Assembly: GCA_918797485.1 (NCBI GenBank)
Contig: CAKKNE010000006.1
Span: forward strand, 2,480,001 to 2,544,000
DNA: 64,000 nucleotides
Reading direction: 5' to 3'
Source: Pelagomonas calceolata
Lineage: Eukaryota > Sar > Pelagophyceae > Pelagomonadales > Pelagomonadaceae
Below are positions 1 through 64,000 of this stretch, in pieces. Position 1 is the first letter of the stretch. The number at the start of each line of letters is the position of its first letter. The translations under genes were made by a program, and so were the position numbers. Under the pieces are notes generated by a model. It did no database searches. It was given only the letters and a program-made list of their open reading frames with translations, and was not told the DNA's origin.

Positions 1-1444
1 AAGCATGTCTTGATGAGGGTTCGTCGATGGCCACACTTTTCGGGTACTCGAAGCGAGCTATGGAAGAGTTCCCGTCCCGATACCCCGGGACACCACGAAC
101 ACAAGGAGGGGGACAGCCCTCTTCCACATTCTTCCTCACAATTTGTCCCGCAATGGTAAACACAAACCGCGTCGCGTTGATCTTGCGGATCGCGTGGTTG
201 TTCGTGTCTGCTACTATGAGGTCCCCGCTCTCGTGGTGCACGGCCAAGCCGCGCGGCGCGTCGAAGCGCGCGAAGGTCCCAAAGCCGTCGGCGTAGCCCG
301 GCTCCGGCGCCGCGTCCTGCAACGAATCTCGATAGTCATTGGTACCCTTGCCGCACCTTCCGGCGAAACACGTCACTTGGACGTTCGTAGGCGAAGCGAT
401 GCCGCCCCCCGTGACCTTGCGGATCCTGTGGTTGTCCGTGTCCGCCAAATATATGACGAGTGCGTCGGGGTCGCCCCAGGTACCGTCGTAGGTTATCGCG
501 ACGGCCCTCGGTGACGAGAGTCTTGCTGTACTGCCAGCTCCGTTTTTGTCTCCCTTCTGCCGATGAGGTGGCACTGACCCAACGAGCGTGATCACGCATC
601 CCGACGCGTCGATCCTTCGCAGCGCGTGATTCCCACTATCGGCAACATACACATATCGGTCAGCGTCGACGGCCACGCCAGACGGGTCTTTGAACTTCGC
701 ATTAGTTCCACATCCATCCGCATAACCCTCCTCTGATGAGTGACCGGCCAGAGTGGTCACTTGGCCCTGGGCTTCCGCTCTTCTAGCATATTCCCACTTG
801 TCGGTCGCGACCCACTCCTCGCCGTCGACTAATCTGATTGCATCGGTATTAATACCGGAGCCGGGCTGGTCCTCCAAGTGCGTCCCTGGTGTCGCGCGCC
901 CGCCGCCCCAGCCCCAACATCTGGTAGCGCACTTCGACATGTCCCTTGCTAACGGATCGGTGCAGTTGAAGCCCGACGTGATGACGCACACATGACTGGT
1001 GTGGGGGTTCCCAAAATCATAGCGATGCGTGCCGTTCACACTCCAAGGTGAATCGGACGCCGTGGGGATGTTCTTCGACATTTCCGACGACGGGGCGCCC
1101 TGGATCTGGTAGTCGCACTCGTACCGGTTCTTGGACCCGCAGGCGATCTTTTCGCACCTATGGCATTTGGAAGAACATCCCCTAATATTACACTCGTGGC
1201 GCATGTCCTGGAGATCCTGGTTCGTGCGGCCCTTCCGCTCCCACAAACTCCCCTCCCACTTCTGGTAGGCGAAGGGCCAGGCCGGCTCCTTCACCACGTC
1301 GCACCAGTTCTTCGTGAGCGTCCAGGGCCGCGAGAGGCGGAAGGCCTCCGTGAGCGGCACGGCTATGAGCCGCGTCGGCGTCCAGCCGTCCGCCAGCTGC
1401 GGGAGCAGCACTCCGAGGAGCAGCATAGCTATCCGCGTGATCAT
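1..1444 (-). CDS. Secreted Cys-rich NHL-repeat protein, 3' part beyond window
   Basis: An open frame of 481 codons runs from ATG 1444 off the left edge without a stop. A signal peptide (MITRIAMLLLGVLLPQLADG) is followed by a Cys-rich segment of about 150 residues (CNIRGCSSKCHRCEKIAC and further pairs), then NHL beta-propeller blades with the family signature: VYVADSGNHALRRID, IYLADTDNHRIRKV and LIVADTNNHAIRKI, each preceded by a 'G..G.....F..P.G.AV' stretch. NHL propellers usually bind proteins or ligands; the signal peptide suggests a secreted or surface protein. The number of blades and any C-terminal domain cannot be seen. Third codon positions are strongly G/C, which supports the frame. 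The function is unknown. Confidence 0.85.
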   Translation of the reverse strand, partial: MITRIAMLLLGVLLPQLADGWTPTRLIAVPLTEAFRLSRPWTLTKNWCDVVKEPAWPFAYQKWEGSLWERKGRTNQDLQDMRHECNIRGCSSKCHRCEKIACGSKNRYECDYQIQGAPSSEMSKNIPTASDSPWSVNGTHRYDFGNPHTSHVCVITSGFNCTDPLARDMSKCATRCWGWGGGRATPGTHLEDQPGSGINTDAIRLVDGEEWVATDKWEYARRAEAQGQVTTLAGHSSEEGYADGCGTNAKFKDPSGVAVDADRYVYVADSGNHALRRIDASGCVITLVGSVPPHRQKGDKNGAGSTARLSSPRAVAITYDGTWGDPDALVIYLADTDNHRIRKVTGGGIASPTNVQVTCFAGRCGKGTNDYRDSLQDAAPEPGYADGFGTFARFDAPRGLAVHHESGDLIVADTNNHAIRKINATRFVFTIAGQIVRKNVEEGCPPPCVRGVPGYRDGNSSIARFEYPKSVAIDEPSSRHA

Positions 1445-1893
1445 GGCGGCCCGCCGCGGCCCTCCGCCCCACCCTGGGGTGGCTGGGCTGCCCAGCGGGC
1501 CCTGTCGCTCCGAACGGCTGCCCGTGCGATCGAAGCGCGTCGATCGCAGTGCTCCGGGCGCCCGATGAAGCCTTCGGCTGCCTCGAGTGGCCAGCGGCCT
1601 GCGGCCAACGCGAGTCCCAGCGGCTATCCCTTCGCGTCGAAGCCTAGTATGTGCTAGTACGTCGCTGCCGCTCGCGACGCCTGTTGGTACCATTCAGGCG
1701 CCAGAGAGTCCGTGGAGAGATGGGTGTACGCTCCATGCAAAAAGAAAAAATGTTGGCTGCTCTTTGCCGGGTCTCAGCACCTGGCACTGCTAGTAGACAG
1801 CAAGTTGTGCGTCGTGCGTAGTCGTGTACGTTCAGGCACGCCGCCGACGACGCGTCGTCGTGTCTGAGAAGGGACAAAAAGTACAACTTACAA
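1445..1893. other. Intergenic region between two minus-strand genes
   Basis: About 450 bp between the 3' end of the SDR gene and the start of the NHL gene; it should hold the NHL promoter. I see no long coding frame with biased third positions, no copy of the intergenic GCTAG motif, and no repeat. Confidence 0.6.
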
Positions 1894-2880
1894 TCAACGC
1901 GTGTCGACGGTATAGTACCGCTCCACCGACGACACGTAGCTCCGGCCGAGGTCGCGGCCCTGGGCCTCGATCCACTCGAAGAGGGACCTCCGAGCCTTGA
2001 TGCGCGGGTCGTCCGGAACGTCGGCCACCGTGAGGCCCGACGTGAGCAGGTCCAGGTCGTCCGCGTCCAGCAGCGTGTCACCCGTTATCCAGTCAATTGG
2101 CTTTGTGAGTGCGGTGATGGTCGCCGTCGAGAGGAGCGGTCCGGCGGCCGCGATGCGAGCCATGCCGCCGGACGCGTCGCGCAGCTTCGTAAACAACTCC
2201 ATTGCCGTCGGCGCGTCGGGGCCGCACGCATCGACCTCCTCCCCCGACGTTTTGAGAGAAGTGCCCAACTCTTCCATCAGCGCCGCAATATCTCTCACGT
2301 GCACCGGCTGGAAGCGGTGGCTCCCGTCGCCGGCCAACAAGAATAACGGAGACCGCCGCAACACCCACGCCGCATTATTCATCAATATGGACTCCTGGGC
2401 GGAGTCGCCAAAGATGCCGCACGGCCGCACGATCGCGTAGTTGACGCCTGAGTCCCGCAGCGCCGCCTCGGCTTTAGCTTTGCCGGCGATGTACGGGAAC
2501 GGCGAATCTACAGAAGTTCGCGTGTGCGACGCCATCACTATCTTCTGGACGCCCGCTCGTTTCGCGGCCTCCCAGAGCCGCGCGCAGTTCGCCGCGGCTA
2601 TTGAGTGGGGGCTCTCACCGCCGCGGTCGGCGAACCGCACCCAGTACGTCGAGAACAGCACGTCGCAACCTTCGAGGCTCCGCGCCATCGCGTCGACGTC
2701 GTTGAAATCTAGTCGTACGCGATGCGTTCCCAATGCGCGCGCCTGTGGTGCGCTCAAAGGCTCTGGAGCTATGGGCACGCCGCGTCTTGATAAATTGACG
2801 ACATCATGGCCCTTGGAGAGGAGTGAGGCTGCTAGGTACCTTCCGCTGTATGACAACGCGCCAGTGATTGCGCACTTCAT
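1894..2880 (-). CDS. Atypical short-chain dehydrogenase/reductase (NAD(P)-binding epimerase-like)
   Basis: 328 residues from ATG 2880. The N-terminus is a Rossmann nucleotide-binding motif (MKCAITGALSYSGRYLA, glycine-rich GxxxYSG type), followed by a helix and a conserved LDFNDVDAM region as in NmrA/NDUFA9-like atypical SDRs. GIFGDSAQ and the FQPVHVRDIA segment match the sugar-epimerase/3-beta-HSD superfamily, where the latter precedes the C-terminal substrate domain. I see no clear YxxxK catalytic pair, which is common for atypical members that act as redox sensors or assembly factors. An in-frame extension reaches 3009, but it starts on GTG and is Arg/Ser-rich, so ATG 2880 is preferred. The substrate is unknown. 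Confidence 0.8.
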   Translation of the reverse strand: MKCAITGALSYSGRYLAASLLSKGHDVVNLSRRGVPIAPEPLSAPQARALGTHRVRLDFNDVDAMARSLEGCDVLFSTYWVRFADRGGESPHSIAAANCARLWEAAKRAGVQKIVMASHTRTSVDSPFPYIAGKAKAEAALRDSGVNYAIVRPCGIFGDSAQESILMNNAAWVLRRSPLFLLAGDGSHRFQPVHVRDIAALMEELGTSLKTSGEEVDACGPDAPTAMELFTKLRDASGGMARIAAAGPLLSTATITALTKPIDWITGDTLLDADDLDLLTSGLTVADVPDDPRIKARRSLFEWIEAQGRDLGRSYVSSVERYYTVDTR

Positions 2881-3233
2881 TGCTGCTCGCCTGCTGCGGC
2901 TTGCGCTGGCGTTGCTGGTGTGCTGTGTTGTGCTGTGCAGGCAATGACAGCGGCGCAGCGATGCTTTCTTCGATGCGTGCTGCGAGTTACGGGTGTGAAG
3001 GGTATGCACAGATGCCGCAGCGTAGTTTTGACAATCTGCGGGGGCTAGGACGGCTTGCCAAGGTGGCTGCTCTCAGAGCTGGTGCCAGCAAGAGAGCAGC
3101 TTTGCAAACCACGCTAGCGCTCGGTTTCAGACGAGTCCAGCCTCTGCTGCATCTCTCGAGCCACGCATCGGTGCGAGCGACTCAAAATCTTACCGCTGCA
3201 GCGGTGCGCGATAGAGCATAAGACACTGCAGTG
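2881..3233. other. Divergent promoter region without the shared motif
   Basis: About 350 bp between two divergent genes (SDR leftwards, small basic protein rightwards). It contains CACGCTAGCGCTCGG near 3113, which only partly resembles the intergenic motif and is not counted as a copy. Nothing else is recognised. Confidence 0.5.
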
Positions 3234-3648
3234 ATGCAAGCCTTACGCACAGTCGCACTGCTCGCCGCATTGATGCCAGCAGCATCACTCCTCGCCCCGA
3301 CGCCATCACCGCGACGCTTCCTCGCGGTATCGGCGAAGAAAAAGCCCGCGGCCGCGGGCGGCTTTGGCGCGGCCGCGCCGTCGACGCCGAAGACGAAGAA
3401 GAAGGCGCGTCGGCCGCGTCCTGCGCCGTCGACGCGTCCCCGCCACTCACCCGTCGCTGGCCACGCAGGACAAGCAGAAGAAGAAGGACGACGAGCCCGG
3501 CCTCGCTCGACCGTGGGACACGGACGACTCAGACGAGAACGCGACCCGAGCACAGAAGCGCGGCGGCAAGATAGGAAAACGCGGCGACGGCGGCGGACCC
3601 GCTCCGCAGCCGTCCGGGGGCATGAGCGCCGGCGTGAAGCTCAACTAA
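3234..3648 (+). CDS. Small basic protein with signal peptide, probably plastid-targeted; one GC-AG intron
   Basis: Two exons, 3234-3404 and 3469-3648, give 116 residues. The start MQALRTVALLAALMPAASLL is a signal peptide followed by a basic, Pro/Ser/Lys-rich segment, the layout of ER-plus-plastid targeting in chlorophyll-c algae. The mature part is Lys-rich and then acidic, ending GGMSAGVKLN. The 64-nt intron 3405-3468 has a GC donor (AAG/GCGCGT) and a CACGCAG acceptor. The two reading frames join in phase there, and no GT donor restores the frame. No domain is recognised. It is divergent from the SDR gene and convergent with the oxygenase gene 28 bp downstream. Confidence 0.6.
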
Positions 3649-3676
3649 TCTATGTTGTACATGTCACTTAAAACAA

Positions 3677-4888
3677 CTACATATGCCCGCCGCTCAGCCA
3701 GCGCCTTCTCACCCACAGGTACGCGTCCTGGAGGCCCGGGCCGAGCGGGCGCAGCGACGCGAGGAGCGGCAGGAGCGCCTGCTCCGTCGCTGTCGGCGCG
3801 ATAATGAACAATGGCGTCCGGCGCAACTTCTCGGGCACGACGCGGTACTGCTCTAACACGAACGAGATGCGCTTTGTCTCTGGTGTTTGATCCACCGCGC
3901 AGTCGCCCTCGTTGTTCAAACAGAAGGCCTTCACGCGGTGCGACTGGTCGCCCCGGAACACTAACACGGAGCCCTCGCGCGGCGCGTGGCTCCGCCCCGC
4001 CACGACGAGCTCGCCGCCATCGAGACCCTGGGGCACTTGCAAATAAGCGACTGAGACAGAATACGCCGTCTGCTCGCGCTGCGTCGACGGCTGCATGAGG
4101 GTCTGGTCGACGTGCGAGCCCACGCCGACCGTCCTATTTTTATCGCGGCCCGGCGGCACGACGAGGATGTTGAAGACGAAGGCGTCGCATCTATCATCTA
4201 ACAATTCCTGCAACACGCCCTCGTAGAGCCACGCGTAGGCCGGATGTTGAAACGCGTACGCATCCTCGAACGCAGCCCGCGTAAAGTGGAGGACGACACC
4301 CCGCGTCCCGCCGAAGCCCTCCTCGCTGAGCGGATTCGCGTCGCCGACAACTCCCAACAAGTGCTCGCCCTTCTCCACCAAGTCTCTGCGTTTTTCGATA
4401 GAAAAGACGCCGTCGCGCCACGCCACGTCGGGCACTATTCTCGGATCAGAACCGGGCACCTCGTCCTCCCATTTCTCCTTGAACGCTACTACTTCCACTA
4501 GGTCTCTGAGTGTCCAGACGGCAAAGCTGGCGCAGATGAGGAGTAGGAAGACTACGATGTCCAGCAGTCTTTTGATTCTCACGCCCCGCTTGCGATCGGC
4601 GATCAGGTCGATGGCTTGCAGGTCGCCGAACGCCGCCGCTTTTGCGAGCCAGGCCTCCGCCTCCGCCTCGCTGCCGCCACAACTCTCGTGGCGGTAGCCT
4701 AGCGCGTAGCAGGCCCTCCCCTTGAGCGCGGCGTCGCCGTCGCCGTCGAGGATCGGTAGTAAGAGTTTTTCTGCTTCTACGCCGTCGCCGGGACCGTTCC
4801 GTCGCAACAATTGCGTGGCGCGCGTGAAGTATTGCATCGGCGGCTCCTTGGTCTCCTCGGCATAGCGGCCCCGGGCCTCGTCGGCCAT
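3677..4888 (-). CDS. 2OG-Fe(II) oxygenase (prolyl-hydroxylase-like) with membrane anchor
   Basis: 403 residues from ATG 4888. The N-terminal 100 residues hold Sel1/TPR-like helices (RACYALGYRHESCGGSEAEA), then one transmembrane segment (LDIVVFLLLICASFAVWTL, about residues 108-126), then an oxygenase domain. The iron ligands are visible: GSHVDQTL (His and Asp) and GDQSHRVKAF (distal His), with KRISFVLEQYR holding the likely 2-oxoglutarate-binding Arg. The C-terminal domain probably hydroxylates a protein side chain, as in the P4H superfamily; the substrate is unknown. An in-frame extension to 4948 begins on TTG and is rejected. It shares a divergent promoter, with the 5077 motif, with RPN10. 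Confidence 0.85.
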   Translation of the reverse strand: MADEARGRYAEETKEPPMQYFTRATQLLRRNGPGDGVEAEKLLLPILDGDGDAALKGRACYALGYRHESCGGSEAEAEAWLAKAAAFGDLQAIDLIADRKRGVRIKRLLDIVVFLLLICASFAVWTLRDLVEVVAFKEKWEDEVPGSDPRIVPDVAWRDGVFSIEKRRDLVEKGEHLLGVVGDANPLSEEGFGGTRGVVLHFTRAAFEDAYAFQHPAYAWLYEGVLQELLDDRCDAFVFNILVVPPGRDKNRTVGVGSHVDQTLMQPSTQREQTAYSVSVAYLQVPQGLDGGELVVAGRSHAPREGSVLVFRGDQSHRVKAFCLNNEGDCAVDQTPETKRISFVLEQYRVVPEKLRRTPLFIIAPTATEQALLPLLASLRPLGPGLQDAYLWVRRRWLSGGHM

Positions 4889-5076
4889 TGATGCTATATG
4901 CGCTGCGCTGCGATGGCGTGCGGTGGTGCTATGGCTGTATCGGGCCAAATCCTGACGGTTTTTTTGTGCGTTTCGGCCGCGCGCAGCCCTGACAGCGCTG
5001 TCGCGACGGGATCTGGCCTCTGCTAGCCCCGTGTGCGCCGGCTGTGGATATTAAATGCCCGATTAATTCTTCTGGG

Positions 5077-5098
5077 TAGCGTCGTTGTAACACACTAG
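5077..5098 (-). promoter_or_regulatory. Intergenic GCTAG motif, copy 1
   Basis: On the minus strand it reads CTAGTGTGTTAC, then AACGACGCTA. It lies between the divergent oxygenase (ATG 189 bp away) and RPN10 (ATG 209 bp away). It is one of twelve copies described in the findings, and diverges from the consensus in the right arm. Confidence 0.6.
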
Positions 5099-5306
5099 TA
5101 TTTCAGCCGCGGCCTCGTAAAACGCGCACCGCTCCTCTATACGGACTGCGCGCACGCCTGTAGAGCGTCTGCGACCGCGCGATCACTGCGCCGGGCAACT
5201 CTGCAGACGCGCCGCAAGCGCCGCGCGCCTTTGGACCCCAAAGGCTTCCACTGACCAAAACGCCGCCGCGGCGCGAGCGACGAGCCGCCGCGCGCGCACG
5301 GCCACC

Positions 5307-6530
5307 ATGCCCCTCGAAAGCACGATAATATGCCTCGACACGAGTGAATTCATGAGGAACGGCGACTTCACGCCGACGCGGCACGAGAGCCAGCAGGACG
5401 CCGCCAATCTCGTAGTAGGAGCGAAGATGCAGCAGAACCCCGAATCATCAGTAGGTGTCCTGACCATGGCGTCGACCGGTCGAGGCGCTGGAGCAAGAGT
5501 GCTTGTGAGCCCTACGGACGACATGGGCAACATTCTGAATTCGCTGCACAACGCGTCCGTCGGCGGCCAGTTGAACTTCGTCGAAGGTGTCCAGGTGGCG
5601 CAGTTGGCTCTCAAACATAGAAGAAACAAGAACGGCGCGCAGAGGATTGTGCTCTTTGTTGGGAGTCCGGTAGAAGCGGAACAAAAAGCACTGGTGAAAG
5701 TGGGAAAACTCCTCAAGAAGAACAATATTGCGGTCGATGTCGTGGTGCTGGGCGACCGGGACGGCAACGCGGACAAGCTACGGGCCTTTGTGGACGCCGC
5801 AAATGCTAATGATAACTCGAATTTAGTTGCGATTCCCGCGGGCGTGGTCCCGTCGGACGTGCTTATATCTTCTCCGGTGATCCAGGGCAAGGACTCCGGC
5901 GGTGGGGGAGGTGGTGGCGAGGCTTCTACGGGCGGCGGCGGCGGCGGCGGTGGCGGCTTCGCGGAGTTTGGGGGCATCGATCCGAACCTCGACCCGGAGC
6001 TGGCGATGGCGTTGCGCATCTCCATGGAGGAGGAGCGCGCGCGCCAGGAAGCAGCCGCGTCCGCGGAGGGGGGCGCCGCGCCGGCGGACGGGGCCGCCGC
6101 CGAGGCCTCGCCGGCCGCTTCAACGGAGGAAGCGCCCGCCGCCTCGACGCCGAAGACGCCCGAGGCGCCGCAGGACGACGACGCCATGGACGAAGATGAT
6201 GCTCTATTACAGGAAGCTCTCGCGATGTCGATGAAGGAGGACACGGAGGGCGCGACCGTCGAGCCCCAGGCTGATCAGATGGAGGACGACGAGGAGGACG
6301 AGGAGATGAAGCTCGCCCTGGCCATGTCCATGCAGCAGGCGTCGTCCGAGGCGCCGGCGCCCGCCGCGGCTGCTGGCGAGTTCAACGACCCCGCGTTCGT
6401 CAACTCCATGCTCGCGCAGCTGCCGGGCGTCGACCCGAACGATCCTGCTATTCAAGCAGCTTTAGCATCGATCAACCAGGGTGGGGAGAAGAAGGACGAC
6501 GACGCGCCGGCGCCGGCGCCGGCGCCCTAG
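5307..6530 (+). CDS. RPN10: 26S proteasome ubiquitin receptor RPN10/PSMD4
   Basis: 407 residues from ATG 5307, which sits in a GCCACCATG context. The N-terminus is the conserved vWA domain (LESTIICLDTSEFMRNGDF, GGQLNFVEGVQVAQLALKHR, QRIVLFVGSP), which docks between the proteasome base and lid. Three ubiquitin-interacting motifs follow: DPELAMALRISMEEE, ALLQEALAMSMKE and EEMKLALAMSMQQ. Gly- and Ala/Pro-rich linkers separate them. Plant and animal RPN10 also carry two or three UIMs, whereas yeast has one, so this is the full-length type. The protein captures polyubiquitinated substrates. It is divergent from the oxygenase gene across the motif at 5077. Identification is secure. Confidence 0.97.
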   Translation: MPLESTIICLDTSEFMRNGDFTPTRHESQQDAANLVVGAKMQQNPESSVGVLTMASTGRGAGARVLVSPTDDMGNILNSLHNASVGGQLNFVEGVQVAQLALKHRRNKNGAQRIVLFVGSPVEAEQKALVKVGKLLKKNNIAVDVVVLGDRDGNADKLRAFVDAANANDNSNLVAIPAGVVPSDVLISSPVIQGKDSGGGGGGGEASTGGGGGGGGGFAEFGGIDPNLDPELAMALRISMEEERARQEAAASAEGGAAPADGAAAEASPAASTEEAPAASTPKTPEAPQDDDAMDEDDALLQEALAMSMKEDTEGATVEPQADQMEDDEEDEEMKLALAMSMQQASSEAPAPAAAAGEFNDPAFVNSMLAQLPGVDPNDPAIQAALASINQGGEKKDDDAPAPAPAP

Positions 6531-6700
6531 CCTATCTATCATAACGTTACGTAGTACACAGCGAGTTAAAGAGATATCGGGTCGGACGACGATAGGCGTG
6601 GTGGTGGCGTGGACTGGGGCCAGCGCGACCACTCAGCTCACGCGACAGACCCTCGCACACAGACCTCGAACGGACGATGATGGGCGCGTAGTACAAGGAC

Positions 6701-7516
6701 CTAGCTCACGCAACACAAGCCCGGGGGCCCCTCGCCCGCGTCCGCCCGTCTTCGAGCCTCGCGCCGCCGCATCGCGTCCTGGCGGATGCGCCGCGCGTGC
6801 TTCCCCGAGGGCTGCGGTCTTCCTAAACGCGAAAACCGCCGACATCGATCCAACACGTCCTCGACCAAGGCAGAAGCGGCGCCTCCAGTGGACACGTTGT
6901 CCAATAAACAGTGCCCTCCCCGCAACGAGTCCGCGGCGACCCGCGCGTCGCCGTCCAAACCCTCCAAGAATTCTTGGAGCGACGCCTCCTCCAGCAAGTC
7001 GGCGTGCGTCCACACTAAGCATGCACTATTCCGCCAGGCCCGTCCGAGGGCGAACCCAACAGCTACCATAGCTTCCAAATCGGCCGTGTTCAAGCGAGAC
7101 GCGCAGGACGCCACATACAGTACGGAGAAGCGCGCCTCCTTTCCCGTAGTTGTGACGGCTTCTTCGGCCTCCTGCGTCGCTTTTCTAATAGCCGCGGCCG
7201 TGGCGTTCGTCCCCAAACCAGCATCGCCGAAGCCCGGCGTGTCCAGGACCACTAAAGCGTCGCCGCAGGCCACGCCGCAGCTCTTCGTGACGGGGCCCGC
7301 GGATCTTTGAGCCCGGCGCTTTTCTACATTACCAGACAAGCGGTTCGCGGTCGCCGATTTACCGGCGCCGCAGAGGCCGACGAGCACTATAACTAGGACT
7401 TCATCCTTTGCTTTGGAAGCGCACTGCATGATCTCTTGCGCGTCGCTGGCGTCGAGGAGGGACGGCTCGTCATTGGTGATGGACAAGTTGTTGAGTTGCG
7501 CCTCAAGCTCGGCCAT
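6701..7516 (-). CDS. AIG1/GIMAP-like GTPase with C-terminal CaaX box
   Basis: 271 residues from ATG 7516. The P-loop is GLCGAGKSATANRL (GxxxxGKS), the G3 motif is LDTPGFGDAG and G4 is WTHAD, giving the order of the AIG1/TRAFAC-septin-like GTPases. A Lys/Arg-rich tail (ARRIRQDAMRRREARRRADAG) ends in CCVS, a CaaX prenylation box whose final Ser would predict farnesylation. The protein is therefore probably anchored to a cytosolic membrane face. AIG1 proteins are GTP-dependent scaffolds on organelle membranes; the role here is unknown. The in-frame extension to 7699 overlaps the promoter module and is rejected. Its upstream region is homologous to that of the zinc-ribbon gene at 57204. Confidence 0.85.
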   Translation of the reverse strand: MAELEAQLNNLSITNDEPSLLDASDAQEIMQCASKAKDEVLVIVLVGLCGAGKSATANRLSGNVEKRRAQRSAGPVTKSCGVACGDALVVLDTPGFGDAGLGTNATAAAIRKATQEAEEAVTTTGKEARFSVLYVASCASRLNTADLEAMVAVGFALGRAWRNSACLVWTHADLLEEASLQEFLEGLDGDARVAADSLRGGHCLLDNVSTGGAASALVEDVLDRCRRFSRLGRPQPSGKHARRIRQDAMRRREARRRADAGEGPPGLCCVS

Positions 7517-7556
7517 TTTGCAGCTGTGGGTGCTGCTTGTTGGGCCAGCGGCGTTA

Positions 7557-7702
7557 CGCCTCGAGCGTGAGTGATCTAGCCTTCGCAGCAGTCGATAGCG
7601 ATCGATGGTGCAGTGCGGCGCCCGTTTTAACACGCCAGCGGGCCAATGCGTGCAACTCAAAAAGCTGCGTAAACTCGCAGCTAGCGGATCGTAACACACT
7701 AG
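7557..7702 (-). promoter_or_regulatory. Extended promoter module A with GCTAG motif copy 2 (7680-7702)
   Basis: The region upstream of the AIG1-like GTPase shares ordered blocks with 57282-57406. On the plus strand they are CCTCGAGCG, 11 nt, GCCTTCGCAG, then CGATCGAT, CAGTGCG, GTTTTA, CGCCAGCGGGCCA, GCGTGC, CAAAAA, CGCAGCTAGCG and ACACACTAG. The GCTAG motif lies 164 bp upstream of ATG 7516; the other neighbour is the 3' end of the giant gene. Confidence 0.65.
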
Positions 7703-7734
7703 GAAGTAGAACCGACAAAAGACTCACACAACTA

Positions 7735-10700
7735 CTACTTATGCCCCTCGTGCCGGTGGTGCTCCTCCTCCGCAAGATGGTGAAGCCCCTCGCGCAACCG
7801 CGACACGCCGCCCATGCTGTGGAGCCCGTGCTCGCGCGCCCATTCCACGTCCGCGCCGTCCGCGACGGCACCTAACGCCTCAAGGGCGTTGTCCTCGTCC
7901 CTCCGAACGACGTGGCTCTGGTGTTTCGTGGTCTTCATCCGCACTTCCACATCTGCTCTCCTTGTCTTATATCCCCTAATAGAAAACCACCGGTCCTGCT
8001 GTTGGGGACTGAGGAAGTGGCCCATCCGCACCGAATGCGTCTGCGTGCGCACGGTCCCGCGGTACTTAATAACTAAATTTTGAAAACAGTAGATCAGTGT
8101 GAGTGACACTTTCTCCGCCAAGGTACAAGAGGTATCAGGATCCATGTACCGATGAACTCTCTCCACATCCGCGTCACTCTCGTCCGTACTATGGTCGCAG
8201 CGCTGCGTCAGGGCCTCGTAGAACTCCGTGAGCTGCGTACAGCCCAGCTCCCGCATGTCTTTTGCCGACGGGACTTGTACGCTTCGATCGACTAACCTAA
8301 CAAAGGCCTCCAAAAAAGTGACCCACGACAACGCTCTGAATTTGGGAGCGCCCTCATCAATGAATTTCATCCTACTAAAGACGAAGGCATGGGTGGCTTC
8401 TGAACGAGATAGATTCCTAGCATACAGGCCCGAGTGCTCGACGAACAAAAACCACTCCTTGAGGCCGAATAAAGTTCTTCCAGCGATGGGGTGCATCCCT
8501 GAGTATAGTTCAAATAGCCCTCTCAGGATGGATTTGTGTCGCAACAACGCCGTATCCACTTCCTCGCAGTACAACTTCCGCCGCCGAAACTCGTCCGCGT
8601 CGACGACCACGTCGTGCGGCAGATGTAGTAAATGATCTCTCAAAACGTGATGTAAGGCATCGCTCAAAATTTCCACCGCATGTTCCGGGTGTTCCCTAGC
8701 GTGTTGCTCCACATTACCCTTGGCCACGGCGATCCGTAATAAAGCTTCCACCAGCTCGTGGCGCATCATGGCCGTGTCGTCGTTCGCCGCGTTGAGCTTG
8801 CTGTCCTTGTTGCCGACTTCGACGTTGACCTGGACGAAGATGCGCTGGGCGAGTTCTGAGGTAATCTTGGTGCCTTCAGCCTCATGCCGGTGGTGCTCCT
8901 CCTCCGCGAGGTGGTGGAGCCCCTCGCGTATCATGGTAACGCCGCCCAGGCTGTGGGGCTGCTCCTGGGGCGCCGGCGCCGGTCCCCTCATCGAGGCACC
9001 ACGCCGGAGGCTTCGTTTATCCTCGAGTAATGAAGCATCTCTGAGTAAAGAAAAAAAGGCGTTTTGCGACATGTCGAAGGGATCCGCATTCGAACTTCGA
9101 TAGCCGTAGTACTCCATGCACTGCGACAGGAGGCGATACATGGGCAGCATCTCGTGTCTTATAGCTTCGACGATCGCCTCGGTGCCGGAACCGTCCGGTA
9201 ATTGCCCAGCGAGTCGATTGATGAATTTCGGCCAGCGCGGTTGCTCCTCCAAAATCCTCAGGTCTTGCGCGAGCATCCGCGCGTGAACCTTCTCAGGGTT
9301 GTAGAAGCCGTGCGAATCGGCCTCCTTGATTCTGGGGGCGTATATAGATTCAGCTAGCTTCCAAACAGGTCTAGGTGTCTCCACATGAACGACGGGCGGC
9401 GGTGGGGGTACGTACTCCACTAACAGATGCAGCGTGTACCGCGGCAGCATGCCCAGTGGCGTCCTCGAGTGGCCTAACAACTCCATGCTTCGTAGGTGTG
9501 GCATGTGGTGCCTGTGGCATCTTGGACAATCAACTACGTCTCTCTCCGACAAAGGGTCGATGTCCTCAAGTGTATCAAGTGCAGGCGTCTTCAGATCCGA
9601 CAACGCGTCGTCGTCCGACCATAATTGAGGTTCTGTAGGCCTCAACCATGCGCCAGGATCCAACACCTCACACGGCACACGACTAGCGTGATGTAAGTGG
9701 TACCGCTGGTCGGGCCCGCCGTCGGGGTCGGCAAAGGCGTAAGAAGAAAACATGTCTCCTACCACTGATCCTGGGACATGTTTAAATGCACACAAATGAG
9801 TATCACGCATAGCGCGCTGGTCCCAGTTCATATTGCCACCTCTGGCCTCGTTAAACGTAAAACAGTGAGGTTTTCCACCAGGTGCGACAACACAAATTTT
9901 GTCGAGCTGTTGCGCGACCATCGACGAGGCTTGCGAGTAGTCGTCGGGCCATTTCTCCGCTTCCGCATTCACTATGAGGGGCGTCCAGGGGTCGTGCCCT
10001 TTCTCGGTCGGGACACTTCCTTTCCTTCCAGCAGGACCTATCCGATGCGAGCCGGCTCTCGGTCTTGTGGCGTCTAACGCCGCGCATTTCTGCCTTCGTT
10101 TAGATGGTGCACTCTTGGGTCGAGGTGGTATGGGTTCGCGCACGGCCCGCACCGCGAAATACGGATCTTTTTCTCCCTCGACTTGAGGAGTCCAGAGTGT
10201 GGACGCGTGGCGGCCCCATTCGGTGCAAGCCTTGCCGGGGTGTTTCCGGTAGGTCGCCGACTGGGGCCGCGACGGCTGCGGCGGGCCGTACGGTCGCATC
10301 AACCGAGGCACGTACTCGTCATTTTTGAATGTTTCCAGGAACCAGGTTTCATACCTCTTCGTCAAGTTTTGTTTGATGCGCGGCAGATTCTCGGGCGTGT
10401 TTTCTGGTTCGTCGGAGCCTAGGCGTCTTGGAACTACGGGCGCAAATCCCGCGTCCAATCGCTGACAGTAGGCTAGGAACCGGGCGCGCGCGTCCCTTTG
10501 TAAGTTTGAGAGAGTAGAGACGGCGAGTTCCCTCGTAACGACATCCACGTCACTTTCATCGGGTGCCGTGGCCACGTCAACGAGAGCGGCGAGGCCGTGC
10601 TCCGCCAACACAGTCGTCGCGTCCTTGCCTCCTGTCGACAGGTTCAACAGGCAGTGCAACGCTTCTTTCCGGAATGATGCGGAGCGCTCCATCATGACTA

Positions 10701-13590
10701 AGCGCGACAGCCCCTTGGCGCACTTCTGGGCCAATGGAGCTTTCGTTTTAGGATCACGGGAAGCCAGAAATTGAATAGCAAACAGGGCCGCGCGACAGAC
10801 GCCGTCGCATCTATCGGAAGCCAAGGCGGCGCTCGGCGCCTCGATGAGCTGCTTCGTCGAGTGCATCCTTTCTAATCTTTTTCTATGTCGTCTCGAGTGA
10901 CATACTAACCACAGTAATAACATTGAAGACTGCGTCGTTAACTCACTCCTTGTATGAATAGATCCATAGGAAGAGAACGTGATGCGATCTAACGATAGTA
11001 TGAGAGAAGAGGGCGTCCTTTGTAAGTCGGGGTCTTGCGCGAACTCGGTCTCGACGGAGACCCGCCATAACACAGCGAGCACGTCCCGCCGACAAGCTAT
11101 CAGAGCTTCGTCGTCCTCTGGCTCTTTCTCTCTTAGCAACTCCCGGGCGAAAGGCATGATGTCCAGGTCTGAAGACTCGTACAACAACTCGAACTCCATG
11201 AGCATACGAATGGCACACAACGACGCCCGACAGACCGTCTCCAGTATCCGAGCATCCCTCGACATGCGCCCGGCCTTCTTCGCCGCCAAGGCCCCGATCT
11301 GACAGCACAAGCGGACGCCTCGCACTAAGACTTGTAAAGCGTCGTGGTCATTTTTCTGAGCAGCTTTACGACTGCATCGAACGAAGGCCACGAGCACGAA
11401 GACCAACGCATCAGACCGGGGACCGGCTCGCGTCGGCACGATCAAGCACTGCTGCCACTTTGCGACTGCGTCTAAGGCTGATACCAATTCCTCGCACTGC
11501 GCCGACGGCAAGGTACACGATGCCGAGACCAATGCTAGACACTGAGCTAGTGTCGAGACGACGCCACCCTCGCTGTTCGTGGAGATGAGGCGACAGATGC
11601 GCCGCCACGCACTCCTCCCGACGACCGCTTGTTGCCCTTCGGGTGTTTGTGCCGTCTCCAAGACAACAATAGCCAGGGCGAGTTGCGTCTGCGGGTCCTT
11701 CGAGTGTTGTATTTGCTCGAGGCAGCGCCAGATGCCACTAGGGGAGGGGTCGGCGTCGCCGCTTTGTAAACCCAAGGCCAGTAATTGGGAAGCGACCCTA
11801 CATGGTTCTTCAAAATCGAGGTCGTGGGACCGTTCCAAAGCTCGCGTGCACTCCTCCACCAACAACGCGCAAGCGTCGCCTTCGAGGCCCGGTTCCGAGG
11901 TCTTTGTTGCCGCTCTTAATGACAAAAAGGCGTGGGCCGCTCTCGTAGCTAGTTTCAGCGTTTCTAGCCGCTCTTCTCTCGAGGCTTGTGCGGCACGCGT
12001 ATCGCGGTCGTCTTCTATATGACCCTCGGTGATCGACGGCGCCGGGGCCGGCGCCGATTCGATCTCGACCTCGCGGAGGCCATCTCCCACACAAGCCCGG
12101 GCGCAGGCTCTTGAAAGATCAACACAAGCGCGCAACGCGTCGGCGAGGCCCGGTATTACCGTCGATGTCGCCACGCCCGCGAGCGACGCGACGTCAGCAT
12201 CTTTGGTCATACAAAGCCGCAACGCCACGGCGATGGCGTAGCGCGCCGCCTCCAGGGTCGGAAAGGTCCGCATCAGATCCGCTAACGCAAAAAGACCGCA
12301 GTCGTTCGTATAAGAACGCCGCGCTTTCCTCGACGTCGAAAAAACGTCGTACAGACCCCCCAACGCCAGTAACACGAGGTGGTCGTCGTGAAAGTAAGCG
12401 GACGCGGCCCCCTCGAGCACTTCCAACGACTCGCTACTATCTAGTTCAGAATGGCGGCACTGCCGCGCGAAGCATAGCAACGCACCTATGGCCACGTACG
12501 CGACGTCATCCACAATGTCCCTACCTTTGTCTGTTCGCCGTCCGACGAAGCCATGTCTATCACGCGTCGCCCGCCCCTTCTTTGTCTGAGTTATACTATG
12601 AGCCTTGTCGCGCAACCTCCTCATGCCTCTCAACTCTGAAGTATGCTGAGGATCAGGTACACCTCTCCGCAACAACTCGATCAACGCATGGACGTACCCA
12701 CAACTTTGCAAGCGAGAAGCCATCAGACAACTTTGATCAGCTAATCTCCAAGAGGCGCGAATACCGCTCACTAAAATTTCATCATTCATATCTAAACAAC
12801 AACGATGAACAAGTTGTCGCACCAATGAGTCAGAAACGCCGGGCAAGTTCTCGGGCCGCTCCGCGAACTCCCAGACTTCATCTAAAGTTCTTTTTATATC
12901 ATCAGTACTCTGAGGCTTTTCTAGATAATGCGCATACCGCTCCGAGAACTGTTCCGCCTTCCGCTGATACCTCTTGGAAGCGAACTTGTCCCAGGCCTTG
13001 ATCGTGTCGAGCCACTCCTTGTCTGACGTGATTTTCACGTGACCCGGGGCATGAAAAGACGCGTGGTCGCCCCGATCTTCGGCCTCCAGCTCGCGCCACC
13101 AGGCGTCCTCGTTGTCATCCTCACAGTACGGTCGACACAACACGAGGTCGTGGCCGAAGAGCTCCAAGGCTTGTTCTTTCACTTTGTCGAAATGATGGAA
13201 GTGCTTGCGTTCGATTTCCGCGTCTTTCAGTAGTGCGGGTAGCGTGTCCGTCGCTTCCCTAAATAACTTCACTTCGCTCCCGCGGATGTCGGCTTTTTTT
13301 CTCCTTTTCTTTTTTTTGGAATGATGCGCCTCGTGCGCGCGGAGCGCGTGGCCCCTTACGATCTTGTGGACGCGGCCGTCGGCTAGGGCTGTAGCCAGGA
13401 CGCCCTTCGGTAAAGCATCGAGGGCCTTTCGCGCGGCGGCGGCGGCGGCGGCGGCGGCCTCCGCGTCGGCTTTGCGCGCGGCCAGCCGCGTCGCCTCGGC
13501 CTGGGCAGCCTGCTCCTCATCAGACAATTGCGCGCTCTTGTCGGGCTTCGGCGGCGACTTGGCCTTCTTGCCCTTCTTCTTCTTCGCCAT
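7735..13590 (-). CDS. Giant (1951 aa) armadillo/HEAT-like repeat protein, possibly cytoskeletal or ciliary
   Basis: An uninterrupted frame from ATG 13590 (MAKKKKGKKAKSPPK). The N-terminus is Lys-rich, followed by an Ala-rich coiled segment. Residues of about 230-1080 are helical-repeat-like, with short Leu/Ala pairs such as ALHCLLNLSTGG and VSTLSNL, as in armadillo proteins. A Pro/Arg-rich central part contains PSRPQSATYRKHPGK and PRPKSAP, motifs often seen in ciliary or microtubule proteins. A long C-terminal region with FSRMKFIDE-type calcium-loop-like stretches follows. A module of about 29 residues (GLHHLAEEEHHRHE core) occurs twice, near residue 1550 and at the very C-terminus, encoded by 8881-8969 and 7742-7830. 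No enzyme motif is seen. The cytoskeletal assignment is only a guess. Confidence 0.8.
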   Translation of the reverse strand: MAKKKKGKKAKSPPKPDKSAQLSDEEQAAQAEATRLAARKADAEAAAAAAAAARKALDALPKGVLATALADGRVHKIVRGHALRAHEAHHSKKKKRRKKADIRGSEVKLFREATDTLPALLKDAEIERKHFHHFDKVKEQALELFGHDLVLCRPYCEDDNEDAWWRELEAEDRGDHASFHAPGHVKITSDKEWLDTIKAWDKFASKRYQRKAEQFSERYAHYLEKPQSTDDIKRTLDEVWEFAERPENLPGVSDSLVRQLVHRCCLDMNDEILVSGIRASWRLADQSCLMASRLQSCGYVHALIELLRRGVPDPQHTSELRGMRRLRDKAHSITQTKKGRATRDRHGFVGRRTDKGRDIVDDVAYVAIGALLCFARQCRHSELDSSESLEVLEGAASAYFHDDHLVLLALGGLYDVFSTSRKARRSYTNDCGLFALADLMRTFPTLEAARYAIAVALRLCMTKDADVASLAGVATSTVIPGLADALRACVDLSRACARACVGDGLREVEIESAPAPAPSITEGHIEDDRDTRAAQASREERLETLKLATRAAHAFLSLRAATKTSEPGLEGDACALLVEECTRALERSHDLDFEEPCRVASQLLALGLQSGDADPSPSGIWRCLEQIQHSKDPQTQLALAIVVLETAQTPEGQQAVVGRSAWRRICRLISTNSEGGVVSTLAQCLALVSASCTLPSAQCEELVSALDAVAKWQQCLIVPTRAGPRSDALVFVLVAFVRCSRKAAQKNDHDALQVLVRGVRLCCQIGALAAKKAGRMSRDARILETVCRASLCAIRMLMEFELLYESSDLDIMPFARELLREKEPEDDEALIACRRDVLAVLWRVSVETEFAQDPDLQRTPSSLILSLDRITFSSYGSIHTRSELTTQSSMLLLWLVCHSRRHRKRLERMHSTKQLIEAPSAALASDRCDGVCRAALFAIQFLASRDPKTKAPLAQKCAKGLSRLVMMERSASFRKEALHCLLNLSTGGKDATTVLAEHGLAALVDVATAPDESDVDVVTRELAVSTLSNLQRDARARFLAYCQRLDAGFAPVVPRRLGSDEPENTPENLPRIKQNLTKRYETWFLETFKNDEYVPRLMRPYGPPQPSRPQSATYRKHPGKACTEWGRHASTLWTPQVEGEKDPYFAVRAVREPIPPRPKSAPSKRRQKCAALDATRPRAGSHRIGPAGRKGSVPTEKGHDPWTPLIVNAEAEKWPDDYSQASSMVAQQLDKICVVAPGGKPHCFTFNEARGGNMNWDQRAMRDTHLCAFKHVPGSVVGDMFSSYAFADPDGGPDQRYHLHHASRVPCEVLDPGAWLRPTEPQLWSDDDALSDLKTPALDTLEDIDPLSERDVVDCPRCHRHHMPHLRSMELLGHSRTPLGMLPRYTLHLLVEYVPPPPPVVHVETPRPVWKLAESIYAPRIKEADSHGFYNPEKVHARMLAQDLRILEEQPRWPKFINRLAGQLPDGSGTEAIVEAIRHEMLPMYRLLSQCMEYYGYRSSNADPFDMSQNAFFSLLRDASLLEDKRSLRRGASMRGPAPAPQEQPHSLGGVTMIREGLHHLAEEEHHRHEAEGTKITSELAQRIFVQVNVEVGNKDSKLNAANDDTAMMRHELVEALLRIAVAKGNVEQHAREHPEHAVEILSDALHHVLRDHLLHLPHDVVVDADEFRRRKLYCEEVDTALLRHKSILRGLFELYSGMHPIAGRTLFGLKEWFLFVEHSGLYARNLSRSEATHAFVFSRMKFIDEGAPKFRALSWVTFLEAFVRLVDRSVQVPSAKDMRELGCTQLTEFYEALTQRCDHSTDESDADVERVHRYMDPDTSCTLAEKVSLTLIYCFQNLVIKYRGTVRTQTHSVRMGHFLSPQQQDRWFSIRGYKTRRADVEVRMKTTKHQSHVVRRDEDNALEALGAVADGADVEWAREHGLHSMGGVSRLREGLHHLAEEEHHRHEGHK
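7742..7830. repeat. Duplicated in-gene segment, copy at the 3' end
   Basis: About 88 bp strongly similar to 8881-8969 in the same orientation. It encodes the GLHHLAEEEHHRHE module at the last residues of the giant protein. Confidence 0.75.
8881..8969. repeat. Duplicated in-gene segment, internal copy
   Basis: Pair of 7742-7830, encoding the same His/Glu-rich module inside the giant protein. The two copies differ at a minority of positions, mostly outside the HLAEEEHHRHE core. Confidence 0.75.
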
Positions 13591-13743
13591 CGCTTTGCAC
13601 GCTGCCCCGTGGGGCTTGCGATGCTGCCCAGGCGCTAGCCTCTCACAGCGCCACGACTCGCGGGCGACGTGGGAACTCGCACTAAGACTCGTCCGGCGGC
13701 TCGGGCGGATGCGTGGTTGACGTCGAAAGAGCGATTCTTGCTT

Positions 13744-13769
13744 GCTAGTGTGTCTTACGTGCCGCTAGC
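13744..13769 (+). promoter_or_regulatory. Intergenic GCTAG motif, copy 3
   Basis: Reads GCTAGTGTGTCTTAC, GT, GCCGCTAGC, with a 2-nt expansion in the left arm, and is followed directly by CGCGATGGCAT. It lies in the 356-bp divergent region between the giant protein gene (ATG 154 bp away) and the DnaJ gene (ATG 178 bp away). Confidence 0.75.
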
Positions 13770-13946
13770 CGCGATGGCATGAACTTTGAAGGCGGCACGA
13801 CGCGAGCTGTGCATACCCACAGCTTGTAAACACGCTTTGAAAATCAGCAAAATCATCCATTTCAAACGCTGCGGCGCTCGCTTGCTCGTCTCCGCGCGGC
13901 CGCACTACAAGCAGGCTGCTCTCTCTCAGCACTGTGACGCCGAGGC

Positions 13947-14933
13947 ATGGCGCGCACGTTCTCATTGATAGCGCTCCTCTACAGTGCAAGCGCAGCACGC
14001 AGGGGAGCAAGCAGACCGCCGCCCTGCCCCTACAAGGAGTTAGGAGTAACAAAAACGGCGTCCGACGACGACATCAAGCGGGCCTACAAAGCAGCAGCGC
14101 TCAAGTTACATCCGGATAAGGCGCCGCCCAACAAACGGCAGACATACGAGGCGAAGTTCAAGCGCGTCAACGCGGCCTACCAGAAAGTTCGCGACGCCGA
14201 CGCGCGGCGAAAACACGCACGCGAGACCCCAGGGTCGCCGTTTCGAGCTCCACCACCAGCCCAGGAGCTGCGCGTGCCTCTGCGCGTGTCCGTCGAGGAC
14301 TTGTTGAGAGGCGCGACGCGCTACGCGGTGATTTCATCATCTGGTTTTACGTTCCTGTTACCTGTCAAAATTGAGGTGGGCATGCGTCCTGGAGATATTG
14401 TGGATAGAAAAGCACACGGCGACACTATCTTGACTGTGGTCCTCGAGCAGAAGCCTGGGTTATATAGGGTCGACGGCGAGGACTTGCATCGAAGCGCCTG
14501 GCTGCAGCAGTGGTCAAAACCGACGTCCTTGAGGTTACGGGCGCCCGGGGGCCGCTTCCCTTTCCTGGGGAAGGATGATGTGGTCGTGCTGCCGCGCAAG
14601 GGCAAGAAATGGGGAGACGGCTTTCGGCTCCGCAAGAAAGGTAGGGGTTTGTACGCCAAAGGTGGCCTGGAGCGCGGCGACTTGGTCGTGACCGTGCGGC
14701 GGCGATCATTACGAGGCTCTCTTGCAGTACTTGCGGCGAGATTGAGCCCGCTCGTTGCGGTCATAACCGCAATTCAGAACCGGACGCGTACGATACAGCA
14801 AGCGCGTCAAGCGCGAGATCTAGCAAAAAAACACGGTCCTGGAATACTGGAGGGCTTCTCGTCGTTTTTGGCCGCGCGGCGCGTCTTCGACGACCTCCAG
14901 CGCTACGCGGGCGCGCCCGCGACGCAATGGTAA
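13947..14933 (+). CDS. Secretory-pathway or plastid DnaJ (HSP40) co-chaperone
   Basis: 328 residues. A signal peptide (MARTFSLIALLYSASAARRG) precedes a J domain (PYKELGVTKTASDDDIKRAY, catalytic HPD in LKLHPDKAPP, KRVNAAYQKVRDADARRKH). The Gly/Phe region is short, there is no Cys-rich zinc domain, and the C-terminal part keeps the DnaJ substrate-domain signature GDGFRLRKKGRGLYAKGG then RGDLVVTV. This is therefore a type-II-like J protein that would stimulate an HSP70 in the ER or a plastid compartment. The C-terminal tail is helical and basic. It is divergent from the giant gene, with motif copy 3 between them. Confidence 0.9.
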   Translation: MARTFSLIALLYSASAARRGASRPPPCPYKELGVTKTASDDDIKRAYKAAALKLHPDKAPPNKRQTYEAKFKRVNAAYQKVRDADARRKHARETPGSPFRAPPPAQELRVPLRVSVEDLLRGATRYAVISSSGFTFLLPVKIEVGMRPGDIVDRKAHGDTILTVVLEQKPGLYRVDGEDLHRSAWLQQWSKPTSLRLRAPGGRFPFLGKDDVVVLPRKGKKWGDGFRLRKKGRGLYAKGGLERGDLVVTVRRRSLRGSLAVLAARLSPLVAVITAIQNRTRTIQQARQARDLAKKHGPGILEGFSSFLAARRVFDDLQRYAGAPATQW

Positions 14934-14951
14934 TGTATAATGTGAATAGTA

Positions 14952-15953
14952 TTACAAAACATGGCCCGGGTCGAGCATCCGCAGCACGGTCCCATAATCA
15001 ATGTCTCCGTTCGCCTCCGGGTTGAGGTCGTCGCATACTTGATCCGCCTCACTCCTTGGAAGCTTGGGCCCGAAGTTCCGCAGAGCTGAAGATAGAGTAT
15101 CCCGATGGATCCGAGAAGACCCATCTAAATGATTGTGACTAAGCCCTCGCCTCAGATCCTCGAAGGCCTGCTGCACCTCATACACCGTGTATTTCGACAT
15201 GGTAGGCCTCAAAATAGTTTGACAAAACTCCCCAAAATCCACTTCTCCGCTTCCATCGGCATCTACTTCAGACATAATAACTTTGACCGTTTCATCTGAA
15301 GAGTCCATACCTACTAATCTCATCAGAGATTGCATCTCCCCAAAGTCGATTTCTCCGCTCCCATCCTTGTCGATCAAGTCGAAGACGTCCCTCATTTCTC
15401 GGACTTCGCTCGGGGAGATCCCAAGCTTGTTCCCGACGTCCGTCAAATGATGATCTGACGACGCCTGGCTCGGCGCCGTCGTCGGCCGCGAACCCACCGA
15501 CGAATGGCGACTCCTCCTCAAGTCTTCTTGCGACCGGCGACACGTCTCCCGAAATCTTTCGGCGGCATCACCCTTCGACATGCGTTCCTTGCGCACGATT
15601 TCGGCCGCTCGTGCCTTCAGGAGGCGCTGCTTCTCTACTCGTCGTCGTTCCTCCTCTTCCTTGGCCCGTCGCTCGTCCTCTTCCTTTGCCCGTCGCTCGC
15701 GCTCCGCCTCGGCCGCCGCGTCGGCCTCTGCAGGAGCAGGGGCAGCCGCTTCCCCGTCGGACGCGTCGCGGGGCATGGTTGCGGCCTCTTCCTCGTCGAG
15801 CAGGGGCATGGTTGCGGCCTCGGTGGCGCGCGCCGCGCGTCGCGGGGCTGCCCTTTGCACAGCGCTGTGAGACGCTTTTTGCTTGGGCAGGGTGCGGGTC
15901 TCCACCCGGACGCGTCCGCCCACCGGTCGAAGTGGTCGAGCGGCGTCGGACAT
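14952..15953 (-). CDS. EF-hand calcium-binding protein with coiled-coil N-terminus
   Basis: 333 residues from ATG 15953. An Ala/Glu-rich segment leads into a highly charged coiled coil with a tandem RRAKEE repeat (24-bp DNA duplication near 15650-15700). A calmodulin/centrin-like C-terminal half follows. Two canonical EF loops are present, DKDGSGEIDFGE and DADGSGEVDFGE, and a third degenerate loop NPEANGDIDYGT near the end. Centrin-like proteins bind calcium and contractile or basal-body fibres, but the long coiled coil makes this more like a calcium-regulated scaffold. An in-frame extension to 16100 is Arg-rich and has no ATG at its start. It is convergent with DnaJ (18 bp gap). Confidence 0.88.
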   Translation of the reverse strand: MSDAARPLRPVGGRVRVETRTLPKQKASHSAVQRAAPRRAARATEAATMPLLDEEEAATMPRDASDGEAAAPAPAEADAAAEAERERRAKEEDERRAKEEEERRRVEKQRLLKARAAEIVRKERMSKGDAAERFRETCRRSQEDLRRSRHSSVGSRPTTAPSQASSDHHLTDVGNKLGISPSEVREMRDVFDLIDKDGSGEIDFGEMQSLMRLVGMDSSDETVKVIMSEVDADGSGEVDFGEFCQTILRPTMSKYTVYEVQQAFEDLRRGLSHNHLDGSSRIHRDTLSSALRNFGPKLPRSEADQVCDDLNPEANGDIDYGTVLRMLDPGHVL

Positions 15954-16219
15954 GGCTCGGAGGCGCCGGGTTTGCGACCGGCCCGCCCCGCACCGAGGCT
16001 TTGATCGCGCACCAGGCAGTGCTTTCCGCTTAAAAAAGCTGGCCCGCGCGGCACCACCGGACGCCAGCGCTCGTCCCGCGACGCGTTTTGCACGTATCAA
16101 GCTGCCCCGGCGCCGCCACGCCGCGAGGAACTGCCAAAAAATAAGTGCAGCAAACTACTGGGCGCAGCGCCCCCGACGCCGTCGCCGCGCCCCATCAATT
16201 GACACACGCATCGATCAAA

Positions 16220-17125
16220 ATGGCCTCCTTCCCCCGCCCGCCGGGCATGGGCGAGACGGGCATCTTCACGCCGGGCGTCGGCGGCTGCGGCGCGGAACTG
16301 AAACGATTTCAAGCGCTGCAGGGCTGCAACAAGCGAGCTGCTGATCAAGAGATGAAAAGAGGCGCGCTGCTCGTAGGACTAGCGCGGAAGGGCGACGTCG
16401 ACCGGTTACACTTGGCCGTGAGATCGGGACCGAGACCGTGGTTCTGGTTCTCGTGCCAGATGTTCAAGGAAGCGGCCGTTAATGGGCAGATCAAAATTCT
16501 GAAGTACATGCTCGTGCATGGCATTCAGCTCGACCGGCCGCCTTTGGACGAGTGCCTGTGCACGTTATGTGAAGCCTGTGACGATACGGACGGGGGTGCG
16601 AGTGTCGTGGCCGCGGCGCGTTACTTAGTTACACAAGGCGGCGCCGACGTCAACAAGGTACGAAGGAGGGACTGGCGCGGGCCTCTTCACATTTGTTCTG
16701 TGAGGAATTTGCATGAGCTAGGGGCGTTCCTAGTGGACGCGGGCGCGGACGTCAATGCCGTTGCTAAAGACGACTCGACGCCTCTCGGCTTATGTGCAGA
16801 GGGTGCGTTAATGGACGTCTTGAAAGCGCGAGGCGCGCGTACGACGTGGCGGCGCGATGCCGAACCGACGCAACCGCCGCCTCCGCAAAAGAAGCGCACG
16901 GCGCCGCTCGTCACTGCCGGAGCGACGGCATCCTCGACCGTGGTCGAGGACGGTCACGTGCGGCCCGAGCGCAAGCTCACGTCCAAGACCACCAAAGAAA
17001 TTAGTGCGGAGGTCGCGCGCGAGCTCGCATCGTTGGAAATCGACGAGGGCTTCCGCTTCGACACGGGCATGGGCCCCGACGACCTCGTGCCTTCCATCAG
17101 GTTCGGGCCCGTGGATAAGAGCTAG
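16220..17125 (+). CDS. Ankyrin-repeat protein
   Basis: 301 residues from ATG 16220 (AAAATGGCC). After a Gly-rich start (PGMGETGIFTPGVGGCG), ankyrin-like helices follow: GLARKGDVDRLHLAVRSG, EAAVNGQIKILKYMLVHGI, RGPLHICSVRNLHELGAFL and DAGADVNAVAKDDSTPLGLCAEGA. The C-terminal third is Pro/Lys-rich and ends in an acidic helix (AEVARELASLEIDEGFRF). Ankyrin repeats bind proteins; no catalytic domain is present. It is divergent from the EF-hand gene (266 bp, no GCTAG motif) and convergent with the Tudor-like gene, the stops being about 20 bp apart. Confidence 0.85.
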   Translation: MASFPRPPGMGETGIFTPGVGGCGAELKRFQALQGCNKRAADQEMKRGALLVGLARKGDVDRLHLAVRSGPRPWFWFSCQMFKEAAVNGQIKILKYMLVHGIQLDRPPLDECLCTLCEACDDTDGGASVVAAARYLVTQGGADVNKVRRRDWRGPLHICSVRNLHELGAFLVDAGADVNAVAKDDSTPLGLCAEGALMDVLKARGARTTWRRDAEPTQPPPPQKKRTAPLVTAGATASSTVVEDGHVRPERKLTSKTTKEISAEVARELASLEIDEGFRFDTGMGPDDLVPSIRFGPVDKS

Positions 17126-17142
17126 TCACATTAGTAGTATAT

Positions 17143-18089
17143 TTACAGGGTCTGGCGGAAGTGCTCGCGGACCTCGAGCTTCTTCGCCTTTTTCTGCGCG
17201 GGAACGATCGGTGAGTGATGGGTCGCGCATCGCAAGTTTTTGAAGGCACCGCATGGGACGCCGGAGGCACCTTCTCCTTTTTTTTGCGGTTGATCTCGGC
17301 GCGCCGCAAGGCCTCATTCTTCTCCGCTTGTTGTGCTTTGCGCGCGGCGATGTCTGGTCTTGCGACGGCCGGCCGCCGCGGCTTCGGGGCCGCCCGCTTC
17401 CAGTCGTCGACGCTCTGGACCGGGTCGAACGCGTCGTCGTCATCATCAGTCGGGGCGCGTGGCCGCGGCTTCGCCGTCAGCGACGCCGCGTGCGACGTCC
17501 GCGGCTCGGTGGGCGCCGGCGCGCCGCCCTTGGAGTAGGCGACGAGGCCGTCGAGCTCCGGCGCCGGCGCGGCCGGGGCAACTGGCTTTGCAGGCACAGC
17601 TTGTGCCGCGGTGCCGCCGACGCGCCGGATGAACGCCGCTGCGACGCCCGTCTCCGTCGCGCCGTCGTCGTATTTGAGAGCATACGAGTACTTGCCGCCG
17701 CCGAGCGGTTTTGACCCCGTGATTGTCGCCGGGAAGTAGTCCTCGCCGCCGCCGAAGCGCGCCTCGACCTTGTCGCCGTCCGCGAACGCGGCGGGTGCTG
17801 ACGTCGTCGCGAGCGGCCGGCGCGGCTTCGGCTTGGGGCGCGGCGGCGGCGCCGCTTTCGGGACGCGTACGGGAAGTGGGTCCGCTGCAGGTGCAGGTGC
17901 TGGCGCTGGTGCTGGCGCGGGTGCGGGCGGCGGCGCCGGCGCGGCGGCCGCGGCCGGCTCCTTCGACTTCTTCTTATTGGCTTTGCGCCCTCGGTGCGCT
18001 TTCTTCTTGGGTTTGCTCGGTGCTAATAGCACGTACCACGCGGCTGCCGGCAGGGCAATGATCGCTGCGGCTTTGGCCAGGGTCTCCAT
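17143..18089 (-). CDS. Membrane-anchored Tudor/SH3-like domain protein; one intron
   Basis: Two exons, 18089-17271 and 17193-17143, give 289 residues. The start METLAKAAAIIALPAAAWYVLLA is a signal anchor, followed by Lys-rich and Ala/Pro repeat linkers. A Tudor-like barrel follows (GDKVEARFGGGEDYFPATIT, YALKYDDGATETGVAAAFIRR), which in other proteins reads methylated residues. The tail is basic and coiled. The 77-nt intron 17194-17270 (GTGCCT donor, CGCGCAG acceptor) joins in phase and gives a short last exon ending EHFRQTL. Without it the tail is an unlikely Ser/Arg string. The role is unknown. It shares a divergent promoter (copy 4) with the GIDE-domain gene. Confidence 0.75.
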
Positions 18090-18229
18090 TATTGGTGGTT
18101 TTGCGTGGCACCAACGAATGCAAAGTGCTGTCGCCTTCGCAAACAGTGCAGTGATGCACCACACAATCGCGAGGACCACTTGTGCTGTCGTTTGGCTGCT
18201 GCAAAGCTTTTTTTGGGCTTGAGCACCGA

Positions 18230-18251
18230 GCTAGCGGAGTAAGACACTAGC
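18230..18251 (-). promoter_or_regulatory. Intergenic GCTAG motif, copy 4
   Basis: Plus strand GCTAGCGGAGTAAGACACTAGC followed by AAGC; this is the reverse complement of the consensus with the shortest spacer. It lies between divergent starts at 18089 (141 bp) and 18420 (169 bp). A T-tract (GCTTTTTTTGGGC) lies 12 bp to the left. Confidence 0.8.
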
Positions 18252-18419
18252 AAGCAAAATCCTCCCCGACTGCAGCAGCTCGCACGACTGCCTGCAGCGC
18301 TGACAAGCTGCCGCACGTGCAATCCGGCTGTCGTGGGCAGCCTCCCAAAAGCGCTGTCCTGGGCAGCAGGGATCAGGCTCAGGCTCAGGCTAATTACGTC
18401 GGATCGCCTGTAGGAGAGG

Positions 18420-19775
18420 ATGTCCTGGTTCCTTGAGGATGACCAGGTGAAGGCCCAAGGCGAGGGCGCGATCCTGGTCCTCGTCCCGCCCGGTGCGGCG
18501 CCGGGAGCGTGGATACGCACGGACACTGATGCGTCGACCGGCCCAATCGACGTCCAGATCCCGCGGGGCGTATGGCCCTATGGGTATTTCGAAGTCCAGG
18601 ACCCGAAGAACCCGTACCCGGTTACGGTCCGATTCGAGGTCCCTGCGACCGTCGCCGCGGGCGATCTGGTGCAGGTGCCGCGGCCCGGCGGGGGGCTGGT
18701 GCCTGTCCGCGTGCCGGCGGGCGCGGAGCCCGGAGACTCGGCCGAGGTCTCGCTGGGGGCGAACTATACGAACTCTGGGTCCGTGGACCAAGTCTCGCCT
18801 GAGCACGTCTCGCTGACCGAGCGGACAAAACAGCCCACCTGTTGCCAGTGTTGCGGCGATAGCGACATGACCGATTTCAACCAGCACAAGAGCGGGTGCT
18901 TCGTCAACGATTGCTGGGGGTTTCCCTGCTTCTGCTTGAAGACGAATCGGCAGCGCGCGGCCCTCGTCCTCGAGAAGTTCAGGGCGGTGCCGGTGGACAT
19001 AGCTTCGCCGGGCGACGCCGTCGCGGTGGCCGGGCGCGTCGTCGCGACGGATGGCGTGCTGCATGCGCCGTGTTCTGGGCGCAGCTGCGTCTATTTCGAG
19101 GTGGGCACCGGGAGCGAAGGAGAAGGCTACTACGTCGTCACGCAAGGAGTCGATTTTTCCCTTGAGGCGGGCGACCGTGGTTTCCTTGAGGCGGGCGACC
19201 GTGGTCACGGACCTGTCCGCTCGTGCCGAGTCAGCCAGAATGCCAGCGACGGGCTGCGCGCCACCTTCAAACACGACTCTAGGTATTTCGCGGGCACATG
19301 GCAACGGGGCGCGGACGGGACTGTGGCCCAAGGCACCCTGCCGCCGGCGCTCGTCGACGTCTTCAAGGAACGGTGGCCCGGCGTATCCTGGGAAAACAAA
19401 ACCTTTTTCGAGAAGGCCTTCGTCGTCGGGGAGCCGCTCACGTGCCTCGGCCGCCTCGAGCGGCAGTATTTTGAATACGGCGGTAATAATCCGCAAGTGA
19501 AGCTCTTCCTCACGCCGGCCGCGCGGGGCGCCGCCGACAAAACGGGCTGGAGCTGCACCGAGAGGCGGTCGTGGAACGCGCTGCTCGCCCCGGGTCGCGC
19601 CCGAGTCCTCGCCTCGGACGACCCCAAGCATCTACCAGAAAAGCTACGCAAGCTCGAGGCGCCGCTGCCCGAGGCCATCGGCGAGCGGGGCAACCCGCCC
19701 GGAGGCAGCGCTGGCGGCGACGTGAACACGACCGACTGTTGTGTTGTGTGCCTCGGTGCCATCTGCGGTGGCTGA
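18420..19775 (+). CDS. GIDE-domain protein with an N-terminal glycine-proline beta domain
   Basis: 451 residues. The first 125 residues hold a 'P.G..PG....V..P.G' module (RVPAGAEPGDSAEVSLG) also found in the protein at 52990-53571. A Cys-rich patch (CCQCCGDSDMT, CFVNDCWGFPCFC) follows, then a GIDE-type domain (VAVAGRVVATDGVLHAPCSG, RSCVYFEV, VGEPLTCLGRLE) as found in MULAN/SP1 membrane E3 ligases. No RING finger follows, so ligase activity is not predicted. The C-terminus is TTDCCVVCLGAICGG. A 24-bp tandem duplication near 19158-19205 repeats the sequence LEAGDRG. Its partners are unknown. Confidence 0.8.
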   Translation: MSWFLEDDQVKAQGEGAILVLVPPGAAPGAWIRTDTDASTGPIDVQIPRGVWPYGYFEVQDPKNPYPVTVRFEVPATVAAGDLVQVPRPGGGLVPVRVPAGAEPGDSAEVSLGANYTNSGSVDQVSPEHVSLTERTKQPTCCQCCGDSDMTDFNQHKSGCFVNDCWGFPCFCLKTNRQRAALVLEKFRAVPVDIASPGDAVAVAGRVVATDGVLHAPCSGRSCVYFEVGTGSEGEGYYVVTQGVDFSLEAGDRGFLEAGDRGHGPVRSCRVSQNASDGLRATFKHDSRYFAGTWQRGADGTVAQGTLPPALVDVFKERWPGVSWENKTFFEKAFVVGEPLTCLGRLERQYFEYGGNNPQVKLFLTPAARGAADKTGWSCTERRSWNALLAPGRARVLASDDPKHLPEKLRKLEAPLPEAIGERGNPPGGSAGGDVNTTDCCVVCLGAICGG

Positions 19776-19862
19776 TGCCACCCTCCCCTCTTCTTCGACA
19801 CACCTATCCTTTCACTCCTAGTTTTCTCATCCCTACTTAAGATTAATACCAAGACCGCGCGA

Positions 19863-20156
19863 TCAGCACGAGGTGCTAATGCGCCCCACGTTCTTGCGTG
19901 TAAATGCCTCCATGCAAGCATCGGCATCGATCTCTCCTCGGGCGAGAGCGAGTACAGCCCGCGCGCGCCGCAGGTCGTCTTGGAAATTGAGGTGCTTGGG
20001 ATGCGTGGGGCCCATAACGCGTCGCGAGATGCGCACGCAATCTTCGCACGTCGCCACGGCATCGACGAGGTTCTTCTCGTCGGAGGCGGCGCGTTCATCC
20101 ATGTAAATAGCTTGCGCCCAGGATCCGCGCAGGTTGAGCGTGATGTCGATTGGTGG
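19863..20156 (-). pseudogene. 3' fragment of a kinesin-light-chain-type TPR gene
   Basis: An open frame entering at about 20156 and ending at 19863 encodes the TPR signature of the KLC-like families common in such algae: ITLNLRGSWAQAIYMDERA, LVDAVATCEDCVRISRRVMG, THPKHLNFQDDLRRARAVLA. Third positions are strongly G/C. The upstream half of the gene is absent: at about 20.15 kb the similarity stops and the opposite strand becomes the one with coding bias. I find no acceptor site that would mark an ordinary exon border. It is best read as a 3' gene remnant, or a short gene starting at ATG 20102. It pairs with the fragments at 20153 and 22372-23118 in a possible inversion. Confidence 0.55.
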
Positions 20157-20338
20157 CGCGGGGCGTCGGGCGGTTCGCGGCGTGCAAGGGCTCGGCCGCG
20201 GAGTTCGTCGCGCCGATCACGATGCGGCACCGGCTGCCCTTCGCGCACTACGCGGCGCCGTATGCCGCGGTGCTGGCTTGTAAATCCGCAGATGACTGCT
20301 CGGAGTTTTGCGAGGAAGCGGGCTTGTGCACGGCGTAA
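20153..20338 (+). pseudogene. 3' coding fragment of an unknown Cys-containing protein
   Basis: The frame starting near GTG 20153 and stopping at 20338 has almost only G or C in third positions (FVAPITMRHRLPFAHYAAPY, then CKSADDCSEFCEEAGLC before the stop). There is no convincing ATG at its 5' end, only an internal ATG at about 20222. It abuts the TPR fragment head to head at about 20.15 kb, so both appear to lack their 5' halves. Similarity to known families is not recognised. It could also be a very short gene. Confidence 0.4.
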
Positions 20339-20360
20339 GGAGACACATTTAGTTACACGA

Positions 20361-21965
20361 CTACGTCGACCGCCAGCGAGGCCGCTTCGCCGCACCAGGC
20401 TTCGGCGCGAAGAAGCTCTGGACGTCTGCCGCATTAGCTGGTCGCAGAGCCTCCGGCGCGGTCTTCCGCCGCGTCGTTTTTTTCTTGGCCGCGGGCTTCG
20501 CGTCACTACTCGACGACGACCGCGGCCTAGCGCCGCTCGCTCGCGACGACGACCGGGCCCGCGGCTTTGGCGCGGGCGCGTCCGTCGAAGGAGGCGGCGG
20601 CGACCGCGCCGCGCCGCGCCGCGTCGCGCGCCAGAGCATGAGCTGCCTTTCAACTTCCGCTCTCACGTCCGGCGGCAGCTCGTTGAGCGTTTCCAAATCG
20701 ACCTCCGCGCCGTCGATGCCGGCGTCGACTGGGGCCGGTGCGGGCGGCTCGGGCGCGGGCGGCGGCGCGGCCGGGGCGGCTGGCGGCTCGCGAGCCGGGG
20801 GAGGTGCGGCCGGGGCGGCGCGCGCAAAAGCCGCAGCGACGCTATGCCGCGCCGGCGGGAACGCCGCCGCGACGCGCTCGCGCTCGCAGGCCTCAAAATT
20901 TAATGAAGGACCGACCTCCGCGTCGATATCAGCTCCTGGAGGCGGCACCGACACTCGAGACGGACACACGAGCTCTGATAGGGCGACGCAGCGCGGCACG
21001 ACGCCAGCACCGGGCAGGCCCTTCCAGACCTTAGCATGATAAAAAGCGCGCTCCGCGGCCCTCGCGCCTTCGACGTTCGTCAGTCGTTTGACGGCCTTCT
21101 CGATCCTTTCATTATCGGGCAAGCGCCTAGCCGCACAGACGTGCTCCGCCGCGCCCACTAAACCCAAACCCGCCTCCGACGCATAATAATCACAGCCCGC
21201 CAGGACGCACGCCTGCACGAAGCACCTTGCAGCAACCCGCGCGTCGACCCGCAACGCCTTCGCGAGGGCCTTGGCGAACTTGGAACGCCTCAGATCAGTT
21301 ATCAATTTCGTCAGGTCGCCTGGTATTAATAAATCACCAGTCCCGTCTCTATCGAGCTTCGTGACGAGGAGACACCTACTAAGACGCAGGCCACATAATA
21401 AACAAGCCAAGTCCGAATCCTCAGTTATGATACCATCAGCCAAACCAAGGACACAGAGCGCCGCGAGCTGCGCGTCGGCCTCGTAGGGCGCGACGAGGCA
21501 CCTCACACTGACTTTCTCGAGCTCGCGCTTGGTGACTTCGACCATGACTGGCGTAATTCTAACAGTCTTGCCGTAGGCCTTGCGCATCTCTCCAATAGCA
21601 TCGTCGCGGTCTTCGCCGGCGGCGTGCCTCCGTTCGCATTCTAGCTTCCACTGACGCGCGTCCGCGAGGGCCTGGTCTCGCACCGCGCGCCGGTCATTAT
21701 TAGTTTGCCTCTTGAGCGGCGTTGGCGCACCGTCGAAGACGACGATCGACGTCACACCCTTGGCCGCGAGCATCTGCACGCGTTGTACCGCAAAATGCGC
21801 GTAGCGCGTCGTCGGCTCGCCCTCGGCGAGGGCCTCGGCGCACGAGAGCGCGCCGCGGTGCAGGAGCGCGTGGCCGTCCAGTGCCAGCGTCCGGCCGCGC
21901 AGTTCGGAGACGTTTATTTTCTTTTGTCCGGCTTTAAGCTGGTGGTGGAGGCCCGAGATGCCCAT
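20361..21965 (-). CDS. EXO1: Exonuclease 1-type XPG/RAD2-family nuclease
   Basis: 534 residues from ATG 21965. The start MGISGLHHQLKAG and the XPG-N motifs (LALDGHALLHRGA, SIVVFDGAPTPLKRQTN) match EXO1 more closely than FEN1, and the XPG-I motifs follow (CLVAPYEADAQLAALCVLG, IITEDSDLACL, then ACVLAGCDYYAS). The metal-binding acidic residues of the family (VFDG, YEADAQ, TEDSD, GCDY) are all present. A Pro/Ala-rich linker leads to a basic tail ending VQSFFAPKPGAAKRPRW, resembling a PCNA-binding SFF box. EXO1 resects 5' ends in mismatch and double-strand-break repair. The gene lies inside the segment flanked by half genes. Confidence 0.92.
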   Translation of the reverse strand: MGISGLHHQLKAGQKKINVSELRGRTLALDGHALLHRGALSCAEALAEGEPTTRYAHFAVQRVQMLAAKGVTSIVVFDGAPTPLKRQTNNDRRAVRDQALADARQWKLECERRHAAGEDRDDAIGEMRKAYGKTVRITPVMVEVTKRELEKVSVRCLVAPYEADAQLAALCVLGLADGIITEDSDLACLLCGLRLSRCLLVTKLDRDGTGDLLIPGDLTKLITDLRRSKFAKALAKALRVDARVAARCFVQACVLAGCDYYASEAGLGLVGAAEHVCAARRLPDNERIEKAVKRLTNVEGARAAERAFYHAKVWKGLPGAGVVPRCVALSELVCPSRVSVPPPGADIDAEVGPSLNFEACERERVAAAFPPARHSVAAAFARAAPAAPPPAREPPAAPAAPPPAPEPPAPAPVDAGIDGAEVDLETLNELPPDVRAEVERQLMLWRATRRGAARSPPPPSTDAPAPKPRARSSSRASGARPRSSSSSDAKPAAKKKTTRRKTAPEALRPANAADVQSFFAPKPGAAKRPRWRST

Positions 21966-22115
21966 GGCTGTAATCGGTGCTTAGCGCAGCTTTTTTCACC
22001 GCTTTTGGATCAGTGCCAGCGTCGCGGCTATGTCACGGCTGCTCTGCAGCGTTGGCACACTGCACGGCGACGCGTGGCAGGGCGTAAATTCAATTTGCAA
22101 GCACTGCCCGGCTTC

Positions 22116-22138
22116 CTAGTGTCTTACATACCGCTAGC
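22116..22138 (+). promoter_or_regulatory. Intergenic GCTAG motif, copy 5
   Basis: Reads CTAGTGTCTTAC, ATA, CCGCTAGC, followed by CGACTATTTTGGCCAC. It is 151 bp from the EXO1 ATG and 234 bp from the ATG of the membrane half gene at 22372, between divergent starts. Confidence 0.8.
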
Positions 22139-22371
22139 CGACTATTTTGGCCACACGTTTTCATAGCACATCGTCGTGGTCAGGCGATAAGAGGGGCATT
22201 ACACGACGGCGACCAGTCACTACCAACCACCCACGCTTGATTTCTTGGGCGCTGGGCCGAAACGGGCCGCCGAGCCAACATCGTGTTTTTTCCAGCTTTG
22301 TTGAGGCAACAGAGGAGGCGGCGCGGTACCCACCCTAGATCTGGGATTTTTTGGGTCGAGTTGACGTCGCA

Positions 22372-22590
22372 ATGAAGGCGACGAGGCGTCACCTCTGGCG
22401 CCGCACCGCCGCCCTCGCCGGTGGCATCGTCGTCGGCTTTCTTTGCATTTCTGCGCTCCGCCGGACGCCGGACGAACCGCGCGCGAGACGACTCCAGGAC
22501 TGGGACGGAGAGAAAGTCCGACCGGACGGCACGGGCATCCGCCCTTTAAAATGTTTCCAGGGCTACCAACAGATCCAGGGCGGGGGCCAC
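22372..22590 (+). pseudogene. 5' half of a type II membrane protein gene
   Basis: ATG 22372 (CGCAATGAAGGCG) opens a frame with a basic N-terminus and a signal anchor (TAALAGGIVVGFLCISAL), then RRTPDEPRARRLQDWDGEK and GTGIRPLKCFQGYQQI. Third-position G/C bias holds to roughly 22.56-22.6 kb. Beyond that the opposite strand, encoding an SGNH hydrolase, is the one with coding bias. The gene therefore has a promoter (copy 5) and a 5' end but no 3' half here. A Golgi glycosyltransferase stem is one possibility, since these have the same start, but no catalytic domain is visible. Confidence 0.5.
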
Positions 22591-23118
22591 TGGACGCAAC
22601 GCCTCGTCGTACTCGTCAGTTCTACAATAGCACTTGTTCTGGCGGATCGTTCTCCCACCGACCCCGTAGTTGTCGACCGTCCAGACCGCCTCAGACTCCT
22701 GCGTGACGCACTGGACGCCGCCGCACAGGAGTCTGTTGAGCTGGGACGGGTAGTTGTTGCCGGGCGTCGACTTCGAGCCCTCCGTGATCGAGTCGCCCAT
22801 GCACGCTACTTTGAGGCGCTGCGGGGCCTTGTAGCTCAGGATGACGCGTTGTTTGGGGAGCTCCAGCGGTCCGAGCGTCGACGTCGTCGACGATACTGTA
22901 CTGATGGTGGGCGGGTACGTTACTGTATAATCAGGGCACCATTCCAGGCCGGGCACGGCGCTACACGTGTCCGCTTCTATCTCATGATACAGGTCCTGTT
23001 GTCGACAGGCGCAGGGGTCCGCATACGTCGTGTACTCGTCGAAGATGCAGCAGGCGCCGTCGGTCGGTTGCGCCGCGGCGGCGGCCGCGAGGAGCGCCGC
23101 GAGCCCCAGGGCGCGCAT
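22546..23118 (-). pseudogene. 5' part of a secreted SGNH/GDSL hydrolase gene
   Basis: ATG 23118 starts a signal peptide (MRALGLAALLAAAAAAQPTD), a Cys-rich segment (CCIFDEYTTYADPCACRQQ), then SGNH block I (VACMGDSITEGSKS, catalytic Ser in GDSIT) and block II (NYGVGGRTI). The frame ends at 22546 before block III (GTND) and block V (DxxH), so the oxyanion Asn and catalytic Asp/His are missing and the product of 190 residues is too short to be active. The right end runs into the antisense of the half gene at 22372. A downstream exon elsewhere cannot be excluded, but the sequence to the left belongs to other genes. Confidence 0.6.
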
Positions 23119-23255
23119 GATGGCGGCGCCAAATATTTTTGAGTTGTCTTGATGACTGTGGACGTCTGGCGCGGCGCGTTCACGTACGCCGCGCGGACAA
23201 AATTGTCCAGCCTTCCTGGCAGTTTTCGCAAATCGACAGGGCGCGCTTCGTTCTC

Positions 23256-24258
23256 TTAGCGGTTCGCGTCAATGTCGATGATATAGGTCGCGATAGACGA
23301 ATGCGAAAGTTGAGCTCGCTTAGCCGCCCTCTCGCGGAGGTCCGCACGCTGCCAAAGCGAAACAAATGTCGCGACGGCCGAGACGGCCGCATGCTCCAAC
23401 TCCGCGCGAAGCCCACGGGAGGCATCCGAGGACTCAGTAGAGCGCTCTCGTGGAATATCAGCGACAGCCGCCTGCGGCGCGCTACACCGCGGGACCGCGC
23501 TCATACTAACTATCCTGGTATCACTCCCCACTTACACGACACCGCGGCGGCGACGGCGTAAAGACGCGCCGCGCAGTAGGCGGCCCCGGCGACTCCGGCT
23601 GCTCGATCTCGAGCTCCTCGCACGCGTCGGTCGGATCCGCGGAGACCGCGTCGGGCGGCGCGCAGGAGCAGGCCATGAGGAGCTCCGCGACGGCGTCGAC
23701 GCGGGTAGGCTCGGCATGCCGCCTTCGCCCGGTCAACGCGTCGAGGCCCGCCTTTGCCCTCCGCAGGCGTTCATGGGCCGCTAACGCCGCGAGCTTTTCC
23801 GAGGGCGTCGCCTCGGACGAGTCGGGCACCGGCGCGGCGGGCGGCGGCGACGGTCGCGGCACGTCAACGCGGGGCGCGGGCGGCGGCGACGGCGGAGGTA
23901 CTGAGCAGCAGTTGGTCAGGGGCGTCGACGTCACCGCGGGCTCCTCGCTCCTTCGCCGCGCCTTTTGAGCCGCGGCGGCGTCGCGCTTCTCCTGGCGCCG
24001 CCGCCGCCGCGCTGCCGGCGTCACCGCGGAGAAGAGCTTCGCCTTCGCGCCTCCGATGTGCGCGAGCACCGCGCGCGATGCGCGTCGCACGGGCGGCGTC
24101 GACTGTTTCAGCGGCGTGATCTGCTCCACGTTCACTAGATTTTCTTTTGCGTCGAGGAACTCGCGGTGGCCGAAGCTCACGCGCTTCTTGCTGGAGCTGC
24201 GGCGCCGCCGCCGCGGCTTATTGGCGTCGGAGTCCTCGTAGATGTCAAAGTCGATCAT
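23256..24258 (-). CDS. Disordered basic protein with a PP1-docking RVSF motif; one intron
   Basis: Two exons, 24258-23536 and 23471-23256, give 312 residues. The intron 23472-23535 (64 nt) has a perfect GTAAGT donor and a CGCCGCAG acceptor, and the frames join in phase. The N-terminus MIDFDIYEDSDANK is followed by Arg/Ser-rich sequence and KKRVSFGHREF, a textbook RVxF site for protein phosphatase 1. Basic, Pro-rich sequence follows, then a helical C-terminus (GLRAELEHAAVSAVATFV, LWQRADLRERAAKRAQLS). PP1 regulators such as KNL1 or Repo-Man have this layout, but orthology is not shown. An upstream in-frame ATG at 24531 is possible but has weaker codon bias. Confidence 0.65.
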
Positions 24259-24612
24259 GGTCGCGTCGACGGCGTCAAGCGTGGGCCTCGGTGGGCGTGT
24301 TATGGCTGGTCGCGTACGGCGTCGGGCGACTGGAGGTGCGAATTTTTGGCCGGAATCAGTGGGAGCCGGAGACACCCCAGGTCCACGTACAGCCCCGTCC
24401 GTCGGGGCAGTCCGTCTGTTTGCGGGCGCTGCGCCTGCGTCTCTCGGGCAGTGGTGGCACCGGCGCGCGTACAAGCTCGTACGAGCAGACCGACGTTTTT
24501 TGGGACCAAAAGTGAACGGACGATGTGACATTCGTGCGAAAGCTCTCAACGGCGGAAGGAGCCGGTGATGCAGTGGTGCTGAGACGCCTGGGTGCCCGCA
24601 AAAAAAGCGTGA

Positions 24613-24634
24613 GCTAGCGGCCTAAGACACTAGC
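24613..24634 (-). promoter_or_regulatory. Intergenic GCTAG motif, copy 6
   Basis: Plus strand GCTAGCGGCCTAAGACACTAGC followed by AAAGC. It is 139 bp from the ATG at 24773 and lies upstream of the divergent RVSF gene. CGCCAAAAACG lies 22 bp to the right, similar to the T/A tract beside other copies. Confidence 0.8.
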
Positions 24635-24772
24635 AAAGCAGGCAAGCTTGTGTGTGGCGCGCCAAAAACGCTGCAAACGACGACTGTGCGAACCCAGAAA
24701 CGCGTTCAGAGTACCGCACAGTTGCGTACAACCGGCCAGAAGCATCGCTGGTGACTACGGCTCCCCTAAGCA

Positions 24773-25535
24773 ATGCAGTACACACTGCTGACTTTGCTGC
24801 TCTGCAGCACAAATGGATGGCAGCTTAGTACTCGTCGCACAAATGGCTGGCAGCTTGGGACTCGTCGCGCACGCATCATTCGCTACGCAGAAGACGCAGC
24901 ATCTCTGCAGCAAGCCGCCGACGCGCTGCGCGCTGAAGCGGCATCCCTGGAGGCGACGCTGCCTCGCACAACGACGCCACCACCAGCAGTCGTAACCGAG
25001 CTGCCCGGCAGCACCTGGCGCTTCGCGTGCCGCTTGGACGAGGGGAAATCGTTCGACTTCGTCGCGACGCTCGAGCGGGAAACGAACCCCGACTATCTTG
25101 CCGACGACGCGAATCGGTATCGGGAGGCGGGGCCGCTGACGCTGGTCGAGCCCGGGCCGTCCATTAGAAAAGCTTACGGGTGGTTGGCGGACAGAGCATA
25201 AATCAAATTATCGCGGCGAAATGACTTTGTGCACCCGACTCACTGGTTGATTTGCGCACAGGCTCGCGGAGGACGACGGCCCCCCAAAGGGCGAATTCAC
25301 GAGGATCACCGTGAGCATGAGGGACGGCATGCTGGCTTCGACAGATGGTGATCTGATGTACCTGCAAGCGCGCGTGAAGCGCGGCGCCTCCGTCGCCCTC
25401 GACGAGGGCACGCTCACGGTGAAGCGGCAGCGGCCGGGGACGCGCTTTTTGTTCGTCGAGTACCCCTCGCTCGTGGCCGACCTCAAGATCGTCGGGAGCT
25501 TCTCGGCGACGCCAACATCGAAGAGTCCAGACTAA
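24773..25535 (+). CDS. Probable plastid-targeted protein interrupted by an introner
   Basis: Exons 24773-25182 and 25262-25535 give 227 residues. The presequence MQYTLLTLLLCSTNGWQLST contains a 27-30 bp tandem duplication (NGWQLSTRR, NGWQLGTRR), then a helix and an ordered domain (ELPGSTWRFACRLDEGKSF, YREAGPLTLVEPG, GEFTRITVSMRDGMLA, GTRFLFVEYPSL). Domains starting 'GSTWRF' with beta strands are frequent among algal plastid proteins of unknown function. The intron 25183-25261 (79 nt, GT donor) ends in GCGCACAG and is an introner copy. Splicing restores TGG-CTC-GCG in frame. It is convergent with the channel gene, 7 bp between stops. Confidence 0.7.
25183..25269 (+). mobile_element. Introner element, copy 3 (intron 25183-25261)
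   Basis: The right end is TTGATTTGCGCACAG and the left end CAGAGCATAAATCAA, an inverted repeat that is partly decayed on the left. Internal sequence GTGCACCCGACTCACTG is shared with the copy at 26895. Flanks GTTGGCGG and GCTCGCGG are a diverged 8-bp target duplication. The donor GT lies in the first duplication and the acceptor is the element's terminal CACAG. Confidence 0.75.
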
Positions 25536-25542
25536 TCAAAAA

Positions 25543-27375
25543 CTATACAAATTCCCCCCCGCGCTCCACCATCTCCAAGTTTCGTTTCCGAATGGTAGTT
25601 GTCGGGGACTCGGGCGGCTCGTCCTCCTTGTAGTCGTCATCATCAAGAAGGTTTTCTTGCAACGAGGACTGCCGCCGGACGTCCGACGAGCTCACGCGCG
25701 CGTAGGCGCCGCCCGGGTCGCCGCCCGGCTTGTGCAGCATCCGCCGCGCGCAGGCGAGCGCCGCGGCCCCGCAGAAGACGAGCATGACCGCGACAGCCAA
25801 AGGTGCGTCGAGGCTGATCGGCGGCCGCGCGTGGACGAAGATCAAGAGGGATGCTGGCGCGAGGCACAGGCAGTCCATGCGGACCTTTGGCGCGAGCATC
25901 TCCGCGACGGCCGCGAGCACCGCGACCGCGACCACGGCGTAGACGCAGAACGCGAAGTCGTCCGCAGCAGTAGTAGGCGCCCGCGGTGGCAACGCTGACC
26001 GTATGGCGGCGTGCTGCGTCACCGCGGCCAGCATCAGCGTCACGTGGTAGACCAGCCGCAGGCCCGCGTTGCCTGTGTGGAAATCAATCAGTGAACGCCA
26101 TCGAGCAGACGCAGGAATTGATTTCCACACCGGGCGTTGCTCTGCGCGTAGGAAACGATCGCAAATAAAGCGATGAACGACGGCGGCAGGAGTACGAATG
26201 CGCCTAACCTCGAAGGTGGCGCGAACTTCAGTTCTAAGGACAAACGACTGGTCTGCCTGGTCGGCGGGCAGCCGGATGAAGGATAAGACAATTGCGCCTC
26301 GCAATTTCTCGCGAAGGGCGGCCGCCGAGCCGCTTCGTCGACCACAACTTTGGCGGACAGAGTCGCATCTTTTTCGTCCACAGACGCGAAAGAACTGAGT
26401 TTGGTCGCGAAGCCGCTGTACGTCTCGAGCAGACAGAGGACTTTGGACGGCGCGCCTGCCGATAGCTCCGGTGGTAGTTCCAGCGTAATGGGCAAAGTTT
26501 GGGTTTGAAACGGATACTCGGCGATGGACGGAGAAAAGTAAAATTCCGACTGCACCCGGAGGTGGTCAAATCTATCATCCTGGACTATGGGATTTTTTGA
26601 AGGGTTTTTACCGATGTTCACAAACTGGAGCTCGGGTAAATCTTCGTTCTTGAAGAAGAGCCACTTGTCTGTTGCATCGACGTCGCACGCTCGGCCGCGG
26701 TCGGTCGGTCGCGTCGCTTCCTTGAGGGCGCTGTCGAGCTCGAGGAAGGGCCGGTAGTACTTGAGGACGTAGACGTCGACATCTCCATACCACGTCGACG
26801 ACTGCAGGTCTATTGAGGCGACATCGGAGACAAATATACCTAGGCCGTAGACCTCGACTTGGTCTACGGTGGTGGTCGTGTTCGCCGTGGTCGCCTGTGT
26901 GGAAATCAAATTTTACGGCGCGTTCGACGCGACACCTGCTCGATGGCGTGGTGCACCCGACTCACTGCTTGATTTACGCACAGGTGGTCGCCTCGTCGTC
27001 GACCTCCGGCTCCGTCACCGTCTGCACGGTCCAGCGCACGGGTTCCGATAGTGCAGTACCGTTTACGGCACAAAACACGCCTTGCGCCAGGGCGATGTCG
27101 TACCGCGCGTCGAACTGCTTGAGCTCATTTGGTAACTTCACTACACCCCTCTTCGCATCGGCCTCTGGCGCGCCGTCGCTGCAACTACGGTCCTTGCCGT
27201 TCTGGTAGACGCAGATAGCAGCTGACGGCTGGTCCTCACAAGCGCTGACGGCTTCGTCGAAGTCGACAAAAACAGAATCGGTGCCCACTTCCACGAGGTC
27301 GTGGTTGCGGCCGGGGCCGTAGTCGAGGACTTGTAATGCGCTCGCGGTTGCGAGTGCTATGGCGAGGCGTCGCAT
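25543..27375 (-). CDS. Pentameric ligand-gated ion channel (Cys-loop-like) with two introners
   Basis: Exons 27375-26992, 26894-26141 and 26072-25543 give 555 residues. A signal peptide (MRRLAIALATASALQVLD) precedes a large extracellular beta domain with the pLGIC signatures YPFQTQTLPITLELP and SFYFSP-like strands. Four membrane segments follow: GAFVLLPPSFIALFAIVSY, LRLVYHVTLMLAAVTQHAAI, FCVYAVVAVAVLAAVAEML and PLAVAVMLVFCGAAALACA. The tail is acidic and cytosolic (DDDDYKEDEP). No disulfide-closed loop is obvious, as in bacterial ELIC/GLIC homologues. Both introns have GC donors supplied by target duplications and end CCACACAG. Exon joins restore the pre-insertion frame (DEATTA, QSNAGLR). The ligand and ion are unknown. 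Confidence 0.75.
26065..26140 (-). mobile_element. Introner element, copy 2 (intron 26073-26140)
   Basis: Element 26073-26132 (60 bp) has nearly perfect terminal inverted repeats (CTGTGTGGAAATCAA and its complement). The 8-bp flanks CGCGTTGC and GGCGTTGC match at 7 of 8 positions. On the minus strand the intron starts with the GC of the duplication and ends CCACACAG. The core CTGCTCGATGGCGT is shared with the copy at 26895, in opposite orientation relative to the gene. Confidence 0.85.
26887..26991 (+). mobile_element. Introner element, copy 1 (intron 26895-26991)
   Basis: Element 26895-26983 (89 bp) starts CTGTGTGGAAATCAA and ends TTGATTTACGCACAG, a 15-bp inverted repeat with two mismatches. 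Perfect 8-bp target duplications GTGGTCGC lie at 26887-26894 and 26984-26991. For the minus-strand channel gene the intron takes its GC donor from one duplication and its AG acceptor from the element end. The core CTGCTCGATGGCGT and CACCCGACTCACTG are shared with the other copies. Confidence 0.9.
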
Positions 27376-27635
27376 CGTTGGCGTACGCTTTGGCAGCCTC
27401 CGGTGCAGGGAGCTAATGTAGAGCGCAGTGCGTCGCTTCGAGGACTTGGCAACCGTTCGACACGTGCGCAAGCGTATTATTCACGGCGTGTCGTTGTTCT
27501 AACGATGCGTAACCACGAGCACGGCTCGATTTACGGCTCGGTTTGGCAAAGTTCCTACTCTAGGTAGCCCCTCTAGCCTACGGACGCCATCGCCGCGATC
27601 CTTCTACAATATCCTATATTTAAAAGCAGGACGGC

Positions 27636-28205
27636 TCACGCCCCGTCCGACACGTTCAGCGTCTCCAGCGAGAGCGCTTCCCTAATGCACCGGTCGCTGT
27701 CGTCCGGCGCGAATATTAAATTGCCCATGTCCAGCTCGACCTGGTAGGGGGCGTAGAAGCCCGGCGGGAAGCCCTCCTCGGTGTACCATAGAGCTACCAC
27801 GGTACCAGGCTCCCAGTGGTCCGCGCCGACGCAGCACTCGACGCGACTGCCCACCTCAAACCGCAACTCATCATTTGGTGGCGGCGGCCAAGGTGCATCC
27901 TCTCCAGCCATCCACGCCGTCAGCACCTCGTGTGGTGGAAACAAGTGATCTAAAATTTCCTCGGTGACGTCCTGCGCCTCGTAGGGCAAGGCGACCATCC
28001 TCGACTGGTCCTCGAACAACAGATCGATGACCGTGTCGACGGGGGCGCAGGTCGGGTCGCCGCACAAGACCTCCTTGCAGGAGATTTTCGGGGCCTTGCC
28101 CGTCTGAGGCATCCGTTTCGCGACCCAGGTCCGCACCTTCTCCAGGTGGCGCTTCGTGTGGCTCTTGCCGTCTACGATTTTGCTGGGGTCGAAGAGGTGG
28201 GGCAT
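27636..28205 (-). CDS. Conserved protein with an aquatic-protist 'GTVVALWY' domain
   Basis: 189 residues from ATG 28205 (MPHLFDPSKIVDGKSHTKRH). The N-terminal 80 residues contain a Cys-rich segment (ISCKEVLCGDPTCAPVDTVI) followed by an acidic helix. The C-terminal 70 residues hold a module (GSRVECCVGADHWEPGTVVA, GFYAPYQVELDMGNLIFAPD, DDSDRCIRE) that recurs in many proteins of stramenopile, haptophyte and dinoflagellate algae. It looks like a small SH3-like barrel; its ligand is not known to me. No signal peptide or membrane segment. Upstream, 550 bp separate it from the phosphoribulokinase 3' end. Confidence 0.75.
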   Translation of the reverse strand: MPHLFDPSKIVDGKSHTKRHLEKVRTWVAKRMPQTGKAPKISCKEVLCGDPTCAPVDTVIDLLFEDQSRMVALPYEAQDVTEEILDHLFPPHEVLTAWMAGEDAPWPPPPNDELRFEVGSRVECCVGADHWEPGTVVALWYTEEGFPPGFYAPYQVELDMGNLIFAPDDSDRCIREALSLETLNVSDGA

Positions 28206-28754
28206 CTTTGCTTTCTTTCGCCTGAGGTCGTGTCAGAGTGTTAACGGCGGCTTCGTGGTCGTGAGGTTAGTGTTGAAAAACACTGTGCTTCTCGCGCTCT
28301 CGCGCTGGTTCCTTGTTGTTGCGCCCTTTCCCGGGGCTTGTGCGGCACGCAAGCCGCGGTTTGTCGCCCTGGTTGGTTAATTAAGTGCTAGGCGCACTGA
28401 GCAGGCTCGACGCCCTCAGCGGGGCTCTGGCGGCGCTTCGGCGCACGCGCCACGGGAACGTATTGTTAGAGCTGGGAAGCACCGCAGCGCTCCTCCTCCC
28501 CCGCCCGCAGGCGTCCTACCGCGGCACCGGCAAAACGTAAAAGTACTGTATGGTACCGTATACCTACCCGTATGATGGTGCGTATTTTTCTCAGGCATAG
28601 CCTGCCTTGCCCGAAGCGCGGGGCCCTTTAGTATACGGACGACGCGTGCATAAATACCTCGAGCAAACGACGCGACGCATCGACGCCATCGACGCGACGA
28701 ACGACAGAGTCAACGAAAAGACTATTTAAACGGGAGGGAGGCACAATGCGTCGT
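28206..28754. other. Intergenic region, 549 bp
   Basis: Promoter side of the gene at 28205 and 3' side of phosphoribulokinase. It contains an AT-richer stretch (TACTGTATGGTACCG near 28540) and GACGCCATCGACGCG at 28684-28698, a GATGGCG-type site. No coding frame is supported. Confidence 0.5.
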
Positions 28755-30164
28755 CTACGCCGCGACCTTGGCCGGCGCCTCAACCTCGACCTCGACGCCC
28801 GAGAGCTTCTCGTAGAACTCGCGGATCTTGAGGGACGCGAGCGTCTGGAAGAAGCCTGCGCGGAACGAGGGCGTCGCGATACGGCCGCGGTCTCTCTCGC
28901 GAGACGCGTCGACGACGTCGAGGCGGCGCGGCATCGCGTCGACGTCTTCATGAAGACCGCGTCGACTCGAAGCTCGTTTCCCACGCCGCGCCCGTGCCCG
29001 TGCCGTTGTCCGAGCCCGGCGAGTCGCCCATCTTGATCATCTGCTGCGTGAGCTCGCCGTAGAACTTCGTCGCCGTGTTCGAGAGGTGGGACTCGACGTA
29101 GATCTGTGTGGAAATCAACATGTGAGTCGCGGCGACGGCGTGCGGTCGTGGCGTCGCGGAAATGAAGGACTCTGGTAAAGCACGAGTTCCTGCAAATTGT
29201 CGAACTTGCCGTCCATCTCGAGCACGGTCACGTCGTTGCCCAGGAACTCGTCGGGGCCGTAGGCGAACTTGATGCCCGGGTAGGAGCAGGTCAGCTTCTT
29301 GCCGCACGGCGTCCACTCGATCGTCGAGCCCTCATCAAACAAGTAGGCGGGGTCGAAGTTCGCCTTGCCCTCCTTCTGGATGAACTTGACCTTGAGGACC
29401 TTGCCCTCCTTCTCGTCGGGGATCAAGTCCGTGGGCAGGACCTGAATCACGACGTCGGCGTCGCCGCGCTGCGGCGCGACGAACGCGTCGAAGTCGGGCT
29501 TGCGCGCCTCGATGGACTGCTGGATCGACTCGAGCGAGTGGCCGCGCTCGACCATGTCGCGCTGGATCTTCCAGGCGAACTTGACGTCATCGGTAATATC
29601 GAGGTAGAGCGAGAAGTCGAGCAGTTCGCGCACGCGCGGGTCCGCCATCGGGTGGAGGCCCTCCACAATCACAATTTGGGTGGGGGTGATCTCCTCGGGC
29701 GTGTCGAGCGTACCGTTCACGTGGTTGTAGATGGGCTTCTTGATGGCGTTGCCCGCCTTGAGCTCCTTGAGCTGCTCGTACATGAGGTCGAAGTTGTTCT
29801 CCGCCAGGTCCAGAGCCGTGCGGCCCGTGACCTTGCGGCCTCCTCTGTCGTTGAGGTGGTAGTCATCCAAGCAGATGACCGTCGTCGTGTCGCTCACGAG
29901 CGTGTTCGTCTCCCAGCCGCCGTTGTCGAAGCCGCCGCCGAGCGGGCCGACGTTCGTGCCGCCGAAGATACCGGTTAATCGGCGCATGAAGGTCGACTTG
30001 CCGCAGCCGGAGTCGGCCGCGACGCCGATGAGGACGACGCCGCCGTCCGCCGCCATGGTCATCTCGGACCGGGCGTTGGCGCGCACATTCGTGGATTTGA
30101 GGGCCGTGCGCGTCGGCACGAGGGCCTGGGCCGCGAGGGCGAGGGCGAGGATGATCTTCGCCAT
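28755..30164 (-). CDS. PRK: Phosphoribulokinase (Calvin cycle), plastid-targeted; two introns
   Basis: Exons 30164-29184, 29103-28998 and 28855-28755 give 395 residues. A signal peptide (MAKIILALALAAQALVPTRT) starts a bipartite plastid presequence. The enzyme begins GVVLIGVAADSGCGKSTFMR (P-loop with the regulatory Cys) and TVICLDDYHLNDRGGRK (second redox Cys). IVIVEGLHPMADPRVRELLD and KIQRDMVERGHS are also diagnostic. It phosphorylates ribulose 5-phosphate with ATP to give the Rubisco substrate. Intron 29104-29183 (GT donor) ends in the introner terminus CCACACAG; splicing gives LQELIYVESHLSNT, the universal PRK sequence. Intron 28856-28997 is best fitted with a GC donor and gives GTGFFQTLASLK. 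Confidence 0.95.
29104..29183 (-). mobile_element. Decayed introner, copy 4 (PRK intron 1)
   Basis: Minus-strand intron of 80 nt with GT donor GTGCTTTACC. Its acceptor end CATGTTGATTTCCACACAG matches the introner terminus for 15 bases. The other terminus (CAGAGTCCTTCATTTCC) is only weakly complementary and I see no target duplication, so the copy is older or rearranged. Confidence 0.65.
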
Positions 30165-30456
30165 TTTTTTCTTGCCTGCGTGTGACGCGGGTGACGAATT
30201 GCGTCGATGGCGTGCTACTGCTAGCGTCGCTCGTGACGGCGGACGCGCGACGGCTGAGGTTTGCACGAGCGGCGGCCGAGGATTGGCCCAGGCGTGCCAC
30301 GTGTCTCCCGTGCTGCTGTGGCGCGGCGACAGCGTGCGTGCGCACGGCTGTGCAGAATACGGCGGCTTTTGGGCGAGATGGGCTTTGAGAGCTGGTTGCT
30401 CGCCGTGCGGCTCGAATCAGCTGGAGATTTCTTGCAAACGCCGAAGCAGCAATTCG

Positions 30457-30639
30457 ATGAAGGCCACCAGCTACCTCAAATCTCGCGCGATGCAGGACGC
30501 GGCGACTGCTACCGTCTATCCGTACAGCGTGTCCTTTGTGCGTGGTCAGCAGAGCCTCGAGTGCGACCCCACGCAAACGCCCAAATCCACCAGCATCAGG
30601 TCTCGCATTGCTCGCGACGTCTACGTCAACGTCAGCTGA
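30457..30639 (+). CDS. Small ORF or gene fragment with strong codon bias (60 aa)
   Basis: ATG 30457 opens MKATSYLKSRAMQDAATATV and continues SLECDPTQTP, KSTSIRSRIARDVYVNVS to a stop at 30639. Third positions are largely G/C, unlike the other frames. The 3' half (SIRSRIARD) is duplicated in decayed form at 34360-34440. I recognise no family. It sits between the divergent-side 5' flank of PRK and the 3' end of the repeat protein. It could be a short peptide gene or the last exon of a lost gene. Confidence 0.35.
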   Translation: MKATSYLKSRAMQDAATATVYPYSVSFVRGQQSLECDPTQTPKSTSIRSRIARDVYVNVS

Positions 30640-30640
30640 A
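30560..30640 (+). repeat. Dispersed duplicate, copy 1
   Basis: The sequence around CAGCATCAGGTCTCGCATTG is about 75% similar to 34360-34440 in the same orientation, with shared CGACCCCACGC and TCTACGTC/CCTACGTC ends. It lies in the 3' half of the small ORF at 30457-30639. Confidence 0.55.
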
Positions 30641-30729
30641 GGGAAAAAAGCCCCGGCGCGCGGGCCGACCGTGAGCAAAGATAACATAACTAGGTTAATT
30701 GCCAGAGCACGACCCAGTGGAGGCTCTGC

Positions 30730-33705
30730 TCACCTTTCTCTCAGCCGCGGCGACCGCCGCGGCGGCGGCGCCGGCGACCGGTCCCGCTTCCGAGACGTCG
30801 CCGTCGACCGCGGCCGCTTAGCAGTAGGCTTCGCGGTCTCGCTCCCCCGGGTGCCTTTCCGGCCGCGCGGCTTCTTCGGCGGCGCGGGCGCCGGCGCGGG
30901 CGTCCCGCGCTTCCGGCTGCGCGGCTTCGCGGGCGCGGGCGCGGGCGCCGGAGCAGGCGCGGGCGTGGGCACCGGAGTAGGCGGCGCAGGCGCGGGCACG
31001 GGCGCCGGAGCCGGCGCCGGCGCCGGAGCGGGCGTCGTCGGGGCCGGCGGAAACGGGTACGGCACCGGCGCGGACGCCGGCCCCGCCGCCGCGCCATCCA
31101 ACGACACGACGCGCTCGTAGGGGCCGCGGATCTTCTCCGCGACCCGAGCCCGCGCCAGGGCCTGGGCCTCCTTCGGCGTCTCGCAGAAGTCACACGTCGA
31201 AGACGTGGCGCCGGCCGCGAACGACGCGAGCGAGCCGGCCCAGCGGCACACGACGCTGCAGCCGGTCGTCTTCACGACGTACGGCCGCCTGTGGCCGAGG
31301 GCCGTGCCCCGCACCAGCTTCTCGTCGACGTCGTCGTCCGTGGCCGTGGCCTCGAGCGGCGGCGGCACGTCGTCGCTGAAGTCCGTCAGCGGCCGCGTCG
31401 GCTCCTCGTCCTCGTCCGCCTCCTCGGGCGCGACGACCGGCGACCGCACGTGGACGACCACGTCGGCGGGCGCGTCCGGCACGGCCATATAGACGGCGTG
31501 CGCCGCGACGTCCGCGAAGCTGCCGCCCGCCGCGATCGCGAAGTGCAGGACGCGGTCGGGCCAGTGGCGCGCCGCCCAGGCGTGGAGGGCCCGCTCGAGG
31601 CGCCCGGCGATCGACTTGTGGGCCGTCGAGGCCAGGCGCGTGCCGCGGAGCGGAACAGGTCGACGATCCGTCGGCTCGAGGTCCTCGTCCTCCTCGAGAA
31701 ACAGCCGCCAGCGCCACGACGACCGGAGCGCGACGCGCTGTACCTCATCCTCCCACCAAGCGTCGCCCGCGAGGCCCACGTAGACGGGGAGCGTCGTCTG
31801 CCCGAACACGCGCCGCAGCTCCGCCTTGCACGCATCTAGCAACGTCCGGTACTCGGACTCCAGCTGCCGCGGCGACGCATGCGTCGTCGCCGCGTCCACT
31901 AACGAAGCCAACCGCCGCGCGCCCTTCGCCGTCTTGCGCAAAGTCTGGCACATCGCGCCGAAGGCGCGCTCGGCCGCCGCACCCCGCACGCCCCGCGCGA
32001 CGAGAGAATCGTACTTCTCCTTCGCCCTCATCCCTTCCGCGAGCAGTCTCTCGACCCGTCGTCTCCTACAAACAGCTTGGGTCCGACCCCTCGCAGCCGC
32101 CGCGGCCGCGCGCGCCCCCAGCAACTCCGAGTCCTCCTCGCCCAGGCCCCGCGCCTCCAACTCCCTAACTAACGCGTCGGCCGCGGCCGCGGTCGCGCGG
32201 CGTTCCCTGTAAACCCGCGTCTGCCGCGGCACGGCCTCCGCCGTCGCAATGGCCAGCGTCGCGCTCGCGGCGGCCAGCGCAGCATCGTCGCCGCCCTCAA
32301 CGGCGGCCGCGTGGCGCGCCTTGGCCACCGCGAGACGCGCGTCCGCGGCGTCTTCGCGCTTTCTACGGCCCCGCGTCGTCCGCGGCACGGCCTCCTCCTC
32401 CGCCGCGGCGAGGGCCGCGCGCGCGGCCGCCTTCTCCTCCTCGTCGTCGCCCGCCTCGGCGACGTCGCGGCGCCTCCTCGCCGCCTCGGCGCGCGCCAGG
32501 GCGTCGGCGCGCCGCCGCTGGTGGTCCGACAGCGCGTCCCGCCGCGCGTTGGCCAGCTCGCGTTGCACGGCGAGGGATCGCACGAGTCCCGCCGCTGAGT
32601 TATCGTCCCGCAGCTCCTCGAGGAGCGCCTCGAGCACCGGGATCCGCGTCGTGGCGTCGCGCCGCCGCCGCTGCTCGGGAGACAGCACGGCGTCCTCCGC
32701 CGCGGCGACGTCCTCGCGCGCCGCCTCGAGCTGGCGGCTTCGAGCAAGAGCCTCGCGCCGCCCATCGCGCGTCTCGCGATCCGGAGGCTCGGCCGCCACG
32801 AGCACATCTAACACGGCCGCCGCCGCGACCACCCTGTCTTTCCGTTTCGCCCGGCGCCGCTTCGTCGCCGCAGTCGCCATCACGGAAGGCAGTGCCGCGT
32901 GTGCCTCCTCCGCGGCGTCTCGCGCCGCCGGCAACGCCTTCGCCGCAGCTCGGCGACCAGCCCGTGCAGCCGTACAGCGACCCGAACCGGCCGCGTCGGC
33001 TTCTAATCGCGAAACCTCCGCGGCAGCACTCGCGTGCGCCGTCTTACGCCGGTGGGTCTTCGCCGCTGCCTCGCCCCTGGGCGCGGCCGCGTGGAGCGCG
33101 CGCTCCTTCGCGAACGCGGCGTCCACCGACTCCATGCCTCCGCTTCTCAACTCAGCGACGGCGGCAGCGCCTCCGCGGGCCCAGGCCTCGTCGTGAGCCT
33201 GCCTGACGACGGCGAGCCGGTCCCTCGCCTCATGCCACTTCGCGGTCCGCTCCCGGGCAGACAAGGCATACTTACGAGTATGATGTCGTGGGCCTTTTTC
33301 AATGCCGATGGGCATTTCTCTTAATAGATGGCTGTAATCGCCGGGTTGAGGAGCAGCTTTTCTGGCGGGACGCCGATCGCTCGTCAAGCCATCGCCGCGG
33401 CCGCGGCCGCGTCCCCGTCCGCCGCGTCCGCCGCGTCCGCCGCGATCACCGCGACCACCGCCGCGTCCACGCGGTGCGCGGGCGCGCGTCATGAGCAGCA
33501 CCAGCACCACAAACCAAATCCCAGCCTTTGCCGCCCAATTCAAACCCCAGCGCTTGCGCCGCAGCAATGCAGCGTTTGCAGACGATAACTGCGCAACGTC
33601 GAAAGTCTTCCGTGCAGTAACGGTTGCCGTGGCCAGCGACGCGGCCGACACAGCCTGTGGCGCGCAGGGAGGCCCAGTCGCCTCGAGACTAGAGCGTTTA
33701 TCCAT
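30730..33705 (-). CDS. Large Ala/Arg-rich protein with membrane segment, RGG box and helical repeats
   Basis: 991 residues from ATG 33705. A hydrophobic segment (AGIWFVVLVLLM, about residues 61-72) is followed at once by an RGG/RG box (about residues 78-104), a typical RNA-binding tail. At least four or five helical units of about 47 residues follow, with heads such as LSPEQRRRRDA, LSDHQRRRADAL, VPRTTRGRRKRED and VPRQTRVYRERRA. A folded region (LPVYVGLAGDAWWEDEVQRV, RLERALHAWAARHWPDRVLH) and a possible zinc site (GCSVVCRW, STCDFCET) come before an Ala-Pro repeat and a Lys/Arg tail. VYVGLAGD faintly recalls GIY-YIG nucleases, but I do not see the full motif. The in-frame extension to 33810 is rejected in favour of ATG 33705. 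Confidence 0.75.
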   Translation of the reverse strand: MDKRSSLEATGPPCAPQAVSAASLATATVTARKTFDVAQLSSANAALLRRKRWGLNWAAKAGIWFVVLVLLMTRARAPRGRGGGRGDRGGRGGRGGRGRGRGRGDGLTSDRRPARKAAPQPGDYSHLLREMPIGIEKGPRHHTRKYALSARERTAKWHEARDRLAVVRQAHDEAWARGGAAAVAELRSGGMESVDAAFAKERALHAAAPRGEAAAKTHRRKTAHASAAAEVSRLEADAAGSGRCTAARAGRRAAAKALPAARDAAEEAHAALPSVMATAATKRRRAKRKDRVVAAAAVLDVLVAAEPPDRETRDGRREALARSRQLEAAREDVAAAEDAVLSPEQRRRRDATTRIPVLEALLEELRDDNSAAGLVRSLAVQRELANARRDALSDHQRRRADALARAEAARRRRDVAEAGDDEEEKAAARAALAAAEEEAVPRTTRGRRKREDAADARLAVAKARHAAAVEGGDDAALAAASATLAIATAEAVPRQTRVYRERRATAAAADALVRELEARGLGEEDSELLGARAAAAAARGRTQAVCRRRRVERLLAEGMRAKEKYDSLVARGVRGAAAERAFGAMCQTLRKTAKGARRLASLVDAATTHASPRQLESEYRTLLDACKAELRRVFGQTTLPVYVGLAGDAWWEDEVQRVALRSSWRWRLFLEEDEDLEPTDRRPVPLRGTRLASTAHKSIAGRLERALHAWAARHWPDRVLHFAIAAGGSFADVAAHAVYMAVPDAPADVVVHVRSPVVAPEEADEDEEPTRPLTDFSDDVPPPLEATATDDDVDEKLVRGTALGHRRPYVVKTTGCSVVCRWAGSLASFAAGATSSTCDFCETPKEAQALARARVAEKIRGPYERVVSLDGAAAGPASAPVPYPFPPAPTTPAPAPAPAPAPVPAPAPPTPVPTPAPAPAPAPAPAKPRSRKRGTPAPAPAPPKKPRGRKGTRGSETAKPTAKRPRSTATSRKRDRSPAPPPRRSPRLRER

Positions 33706-34617
33706 CTTAGGAGTTATTTCGGTGAATTGATTGCGACCTGGGCGGCGGCCCGGCCGCCGCCGCGGCGTCGTAGGACGCCAGCAGCACCCCAAAACGCTGC
33801 TCTGCACCAAACAGCAACCCGCAAACGACTAAAGTTCGGGCTTGGGAGGACAAGTGAGACTCGGCATCGAGTTTTTGGGACTCCACGCGCAGCACCGCAG
33901 CGCGTTGCCTCACGTGAGTGCACGACGGAGCACTCTAAACGCCGTGGGTCGCCTGACGGGGCTGCCGGTAGCTCGTGGAGCCGCCAGGGGCAGCCCATGC
34001 CCCCGAGACATCATCGACGCCCCGCGATCGGCGAGACTTCCCGCGCGCGACAGTAAGCGACGAAGTCGAGGCCACTTGAATGTAGCTGATTACGTTGCCG
34101 CCGAGTCCCGCGCGTCGACGGCTCAGGTTCAGCGGCGTCGACGGGTTGCGGGCCGGTTCGCATAGACCGGGCTTCTCGCGGGCTAGCTGGACACGCTCCA
34201 CGGGCCTGGGCCACCGCTGGACGTGCCGTTGGCAGTCTTGCATGAGCTGGGCATCTCCGGGCTCGTCGCGTCGCTTCGCGGGCCTGCCGGTGGCGAATGT
34301 TATTGTGTGAAAATGGGGGGACGCTCCTCTAGGGGGACGCCGCATCGGTAACTTTAGATCGCCCGACCCCACGCGCGCGCCCAAAACCGCTAGCATCAGG
34401 TCTCGGATTGCTCGGGACTCTAGCTCGGGACGCCTACGTCGACGCGCTCCCTCGTAATTCAGGAAATTTTGACACACCGCGCGAGAGGCCAAATGGACGG
34501 GGAAGTTCCCCAGGGTCTTTCGAGTAGGCGTCACCGCCCGAGACAACCGAGCGGCACGAAACTGCAGGGTAAGCGTGGTCTTCACGCGCCCCGCGGACGC
34601 CCCAACTAGAGAAGAAA
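33706..34617. other. Gene-poor 0.9-kb region with a weak minus-strand frame
   Basis: Upstream region of the repeat protein and 3' flank of the DDB1-like gene. A minus-strand frame stopping at 33935 shows moderate codon bias (LMQDCQRHVQRWPRPVERVQ, GLGGNVISYIQVAST) but no clear ATG at its opening, so it may be a decayed gene. The segment 34360-34440 is a decayed duplicate of 30560-30640. No RNA gene is recognised. Confidence 0.45.
34360..34440 (+). repeat. Dispersed duplicate, copy 2 (decayed)
   Basis: Matches 30560-30640 (AGCATCAGGTCTCGGATTGC against AGCATCAGGTCTCGCATTGC). An insertion of about 10 bp breaks the shared SIRSRIARD frame, so this copy is not coding. Confidence 0.55.
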
Positions 34618-37299
34618 CTAGAGCTCAAGAGAAATTACCCCCCCACTCGCACAAACAACAACCCCACCAGAGAGCACGCGGCGCGCCGGCGACGATAACG
34701 CACAAGCGCGGCCCGCGGTCAGCCGCCGCACGCAAGGAGCATGAGATGGCGGCCCGAGGACCCGCGCTGAGTCTTCCGAAACGTCCAGGACCTTCACGTA
34801 CCGGTCGCACCCCAGTATCAACTGGGAACCGGCAAAGCCGAGGCACCGCACCACACTCGGATCCTGAGCTAAAGCCACCATTTGTAGATCCCCGCCATTG
34901 TACGAAAACACAGAGACGGCGTGGCCCTCGGCCGCGACGGCGACGCAATTTTTGGTACATGCGAGGGCCGTCACGGTCGATGGAGTAGAGGCCGACGCCA
35001 GTACTTTCAAGTCGTAGGACGGCAGGCGCCACTCGTCAGCACTTTTTCCGTTGTTGACCCAGCCCACGACATGCAGAGAAGCCCCGGCGGCGACCGCGAT
35101 CGCATCGTTAAATTCTGAGGCGCACCGCGGCTCTCCATCAACATCGCACGCCCCGAGAGCAATACAAGCCAGCCGGCCGTTCGTTCCTCTTAGCTCGCAG
35201 ACGGCTAGCGCATCCTTCGTAATGATGGAGACGCCCGGCGCCCCCTCGGGGCCCCGGCTTCGACAGACCGCGATCACGGCGCCTGACAGCTCTACTGAAC
35301 AAACTTCCGCGAACGCCCCGTCGTAGAAGCGTACTGAAGGACCACCAGCCGCGGCAAGGTAGTCTCCCATTGATGCTACAGATGAAGCGGCGCCGACGGC
35401 CGTCGCTAGGACCTCAGTCCTCAGGCTCGCGCGGCTCAGGCGGCCCCGCCCATCTCTCCTGACGAAGTCTTTGCCAATAGAAACGTAGTCTCCGGTGCCC
35501 AATTGACACCCATCGTGATAGTTCACGACGGCCCCGTCGCCCGTCTGAACGATGTTGTCTGAGACAAAGGTCAAAACGTTTTTGACAAACATGCGTTTCC
35601 CGTCCACGAGGACGCCGTCCGGCAATAGTACAGCCAGCGTCCCGTCCTTCAGTATTCTAACGTCCGACGCCGGGTCCGTCAACGCCACCTGCTCCACGGT
35701 GTCTAGTGTGTCGAGCGTTAAAATAACAGCGTCGCGACCGTACGCCACGGCCACCTTCGAACCTCGCAGGTGGAGCGCATATATTTCATGAGGTAACCTT
35801 TTTGAGGCGAGTTTCCGGCCCGCGGCGTCGAGGGCCACGAGCTCGTCGCGGCCCGCGGCAACGATGCGACCCCCATCTATCGACGCGCAGCAGAAGCGGT
35901 TCACGACGTAGGTGCCGTGGAACTCAACACAATCTCCATTCACGTCACAGGTGCGGAGGCCGTCGGTGCCCACGTGCACGATGCGACTTCCGTCGAAGCC
36001 GAGCGCGAGCGTGCCATGAGATAGTATGGAAGCGATCCTGCCCGACTTAACGAAGTTGTCGCCTTTGAGCACGACAGCAACGTCGCCAGCAACCACGAGC
36101 GTCGCATCTTTTAGTTTAGTGGCGAAGAGCTCGTGCCGCGGCACCGTGAGATCATACACTCCATCGTCCACTAAACGATCGTGGCGACTCCACAACATAC
36201 CACCACCGACACACACGACCCTCTCATGAACGAGGCACGCGTCGCCCACGTCTCCGCTCGCATCCAGCACGTTCGTCGCCGTCGACGCCGCGTCGCCCGA
36301 GAACTTGACGAGAGCAGCGCCGGCGGGACCGGCGCCGAGGCAGCGATCGCCCAGACGCGCGGCGCAGTCAAAGACTTTCGACGTCACGACGCGATTCGCC
36401 AGACCGTGCTCATCAAACCGCAACGCCTCCGTGCCCTGTTCGGAGCACACTATTACAGCGTCCCCCAGAGGTAGCACGAGGTACGGCACCACCCGGTGCG
36501 GCTCGTCGATCGTCACTACCCCAAAACTTTCGCCGTTGGATGAACGGAAGAGTCTACACTCGTAAGCCGCGACGCACGCCACGGCCGCGCCCTGGCGCAC
36601 ACTACAAACGCAAGCCCCGGGTGACACGTGGTCGACGCGCCAGGGGCCCTCCTCGACCACCAATCCTTTGGGGGTGTCGAAGCACACCACAGTTGTGGTC
36701 TCTATCGCCTCCTGCGAAACAAGGGCGAGGCACATGCGCTGGTTTTCGAGACACGTGGCGCTCGTGACGAACCCCTCGAAGGGCGCGTCGACGGGCTTCG
36801 CCGTCTTGCCCACGCATTCGACGGCCGCGAATTTTCCAGCCGACCACGCGAAGATAAGGGCCGTACTTTTCGTACCTTCGTCGTTCACTAACGGCGCGAC
36901 AACAATGGCGGGGCTCCTCACACCACTTATGCCGAAGCCGCTCCGCGCGATAATCGACAGAGTTGATCCCTCGACGACGAGCGCCGTCCATCGCAACGAT
37001 CCTCGATTCTCTTCGTCGACGACGACGACGGCGTCCCGATCGTGTGCGCACGTCACGGCCAGGGCCACGACGCGCTCGTGGGAGTCGTCGGAGGTTGCAA
37101 TTAACTCGAGCTTTTGGTCGACCTCCGCCCAGACCTCGACGCGACCGCCCTTGGCCACGGCGACTTCGGGCCGCCACTTCGCGCGCCACGCCGGGTCCAT
37201 GGTGCTCACCGAGAAGCATTGCCTTTCCGAACACGCGGCGACGGCGTGGACGCGGCGCGGGGGCTGCATGGTTGTGGGGTGCAGTTTACCAGGCGGCAT
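34618..37299 (-). CDS. DDB1/CPSF-A-like triple beta-propeller protein
   Basis: 893 residues from ATG 37299 (a second ATG at 37269 is equally possible). Beta-strand repeats fill the whole length. Several stretches follow DDB1: an N-terminal KGGRVEVWAEVDQKLELIA strand pair, EEGPWRVDHVSPGACVCSV (DDB1 has a GPW.. segment here), GAALVKFSGDA, and near the C-terminus CVAVAAEGHAVSVFSYNGGD and QLILGCDRYVKVLDVSED. DDB1 links substrate receptors to CUL4 ligases, and CPSF160 and SF3B3 share the fold. It is shorter than DDB1 (about 1140 residues), so it may be a divergent family member with reduced propellers. No catalytic residues are expected. Confidence 0.65.
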   Translation of the reverse strand: MPPGKLHPTTMQPPRRVHAVAACSERQCFSVSTMDPAWRAKWRPEVAVAKGGRVEVWAEVDQKLELIATSDDSHERVVALAVTCAHDRDAVVVVDEENRGSLRWTALVVEGSTLSIIARSGFGISGVRSPAIVVAPLVNDEGTKSTALIFAWSAGKFAAVECVGKTAKPVDAPFEGFVTSATCLENQRMCLALVSQEAIETTTVVCFDTPKGLVVEEGPWRVDHVSPGACVCSVRQGAAVACVAAYECRLFRSSNGESFGVVTIDEPHRVVPYLVLPLGDAVIVCSEQGTEALRFDEHGLANRVVTSKVFDCAARLGDRCLGAGPAGAALVKFSGDAASTATNVLDASGDVGDACLVHERVVCVGGGMLWSRHDRLVDDGVYDLTVPRHELFATKLKDATLVVAGDVAVVLKGDNFVKSGRIASILSHGTLALGFDGSRIVHVGTDGLRTCDVNGDCVEFHGTYVVNRFCCASIDGGRIVAAGRDELVALDAAGRKLASKRLPHEIYALHLRGSKVAVAYGRDAVILTLDTLDTVEQVALTDPASDVRILKDGTLAVLLPDGVLVDGKRMFVKNVLTFVSDNIVQTGDGAVVNYHDGCQLGTGDYVSIGKDFVRRDGRGRLSRASLRTEVLATAVGAASSVASMGDYLAAAGGPSVRFYDGAFAEVCSVELSGAVIAVCRSRGPEGAPGVSIITKDALAVCELRGTNGRLACIALGACDVDGEPRCASEFNDAIAVAAGASLHVVGWVNNGKSADEWRLPSYDLKVLASASTPSTVTALACTKNCVAVAAEGHAVSVFSYNGGDLQMVALAQDPSVVRCLGFAGSQLILGCDRYVKVLDVSEDSARVLGPPSHAPCVRRLTAGRACALSSPARRVLSGGVVVCASGGVISLEL

Positions 37300-37597
37300 T
37301 GCGGTCACTGGTCTACGGCTGCCCGACGCATCAGAAGCGGTGCGGCAGCCGCATAAATCGACGAATGGCTGCCTCTGGACCGACGTTCGACGCGGCGGTT
37401 GGCGCACGCCGTTTAACTAGCATCATCGATACTAGCCTTTGACAAGAACAAGCTTTTGACACACGGCCGCGTACGCCGCCGACGCGACGACCGGTTATCA
37501 AGAGGCTGCCCCAGAGCCGGACCCGCCCCGCGAAGACGCTCTGGGGACCCGCGCTTGGTGCCGCGCTCAGTAAGCCGGTACCCAAGAGCCTGGAACC

Positions 37598-38308
37598 ATG
37601 CCGTGCTGCCTCTGCTTCTCCGACGCGCCCCTGAATGAAAATGAGTTGAAAGGGCAGCGGGCGGTCGCCATCGGCCGCTACGTGGCCAACGTGAACACGT
37701 TCCAGACGAAGATGATCGACGTTCCCTGCTCTTGTGCGACGTTACCGTGCTGTTTGATCTCGACGTGCCCCTACGTCTCGCTGTGCGTCCAAATAGACAT
37801 GCGGCACCGTGTGCTCAATCATGTCAGTCCGGGCTCGGGCTGGACGCACTACCAGTGCTGCCAGGGCCACTGCCCCGTGTGCTGCTTCAAGCCGTCTGAT
37901 ACACCACATACCTTCCCGCGCACGTGCATGTGCCTCGAGGCCTTCTGCTGCACTGGTCTGGCGGCGTCGGCGAACCGCTTCGTGATCATGGACAAGTACG
38001 GGCTGATGCCAGACCCGTGCGACAACAGTCTCATCCGGATGAACAACTTCCTGCTACTCGCGCGCTGTATCTGCGACATCGCGGCGATATTCGATAAGAA
38101 TCTGCGACACGCGGCCCAAATCTTGGATTGTCTTTCCGAGGTCCTCTTCTGGTCGACGCTCGGCTGCATGACGGCGCAGACCTACGCCGAGGTCCAGTTC
38201 CGCGAGCAGGCGGCGAGCGCGGTCGTCTACCAGCCCATGCCCGCCGATAGCGATTATGGGTCCTACGAGGCGCCCAAGGCGCCGGGCGCCCCCGCTTCCA
38301 CGGAGTAA
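37598..38308 (+). CDS. Conserved cysteine-rich protein of unknown function
   Basis: 236 residues from ATG 37598 (MPCCLCFSDAPLNENELKGQ). More than 25 Cys residues are arranged in pairs (CSCATLPCCLISTCPYVSLC, YQCCQGHCPVCCFKPS, CMCLEAFCCTG). These alternate with conserved stretches RHRVLNHVSPGSGWTHYQCC, RFVIMDKYGLMPDPCDNSLI, RMNNFLLLARCICDIAAIFD and GCMTAQTYAEV. From memory this family occurs in oomycetes, diatoms, ciliates and other protists without a named function. Paired hydrophobic Cys stretches suggest a palmitoylated or membrane-embedded protein, somewhat like PLAC8. The C-terminus is Ala/Pro-rich. It is convergent with the HAD phosphatase, 35 bp apart. Confidence 0.85.
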   Translation: MPCCLCFSDAPLNENELKGQRAVAIGRYVANVNTFQTKMIDVPCSCATLPCCLISTCPYVSLCVQIDMRHRVLNHVSPGSGWTHYQCCQGHCPVCCFKPSDTPHTFPRTCMCLEAFCCTGLAASANRFVIMDKYGLMPDPCDNSLIRMNNFLLLARCICDIAAIFDKNLRHAAQILDCLSEVLFWSTLGCMTAQTYAEVQFREQAASAVVYQPMPADSDYGSYEAPKAPGAPASTE

Positions 38309-38343
38309 TGGCCCCCTTTTTGTGAATCACATCACAAAGCTAG

Positions 38344-39033
38344 TTAGTCCGCCTCGCGGAGGTCGCGCAGCGTGAACATGCGCCCCATGAAGGACGTGTC
38401 CTGAGCTTTTAAACGGGCGTAGGCCCGCAATCCACCTTCCCAGTGCTCGTGGGTCAGGCCGCGCGGGCAGTGGACGCCCATGACTCCTAGATGCGCCGCG
38501 TCGCCGAGGTTCTCGGTGTAGTCGTCGAAAAAGATCATGTCACAATAAGCGACGCCCGACGCCTCCCGGATCCGCTGCAGGTGCTTCCGCTTGTTGCCCT
38601 CGTAGATCTCTCTGTAAGAAAATAACGTCGCGATGGACTGGCCGTGGTCGAGCTTAAAGTCGGCCAGGAGCTTCTCCGCCCAGTCCGTAGCGGTCGCGCG
38701 CGATGCCACGGCCGCTTGCGTCTTTTCCCAGCCTTCGCCCGCCAGGTCGTGCAGTGCGTCTAGCGCTCCAGCCGTCAGCTTGATGTCTTTGTTTGCTTTG
38801 GGTTTCTTGCCTCGCATTTGATACAACTCCGGTTGCCAGAGCGTGTTATCGAGGTCGAACACTATGAGTTTCGGCCGGGCGGCGCCTTTTGGTAATTCCG
38901 CGCGCTTCGGTGGTTCTTTGTTTTTCGCCTTTCGCTTTTTCGCATGGAGTGCTGTCGCAGAGGCGCGTCGCAGACCACTGCTCCTCAGGAGAGCAGAGGC
39001 ATGAGTGAGGAGCATACAGGCAACTACTCGCAT
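38344..39033 (-). CDS. MDP1-type HAD phosphatase, probably organelle-targeted
   Basis: 229 residues from ATG 39033. A hydrophobic presequence (MRVVACMLLTHASALLRSSG) with a basic Lys-rich follow-on suggests import into the plastid or secretory route. The HAD motif I is PKLIVFDLDNTLWQPELYQM, with catalytic Asp-x-Asp and the DNTLW signature of magnesium-dependent phosphatase-1. VASRATATDWAEKLL is motif II, and the DMIFFDDYTENLGDAAHLG stretch is motif IV with its acidic pair. MDP1 enzymes dephosphorylate protein tyrosines or fructosamine-6-phosphates, so the substrate is uncertain. An upstream frame extension to 39090 lacks an ATG. It is divergent from the PUB-AAA gene across motif copy 7. Confidence 0.9.
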   Translation of the reverse strand: MRVVACMLLTHASALLRSSGLRRASATALHAKKRKAKNKEPPKRAELPKGAARPKLIVFDLDNTLWQPELYQMRGKKPKANKDIKLTAGALDALHDLAGEGWEKTQAAVASRATATDWAEKLLADFKLDHGQSIATLFSYREIYEGNKRKHLQRIREASGVAYCDMIFFDDYTENLGDAAHLGVMGVHCPRGLTHEHWEGGLRAYARLKAQDTSFMGRMFTLRDLREAD

Positions 39034-39135
39034 CACTGTCCAAGCGATCCGTGCGCATACGTTGTGCACACGACGAGCTATTTTGGCCACCAGACGAAGT
39101 ATCGCACGACAGCGTCGTTGCGGTCTGCAGGTTTA

Positions 39136-39159
39136 GCTAGCGTCGTGTAAGACACTAGC
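39136..39159 (-). promoter_or_regulatory. Intergenic GCTAG motif, copy 7
   Basis: Plus strand GCTAGCGTCGTGTAAG then ACACTAGC and AAAT. It lies between divergent starts at 39033 (103 bp) and 39269 (110 bp), almost equidistant. CTATTTTGGCCAC lies 43 bp to the left, as beside copy 5. Confidence 0.8.
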
Positions 39160-39268
39160 AAATTTGTGTGGCCAACTGATGGAGCCGTAAATCCACGCAA
39201 GGGCTGCCCCACGGACGAACAACGACGACAGCCGACGCCCGGACGCCCCGCGACGCCGCCGCCGAGCG

Positions 39269-40555
39269 ATGAGCCTCGGCAGCTTACCAAGAGACGCCCT
39301 CGACGCCCTGGAGACCATCGCCTCGAACCTGCAGAGGGAGCCGCACAATGCAAAGTTCCGCACGCTACGATTAAGTAATGCGGCGGTGCAGCGTCGATTA
39401 GGGTCCCACGCCGCGCGCGCGGCGCTCGCGGGTTTGGGCTTTGTTAAAAGAGACGACGCGATGACTCTGGAGACGATCGACATGCGTGCCGTGGAGCGCA
39501 CGCTCGCCGCCGTAAAGGCGGCCAAAAATACTGAAGGTATCACTTGGAACGTCGTCGACACGACGATGCCGTCGCCGCCACCAAAACAAGCTTGGGGTAC
39601 ACAACGATCGCCGTCCCCGAAAAAGCCGCCAAAGCCACGCGCACCCTTGGATGCTGAAAGAAATAGGGTCACGCGGCCCAATACAAGCTGGGACGACGTC
39701 GTCGGTCTCGGTCAGGTGAAGACGGAGCTCCAGCAAATAGCGAGAGAAATGCAAGGAGGCCCGCGCTGGGAGGACCGCTTGATACTGTTATATGGCCCGC
39801 CGGGCTGCGGCAAGGGTTTGCTGGCGGCGTGTCTGGCCACGGAGTGGGGCCGCGGCGATTTGGTGACCGTGCACGGGGCCGAGCTACGAAGCGAGTTTTC
39901 CAGAAGCAAATCAGAAGCCAAGCGCTTCTACGACCGAGCGAGGTCGTTGGCGCCTTGCGTGTTGTTAGTAAGGGGTCTGGAGCTGAACGACTGCGGCGAC
40001 GCGTTGATGGACCTGAAGGGTCCGGATGACCGCGTGATTGTTATTGTGACATGCTCCGTGCTCCCTACGACGCCATCGCGGCGGCGCCGCGCGTTACGAT
40101 CGCGAGCCACTGAAGGGTTAGCGGCCTTCGACCAGCTGCTGAACGTGCCGATGCCTTCTTCTTTTGAACGATCAAGGTTGGTCGCGAGTTGTCTATCAAG
40201 GTCGTCGGGCTCTGATAGTCCGGCGCCGCCATACGATATAGATGTGGACGACCTCGCGGGGCAGATGCTCGGGTTTGCACCCAGGGCTGTAGTAAGGGTG
40301 GTGGACGCGGCGCGTCGAAATGCGAGTCGTCGGAAGCCGCGGGCTTCTGTCCTGGAGTCCGATTTTGACATGGTATTGGACGCCGTGCCCTCCCTGGACA
40401 CGCTCGCGCCGAACCGCGAGGCGTCGGACGGTTTGGTTTGTGACTGGGGCGACGCGTTGGCGTGGCGCGCGATCACGCCGGCGGCCGAGCGAGCTTTGCG
40501 GGCGGCCGACGGCGACGAGTCGGAGGCCACGCCTGTCAAGCGGGGTATTCGGTGA
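39269..40555 (+). CDS. PUB domain fused to a degenerate AAA ATPase
   Basis: 428 residues. Residues of about 8-90 match a PUB domain (DALETIASNLQREPHNAKFR, TLRLSNAAVQRRLGS, LGFVKRDD), which binds the C-terminus of p97/Cdc48. A linker leads to an AAA module (TSWDDVVGLGQVKTELQQIA, Walker A ILLYGPPGCGKGLLA). The Walker A Lys is present, followed by Gly where Ser/Thr is normal. The Walker B region reads PCVLLVRGLELND instead of hhhhDE, so the catalytic acidic pair is missing. The C-terminal helical lid (DVDDLAGQMLGFAPRAVVRV) is kept. It probably acts as a nucleotide-independent Cdc48-pathway adaptor; that role is inference. Confidence 0.8.
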   Translation: MSLGSLPRDALDALETIASNLQREPHNAKFRTLRLSNAAVQRRLGSHAARAALAGLGFVKRDDAMTLETIDMRAVERTLAAVKAAKNTEGITWNVVDTTMPSPPPKQAWGTQRSPSPKKPPKPRAPLDAERNRVTRPNTSWDDVVGLGQVKTELQQIAREMQGGPRWEDRLILLYGPPGCGKGLLAACLATEWGRGDLVTVHGAELRSEFSRSKSEAKRFYDRARSLAPCVLLVRGLELNDCGDALMDLKGPDDRVIVIVTCSVLPTTPSRRRRALRSRATEGLAAFDQLLNVPMPSSFERSRLVASCLSRSSGSDSPAPPYDIDVDDLAGQMLGFAPRAVVRVVDAARRNASRRKPRASVLESDFDMVLDAVPSLDTLAPNREASDGLVCDWGDALAWRAITPAAERALRAADGDESEATPVKRGIR

Positions 40556-40804
40556 CGGTAATGAATATGTTTGTATAGCGGCGATGGCGTGTTAGGGGGA
40601 GCTGGCGTCGCCGCGTCGTTGCACCGCGAAGCACAAGAAACTAGTTTTCGCCCCCTAGTAAGTGTCGTATTGATATCTTTGGACCATTATCGAACTCAAC
40701 TACGCTCAAACAACGTAGTCGCGTCCCGTCGCATGCAACAAAACGGGTTTCTCACGCTTAGCCGCCGCGACCTCACAGACACCGCCAGACACCGCCAGAC
40801 CAAA

Positions 40805-41560
40805 ATGCTCCTCACAAACTGCGCCGCCTGCGCCGCCCCACTGGCCCTCAACGCGCCGCGATGCGTGCGCTGTCGCACAAGATACTGCAATTCCACTTGC
40901 CAACATGACCACTGGCGCCGCGGCCACAAGCAGATCTGCAAGAAAATACACCGCGGCGGCAACGCGGAACAATACCACGCGAACAAAAAATACAAGGAGG
41001 CCCTCGCCGTCGTGGTCGAGGCGTGCGCCGGGGACGCGAAGGGGCAGACTTGCTACATCTGTCTCGAGGCCGTCCATCCGAGCACGGGAGAAGGCCTCGT
41101 GCGCGGATGTGGGTGCCAGGGAGACCAGGGCTTCGCGCATGTGTCGTGTCTGGTGCGGCAGGATGAGGTTTCGCTCGAGGACAGCAAGCGCCAAGACCCA
41201 ATAGTAGGCCTAGTTGCCAAGCACAAAACCGAGGAAAGCCTGGCCGAGGGCGTTTTGGATACGCTTGAAGATCGTTACAAATCAGGGTTATCATGTAAAC
41301 TGTGCAAGAAACAGCACAACGCCATCATACTGCATGCACTCGGATGGGGACATTGGCAAAGGTGCGCAAGTAAGGCAGAGCAGCCTTTGACTGAAGACTA
41401 TACTCAAATTTCAGCGGCGCTTACGTATCTCGGGGTGTGCTTAGCCGAATCGGGTCGGATGACGGAAGCAATGAAGGTGGGCGAAGCATACCAAGCCTGG
41501 GCCGTTAAGACCACGCGAGCAAGCAGAACGGCCGCAGAAGTAATTGCAAATTTAACATAA
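40805..41560 (+). CDS. MYND zinc finger - RINGv protein, short family member
   Basis: 251 residues from ATG 40805. A MYND finger is complete (CAACAAPLALNAPRCVRCRT, RYCNSTCQHDHWRRGHKQIC). A RINGv/RING-CH domain follows (CYICLEAVHPSTGEGLVRGC, GCQGDQGFAHVSCL) and a CKLCKKQHN pair. RINGv domains are E2-binding and found in membrane ubiquitin ligases; MYND fingers bind Pro-rich peptides. Many algal relatives continue into kinesin-light-chain TPRs, but here the product ends after one TPR-like helix pair (ISAALTYLGVCLAESGRMTE). The missing type of 3' segment exists alone at 19863-20156. The FMO gene is convergent, 16 bp downstream. Confidence 0.85.
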   Translation: MLLTNCAACAAPLALNAPRCVRCRTRYCNSTCQHDHWRRGHKQICKKIHRGGNAEQYHANKKYKEALAVVVEACAGDAKGQTCYICLEAVHPSTGEGLVRGCGCQGDQGFAHVSCLVRQDEVSLEDSKRQDPIVGLVAKHKTEESLAEGVLDTLEDRYKSGLSCKLCKKQHNAIILHALGWGHWQRCASKAEQPLTEDYTQISAALTYLGVCLAESGRMTEAMKVGEAYQAWAVKTTRASRTAAEVIANLT

Positions 41561-41576
41561 AATAGAGAGACTCTTC

Positions 41577-42884
41577 TTACGCCACCGCTACCCCGACCCC
41601 CGCCGCCGCGTCGTCGCACGGCGGGTCCGGCGCGCCCGGCGGCGCCTTAAATGGATCTAACGTAGCGCAGCCCGCGAGCTCGTCCACGAGCAAGGAACAC
41701 TGCTCGTAGCCGACCCTCATCAAAAAGGACGAGTTCCGTCCATAGCTCTTCATGCCCAATATATAAAACCGCGGCTCGGGGTTGCGCAGCGTGGCAGCGC
41801 CGGGCGCCGCCTGCTTGAGGCAGTCGCCGCCGCCGCCGCCCGCCGCCGCCGCGAGGAGCGTCGCCGCGAGCTTCATCGGGCCGTCACTCGCGTAACACTG
41901 GTGCACGTGCAGCTCGCGATACAGGTCCGCATTCGGCCGATAACCCGTCAAGGAGACGAGGTGGTCCACTTCTACAATTGTGGAGTCCGTGAGCGTCAGC
42001 TTGAGGGCGTTCCGCACGACGTCGATTCTCTGAATGCGGGCGCCTCGCACACATTCTAATGAGCCGCTCGTGCCTAAACTCGCCAGGCCGTTGCCGTAGG
42101 CCGCTAACGCGTCTCTTTGAGGCAAGGGGTCGCCCTCGACGCGCTGGTAGGGCGCTTCGCTCTTGGCCTTGCGCACGAGCCAGACGGTCTCCACGTTTTC
42201 GTCCGCGAGCTTCCTTATTGTGGTAATGGCCGAGAAGCCGCCACCTAACACAGCGACGCGCTTGCCCTTGAAGGAACCAGGAGATGGAATGACGCGCGAC
42301 ACCAAACCAAGAGCCTCCGCCTTCGCCTCGCCCGGCGCACTCAACCCACCAGAACCGGATCTTTGCGCCGTTTCGGGTGCGTATGTGCCGCTGCAGTCGA
42401 CGACCGCCATCGCCTCCTCCCAGGCCTCGTCGTCATTCCGTCGCAGGAGCGCGCGGAAGGGAAGCGTCTCCCTACGTGAATCTCCGACGGCACCGATGCC
42501 CTCCTTCTTCAGGAGGTGGCCTCGAGCTAACCCGACCACACTACAATGTTCTTGAATCGTACAGCGGCCCGTCGCTTCCAAATACGAGGCGAGAGGTAAT
42601 AAAACGTCCCTGCGAAACTCGTGGCCCGTCAAAAAAGCGTCTTCAGAGGGCACGCAGCGCGGCGGCGCGCCCTCCAGACCCGTCTCCAGCGCTTTTCTAC
42701 AATCGTCGGGCAGGTTCAAGGCCATCGCGGAGAAGAGCGTCACGTGGCCCCACTGCTCGACGTTCGCGCCGATAGAGCCCTTCTCCCAGATCACGACTCT
42801 ATGACCAGCTTTTACAAGGCGGAAGGCGGCATACAAGCCGATGGGGCCGGCGCCGATCACGGCTACTCTGTCGGTTGCGGCCAT
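41577..42884 (-). CDS. FAD/NAD(P)-binding flavoprotein monooxygenase-like enzyme
   Basis: 435 residues from ATG 42884. The N-terminal FAD-binding Rossmann motif is complete (VAVIGAGPIGLYAAFRLVKA with GxGxxG), followed by VVIWEKGSIG. A second dinucleotide fold is at KRVAVLGGGFSAITTIRKLA. VSLTGYRPNADLYREL contains the TGY/ATG-like motif that precedes the flavin in FMO and thioredoxin-reductase-type enzymes. The tail RFYILGMKSYGRNSSFLMRV is conserved in this class. It probably oxidises a small molecule with NADPH and oxygen; the substrate is unknown. A 57-residue upstream extension lacks an ATG. The promoter side carries motif copy 8, 183 bp upstream. Confidence 0.85.
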   Translation of the reverse strand: MAATDRVAVIGAGPIGLYAAFRLVKAGHRVVIWEKGSIGANVEQWGHVTLFSAMALNLPDDCRKALETGLEGAPPRCVPSEDAFLTGHEFRRDVLLPLASYLEATGRCTIQEHCSVVGLARGHLLKKEGIGAVGDSRRETLPFRALLRRNDDEAWEEAMAVVDCSGTYAPETAQRSGSGGLSAPGEAKAEALGLVSRVIPSPGSFKGKRVAVLGGGFSAITTIRKLADENVETVWLVRKAKSEAPYQRVEGDPLPQRDALAAYGNGLASLGTSGSLECVRGARIQRIDVVRNALKLTLTDSTIVEVDHLVSLTGYRPNADLYRELHVHQCYASDGPMKLAATLLAAAAGGGGGDCLKQAAPGAATLRNPEPRFYILGMKSYGRNSSFLMRVGYEQCSLLVDELAGCATLDPFKAPPGAPDPPCDDAAAGVGVAVA

Positions 42885-43066
42885 TCTCCGCCGTCTAATG
42901 CTGGTGGCTGTGAGGCAGTGCTTGTGTTGCGGCGTCTGGCGTCTGCCAGACGCTGAAATTGGGCGCAGAGCTCGAGAGTGGTCAGATGACGACTTGTGTA
43001 CTGGTAATACGGCCCAGCGATGCGTATCGATGCCGCCACGCGCTCGCGGCCGCACCCAGCCTGTTT

Positions 43067-43090
43067 GCTAGTGTCTTACAGGCCGCTAGC
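43067..43090 (+). promoter_or_regulatory. Intergenic GCTAG motif, copy 8
   Basis: The best copy: GCTAGTGTCTTAC, AG, GCCGCTAGC, preceded by TGTTT. It is 183 bp upstream of the flavoprotein ATG at 42884, between two minus-strand genes, so it is oriented opposite to its gene. Confidence 0.85.
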
Positions 43091-43110
43091 ATAGGTGTAT
43101 CTTACATTTC

Positions 43111-43818
43111 TTAGATCTCAATGTCACCATCTATCACGTTGTTTTCAACTACGTGGTCGGGTGAGCGAGGATCGTAGTCCGGTTTCATCGTGACGCGTGG
43201 CGGCGACTCGAGCAACGCAGTCATCCGCTGAACGAACCTCTCCTGCGCCGCGAAGGCGTCGACATGCTGAGAGAATGGCGGCAGCTGGTGCGGGGAGAAG
43301 TCTAAGAAGAATACGTCCGAGGGGATGACCTCGTACATGTTTTCCGACGATGGGTCGAACATGTGTATAATTTGTCTGGTCACCTTGTTCCGTTCCTCAC
43401 GTGTGCAGATTTTTCGGATTGCGAACTCTGCGGAGAAGGTGAAAGCTTCGATCGCTTGCCTCGTGGTGGCGAATCTAGTCTGCGCGCGGGGCGTCTCGAC
43501 GACGTAGCATGGATCGCCGCCCGTCCGCCGCTCCCGGAAGATACGCACGCAGGTCCTTCTTCCTTGATGGGGTTGCGGGGTGTTCAGTGAACCCAAAATA
43601 TAGACTCCGAAGATCGCGTCGGGCCGCAGCTGATCCATCTCCCTTGCTTGGCGCAGGATCTCGCCGCCCAGCGCTTGCGTGAAGGCGCAGGCCGAGCTGT
43701 CGCGCTGCTTGCGCTTGGGTCGGCTCATCGTCACGTTGTTTGGGCAGCGTTTGCACTGACGCGTCGATATCACAGAGAGCATACGGGTTTTCTGCGGATC
43801 GCCGCCCCAAGACGCCAT
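43111..43818 (-). CDS. Hypothetical protein, 235 aa
   Basis: The ATG at 43818 lies inside CGATGGCGTC. A basic N-terminus (STRQCKRCPNNVTMSRPKRK) holds a Cys pair and a possible nuclear localisation signal, then helical and mixed sequence (FATTRQAIEAFTFSAEFAIR, KICTREERNKVTRQIIHMFD, VIPSDVFFLDFSPHQLPPFS) and an acidic end (VVENNVIDGDIEI). There is no signal peptide or membrane segment. Conserved features of a known family are not recognised. Codon third-position bias is moderate, weaker than in its neighbours. It lies 99 bp from the PFK 3' end. Confidence 0.65.
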   Translation of the reverse strand: MASWGGDPQKTRMLSVISTRQCKRCPNNVTMSRPKRKQRDSSACAFTQALGGEILRQAREMDQLRPDAIFGVYILGSLNTPQPHQGRRTCVRIFRERRTGGDPCYVVETPRAQTRFATTRQAIEAFTFSAEFAIRKICTREERNKVTRQIIHMFDPSSENMYEVIPSDVFFLDFSPHQLPPFSQHVDAFAAQERFVQRMTALLESPPRVTMKPDYDPRSPDHVVENNVIDGDIEI

Positions 43819-43917
43819 CGCCGCGGAGAACTATGGATTCGACGAATTTAGTGGGGGGGTCGAGGATGGTCTCCCCGCCGCGCTTCTTGCGGGGCGGGGG
43901 TGGGGGGCTAAAAACAA

Positions 43918-45509
43918 TCAGACGGAGTTCACCTGGCGCAGCAGGTCCTGGAACCAGTCGACCCGCACGTCGAAGGCCTTGCCGCCCTTGATGCGCGGGA
44001 ACTCGATGGCCCGCAGCGAATCACCTCGTTCTTCGTCCTGACCAATACAACCGGAGTTGCCCTTGATGCCGCACTCGACGGCGAGCGTCGCGCAGGCGTT
44101 GATCAGGGCCCGGTCGGCCACGTTCGCCGGGGCCGCTCTCGCCATGTAGCCCGACTTCTGGACCAACACTTTCTCCGCACCGAGCTTCTCCGCAAATTGT
44201 TTGGCAAAATAAGCCCCAGGTTGGACTTTATCGAGCTTCACGTGACCGAACGCGTCCCTAGGTACGGATTCGCCCCGCGCTTCGAGCTGCGCGACGATAT
44301 CATGCACGCCCGCACCTTCCGACAAAAAGATGTTCACGCAGTCGTGCGTGTCCATGACCCTCTTGAGTCGACGAGCCTCGGCGTCGACGTCGATGCGCAC
44401 TTCCGGCACGTAGACGGCATGGAGGCATTTTCTTTGTTTGGTGAGATTCAACCCAGGTAATAGAGGTAAGCCGTGCAACGAGTCCATGTAGGCCTTCGCC
44501 GTCGCCGCCGTCAAGTAGCCACAGTCCCGCCCCATGCACTCGTGGATGATCAACATGCGCGGGTTCGCGGACTGCTCGTTCACGACGTTCGCGAAGAACT
44601 TCGCGCCCTCCTCGGCCGCCGTCCACGCGCCGAGAGACTGCTTGATGGGCACGACGTCGTTGTCGATCGTCTTCGGCATGCCGACGACCGTCACGGGGTA
44701 GTTGTGGCCCTCGAGGTACTCGGCGATCTTGGCCGCCTGCGTGTTCGTGTCGTCGCCGCCGATGGTGTGGAGGATCGTGACCTGGTCCATCATCAGCTGC
44801 TCGGCCGCGCGGTGTAAGGGGTTTTCTCCCTCCACCACCAGGCCGCGCTTGACGCAATCTTCGACATTGGTCAGTTTCACTCTAGAGTTGCCGATCGGGC
44901 TTCCTCCGTGGAGTTGTAATACTGACGCGTTTTCTCGGACGGCGTCCGTGACCTTGACGTGCTCACCCGACAGCAACCCTTTGTAGCCCGAGATGTAGCA
45001 AATAATCTCGATGGAGGGGTTTCTAGCTGTGTACTTCTCGATCAGAAAGCCGACCGAGGACGAGAGGCACGGCGCGAGGCCGCCGGCCGTGAGGATGGCG
45101 ACTTTCGCCTACGGAATGCATAGTTTTGGTTCGTTTCGCGCGCGAGGGGGTGTGGGGTAGCGTGTGTGTGGTAGGTGTGCGGCGCGTCCGCGGCGGCGGC
45201 GTGGGCGGGCCGCGATGGCGCAGATCTAACCGCGCATCTGCCGGCCTTCCGCCGTGCGCACAACAAGTGAATGCGCCGTCCGTCGCACGCGCTCACGGCT
45301 GCCAGCAGCGCTGGAACGTGCAACGGGGCCGCGCGAGCTTTGCCACTGACGCGCAGCGGCCGCGGTTAGGCATGATTTCCGCCGTCTCCTTAGTATCGCT
45401 CGACATTCGGCCGCGGCAGCACGAAGCAACTGGCCGCGAAGCCAGCGCTGCGCGAGGGAGCTATAGAAGGGTTTCTTACCTGTTTCGGTGGTTTGTGATA
45501 CTCAGTCAT
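43918..45509 (-). CDS. PFP: Pyrophosphate-dependent phosphofructokinase; one long intron
   Basis: Exon 1 is 45509-45480 (MTEYHKPPKQ), exon 2 is 45108-43918, 406 residues in total. The intron 45109-45479 (371 nt) has a perfect GTAAGA donor and a CCGTAG acceptor; frames join in phase 0. Exon 2 starts AKVAILTAGGLAPCLSSSVG, the family N-terminus. GGDDTNTQAAKIAEYL, GMPKTIDNDVVPIKQSLG (catalytic Asp pair) and MGRDCGYLTAA follow. GGDD rather than the GGDG of ATP enzymes indicates PPi as phosphoryl donor, so this is a reversible fructose-6-phosphate step of glycolysis. It is shorter than plant PFP subunits and close to the bacterial/protist single-subunit type. Confidence 0.93.
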
Positions 45510-45838
45510 GGTGCCCTCGACCTGTTTGCAGGGTCTGCGGCAAAGCAAGGAAGATCAAATCGGGTTCTTTTTTCGGACGCTTAACACGTCTGAATTCGAC
45601 TGCTCGAATGCTCTTCGACCGCAGACTCGCGTCAAGGGTACAGGCCGCGCTTCGAAGAAAAAAAAGAGCTGCAAAACGGGTTTCTCACGCAATTTTGGCC
45701 TGAAAGTTGCCAGTTAGCAAGTTCCAGGCAGCCAGAAGCTAGGATAAGCATCCCAGGCCTGCCACCTAAGCGCTGCAGAAAGATAGAGAAAGGCGAAAGA
45801 CCGGAGGGCTGTCAACCCAGACAGCACTAAAAGAGAGT
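45510..45838. promoter_or_regulatory. Divergent promoter region of PFK and the kelch gene
   Basis: 329 bp without the GCTAG motif. At 45672-45690 it contains CAAAACGGGTTTCTCACGC, identical to 40739-40757 upstream of the MYND gene, followed by AATTTTGGCC. No coding frame has the expected bias. Confidence 0.45.
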
Positions 45839-47530
45839 ATGGTGCGAGTCACCTTCCACAAGCTGCAAACGACAAAGAGCCCCCCGGGCCGCTGCTCCCA
45901 CTCGGCCACAGCCGTAGACAACGGCGTACTAATACTAGGAGGCGGCCGCGCGAACGACGGCTCGTCGAACGGCCAGCCCGCGTTCGTCCACTTTTGCGAC
46001 GCCTGGTTCCTGGACCCGCAGGACGCGCAGTGGCGCGAACTGACGATCGAGAGCCCATTTACCGCGCGGCGGGGCCACTCCGCCTTGCTGCACGAGCGAC
46101 AACTGATAGTCTTCGGCGGCGTCGCCGACAGCGGCGCGGGCGGCCCCGTGGAGCGATTGATAGAGGGCGACCAGCAGCTCGTTGTTTTTGATGTGGACCG
46201 AGACGTGACACGGCTCTCGCGCACAATGATGGAAACGACGGGCGCGCCGCCGCGGCCGCGACGGGCCCACGCCGCCTGGCTCTCGGGCCATACGATGCTC
46301 GTGTACGGGGGCTTCATGCAGACGCTCCAGGAAATACAGGAGGGCGTGCTCGACGCCATCGACGCGGCGTCGGCGCTCCACGCCTTGGACCTGGCGACGT
46401 GGACGTGGTCGCGCGTCGACGCGCGGCCGCCGATGCGACCGCCCGCGGCCGTGGGAGGCCGAGACGCGTCGGAGGAGTGGGCGCGCCGAGCCTCGCGCGG
46501 CGTCGCCCTCGCGGGGTGCTGCTCCCTCAGAGGTATTTCTGTGCTTGTTGGTGGTGTTAGTTCTACGGTCGGAGTCGGCGGCGGCGTGCTCGGCTATTCC
46601 GCGGGGCAGTGGACCAATTTTAGGGACGCCGGGTCGAGGCGCCACCTCGTCCCTGTCGACGGAGAGGCTTGGACGCCGCGCTGCTCGCCGGCCTGTGCGG
46701 CGTACGGTGACCGCTTCGTGGTGCTCTTCGGCGGGTCGGCGGTGCCGCAGGACATTAACGACGCCGCCCGGGACCTGAACGACGTTGTTGTGTTCGACGT
46801 CGCCGCCCCGCGGGCACCGGCCTGGCGGGCCGCGAACAAGGAATCCCTTCAGGTGACCGGCATTGGCGGGCATCCAGAGGGCCTGCTAACGATCGAGCGC
46901 TGCAACGCCACGGGCGCGGTGGTGGAGACGTTGCATACATTTGAACTGCTAACGGTCGCGCGGGCCACGTTTGATCAACTGAGCGAGACCGGAATGACGA
47001 CTGCCGGCTGGCTCGAGCTGCGTCACGGGCCGGATGTCCTGAAGACGACGGAGTGGCGCGTCCGGACGCCTACGCCATTCGAACGGAACGCCGCGTCGCT
47101 GACATCTATCAAAACTGTGGGCGGCGAGGAGGCGCTTGTGTTGTTTGGTGGAGGCGTCTATCCGGACAGGTATTACGACGACACGCACATTTTACATTTG
47201 GAGGACTTGCCGGCCGCGTCGGCAGCGCCGGCGCGACCCCCGCCGCCGTTGGCGAATCTGTGTCAGACCGCTGTTGCTGGGGAAATTACTGACGACAACG
47301 TGTTCGAAATGCTGATGTTCGCCGACGACCGCCAGTTGGCCGACCTGCGCACGGCTTGTTTGAAACATGTCCAGCTGCGCTGGAGTTCGAACCTTCGTCA
47401 CTGGTGGCACAATGCGCACAACGCGTCGCCCTTCCCTGGCAAGCGACCAGCAGGCGTACCAGGCGCCGACGCCGCGTTGCAGGCCCCGTCCCTCAAAAGC
47501 GACGTCGAACGCGCGCTCCGGGGCATCTGA
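45839..47530 (+). CDS. Kelch-repeat protein with BTB/BACK-like C-terminus
   Basis: 563 residues from ATG 45839. Kelch blades with the GG and spaced Tyr/Trp signature: RCSHSATAVDNGVLILGGG, RRGHSALLHERQLIVFGGVA, RRAHAAWLSGHTMLVYGGF, SVLVGGVSS and DRFVVLFGGSA, then NAASLTSIKTVGGEEALVLF with FGGGV. These form one propeller. The last 90 residues hold a helical end like the BTB C-terminal part and BACK domain (EITDDNVFEMLMFADDRQLA, DLRTACLKHV) without the BTB core, so cullin-3 binding is doubtful. It probably works as a scaffold; partners are unknown. It shares a divergent region with PFK and is convergent with the glycosyltransferase. Confidence 0.85.
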   Translation: MVRVTFHKLQTTKSPPGRCSHSATAVDNGVLILGGGRANDGSSNGQPAFVHFCDAWFLDPQDAQWRELTIESPFTARRGHSALLHERQLIVFGGVADSGAGGPVERLIEGDQQLVVFDVDRDVTRLSRTMMETTGAPPRPRRAHAAWLSGHTMLVYGGFMQTLQEIQEGVLDAIDAASALHALDLATWTWSRVDARPPMRPPAAVGGRDASEEWARRASRGVALAGCCSLRGISVLVGGVSSTVGVGGGVLGYSAGQWTNFRDAGSRRHLVPVDGEAWTPRCSPACAAYGDRFVVLFGGSAVPQDINDAARDLNDVVVFDVAAPRAPAWRAANKESLQVTGIGGHPEGLLTIERCNATGAVVETLHTFELLTVARATFDQLSETGMTTAGWLELRHGPDVLKTTEWRVRTPTPFERNAASLTSIKTVGGEEALVLFGGGVYPDRYYDDTHILHLEDLPAASAAPARPPPPLANLCQTAVAGEITDDNVFEMLMFADDRQLADLRTACLKHVQLRWSSNLRHWWHNAHNASPFPGKRPAGVPGADAALQAPSLKSDVERALRGI

Positions 47531-47565
47531 TGTTTGTGTGTTCAAGTTCCTAATTTTACATGTAT

Positions 47566-50058
47566 TTAAGATAGATTCGAAAGCAGCGTCGCGACCCCAT
47601 AACTAGCCGCGTCGACGCCGCCGCGGAGGCGCTCGAGCATGCCGTCGGGCCGCAGGTGGTCCGCGGCCAGATCGTCGACGACCTTCCGGATCGACACGCC
47701 CAGGTCGTCGCGCGACCGCCAGGCCTCGACCGTCGCCGCGCAGGCCTCGAAGCGCGGCCCAAGCTTCGCCCGCACGACGGCACACACCGCGTCGTCATCA
47801 AATATTTCCAGCAGCGCGGCGGCCTGGTCCGCCGGCACGAACGGTTTGGCCCGCGTCTCCGCGTCGAAGGCCGCGTTGTCCGCGAGGACATCATTAATGA
47901 AATGCTCCTCCGGCTCGACGATCTCGCGCTCCGCCGGCGTCAGCCAGACGTCGCGCCAGGCCAGGCCATACAACGCGAGCTGCCCGCGCGACGCCTCCTC
48001 GTACCCCGCGTCCCATTTCCTATGAATCTTCGACGGTAATACAGGAGGCATGCGGTAGAAGGCCGGCGGCGCGAGGCACTTGATTGGTAAGTTCGCCTTC
48101 CGCGCGACGCGCTGCATGAGCTTGTCGATCGGGACGACGTCGCAGTCCCGCCTTCTACAATGGAATAAGGACTTGGGGAAGCCGTCTCTGATATATGCGA
48201 GGATCTTCTGATAGAGTACCAAAGAGGGCCGGTAGGCGTAGGTGCCCCAGAGCTCATGATTCTGTCCGTCCGTCGTTAGTTCAGGGGCGTCGCTCAATCC
48301 TCGCGGGATGCGTTGTAGCGTGTCCGCGTGTGCGAGATGGCCCAGATAGAGTAAATCACAGGCGTCGTCCAAAACTTTCAGGACGCTTTGCGAAGCGCCC
48401 TCCAATAATGGTCTGACGTTGTCCTCGACGATTAAGGCATCTCGTCGTTCTTGGACCACGCGCATCGCCCGCAGATTCGCCAGCAAGCACCCGAGCACCC
48501 TCCGATTCGCCGGTCGCGCCAGCCCCGCGCAGCGCCCGAACTCCTCCCGTTGCGCGTCGTCGAGCCGCAGATCATCCAACACGTCGCCACAATGCTGCTC
48601 CGTGCGCTTGCGCGTGCGGCAGGCCTCGCCGGGCACGGCCTCGACGAATTCCAGAATGAAGCCCGCGACCGGCCCCGGTGTTCCATCCCCAAAAGCCTTG
48701 CGCGAGATCGCCGCGTCCCAGACGGTCGGTCGTCTTTCAAACGCCGCGAGTAAGGCGTGCTTCCGCGGGCCGCCGCTCGTGATGGCGACGAGGCGCACCT
48801 CCCGTGTTGTAGGTGGTGACGGCGGCGGCGTCGGGGGCTCGTCAGCCGCAGCCGGCGCGCCCGTGCCGTCGTCGGCGTCCGGCGCCGACGGCGCGCCCAC
48901 GCTTTGCGAGGTAAAGTCGACCGCCTCAACGCTAGGACAGGTGCCGAGCAGAGCGGGCCTCTTCCACCGCCTTCGGCGAGACTGGCGGTCCAGCAGCGCC
49001 GAGGCGAACCGCGCGAACCGCCCGCCGCGCGCGACCACGCGCCGTAGGCCCTCGTTCAGCTCCGCATGACTCTCAAGAGTGGGAGGCAGGTACGGCAGCG
49101 TCGGCAGCTTCATCAATGCGAGCTTGCGGTTCAGCGCCGCCAGATCGGCTTTGAAGTCCAAGTCGTGCCCCGTTCCGTCGTCAGCGTCCGGCGCCGGCGG
49201 CGCGCCGCCCGCGCGCGGCGACGGCTCGTAGCGCTTCGGTACGGCGTCGGGGGCCGGCGGGCAGCCACCTTCCGTCATCGACGCCAGCTCGTAGCGCGGG
49301 GCGCGGCGGCCCCGCGCGTCCAGCACGTAAGACACCAGCAGCCAGGCCGCCGTGACGAAAGCGACCGCGTTCGCTAGATAGGCGAGGTAGGCCCCAGGCA
49401 TGCACGTCGGCTCGACGCCGCGGTGCACCGCGCCGCCCTCCGCGGGTTCGCGGTAGGCCACGAGCACGACGGCCGCGAGCGCGACCGCCGCGCCCGCGTA
49501 GACGGCGTCGAGCGAGCTCTGCCGGAAGTCCGCCTTCTTCTCCGACGCGAGGAGGTAGGCTCCTGTCAACAAGCAGCAGCCGATCGCGACGTGCGCGACG
49601 ACGGCTCTCGACGCCCGTTGTGGGTGGCCCACGAACACCAAAGCGACGACGGCCAGGTTGGCGAACCACGCGTCGTGGGTCCTCGCCAGGCGCTCGCCTG
49701 GGCGCGCCCGCGCAAACAGGAGCTCCTGGAGGCCCGCGGCGAGCAAGCAGCGGCCGATCGCGGTGTGCTGGCGCTGGACCAAGTCTCGCCGCGCGAAGTC
49801 CGGCGTGCTGAGGAGCTGGACCCAGGCGATGAGGTAGAGTCCTGCTGCAGCCGAGAGCGCGCCCGCGGCGGCGTAGCACTGCTTCTTGCCGAAGCGCTCG
49901 GGCAAGACAATGAACGCCCCCCAGACGACGCATATGCATGCGAGCGCTATTCCCAGAACGGTGTGCGCCGTCTGCGACGCCTTGCCGTACATCTCCGGCG
50001 TGAGGTTCGAGGGCCCAGCGAAGCGCATCGGCAGCGTCGCGTTGCCGCACAAGACCAT
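47566..50058 (-). CDS. Multi-pass membrane protein fused to a GT25-like glycosyltransferase
   Basis: 830 residues. The first 300 hold about six or seven hydrophobic helices (TVLGIALACICVVWGAFIVL, AGALSAAAGLYLIAWVQLL, VAHVAIGCCLLTGAYLLA, AVYAGAAVALAAVVLVAY, AYLANAVAFVTAAWLLVSYV). A disordered linker contains two APDADDGTG repeats. The C-terminal domain (VRLVAITSGGPRKHALLAAF, CLLANLRAMRVVQERRDALI, VEDNVRP) matches the LPS/collagen galactosyltransferase family GT25, whose EDD metal motif appears as EDN. DACDLLYLGHLAH and YAYRPSLVLYQKIL agree with the family. An active enzyme is uncertain because of the Asn. Copy 9 lies 223 bp upstream. Confidence 0.75.
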   Translation of the reverse strand: MVLCGNATLPMRFAGPSNLTPEMYGKASQTAHTVLGIALACICVVWGAFIVLPERFGKKQCYAAAGALSAAAGLYLIAWVQLLSTPDFARRDLVQRQHTAIGRCLLAAGLQELLFARARPGERLARTHDAWFANLAVVALVFVGHPQRASRAVVAHVAIGCCLLTGAYLLASEKKADFRQSSLDAVYAGAAVALAAVVLVAYREPAEGGAVHRGVEPTCMPGAYLAYLANAVAFVTAAWLLVSYVLDARGRRAPRYELASMTEGGCPPAPDAVPKRYEPSPRAGGAPPAPDADDGTGHDLDFKADLAALNRKLALMKLPTLPYLPPTLESHAELNEGLRRVVARGGRFARFASALLDRQSRRRRWKRPALLGTCPSVEAVDFTSQSVGAPSAPDADDGTGAPAAADEPPTPPPSPPTTREVRLVAITSGGPRKHALLAAFERRPTVWDAAISRKAFGDGTPGPVAGFILEFVEAVPGEACRTRKRTEQHCGDVLDDLRLDDAQREEFGRCAGLARPANRRVLGCLLANLRAMRVVQERRDALIVEDNVRPLLEGASQSVLKVLDDACDLLYLGHLAHADTLQRIPRGLSDAPELTTDGQNHELWGTYAYRPSLVLYQKILAYIRDGFPKSLFHCRRRDCDVVPIDKLMQRVARKANLPIKCLAPPAFYRMPPVLPSKIHRKWDAGYEEASRGQLALYGLAWRDVWLTPAEREIVEPEEHFINDVLADNAAFDAETRAKPFVPADQAAALLEIFDDDAVCAVVRAKLGPRFEACAATVEAWRSRDDLGVSIRKVVDDLAADHLRPDGMLERLRGGVDAASYGVATLLSNLS

Positions 50059-50280
50059 GGATGACTGATATTGGCTGCAGGTCGAGGATTGAGCTCTGCG
50101 CGCCTTGTTTTAGCTCACTGAAATGGCTGCACCCTGAGCATGAGCAGTACGCGCTGCTAGCGCAAAAATGGACTAGGCAGGCCGACCGGCGATGGACACG
50201 AGTTGCCTGACAGCTCTTTGCTTTGCTTGGCTTGCACTTGCAGGCTAGCTTTGCAGCTTTTTGCCGGTGTGGCCTAGATT

Positions 50281-50304
50281 GCTAGTGTCTTACTAACCGC
50301 TAGG
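50281..50304 (+). promoter_or_regulatory. Intergenic GCTAG motif, copy 9
   Basis: Reads GCTAGTGTCTTAC, TAA, CCGCTAGG. It lies between the divergent glycosyltransferase (ATG 223 bp) and the ABC transporter (ATG 201 bp). The preceding TTTGCAGCTTTTTGCCGG is a T-tract of the kind found beside other copies. Confidence 0.8.
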
Positions 50305-50504
50305 TGCCAATTACCCAAATCGAGCGCGTGCATCGCCTCCGCAGCGCATAGCTGAGTCGCAGACGTCTCCGAGCAGCCGCAAACGAGCCCAGACAAATCG
50401 CTGACTGGCACTCGCAAGCCTGCCCGGCGCTCGCTCCCACAACAAGCACAGCAGAGCAACACACGTAAGTGCTGCAAAACGCCGCCGCCGCGACAAGAAA
50501 CGGC

Positions 50505-52715
50505 ATGGAGGCCCTCACCCTCGCCTGCGCCGGCGCCGAGGCCTTGGTCGGCGTCGCCGGCATCATCGTCGACCAGAACAAGTCGTTCCACTACGACGCG
50601 TCGCTCGAGGACGCTCTCGCAGCGTTAGCGTTCTGCGCATTAGTGACGCTTGTACTAAGACAACAAGAGCGCCACGGCTTGGCCGCCTTCGCCTCCGTGG
50701 TAGGTTTGCTCTACGGCGGTGCCAAGGGCCTTGTCATCGGCCTCTCGCACCACTCGGTGAACACGGCATCTATTGTACTGTGCGCCGTATGCGGTGTCCT
50801 CGCGGTCGGGTCCATCGCGGGCTCCCTGCGGGAACGCCGCATCCTGCGAGATAATGATGATTACCAGCTGCTCGAGGACGGCGCCAAGCCCGCGCGCCTG
50901 TCAGCCTACGCGATATTACGCTTACTGAAACCTTACTTCTGGCCCCGGAGTTTAGTTGGAAGATTAGCTGTGTTCTCCACTCTACTCTTCGTCATACTGA
51001 GCAAGGTCTGCACGGTAGTGGCGCCACTAGTATTAGCGAGTGCTGCGGACGCCGTCGCCGCGAGGGACAAGAATGGAGTACATAAAGCAATAAAAATGTC
51101 GCTGTTCTACGCTCTATTAACGTTCACGGGCAAGGTGATGAAGGAATGTCAATCCCTAGCTTACCTAAATGTGCAAAAATACGCCTTCATCGACCTGTCC
51201 TCAGATACCTTCGCGCACCTCCATTCGTTATCTCTACAGTGGGCTTTGTCCAAGAAGATGGGCGAGGTCGTGAGAATTACCGACAGAGGAATAGCTGGCT
51301 GTGACACGTTTATGAAGTATGGGGTCCTGTACATAGGACCGTCGATCGGGGAGGCGGTCGCGGTCTGTATCCTCTTCTACGTCCATTTCAAGCTCTGGAG
51401 TCTCTCGTTATTAGTCTTTGGTGCTGTGGGTGCGTACGCCATCTTAACCGTAAAGATGACCTTGTGGCGGAAGCGCTTCCGCTCCGCCATGAACAAGTCG
51501 GACAACGCGTGGCACGACCGCCTGACGGATTCGCTGGTCAACTTCGAAACCGTAAAATATTTTACTGCTGAGGCGTACGAGAACGAACAATTTTCCCGAG
51601 AGATCGCCAAGTACCAGAAGAGCTCCGTCTCAGTACAAGCATCTCTATCCGCATTGAACATCAGCCAGCAGGTTATTTTATGTGGTTGTTTAGGAGGGGC
51701 CATGGCTCTTTCTGCCTTAGCGGTTCACAAAGGCGAAGCCAGTGTAGGAGGCTTCGTGGCCGTCAACGTCTGGGTCATCAACTTGTTTGCGCCTTTAAAT
51801 TTCCTCGGGACGGTCTACAACGCTCTCATCACGGCTACTGTAGACTTAAGGAATTTATCAGAGCTACTTGCACAAAAGCCGCTCGTCAAAGACGGTCCCG
51901 CGGAGCACCCGGCGCTCGCTTCCAAAAGCCCTATTGGGGTGGCTTTTGCGGATGTCAAGTTCCGGTATCCCGGCGTCACGGCAGTAGACGCCGGTTTGAA
52001 GCAGGTGTCCTTCGAGGTTAAAGCGGGGACGTCATTAGGCATCGTCGGCCCCACCGGTGCGGGCAAGTCGACGATAGCCCGGTTACTGTTTCGCTTCTTC
52101 GATGTGGAAGGGGGTTCCGTGAGCGTGGGCGGTCTCGATGTTCGTAGTGTCACACAAGCGTCTTTGCGACGGCTCATGGGCGTCGTGCCGCAGGACACGG
52201 TCCTGTTCAACTCTTCCTTAGATTACAATATAAGGTACGGCAAGCGGAACTGCTCTACGGAAGAACGCGACGACGCCGCGAAACATGCATCTCTCAGTGC
52301 TTTCGTTAGTCGCTTAGAGGAGGGCTGGGACACGGTTGTGGGCGAGCGCGGGCTGAAACTGAGTGGGGGCGAGAAGCAGCGCGTGGCCATCGCGCGGTTG
52401 TTCGTCAAGAATCCTCCGATAGTGCTGCTCGACGAAGCGACCTCGGCTTTGGACTCGCGGACCGAGGCGGACATCCAGGGCGCTTTAGCGGCGCTGTCGT
52501 CCGATCGCACGTCCGTGACCATCGCGCATCGATTGGGCACGATCTCGAATTGCGATGCGATCATCGTGTTGAATGCCGGAAGGATCACGGAGCGCGGGTC
52601 GCACGCGGAATTGCTGGCGCTCGAGGGCGAGTACAAGGCCATGTGGGACGCGCAAGCTAGGAATTCGGAGGCCGAGGAGGTCAAGGAGGAGCCTTCCGAG
52701 GCCGAGCCCCAGTGA
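50505..52715 (+). CDS. ABC half transporter, ABCB6/HMT1/ATM1-like
   Basis: 736 residues from ATG 50505. About four extra N-terminal membrane helices precede a six-helix ABC core; MGEVVRITDRGIAGCDTF and DSLVNFETVKYFTAEAYE (the NFETVKYF signature of the ATM1/ABCB6/HMT1 group) lie in it. The nucleotide-binding domain is complete: Walker A VGPTGAGKST, Q-loop VVPQDTVLFN, signature LKLSGGEKQRVAIARLF, Walker B IVLLDEATSALDS, and the H-loop TIAHRLG. The family moves glutathione conjugates, heme precursors or phytochelatin-bound metals across vacuolar or mitochondrial membranes. The N-terminal extension favours the ABCB6/HMT1 type; orthology is not proven. The tail is Glu-rich. Confidence 0.93.
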   Translation: MEALTLACAGAEALVGVAGIIVDQNKSFHYDASLEDALAALAFCALVTLVLRQQERHGLAAFASVVGLLYGGAKGLVIGLSHHSVNTASIVLCAVCGVLAVGSIAGSLRERRILRDNDDYQLLEDGAKPARLSAYAILRLLKPYFWPRSLVGRLAVFSTLLFVILSKVCTVVAPLVLASAADAVAARDKNGVHKAIKMSLFYALLTFTGKVMKECQSLAYLNVQKYAFIDLSSDTFAHLHSLSLQWALSKKMGEVVRITDRGIAGCDTFMKYGVLYIGPSIGEAVAVCILFYVHFKLWSLSLLVFGAVGAYAILTVKMTLWRKRFRSAMNKSDNAWHDRLTDSLVNFETVKYFTAEAYENEQFSREIAKYQKSSVSVQASLSALNISQQVILCGCLGGAMALSALAVHKGEASVGGFVAVNVWVINLFAPLNFLGTVYNALITATVDLRNLSELLAQKPLVKDGPAEHPALASKSPIGVAFADVKFRYPGVTAVDAGLKQVSFEVKAGTSLGIVGPTGAGKSTIARLLFRFFDVEGGSVSVGGLDVRSVTQASLRRLMGVVPQDTVLFNSSLDYNIRYGKRNCSTEERDDAAKHASLSAFVSRLEEGWDTVVGERGLKLSGGEKQRVAIARLFVKNPPIVLLDEATSALDSRTEADIQGALAALSSDRTSVTIAHRLGTISNCDAIIVLNAGRITERGSHAELLALEGEYKAMWDAQARNSEAEEVKEEPSEAEPQ

Positions 52716-52736
52716 GTAAGAGGTCTTTTGTTATTT

Positions 52737-52759
52737 CTAGTGTCTTACTGGCCGCTAGC
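52737..52759 (+). promoter_or_regulatory. Intergenic GCTAG motif, copy 10
   Basis: Reads CTAGTGTCTTAC, TG, GCCGCTAGC, starting 22 bp after the ABC transporter stop and 231 bp before ATG 52990. Both genes are on the plus strand, so it most likely serves the downstream gene. Confidence 0.8.
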
Positions 52760-52989
52760 CCTGGCACGCGCCGCGTTTTTGCTCGAATTTCGTCCGCAGA
52801 ACCAATTCACGGCCCGATAGTGGCACGCGGCCTTCGAGTGCGCAACACGGCGACCACGGATCGCGGGGTCAAAGAGCTATCTCTTGCTAGGATTGGTGTC
52901 TGGTTGGCAATTTAGCTGGCGTGTGGCCTAATACATATCTCTTGTCCGTCTCGCCTCTAAAGTCGACTCCCAGGAGGCGCACGGTACCG

Positions 52990-53571
52990 ATGTTTCGCCT
53001 CGGTTTCGTGGGCTCGATCTTCACGACCGGCGTGGTCACGGGCCAGGCGGTTAACGACGCGAACCGCGTCAACCGGCAGACCTCGGATCAACTGCTGGAC
53101 AATGAGATACTCGTCGCCGAGACGAAATTGAAGAAAGCCAAGGCGTCGCAAGGGAGATGCTGCGGCGCGTCCGAGCGCACGGTCGCACGACTCGAAGCGC
53201 GTCTCGCGAAGCTGCGCCTGGTCAAGGAGGACCGGGCGACCTTCGACGTCGTTGTGCCGCCGGGGGGGCATGCGGGCGCGCTCCTCCAAGTAACGGACCC
53301 AATGGGCCGCGTCGTCAACGCGACCGTGCCCGACGGCCTCCGCGAGGGCGACACGTTCTCGCTGCCCTACGTCGACAAGCTACCCGTCGCGGCGGCGACG
53401 GCGACTCCGGCCAACACGCCCCTGTCGCAAGCCGTCCCTTCGAGCAGCTCTAGCGGCGCGCCGACGGGCGGCGACGGCGAGCCGTCCGGGTCGTCCGGCC
53501 CGTCGAGCCGCTCGAGCGCCCACCAGAGTGTCATCTCCGAACAGCCGACACTCCAGAGCGATCCCAGTTGA
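52990..53571 (+). CDS. Hypothetical protein with coiled coil and Gly/Pro beta module
   Basis: 193 residues from ATG 52990. A short hydrophobic N-terminus (MFRLGFVGSIFTTGVVTGQA) could be a signal anchor. A coiled coil (DNEILVAETKLKKAKASQGR, RTVARLEARLAKLRLVKEDR) follows. Then comes a module VVVPPGGHAGALLQVTDPMG, NATVPDGLREGDTFSLPYVD that resembles the N-terminal module of the GIDE protein at 18420; such 'PPG' modules recur in stramenopile proteins. The last 60 residues are Ser/Gly-rich and disordered. A longer frame from GTG 52921 is rejected. The function is unknown. Confidence 0.7.
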   Translation: MFRLGFVGSIFTTGVVTGQAVNDANRVNRQTSDQLLDNEILVAETKLKKAKASQGRCCGASERTVARLEARLAKLRLVKEDRATFDVVVPPGGHAGALLQVTDPMGRVVNATVPDGLREGDTFSLPYVDKLPVAAATATPANTPLSQAVPSSSSSGAPTGGDGEPSGSSGPSSRSSAHQSVISEQPTLQSDPS

Positions 53572-53627
53572 GGCCGACTACGCCGATTGACATTCACGCT
53601 CAGTTCGTAATTCACACTTGATTCTTA

Positions 53628-54677
53628 CTAGTAGTAGTCCGGGTCGTCGCCGAGCGTCAGCGTCGACGATGCAAGTTGTCGCTTTTTGCGCGCGTTCTCC
53701 GCCCGCTGCCTGCCGAGTTCCCCGCCCGTCACGCGCCCGGAAAACAGTTCGTGGTTCGAGTGCCAGTAGTCGTTCGCGTGGTCACCGAGCCGCAGGGTCG
53801 AAGCCGAGTTCTTGAGGCGCAGCTGTTTGTTGTGCGCCCGCTCCGTCTGCAGCTGGCGGTAGTGCTTCTCGTAGTCGATGGGCGCCGCGGGCGACGGGTC
53901 GTATTTTTCATCTCCAGCTTTCCGCTCCCACGAGAGCGCGTCGGACTTGCCGTACTTGAATTGTATTTTTTTGTCCCAGCACGCGCGCCGTTGTTTGAAG
54001 AAGGCCGTGTCCGGCTTGCTCGCGACGCCCTTGCCGGCCGCGCTCACGCGGTCCGCGAAGCGTTTCGAGGGACCCCTATCTTGGCCGCCTTGGGGCAACT
54101 TTTGGATGGGCGGCAGGGCCTGGCGCGGCCGCGGCGGCTCGCGCGGCGGCGGCTCGCGCGCGCGCGGCGGCGACGCGACGAAGCGGCCCACGCCGGTCGG
54201 CGCCGGCGGCGCGCGCGGCTGCCGCTCGTGCGCCGCCAACGCCGCGGCCGTCAGGCGCGCTGGCTGTGCGTTTACGTTAGGTTCCACTGGCCCTCGTCGC
54301 GCAGGCTCGAACCTCGGCGCTTCGGACCGTCGCCGTGCTGGCTCGAGCCTCGGCGCTTCGGGCTGCCGCCGCGCCGCGGGCGCCGCCGCGCGCAGCGGCG
54401 CGGCCACGCGCTCGCGCCACGTCGACGCCCGCCGCGGTTTGAGGATCGTGTCCTCGCGCTCGTCGACCGCGGCGCGCCGTCGCCGCCGCGGCGGCGGCTG
54501 CTTGTAGGACGGCCGCGCCGAGGCCGGCGCGAGGCGCTGCTGCTTGAGCGCGTAGGCGTCGCGGATCGTGCCCGGCAGCGCGGGCAGCTGCTCGCGCCGG
54601 GCGAAGCTGCCCGCGTGGGGGCGGCTCAGGCCGTGGCTCTGCTTCATGCGCGCGAGCATGACCTCCTGGAGGCCCAT
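53628..54677 (-). CDS. Disordered Arg/Pro-rich protein with C-terminal STLxLGD repeats
   Basis: 349 residues from ATG 54677 (MGLQEVMLARMKQSHGLSRP). Most of it is low-complexity: Arg/Pro-rich, with a tandem RRSEAPRFEPAR-like repeat around residues 105-130. The C-terminal 110 residues are more ordered: SWERKAGDEKYDPSPAAPID, QTERAHNKQLRLKNSASTLR, and two related motifs ASTLRLGDHANDYWHS and SSTLTLGDDPDYY, the last at the C-terminus. Short repeated tyrosine motifs of this kind are seen in microtubule-associated proteins, but I cannot assign the family. Strong G/C third-position bias on both strands makes the frame less certain than usual. Confidence 0.65.
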   Translation of the reverse strand: MGLQEVMLARMKQSHGLSRPHAGSFARREQLPALPGTIRDAYALKQQRLAPASARPSYKQPPPRRRRRAAVDEREDTILKPRRASTWRERVAAPLRAAAPAARRQPEAPRLEPARRRSEAPRFEPARRGPVEPNVNAQPARLTAAALAAHERQPRAPPAPTGVGRFVASPPRAREPPPREPPRPRQALPPIQKLPQGGQDRGPSKRFADRVSAAGKGVASKPDTAFFKQRRACWDKKIQFKYGKSDALSWERKAGDEKYDPSPAAPIDYEKHYRQLQTERAHNKQLRLKNSASTLRLGDHANDYWHSNHELFSGRVTGGELGRQRAENARKKRQLASSTLTLGDDPDYY

Positions 54678-55086
54678 TTTGTCGCCTCCCGCTGTGCTCC
54701 TCTAGGGCCCTCGCGTTTGTTGCTCCCTGCAGTCGGCTGAGAGCAGTGCAGCAACTCAGCTCGTGGTCCGCAATGCAGTTCCGGACGAAACAGTCGCGTC
54801 GAATGGCGTGCGGGTGGACGATCGCGTCCTTTGGTGGCTGCCCTATGCCTATATCGATCTTTTGGGCAGCGCTCTCCCTGTTTGTTTGCATGGCGCTATC
54901 AAAGTGCTGCACCCGCACCCGCAGTGCACGAGTGAAGCCTAGCTGGAGGGCACAGCCAGTCAAAATAGCGGTCGTAGAGCTCCCTCGCGCTGCGCCGGCA
55001 AAACCCGTTGACTTTCCATAGTTATCCCCGCGGGAGCGGCCGCGTGGGGCGCGCCGCCTGGGCGGGGGGAGGACGCCGTCGGCGCG
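54678..55086. other. Intergenic region, 409 bp, between two minus-strand genes
   Basis: Upstream of the STLxLGD gene. It contains GAATGGCGTG near 54801 (a GATGGCG-like site) and a GC-rich end near the next gene's stop. No GCTAG motif and no supported coding frame. Confidence 0.5.
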
Positions 55087-55632
55087 CTAGAGCTCCGCGA
55101 GGTAGTAGTCCAGGGCTCCGTCCACCGCCTGGTAGCCGTGGCCCGTGCGTCGGTTGACGAAGCCCTCGACCTGTTTGTTGAGGTCGTTGGACTCGCGGTA
55201 TACGATGTCCCGGCCCTCGAAGATGTTGTACGACCGGCCCTCCTTCTTGTCGACGCTCACGTCGACTAAGAAGTGCGCGTCGTCGTTATTTTCATCGCCT
55301 TTGATATTCTTGTCGAACTCGAAATCCATCGCTTCGACGCGTTTGCCGTCCTTCTTGAACTCGTTGCGTCCTTCAGCCGATGATTTCTTCACCTCCTCGA
55401 CGCCGATGTCTTTGAGCTCGAGCAGTTTGCCCGCCTTGTCTTTGAGCGAGAGCTCTTTCTCGTCCGCATCCTTGAATTTGGTCGGGCGGCAATCACACGT
55501 CGTGATGACAATCGGGCAGAGGTCCTTGATCTCCTCGGGATATTTTGAGAGGTCTGCTTTGTAGTCGTCCCCCTCCGTCTCCCAGCGCGGGGCCGCGGTC
55601 TTGGACTCGGTCTCCACACGAGAGGCCGACAT
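55087..55632 (-). CDS. Hypothetical charged protein, 181 aa
   Basis: From ATG 55632. The protein is Lys/Asp/Glu-rich without a signal peptide or membrane segment. Notable stretches: PRWETEGDDYKADLSKYPEE, IKDLCPIVITTCDCRPTKFK, LLELKDIGVEEVKKSS, MDFEFDKNIKGDENNDDAHF, LVDVSVDKKEGRSYNIFEGR and TGHGYQAVDGALDYYLAEL. The mixture of strands and acidic loops suggests a folded cytosolic protein, but I do not recognise the family. The 41-residue upstream extension does not begin with ATG. It is tail-to-tail with nothing; its neighbour on the right is the divergent-side 3' end of the zinc-ribbon gene. Confidence 0.65.
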   Translation of the reverse strand: MSASRVETESKTAAPRWETEGDDYKADLSKYPEEIKDLCPIVITTCDCRPTKFKDADEKELSLKDKAGKLLELKDIGVEEVKKSSAEGRNEFKKDGKRVEAMDFEFDKNIKGDENNDDAHFLVDVSVDKKEGRSYNIFEGRDIVYRESNDLNKQVEGFVNRRTGHGYQAVDGALDYYLAEL

Positions 55633-55866
55633 GATTATTGCTGTAGGCGAGTGGTTTCGAGTCGCTTTGCGCGGTGGTTGGCCGCTCTTGGATGATGAGT
55701 CGCGTCGGCTGGACGGCGTGCGAGAGCGTGTCCTCTGTGGCGAGTTAGCGCTCAATAAAGCCGGAAAGCTGGAAATTTGGGAGATGAGCTGGAGATATGG
55801 AGATGGCTGCTGGGCTTACCGACGCGCGTACGCCGTCGACGCGAACGATCAAACAAACAACACTAA

Positions 55867-57204
55867 TTACCCCTCCGTCCGCCACTCGTGCCCGCACGCC
55901 CGGCACGACACCGCCCACATGGAGTCCGGCGCGTCCTTCGACCCCCAGGTCTCCGTCTTGTGGGTCTGGAGGTTGCCGCCCCCTAAGGGTTCGCGGTCCG
56001 TGCGGCACGACCCGCAGGCGACGCACGGCCAGCCGTCGGCGCGGTCCTCGTCGCGCGTCACGACGATCTCTTCGCCGGCGCGCGCGTAGAGCTGCGTCGG
56101 CCGCGTGGGCTTGCGCCGCGACGCCTCCGCCTCGGACCCGAGCAGCGCCCCGAAGGGGTCGTCGTCGTCGGGCGCCTGCTGGCGCTCGGCCAGCCGCTTC
56201 GCCGCTTCCACTCCAACCGCCTCGGCGGCGCGCGCGAAGGCCCGCTGCCAGGCGCCCTCGACGCGCGGCGCCGCCGCGTCGATGCGGTCCCGCGCAACGA
56301 CGCGGCTCCGGCCTCTCCGGAACGCCGCGCCGGCGAACCAGTGGTAGAGGCAGGCGGCGCCGCCGCGGTCCGTCTCGAGGCAGGCCGGCGCGCCGCACGC
56401 GTCGCAGGTCTGGCGCGGGTCCGGCGGCGCGAGTTGTCGTGGTGGTGGCGCCGCCCCCGGCGGCGCCCGCGCCGGCGCGGGTCGTCGTGGTGGGGGCGCT
56501 GGGCGCCGCGGCGGCGGCGGCGCGGGCGGGCGCGGCGGTGCCGACGCCGGCGCTTCTGCGGCTGCGGCGGCTAACCGCTCCCGCGCGCTCTTCTTCTTCG
56601 GTCGCTTCGGCGCGGGCCGGAGCGCCGCCGCGAGCGGGTCGCGCGGCCGCGTCGAGCGCACTCCAACAATCGTCGCGCCGCGGCCCGGCGCGGGGGCCCG
56701 CTTCGAGGCGAGGTGGCGGCGGTCCGATGGCGGTGGCTCCACGGTCGTCGCGGCGTAGCCGAAGACGTTGCGGTGGCGCGCTGGCTGCTGGTCCACTTGC
56801 GGTGGCGCTGGTGGCGCTGGCGGCTGTGCCGGCGCTGGCGGCGCTGGTGCTGGCGCCGGCGGTGGCGGTGGCGCTGCAGCTGGCGTATCAGCAGCGTCGT
56901 CGTCCCGGGTCAGGTCCACCACTTGTTGTGGCGCTGGCGCTGGCGGCTGCGCTGGCGCTGGTGCTGGCGCTGGCGCTGGCACTACGTCGTCAGACCCCGG
57001 CAATTCCGGCTCGGCCGGCGCAGGGGCGGGCGCGCGCCGCCGCCGTCGCCGCGGCGGTGCGGCCGGAGCCGGCGCAGAGGGCTCCTCCTCGGCAGCGCGG
57101 CGCGTGGCGCTCCGCGTCCGCCGTCTACCGGCGCGTGCGGTCGCCGGCGCGTCGTTGCTGCCGGCCGTGTTGTGATCAGCTATTTCGCGCAGGGCACGCT
57201 TCAT
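55867..57204 (-). CDS. Pro-rich protein with TFIIS-type zinc ribbon
   Basis: 445 residues from ATG 57204 (MKRALREIADHNTAGSN). About 250 residues of Ala/Pro/Arg low complexity precede an ordered half with two zinc sites. The first is CDACGAPACLETDRGGAACL followed by a helix (WQRAFARAAEAVGVEAAKRL). The second is CVACGSCRTDRE, LQTHKTETWGSKDAPDSMWA, CRACGHEWRTE, a C-x2-C...C-x2-C ribbon as in TFIIS, which inserts into RNA polymerase to stimulate cleavage. The acidic DE hairpin of TFIIS appears as KDAPD, so cleavage activity is uncertain. Its promoter is homologous to that of the AIG1-like GTPase. Confidence 0.7.
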   Translation of the reverse strand: MKRALREIADHNTAGSNDAPATARAGRRRTRSATRRAAEEEPSAPAPAAPPRRRRRRAPAPAPAEPELPGSDDVVPAPAPAPAPAQPPAPAPQQVVDLTRDDDAADTPAAAPPPPPAPAPAPPAPAQPPAPPAPPQVDQQPARHRNVFGYAATTVEPPPSDRRHLASKRAPAPGRGATIVGVRSTRPRDPLAAALRPAPKRPKKKSARERLAAAAAEAPASAPPRPPAPPPPRRPAPPPRRPAPARAPPGAAPPPRQLAPPDPRQTCDACGAPACLETDRGGAACLYHWFAGAAFRRGRSRVVARDRIDAAAPRVEGAWQRAFARAAEAVGVEAAKRLAERQQAPDDDDPFGALLGSEAEASRRKPTRPTQLYARAGEEIVVTRDEDRADGWPCVACGSCRTDREPLGGGNLQTHKTETWGSKDAPDSMWAVSCRACGHEWRTEG

Positions 57205-57281
57205 TGTCGACCGCTGGCGTGAGTACGAGCTTGTACAAGAGAGAGAGCCCACAGCACAGAGCTGCGTCAGCGGGCTTATTC

Positions 57282-57406
57282 CTCGAGCGGCGTGCACCAG
57301 GCCTTCGCAGCGATCGATAACGCTTCCTGGCAGTGCGTTTTACGCGCCAGCGGGCCAGGCGTGCGCGGTGCCAAAAAACGCAGCTAGCGTCCATTGACAC
57401 ACTAGC
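57282..57406 (-). promoter_or_regulatory. Extended promoter module B with GCTAG motif copy 11 (57383-57406)
   Basis: Block order as in module A (7557-7702): CCTCGAGCG, 11 nt, GCCTTCGCAG, CGATCGAT, GCAGTGCG, GTTTTA, CGCCAGCGGGCCA, GCGTGC, CAAAAA, CGCAGCTAGCG and ACACACTAG. It lies between divergent genes: the zinc-ribbon ATG is 179 bp from the motif and the TPR gene ATG 186 bp from it. Confidence 0.7.
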
Positions 57407-57591
57407 GCGCAGAGGTCCTTGCGAAAAATATCGCATTGGCAGCCCAGAGACACGGCATTGCTGTTTGTGGAAGCTTCTGCAACCAAATTAATCGCTCCTC
57501 GGCGAGTCCTGCGCGTTTGCAGCACCAGATTTGCCGGAGAGCACGCTTAAAACACAAAGGCTGCGCCAGACGCCATCGACGCGATCACAAG

Positions 57592-59551
57592 ATGGTCAAC
57601 TACTCCAAGTGGGACGCCATCGGCGATTCGTCAGACGACGAAGCACCATCAAGACTAGCGCAGGACGTCCAGACCAAATTAGCGGTCGCGCCTCCGGAAG
57701 CCCCGCCGCGGAACCCGAAAGCGGAAGTGCTCACCGATAGAGCCAACCAGGTCGTCAATTCCTTGATCGAGAAGCACGGCGAGGACAAAAGTCGACTCCT
57801 AGGCCCCGACGAGCGCGCCGCCTACCGCGAAGCCTGTACCTTGTATGATGGCGCCCTCAAAAACATGGAGGTCAAGGACGACAAGCTTTCCAGTCGTATT
57901 TTACTAAATATGGCCACGTGCCACTGGCAGGTCAACGAGTTCGGGCCGGCTAGGAAGGCTGCTTCCAGAGCATTGGACTTTGCCGTCGCAGAAGACAAGA
58001 GCAGAGCTCAAGACATCGTGGATGCCTGCGATCGAGAGCTTCGTAGAGTCGCGTCCACAAAAGACGGCGTCGACCACGCGGCCGCGGGCGACGCGGCTCT
58101 GCACGCGAAGGATTTTGCCGCTGGAGCCAAACATTTCTCCGCACTTTGTAAGGCCTTCAAGGGTAGCGGCGGCGAGGACGAGATCCACGCGTTGGCGCAT
58201 TTGGCTCTTTGTTATGAACAGCAGTCGAAATTCGGCGAGGCGGCTTCGCATTATGATAAAGCCGCCGAGGTCTGCGACAAGACGGATCAGGCCTCCGCAT
58301 CCACACCTCGACGGGCGCAGCTCGCGCAACGGGCCCAAATGTGCTACGAGAAGAATGGCGAGGATTCGAAGAGCGCCGCGTCGTGTGCGCGCGAGACGCG
58401 GCGGTGCGCTGATGACGCTGAATTGGCGCTGAAGTGCGCGGGGGCCTTCGCGCAGCGCTACCGTGAGCGGCAGTGTGGAATTTGGCTCGCTCCGACGGCG
58501 TCTAAGATCTCGCGTCCACGCAGGCAAGGAAAAGAAGAGCAAAGCCCTCGTGCTGCCCGCCTTAACGGTCGCCGTCGAGACCGCGACGAAAGCGAGGAAA
58601 CGGGACCCGAAGTGCCTGAAGACCGCTTCCCAAAGATTACTGTTGGCCACCGTCCTGGACGCGCTCGCGGACGGTCTATCGACACAGAAACAGTTCAAGG
58701 ACGCCCTACCAAAGGCCGAACGCGCCCTCAAGGAGTACGACGCCGTCGCCAAGGCCCATTTGCGGGCGAAGAACGAAGACGAGAACTTCCGCGCGCGGCG
58801 CGCGGCGGCGGGCTGCGCTCTAGCGGTGGCGTCCTGCCGCGCGGCGCTGCACAAGTACGACGACGCGGGGGACCAGTTCCGCGACGCCTCGAACCGCTAC
58901 GCGGGCGTGTCCGAGTTCCTGCGGGCGGGCCAGGCGGCCCTCAGCGCGGCGCGGTGCTTCACGAACGCCGGGTGCTCGCCGGAAGGCACGCAGGGGACCA
59001 TCGACGCCGAAGGTGGCCCGGGCGCCGCCGCGAACGTCGAGGACTACCAGCAGGCCGCGAAACTACTCGCGATTGCGTTAGATCTACCAAAAAACTCCGC
59101 AGACGACAAGGCCGCCATACAATCTTTACTAGCGAAGTCTCTGGTCGGCGCCGGGCGACCCAACGACGCCGTCGGCCCCGCAAAAAGTGCATTAGCTTAT
59201 CTCGATGCGAAACCTCGATCGGCGAATGACTCAAAGGACCGGGCCTCGGCCTGCGAGACGCTCGCCGACGCGCTGGCCGGCGCGGATCGACTCAGGGACG
59301 CGGCCTCGTGCCTCGAAAAGGCCGCGGTGTACTGCTTCGAGGACGATACACATCTGGGCACGGCGGGGGCCCAGCACCTCTTCAACGCCGCCGGCGCGCT
59401 CCAAAAGTGCGGCGACGGCGACGAGAGCGCGGCGATGTTCCGGAAAGCTAGAGACGCGTACAAGCGGCTCGGCCACCCGAAGGCCGCGCAGACGGCGCAG
59501 GAGCACGCGGAAGCGGCGTTGCGGGCGTGCGCCGAGGCCGTGCTGGACTGA
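57592..59551 (+). CDS. TPR/SNAP-like repeat protein; one intron
   Basis: Exons 57592-58462 and 58524-59551 give 632 residues. The intron (61 nt, GTGAGC donor, CCACGCAG acceptor) joins in phase (YRKEKKSK). After an acidic N-terminus (YSKWDAIGDSSDDEAPSRL), TPR-like helix pairs run through the protein: ILLNMATCHWQVNEFGPARK, DEIHALAHLALCYEQQSKFG, EAASHYDKAAEVCD, then VASCRAALHKYDDAGDQFRD and SEFLRAGQAALSAARCFTNA. The 'AASHYDKAAEV' type unit and total size resemble alpha/gamma-SNAP helices doubled, but a TPR scaffold is as likely. No SNARE disassembly function can be claimed. It shares promoter module B with the zinc-ribbon gene. Confidence 0.8.
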
Positions 59552-59583
59552 GGGTTCTTTTTTTGAGACGGGTAAGTTTACTC

Positions 59584-59605
59584 GCTAGTGTCTTTATGCC
59601 GCTAG
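59584..59605 (+). promoter_or_regulatory. Intergenic GCTAG motif, copy 12
   Basis: Reads GCTAGTGTCTTTAT, GCCGCTAG, 103 bp before ATG 59708 of the rhomboid gene and 32 bp after the stop of the TPR gene. A T-tract (TTCTTTTTTTGAGACGGG) precedes it. Confidence 0.75.
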
Positions 59606-59707
59606 TCGTCAGCATCTGCGAGGCGCTTTTGCTACTCGTTGTGCTTGTCGCCACAGTGTTAAAGGACGTCAGCAGCTGCCGCATACGGCTGCGCTGCGCT
59701 GCAGGCG

Positions 59708-60391
59708 ATGGCGTTCGATGGCGTGCCGCTGTGCAGCGCTACCGTCGAGTTATCGAGCCTCACGCAATGGCCGCGCCGACGCCGTCGGGCGCACGCGGAC
59801 GCCGCGACGAACGTGCTCATTTGTGTGAACATTGGATGCTTCGCGTTGCAGTCGTTCTTGCCGCTGCTCGCGTTCGGGCAGCGCTCGACGCGTGCCATCC
59901 TTCGCCGCGGCGAGTGGTGGCGGCTCGCGACGCCGATGTTCTTGCACTCTAATGTGGAACACCTCCTGTCGAACCTCTGTGCCCTCTACAACCACGGCTG
60001 TCATGTGGAGGAAGGCCACGGATGGTGGCGCACGCTGCTCGTGTACGTCCTGTCGGGCATCGGCGGGAACTTCCTCGCGGCCTACATGGAGGGGCCGGCC
60101 TCGAATATTGTAGCAGTGGGCGCGAGCGGCGCGATTTGCGGTTTGGAGGCGGCGCGAGTCGTCGACGCCGTGCGGCACCTCGGCGCGCGGCCGGAGGAGG
60201 TCCTAAGGGACATTGTCATCCGGGAGGTCCTGAACAAGAGGTTGGGCAACATCGACGTCCACGGGCACGTCGGTGGCTATCTGACTGGTTTCGTCGCGGG
60301 CGCGGCCTTCGGAAGGCGCCTGGTCTTGGAGCGGGACGCGAAGGGCGGCCTGCGCGTCGTCGACCGGCCCCTCCTCGGGTTCTTGTTGTAG
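59708..60391 (+). CDS. Rhomboid-family intramembrane serine protease
   Basis: 227 residues from ATG 59708. The six-helix core is visible with its signatures: RRGEWWRLATPMFLHSNVEH (WR motif), LLSNLCALYNHGCHVEEGHG (Asn/His oxyanion region), VGASGAICGLEAARVV (catalytic Ser in GASG) and NIDVHGHVGGYLTGFVAGAA (catalytic His in GHVGG). Rhomboids cut transmembrane helices near the luminal side. Whether it sits in the plastid, ER or mitochondrial membrane is unclear, since the N-terminus (SSLTQWPRRRRRAHADAATN) is basic but not a clear presequence. It is compact, like bacterial and plastid rhomboids. Confidence 0.93.
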   Translation: MAFDGVPLCSATVELSSLTQWPRRRRRAHADAATNVLICVNIGCFALQSFLPLLAFGQRSTRAILRRGEWWRLATPMFLHSNVEHLLSNLCALYNHGCHVEEGHGWWRTLLVYVLSGIGGNFLAAYMEGPASNIVAVGASGAICGLEAARVVDAVRHLGARPEEVLRDIVIREVLNKRLGNIDVHGHVGGYLTGFVAGAAFGRRLVLERDAKGGLRVVDRPLLGFLL

Positions 60392-60679
60392 ACCCTAGAG
60401 AGCGCGTGAGCCCGGGCGAGCGGGCGAGCGACTCCTCCCGCGCCGAGAACCCATATGTAAATATATTCAGTACGAGTAGAGACCGCTAGTACCTTTCTGC
60501 GATGAGCCTGCCTGGCAAAGACAAGCTTTTGGGGCTCGCAAACGCAGCCCCTGACGAGCATACGCGGCGCATAGGCTCCTCGTATCTCGCACGCCACCGT
60601 CCGCCACCGCTGCCGATAAAACGCGCCTCTGTGGCCCGCAGCCCCACGTGCTTCCACAAGGCTCAGAGGCTCTTACAAC

Positions 60680-61033
60680 ATGAATGCCGACGACGGACCG
60701 GAGGCGTACCTGCAAGCGTTGGAGGCCGACGCTACAAGACGTGTAGTAGAAAAGTGGCGAAAGGAGGGTTTTTCTCAGCAACGCATTAGGGAGGGTCTGG
60801 AGCGGCTGGAGCGGTGCAAGACCGAGACCGTAATGCGCCGCTACGTCGACCCGGCGTCGGGCCGGCCGTACTGGCACGACGCGACTACAGGTAGGTCGTA
60901 CTGGGACGACGCGACGACGTCGGCGCCCTTGAATGACCCCGCGGCGCCGGCGCCGGCGCCCGCGGCCGCGCCGGTGCCCGCGGCCGCGGTGTTGGCCGCG
61001 ATTAACCCCGACAAATACGACATCCGGCTCTAG
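60680..61033 (+). CDS. Small protein with a divergent WW-like domain
   Basis: 117 residues from ATG 60680. An acidic/helical N-terminus (EAYLQALEADATRRVVEKWR, EGFSQQRIREGLERLERCKT) precedes RYVDPASGRPYWHDATTGRS, YWDDATTSAPL, a WW-like module (aromatic-rich beta meander, 'GRPYW.D..TGRSYW'). The canonical first Trp is missing, replaced by Tyr. WW domains bind Pro-rich ligands, and this window holds several Pro-rich proteins, but no partner is implied. The C-terminus is an Ala-Pro repeat then AAINPDKYDIRL. Confidence 0.7.
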   Translation: MNADDGPEAYLQALEADATRRVVEKWRKEGFSQQRIREGLERLERCKTETVMRRYVDPASGRPYWHDATTGRSYWDDATTSAPLNDPAAPAPAPAAAPVPAAAVLAAINPDKYDIRL

Positions 61034-61378
61034 ACGGCCGCTGCTACAAGGTAGATACGAGTTTGATATAAGTCTTTTGCTCATATGTAATTCGAAGATC
61101 GGTCGGGGGGGATTTGGGCATTCCGGCACTCGCCCCTCGGCGCGAGTCCACGACGACGACGACAAGAAGAAGGAGCCACGACTCGTCCGGAAATAGTTAG
61201 GTGTCACGGTCGCGCGACGTCTCGGGCCGACCGTCACTTGCGAGTCAAAAAAGAAACTGGGACCAGTGAATTCACCGTTACGTCGACGTTGACGGGGGCG
61301 GGGGGGGGTACAGGGGGAGGGATGGGGCGGGACGGGCTGGGGCGGGATGTCGTCGACGACGCAACGGCGCTGGCGACT
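61034..61378. other. Convergent intergenic region, 345 bp
   Basis: Between the stops of the WW-like gene and the Pro-Thr repeat gene. It contains a G-rich plus-strand run near 61295-61335 (several GGGG blocks, potential G-quadruplex). No gene and no motif. Confidence 0.5.
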
Positions 61379-62218
61379 TTATGAAGGCGGTGCCGCCGTC
61401 GGCTTGTAGCTGGGAGTGATCGGCGCGGGCGTCGGGACGTAGGTTGGCCGAGAGATCGGGACCTTCGTCGGCACGAACGTCGGCGCCGACGTCGGCGTGT
61501 ACGTGTTCCCGTCCTGGCCGTAGCTGACGGGTTTCGGCGTCGGCCGGTAGCTCGGCATCGGCGTTTGTTTGGAGTTCGGCGGCAGCGTCGGCACGCTCGT
61601 GGGAGTGTACGTGGGCGACCCGACGGGCACCGCCGAGGGTTGTTCCGAGGGCGGCGACGTCGGCGCGTAGCTCGGCGCCGACGAAGGCGCCCCCGACGGC
61701 GATAACGTCGGCGCGCCAGTCGGCACGTAACTCGGCACGGCCGTCGGCGTCCCCGAGGGCATCTCGGAGGGCGACGGCGACGGCGCGTACGTGTGCTGCG
61801 ATTCCAGGGTCGGCGGCTTCGACGGCGACGGCGACGGCACGGCCGTCGGTACGTAGGACGGTGTGAGCGTCGGCTCGGTCGTGGGCGTCGTCGTGGGCGT
61901 CGACGTGGGGGAGTAACTGGGTACGACGGTCGGCTCGCCGGTCGGCTCCGACGTGGGCATAGACGTCGGGACGGGTGAGGGTTTCAACGTCGGGTCGCTC
62001 GTCGGCGTCGCCGTGGGCGTCATCGTGGGCGTGGGCGTCGTGGGCTTCGGCGTCGGCTCGGGCGTCGGCGTCGCCGTCGGGCCGATCGTGGGACCCGTCG
62101 TGGGCGACGGCGTCGGCTTCGGCGTGGGCTTCGGCGTCGGCGCGTACATGTAGTACGGCGTCTTCGCCTCGGCGAGCGGCGCGAAGGCCGCCAGCATGGC
62201 GAGTCGCCTCAGGATCAT
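61379..62218 (-). CDS. Secreted Pro-Thr repeat protein
   Basis: 279 residues from ATG 62218. A signal peptide (MILRRLAMLAAFAPLAEAKT) is followed to the end by imperfect PTxxPTxxPT repeats (TPKPTPKPTPSPTTGPTIGP, PTSEPTGEPTVVPSYSP, APTYAPTSPPSEQP-like units), with scattered Tyr. Such PT-rich proteins are common in stramenopile cell coverings and are probably heavily O-glycosylated. No globular domain is visible. An upstream in-frame ATG at 62254 exists, and TTTTCGCAG just before ATG 62218 might instead be an acceptor site of a 5' intron. Repetitive DNA of this kind varies in length between strains. Confidence 0.8.
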   Translation of the reverse strand: MILRRLAMLAAFAPLAEAKTPYYMYAPTPKPTPKPTPSPTTGPTIGPTATPTPEPTPKPTTPTPTMTPTATPTSDPTLKPSPVPTSMPTSEPTGEPTVVPSYSPTSTPTTTPTTEPTLTPSYVPTAVPSPSPSKPPTLESQHTYAPSPSPSEMPSGTPTAVPSYVPTGAPTLSPSGAPSSAPSYAPTSPPSEQPSAVPVGSPTYTPTSVPTLPPNSKQTPMPSYRPTPKPVSYGQDGNTYTPTSAPTFVPTKVPISRPTYVPTPAPITPSYKPTAAPPS

Positions 62219-63115
62219 GGTCGCCTGCGAAAACGGAGGGCGGTTAACCATCATGTCAAAAAATTCGTGTGTGAGCGGCCGCGCGCGGGGCCCGTGGGCG
62301 CACGACCGGCGGGCTTGCGTTGGAGCCAGGGGCGCGCCGCGGGCGCGCCGCGGCGGCCGGTAGACCAAGCCGCGGACGCCGCCCGGCGGGAACGGAAGGG
62401 CCGCTGGCCCGCCCGCCGGAGCGCCGCGCCGCGCTCCGGGGCCACGCCGCCGTCGGTGCAGCCCCGCCCCAGCACCCGCGCGTCGCGTGCCGCGCCGCTT
62501 CCACGTTACGCGCCATGTGATATCGGACTCGGGGCAGGACGTTGTTACGGCGCGAGCTGCCCTTTCAGGCGCGTCAAGCAGCCGTGAGCGACTTATAGAA
62601 CCACAACAGGCTCGGCGTGTTGTGTGGGCAGCCAGCAGGGTGCGGCAGGGCCAAATATTGGTCGATCGGGCTGGGCGAGCTGAAAAAAGCTGGCCTGCAC
62701 TTTTGGCTTAAGCGGTAACGCCACTAGCATACACGCGCGCCTCGGGGCAAAGGACGCCTCCGGAGCGAGCCGCCCGGCGACGACTCCCCCGGCGCCGCGC
62801 ACAACAACACCTCGGACGCCTCACCCCCAAATACCCTTTTCCCCCGCCTGTCGTCGCACCGACCGCCGGGCAGCTTCAACAACTCTCGAAACAAGGGTCC
62901 GCCGCGCGGGGACCGCTCGGCGCGGCCCGCGCGCCCCGACGGCAAACGATTTTGTTTTGCCGCCGCGCACCGTATAGGCCGCCGAGCGCTAGCTCGTGGT
63001 CCGGCAGCCGCGAGGCATCACTGTAAGAGGCCGCCGCGCCGTACGGTTGCTCCACCGCGTCGTCGGACGCCCGAGCGGCTGGGGAGTCCAACCGGTGGGC
63101 AGCCACAGGGCAGCC
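62219..63115. other. Divergent intergenic region, about 0.9 kb, very GC-rich at 62270-62500
   Basis: Between the Pro-Thr gene and the gene running off the right edge. The left part is extremely GC-rich (CpG-island-like), and a minus-strand 86-codon frame there (ATG 62516) is low-complexity and not trusted. A decayed GCTAG motif lies at 62709-62728, with GAAAAAAGCTGGCC 20-30 bp to its left. Confidence 0.5.
62709..62728 (-). promoter_or_regulatory. Decayed copy of the GCTAG motif
   Basis: On the minus strand GCTAGTGGCGTTACCGCTTA, keeping GCTAGTG, TTAC and CCGCT with an altered centre and a lost right arm. It is in the divergent region, 388 bp from ATG 63116 and 491 bp from ATG 62218, farther than the other copies. 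Confidence 0.4.
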
Positions 63116-64000
63116 ATGCCGCCGCGCAGCCCGAGCGGTGACGACGACGAGCGGTCGCCGCGCACGCCGCGCGAGGACGACGCCCGCAGCACGGCCTCGT
63201 CGCAACGGTCCGCGCACAAGGACGACGACGACGCCCGCAGCACGACGTCGAGCCGGCGGTCCGCGCGCAAGACGCCACGTGATGAAGAGGACGACGACCT
63301 CGCGTCGGTCCAGTCCGAGCAGGACGCCGCCGTCGCGAAGGCTCGGGCCTTGCGCCTATTACTAGCCTTCGAGGACTCGGGACACAAACTGAACGACGTC
63401 CTGAAAAGCAAAGACTACGACGCCGAGGCTTTGTTGGATGCCTTCGTGGGCCGGGAACATTTGAAGGAGCTTGGTAATGATGAATGCGATGCATTGATAG
63501 CGAAAGCCGGCGACGGCGTCAATGTCACGAGAGACCAACTCGGCCACTGGCTCAAGCTGGAACGGTCGCGGCTCTGCGAGGAGCTCATGCAGCGCCTCGC
63601 GCCGGCGCCCGCGCCGGCGCCGGCGCCGGCCGTGCCCGAAGGTGAAGCGGTACCCATGTCGCCGCTGTCGCCGGCGCGCTCCGATATATCAAACGGGAGC
63701 GACCTCGGTGATTTATTATTTTCGCGCCTCGACACGCTGCCGCGCGAGGCCGGCGCGGCGGCGGCCGCCGCCGAGGCTGCGGCGCGGCAGCGGGCGCGGG
63801 ATCGAGCAAGAGCTTTGGCAAGGCGCCACCGGCGCGCGGCACGCGAGGGCCGCATCCAGAAGGGCGACTGGGCCCGGTCCTCTTTTAGACTACAGCCCGT
63901 CGTCGAGCGGGCGCCGCTGACGATGGACACGGCGCCCGTTTTTTGCAGTGTTGTGAATGACCTTGAACGTGGCTCGCGGCGATGGCGTCTTTGTGAGCCC
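63116..64000 (+). CDS. Hypothetical protein, 3' end beyond window
   Basis: ATG 63116 opens a frame that stays open to the right edge (295 codons). The N-terminus is acidic and Ser/Arg-rich with a duplicated DDDARSTxSSxRS unit, followed by an ordered helical region (LRLLLAFEDSGHKLNDVLKS, YDAEALLDAFVGREHLKEL, VTRDQLGHWLKLERSRLCEE) that might be a pair of degenerate EF-hands, though no full loop is seen. An Ala-Pro linker and an Arg-rich helix (RQRARDRARALARRHRRAAR) follow. Near 63950 codon bias falls and GTGAATGACC could be a donor, so the last 50 bases may be intronic. No function is assigned. Confidence 0.6.
   Translation, partial: MPPRSPSGDDDERSPRTPREDDARSTASSQRSAHKDDDDARSTTSSRRSARKTPRDEEDDDLASVQSEQDAAVAKARALRLLLAFEDSGHKLNDVLKSKDYDAEALLDAFVGREHLKELGNDECDALIAKAGDGVNVTRDQLGHWLKLERSRLCEELMQRLAPAPAPAPAPAVPEGEAVPMSPLSPARSDISNGSDLGDLLFSRLDTLPREAGAAAAAAEAAARQRARDRARALARRHRRAAREGRIQKGDWARSSFRLQPVVERAPLTMDTAPVFCSVVNDLERGSRRWRLCEP

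What the first reader, a model, noticed from the sequence alone, without database searches (positions are those of the whole stretch)
5077..59605. A 22-26 bp partly palindromic motif shared by twelve gene promoters
Seen directly: GCTAGTGTCTTAC, 2-4 nt, CCGCTAGC (ends form an inverted GCTAG/CTAGC repeat; flank often TTTGCTAG) occurs at 5077, 7680, 13744, 18230, 22116, 24613, 39136, 43067, 50281, 52737, 57383 and 59584, with a decayed copy at 62709. Eight copies lie between divergent genes, four between tandem genes, none between convergent genes or inside coding sequence. Each has a start codon 103-231 bp away. A match at about 16 fixed positions is not expected even once by chance in 64 kb. 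Inference: a shared, probably bidirectional promoter or boundary element read by one DNA-binding protein. I know of no described element with this sequence.
Basis: partly seen in the sequence, partly recalled or inferred. Interest (0 to 1): 0.88.

Follow-up and report, generated by a model that had tools for sequence, protein, structure and literature searches.

The report
Genome-wide promoter element in Pelagomonas
A 22-26 base, partly mirror-symmetric DNA word sits upstream of many genes in a tiny ocean alga (very probably Pelagomonas calceolata) and is kept in relatives, so it is probably the landing site of an unknown protein that opens promoters, often for two genes at once.

Summary
The window lies in a 32.4-Mb, 8-contig genome matching Pelagomonas calceolata RCC100. 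The exact pattern occurs 1262 times there against 0 for the reversed control; with 3 mismatches and one spacing, 2360 against 3. In 324 kb sampled, 50 copies: 0 in predicted coding sequence, 0 of 60 convergent gaps, 22 of 52 divergent and 20 of 91 same-strand gaps; 5 lie at stretch ends. Median distance to the nearest predicted ATG is 168 bp; orientation is near neutral. The core is an inverted repeat of CTAGYG half-sites, mostly 8-10 bp apart, plus an asymmetric TCTTAC block; a rarer palindromic class shares the half-sites. Three metagenome contigs carrying relatives' DNA keep it beside the same sequence as in RCC100, one next to a gene with 47% of fourfold sites changed. Best explanation: the site of one dimeric, lineage-specific general regulatory factor that opens promoters both ways. 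The protein, nucleosome depletion and transcription starts are inferred. The searches named found no published description.

The parts
5075..5099 (-). element copy, variant left arm (GTGTGTTAC), gap 4; divergent
   Evidence: 19.0 bits
7680..7703 (-). element copy, gap 3; tandem, upstream of the AIG1-like GTPase gene 6701-7516(-)
   Evidence: 38.6 bits
13744..13769 (+). element copy with two extra bases (GTGTGTCTTAC); divergent, DnaJ gene on the right
   Evidence: 16.5 bits
18230..18251 (-). element copy, gap 1, perfect arms; divergent
   Evidence: 42.0 bits
22115..22138 (+). element copy, gap 3; upstream of the XPG-family gene 20361-21965(-); strand of the right-hand gene ambiguous
   Evidence: 39.7 bits
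24613..24634 (-). element copy, gap 1; divergent
   Evidence: 37.8 bits
39136..39159 (-). element copy, gap 3; divergent, PUB/AAA gene on the right
   Evidence: 42.9 bits
43067..43090 (+). element copy, gap 3, the one literal match; upstream of the oxidoreductase gene 41577-42884(-)
   Evidence: 43.3 bits
50281..50304 (+). element copy, gap 3; divergent, ABC transporter gene 50505-52715(+) on the right
   Evidence: 42.0 bits
52736..52759 (+). element copy, gap 3; tandem
   Evidence: 40.4 bits
57383..57406 (-). element copy, intermediate type (GTGTGTCAATGGACGCTAGC); strand of the left-hand gene ambiguous, TPR gene 57592(+) on the right
   Evidence: 22.2 bits
59584..59606 (+). element copy, gap 2; tandem
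   Evidence: 26.4 bits

Best explanation
The element is the binding site of one lineage-specific, dimeric DNA-binding protein that works as a general regulatory (promoter-opening) factor in Pelagomonas. Two CTAGYG half-sites face each other, mostly 8-10 bp apart, so a dimer would sit across the dyad; the extra TCTTAC block on one side gives most sites a polarity and more contacts. Bound about 170 bp before the start codon, the protein would keep a nucleosome-free gap open and let polymerase start on one side or both, so one site can serve a divergent pair. Shown: sequence architecture, copy number, position relative to predicted genes, near-neutral orientation, mixed gene functions, presence beside the same sequence in other lineages. 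Inferred: the protein, that it is a dimer, nucleosome depletion, transcription initiation.
For: Copy number far above the reversed control. 50 sampled copies: 0 in 234,771 bp of predicted coding sequence; 45 lie in classified gaps, 0 of them in 60 convergent gaps (7.4 expected by length, p about 3e-4), the rest in 22 of 52 divergent and 20 of 91 same-strand gaps; 5 lie at stretch ends. Nearest-ATG distance median 168 bp, quartiles 138-198, 55 of 58 copies. Orientation 16:7 in tandem (p 0.09) and 14:15 relative to the nearer divergent gene. 40 of 50 strong copies match strict inverted CTAGYG half-sites, 38 of them with 8-10 bp between; among weaker pairs 7 inverted, 0 everted, 1 direct. A palindromic class shares the half-sites: 159 forward and 161 reverse matches, 0 control. 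Genes served span unrelated functions. In relatives: core 24/24, 24/24 and 22/24 in three pairs read on both sides, the last beside a gene with 47% of fourfold sites changed; in three more, the RCC100 alignment includes the element.
Against: No transcription-start, chromatin or binding data. Gene starts come from my own gene finder plus ORFs, not an annotation. Sampled copies carry about 36 bits (23.9 + 11.8; chosen by score, so an upper estimate), against about 14 bits needed to single out 5,000 sites; so long a site is unusual for one protein and may point to two proteins or to spread by copying. Some copies do share flanking sequence: two window copies (7680 and 57383) share 109 bp at 72% on the right side, and three other copies share a 21-37-bp word 14-20 bp from the right edge. 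Short direct repeats of 2-3 bp at the edges number 9 against 4.7 expected. Genes with and without it do not differ clearly: Pfam hits 25 of 30 versus 20 of 30 (p 0.23), GC3 alike (p 0.62), coding length slightly longer with it (p 0.026). One weaker palindromic pair lies in a 1,505-bp gap called convergent.
Confidence: 0.67

Rival explanations
1. A chromatin boundary or insulator element: it separates neighbouring genes and blocks cross-talk rather than driving transcription.
For: It sits between genes and often between divergent pairs; fly boundary factors such as BEAF-32 also sit at divergent promoters (recalled).
Against: A boundary would be expected between convergent genes too, but 0 of 60 convergent gaps carry a strong copy. 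It tracks the start codon at about 170 bp.
Confidence: 0.12
2. A dispersed mobile or transposon-derived word (for example the remnant of a tiny inverted-repeat element, or part of a larger spreading unit) with no present role.
For: More sequence information than needed, an inverted-repeat core, a genome rich in introner-like and other short dispersed repeats, some shared flanks (109 bp at 72% between two window copies; a 21-37-bp word beside three copies), and slightly more 2-3 bp edge repeats than expected, 9 against 4.7.
Against: Averaged over 49 copies the columns outside the element carry little information. No edge repeat of 4 bp or more in 58 copies. None in predicted coding sequence. 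The two arms are fixed while the centre varies in length. Found beside the same sequence in relatives, in the most diverged pair within a gap that otherwise hardly aligns.
Confidence: 0.1
3. A core promoter element that sets the transcription start itself, like a TATA box or initiator.
For: Narrow distance range to the predicted ATG.
Against: A core element has one direction and a fixed offset; here orientation is 16:7 and 14:15, and one copy often lies between two genes.
Confidence: 0.07
4. A replication-origin element.
For: Gene-free, upstream position; some yeast promoter factors such as Abf1 also act at origins (recalled).
Against: About one per 7 kb (146 per Mb in the 26 placed stretches) is far denser than origins usually are (general knowledge).
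Confidence: 0.02

Closest known systems
Yeast general regulatory factors (Reb1, Abf1, Rap1, Cbf1)
   Same: Sites in many promoters that help set nucleosome-free regions, and the factor in charge differs between lineages (PMC2897762, passages read).
   Different: Sequence unrelated and yeast sites shorter (both recalled); here the protein and the nucleosome depletion are unknown.
Human ZNF143/THAP11 promoter motif
   Same: Promoter motif; THAP11 (Ronin) derives from a DNA transposon and recognises a hyperconserved promoter sequence (PMC5695914, start of abstract in the listing). A ZNF143 preprint reports enrichment of activator motifs in bidirectional promoters in its section on SP1 and ZNF143 sites (PMC11118474, passages read).
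   Different: No sequence likeness to the human motif (recalled); this element has a dyad of CTAGYG half-sites; no homologous protein was searched for.
Drosophila M1BP, DREF and BEAF-32 sites (recalled)
   Same: Promoter-class motifs upstream of broadly used genes, often at divergent pairs.
   Different: Unrelated, shorter sequences.
Introner elements of pelagophytes
   Same: High-copy repeated DNA in the same genome or in Aureococcus (PMC9481584 passages; PMC9860276 passages; own sample).
   Different: Introners make introns inside genes and often carry terminal inverted repeats; no copy of this element lies in predicted coding sequence, and it is 22-26 bp long.

Membership tests
General regulatory factor (GRF) site | Found upstream of many functionally unrelated genes | tested here: met
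   42 of 143 divergent and same-strand gaps; 61 of 146 gene 5' ends under the selection told in the report; mixed Pfam functions
General regulatory factor (GRF) site | Works in either orientation and at divergent promoters | tested here: inconclusive
   Placement fits: 22 of 52 divergent gaps; orientation 16:7 and 14:15; function not tested
General regulatory factor (GRF) site | Lies in a nucleosome-depleted region and causes it | not testable with these tools
   No ATAC or MNase data
General regulatory factor (GRF) site | Bound by a known GRF (Reb1, Abf1, Rap1, Cbf1 type) | not tested
   No protein searched for
ZNF143/THAP11 motif | Same DNA sequence and homologous protein | not tested
   Sequence compared from memory only; protein not searched for
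Transposable element / MITE / introner | Target-site duplications | tested here: not met
   None of 4 bp or more in 58 copies; 2-3 bp repeats 9 against 4.7 expected
Transposable element / MITE / introner | Shared sequence beyond the motif | tested here: inconclusive
   Little information in the flank columns of 49 copies, but some pairs of copies share flanking stretches
Transposable element / MITE / introner | Insertion without regard to gene structure | tested here: not met
   0 of 50 copies in predicted coding sequence, 0 of 60 convergent gaps
Core promoter element | Fixed direction relative to the gene | tested here: not met
   Orientation 16:7 (p 0.09) and 14:15

The most novel reading that the evidence does not exclude
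One lineage-specific protein, possibly a domesticated transposase whose ancestral terminal repeats seeded the site, organises 30-40% of promoters in an abundant ocean eukaryote through a dyad of up to 36 bits, with a polar class of several thousand sites and a palindromic class of a few hundred that read the same half-sites in two ways.
Probability: 0.2. Interest if true: 0.82.

Novelty: new member of a known kind. Interest (0 to 1): 0.63.

Why it matters
I found no study of how promoters are built in pelagophytes: the three Pelagomonas papers whose main text I searched contain neither 'promoter' nor 'motif'. A single, long, easily scanned element at a large share of promoters would give a direct handle on gene regulation in a globally abundant alga, a candidate bidirectional promoter part, and bait for its protein. 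It also bears on an open question: why different lineages adopt different general regulatory factors, and whether some were taken from transposons.

Tried and rejected
Rejected: the decayed copy at 62709. A viral origin: 0 exact matches to two patterns in viral contigs. A direct or everted half-site arrangement. A single regulon or a difference in GC3. An RNA family or tRNA in the window: none reported.

Led nowhere: whole-sequence word searches in papers. The 9-mer search gave 82 papers, 20 listed, none on an alga by title; the 12-mer search gave one paper, on diphthamide and diphtheria toxin (listing only). A paper search for promoter motifs at divergent algal gene pairs found 0 papers. k-mer comparison of gaps with and without the element gave no partner motif that I would defend; introner words dominated it.

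Not done: any search for the binding protein; genome-wide positions of class-2 sites relative to genes; comparison of L044 with RCC100.
Full report
WHAT GENOME. The window is G000:C6:2480001-2544000 of a 32,445,274-bp genome in 8 contigs; six contigs are 3.9-6.3 Mb. This matches the published P. calceolata RCC100 assembly: six nuclear contigs of 32.4 Mb, a 90-kb plastid and a 39-kb mitochondrial contig, 63% GC (PMC9481584, passages read). That paper reports a near-identical duplication at the ends of two contigs; here the first and fifth contigs carry element copies at nearly the same coordinates (145,550/145,625 and 303,666/303,621). Such duplications inflate genome-wide counts slightly. Among the nearest named homologues of one window protein are three pelagophytes. 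The species name is an inference from size and relatives; no tool named the genome.

OBSERVATION. The twelve copies are real. The literal two-arm pattern matches once; over the twelve, mismatches run 0-4 and gaps 1-5. The decayed copy at 62709 is not supported (-7.6 bits). Genome-wide, CTAGTGTCTTAC-N2-4-CCGCTAG occurs 1262 times (610 + 652) against 0 for the pattern read backwards; with N1 90 times against 0; with N3 and up to 3 mismatches 2360 times against 3.

SAMPLE. I took 26 placed 10-kb stretches at round coordinates (L009-L034) plus the window, 324 kb, and built a matrix with a variable gap from 49 copies, 8 of them from stretches fetched because they match (L001-L008). At 16 bits or more there are 50 hits against 0 in the reversed control. 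Density in the 26 placed stretches is 146 per Mb, about 4,700 copies if extrapolated; 7 of the 26 hold none. Consensus: TTGCTAGTGTCTTAC-NNN-CCGCTAGC; columns further out carry little information. Gap 3 is commonest (30 of 50), then 2 (9), 1 (5), 4 (4), 0 and 5 (1 each). Information in these 50 is about 36 bits; they were chosen by score, so this is an upper estimate. About 14 bits would single out 5,000 places.

PLACE RELATIVE TO GENES. Genes were called with a home-made frame-aware Markov model, not an annotation, so errors are expected where ORFs overlap on both strands. Of 50 copies, 0 lie in 234,771 bp of coding sequence; 5 lie at stretch ends and have no class; 45 lie in classified gaps. 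Of 203 gaps between coding segments, 22 of 52 divergent, 20 of 91 same-strand and 0 of 60 convergent gaps hold a copy; by length alone 7.4 copies would fall in convergent gaps (p about 3e-4). 29 of the 91 same-strand gaps contain introner-like words and may be introns. In a second count by gene, 61 of 146 gene 5' ends have a copy within 450 bp. That count left out coding segments under 240 bp, segments with no neighbour in the stretch, upstream gaps under 120 bp, and same-strand gaps that carry introner words and no element; the last rule raises the share. Nearest-ATG distance: median 168 bp, quartiles 138-198, for 55 of 58 copies, the eight match-chosen stretches included; two values are negative, from misplaced starts. 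Element strand equals gene strand in 16 of 23 tandem cases (p 0.09) and 14 of 29 divergent cases relative to the nearer gene.

ARCHITECTURE. Strict inverted CTAGYG...CRCTAG pairs match 40 of the 50 strong copies: spacing N8 (5), N9 (6), N10 (27), N11 and N12 (1 each). Outside strong copies there are 7 more: N8 (5), N6 and N10 (1 each). The reversed-letter control gave 3 over all spacings from 0 to 30. Among weak pairs at 6-40 bp, inverted 7, everted 0, direct 1 (all). The 7 weak pairs are noncoding; six lie in divergent or same-strand gaps and one in a 1,505-bp gap called convergent (L024). Three of the seven fit, or nearly fit, a palindrome CTAGYGTRTCGAYACRCTAG. Genome-wide the pattern CTAGYGTRTCNAYACRCTAG gives 159 forward and 161 reverse matches at up to one mismatch, against 0; palindromes are counted on both strands, so this is between about 160 and 320 places. 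CTAGTGT alone occurs outside strong elements 22 times, 2 of them in coding sequence and 3 in gaps called convergent. So two site classes, one polar and one symmetric, share half-sites. The simplest reader is a dimeric protein (inference).

CONSERVATION. The pattern GCTAGTGTCTTACNNNCCGCTAG hits 3 contigs in the prokaryote genome collection, all in metagenome bins, marine by their labels (recalled). L035 is a relative's contig: its importin-like protein is 98.5% identical to RCC100 while 258 of 546 fourfold sites differ (0.47). In both genomes an element lies past the end of that gene (about 20 bp and 73 bp past the stop), in the same orientation, with 22 of 24 core bases equal, while the rest of that gap hardly aligns. 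The gene on the far side was not seen in either, so 'same place' means beside the same neighbour. L036 and L037 are contigs with bacterial genes (MurB, MgtE, sigma factor; MgsA) next to Pelagomonas-like pieces, probably mis-joined; the core is 24 of 24 in both, in pieces 96% and 89% identical overall, so these two say less. A search of the three bins gave 7 places, three of them the same as above. Of the four new ones (L044-L047) I compared three: the RCC100 alignment covers the element and breaks near it (L045 1487-1658, L046 1501-2590, L047 10-610). The RCC100 letters there could not be read, so for these three the match is from alignment coordinates only. The bins were searched with the pattern, so relatives' copies were chosen for being intact; the test is whether RCC100 has one beside the same sequence.

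MOBILE ELEMENT? Against: no edge repeats of 4 bp or more in 58 copies, no copy in coding sequence, fixed arms with a variable centre. For: 2-3 bp edge repeats are 9 against 4.7 expected, and some flanks are shared. Two window copies (7680 and 57383) share 109 bp at 72%, 18-26 bp from the right edge; three copies (in L011, L014, L027) share a 21-37-bp word 14-20 bp from the right edge; copies in L031 and L032 share 70 bp at 97%, offset by 16 bp relative to the element; other shared words lie at unequal distances (positions matched to copies by sequence and order). I read these as duplicated promoters and other dispersed words, but they leave room for spread by copying. No match in viral contigs to two patterns.

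GENES SERVED. Pfam (E up to 0.001, some hits below the curated cut-off) found a domain in 25 of 30 genes with and 20 of 30 without the element (p 0.23). I picked these 60 by hand from the 146, in list order, skipping some, mostly short ones. Functions are mixed (SNARE, GDI, mannosyltransferase, helicase, kinase, carrier), which speaks for a general factor rather than a regulon.

LITERATURE. Pelagomonas papers PMC9481584, PMC13284251 and PMC12054182: word search of the main text shows no 'motif' and no 'promoter'. Pelagophyte + promoter + motif gives 20 papers (listing); the one with all three words in its abstract, on the Aureococcus virus, describes a viral early motif of different sequence (PMC5917014, passages). 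Word searches for the sequence found nothing relevant among the titles listed, nor did a search on divergent algal gene pairs. Preprints on bioRxiv and most subscription journals are not in the library.

VERDICT. A real, abundant promoter-associated element, kept in relatives; most likely the site of a lineage-specific general regulatory factor. New in sequence as far as the searches show, known in kind. On checking I lowered the best explanation from 0.68 to 0.67 and raised the mobile-element rival from 0.09 to 0.10, because of the shared flanks.

Noticed in passing
window 26000-27000; L019, L028 and others: Introner-like introns with inverted ends CCTGTGTGGAAATCA...TGATTTCCACACAGG and an inner word CCACGCCATCGACGCGA/TCGATGGCGTGG; the published genome reports an intron-length peak near 210 bp like introners.
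   Followed up: partly
window 28682, 30203, 57569, 59714; L022:308; L028:1490: The word ACGCCATCGA, often continued as CGCG, also occurs outside introners, in several cases not far before a start codon; ACGCCATCGACGCG is the commonest 14-mer by number of distinct gaps in the sample (20), ahead of the promoter element (17). Role unknown.
   Followed up: partly
flanks of copies in L014, L024, L031-L034: Other dispersed 20-70-bp words, e.g. TCAGGCTCAGGCTAGTTACGTCGC and GTTACGGTGCTAGGACTAGTGGGCGGAGC, which also contain CTAG.
   Followed up: no
L046:1352-1474: A repeat of about 120-137 bp, with about 40 matches scored out of 180 candidates in RCC100, lies just beside the element in a relative, at a point where RCC100 aligns without it.
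   Followed up: no
L035, L036, L037: Metagenome bins labelled Spirochaeta or proteobacterium contain Pelagomonas-like DNA; two contigs look mis-joined with bacterial genes.
   Followed up: partly
324-kb sample (window and L009-L034): CTAG is about 3.6 times commoner per kb in noncoding than in coding sequence outside the elements (3.58 versus 0.98 per kb).
   Followed up: no
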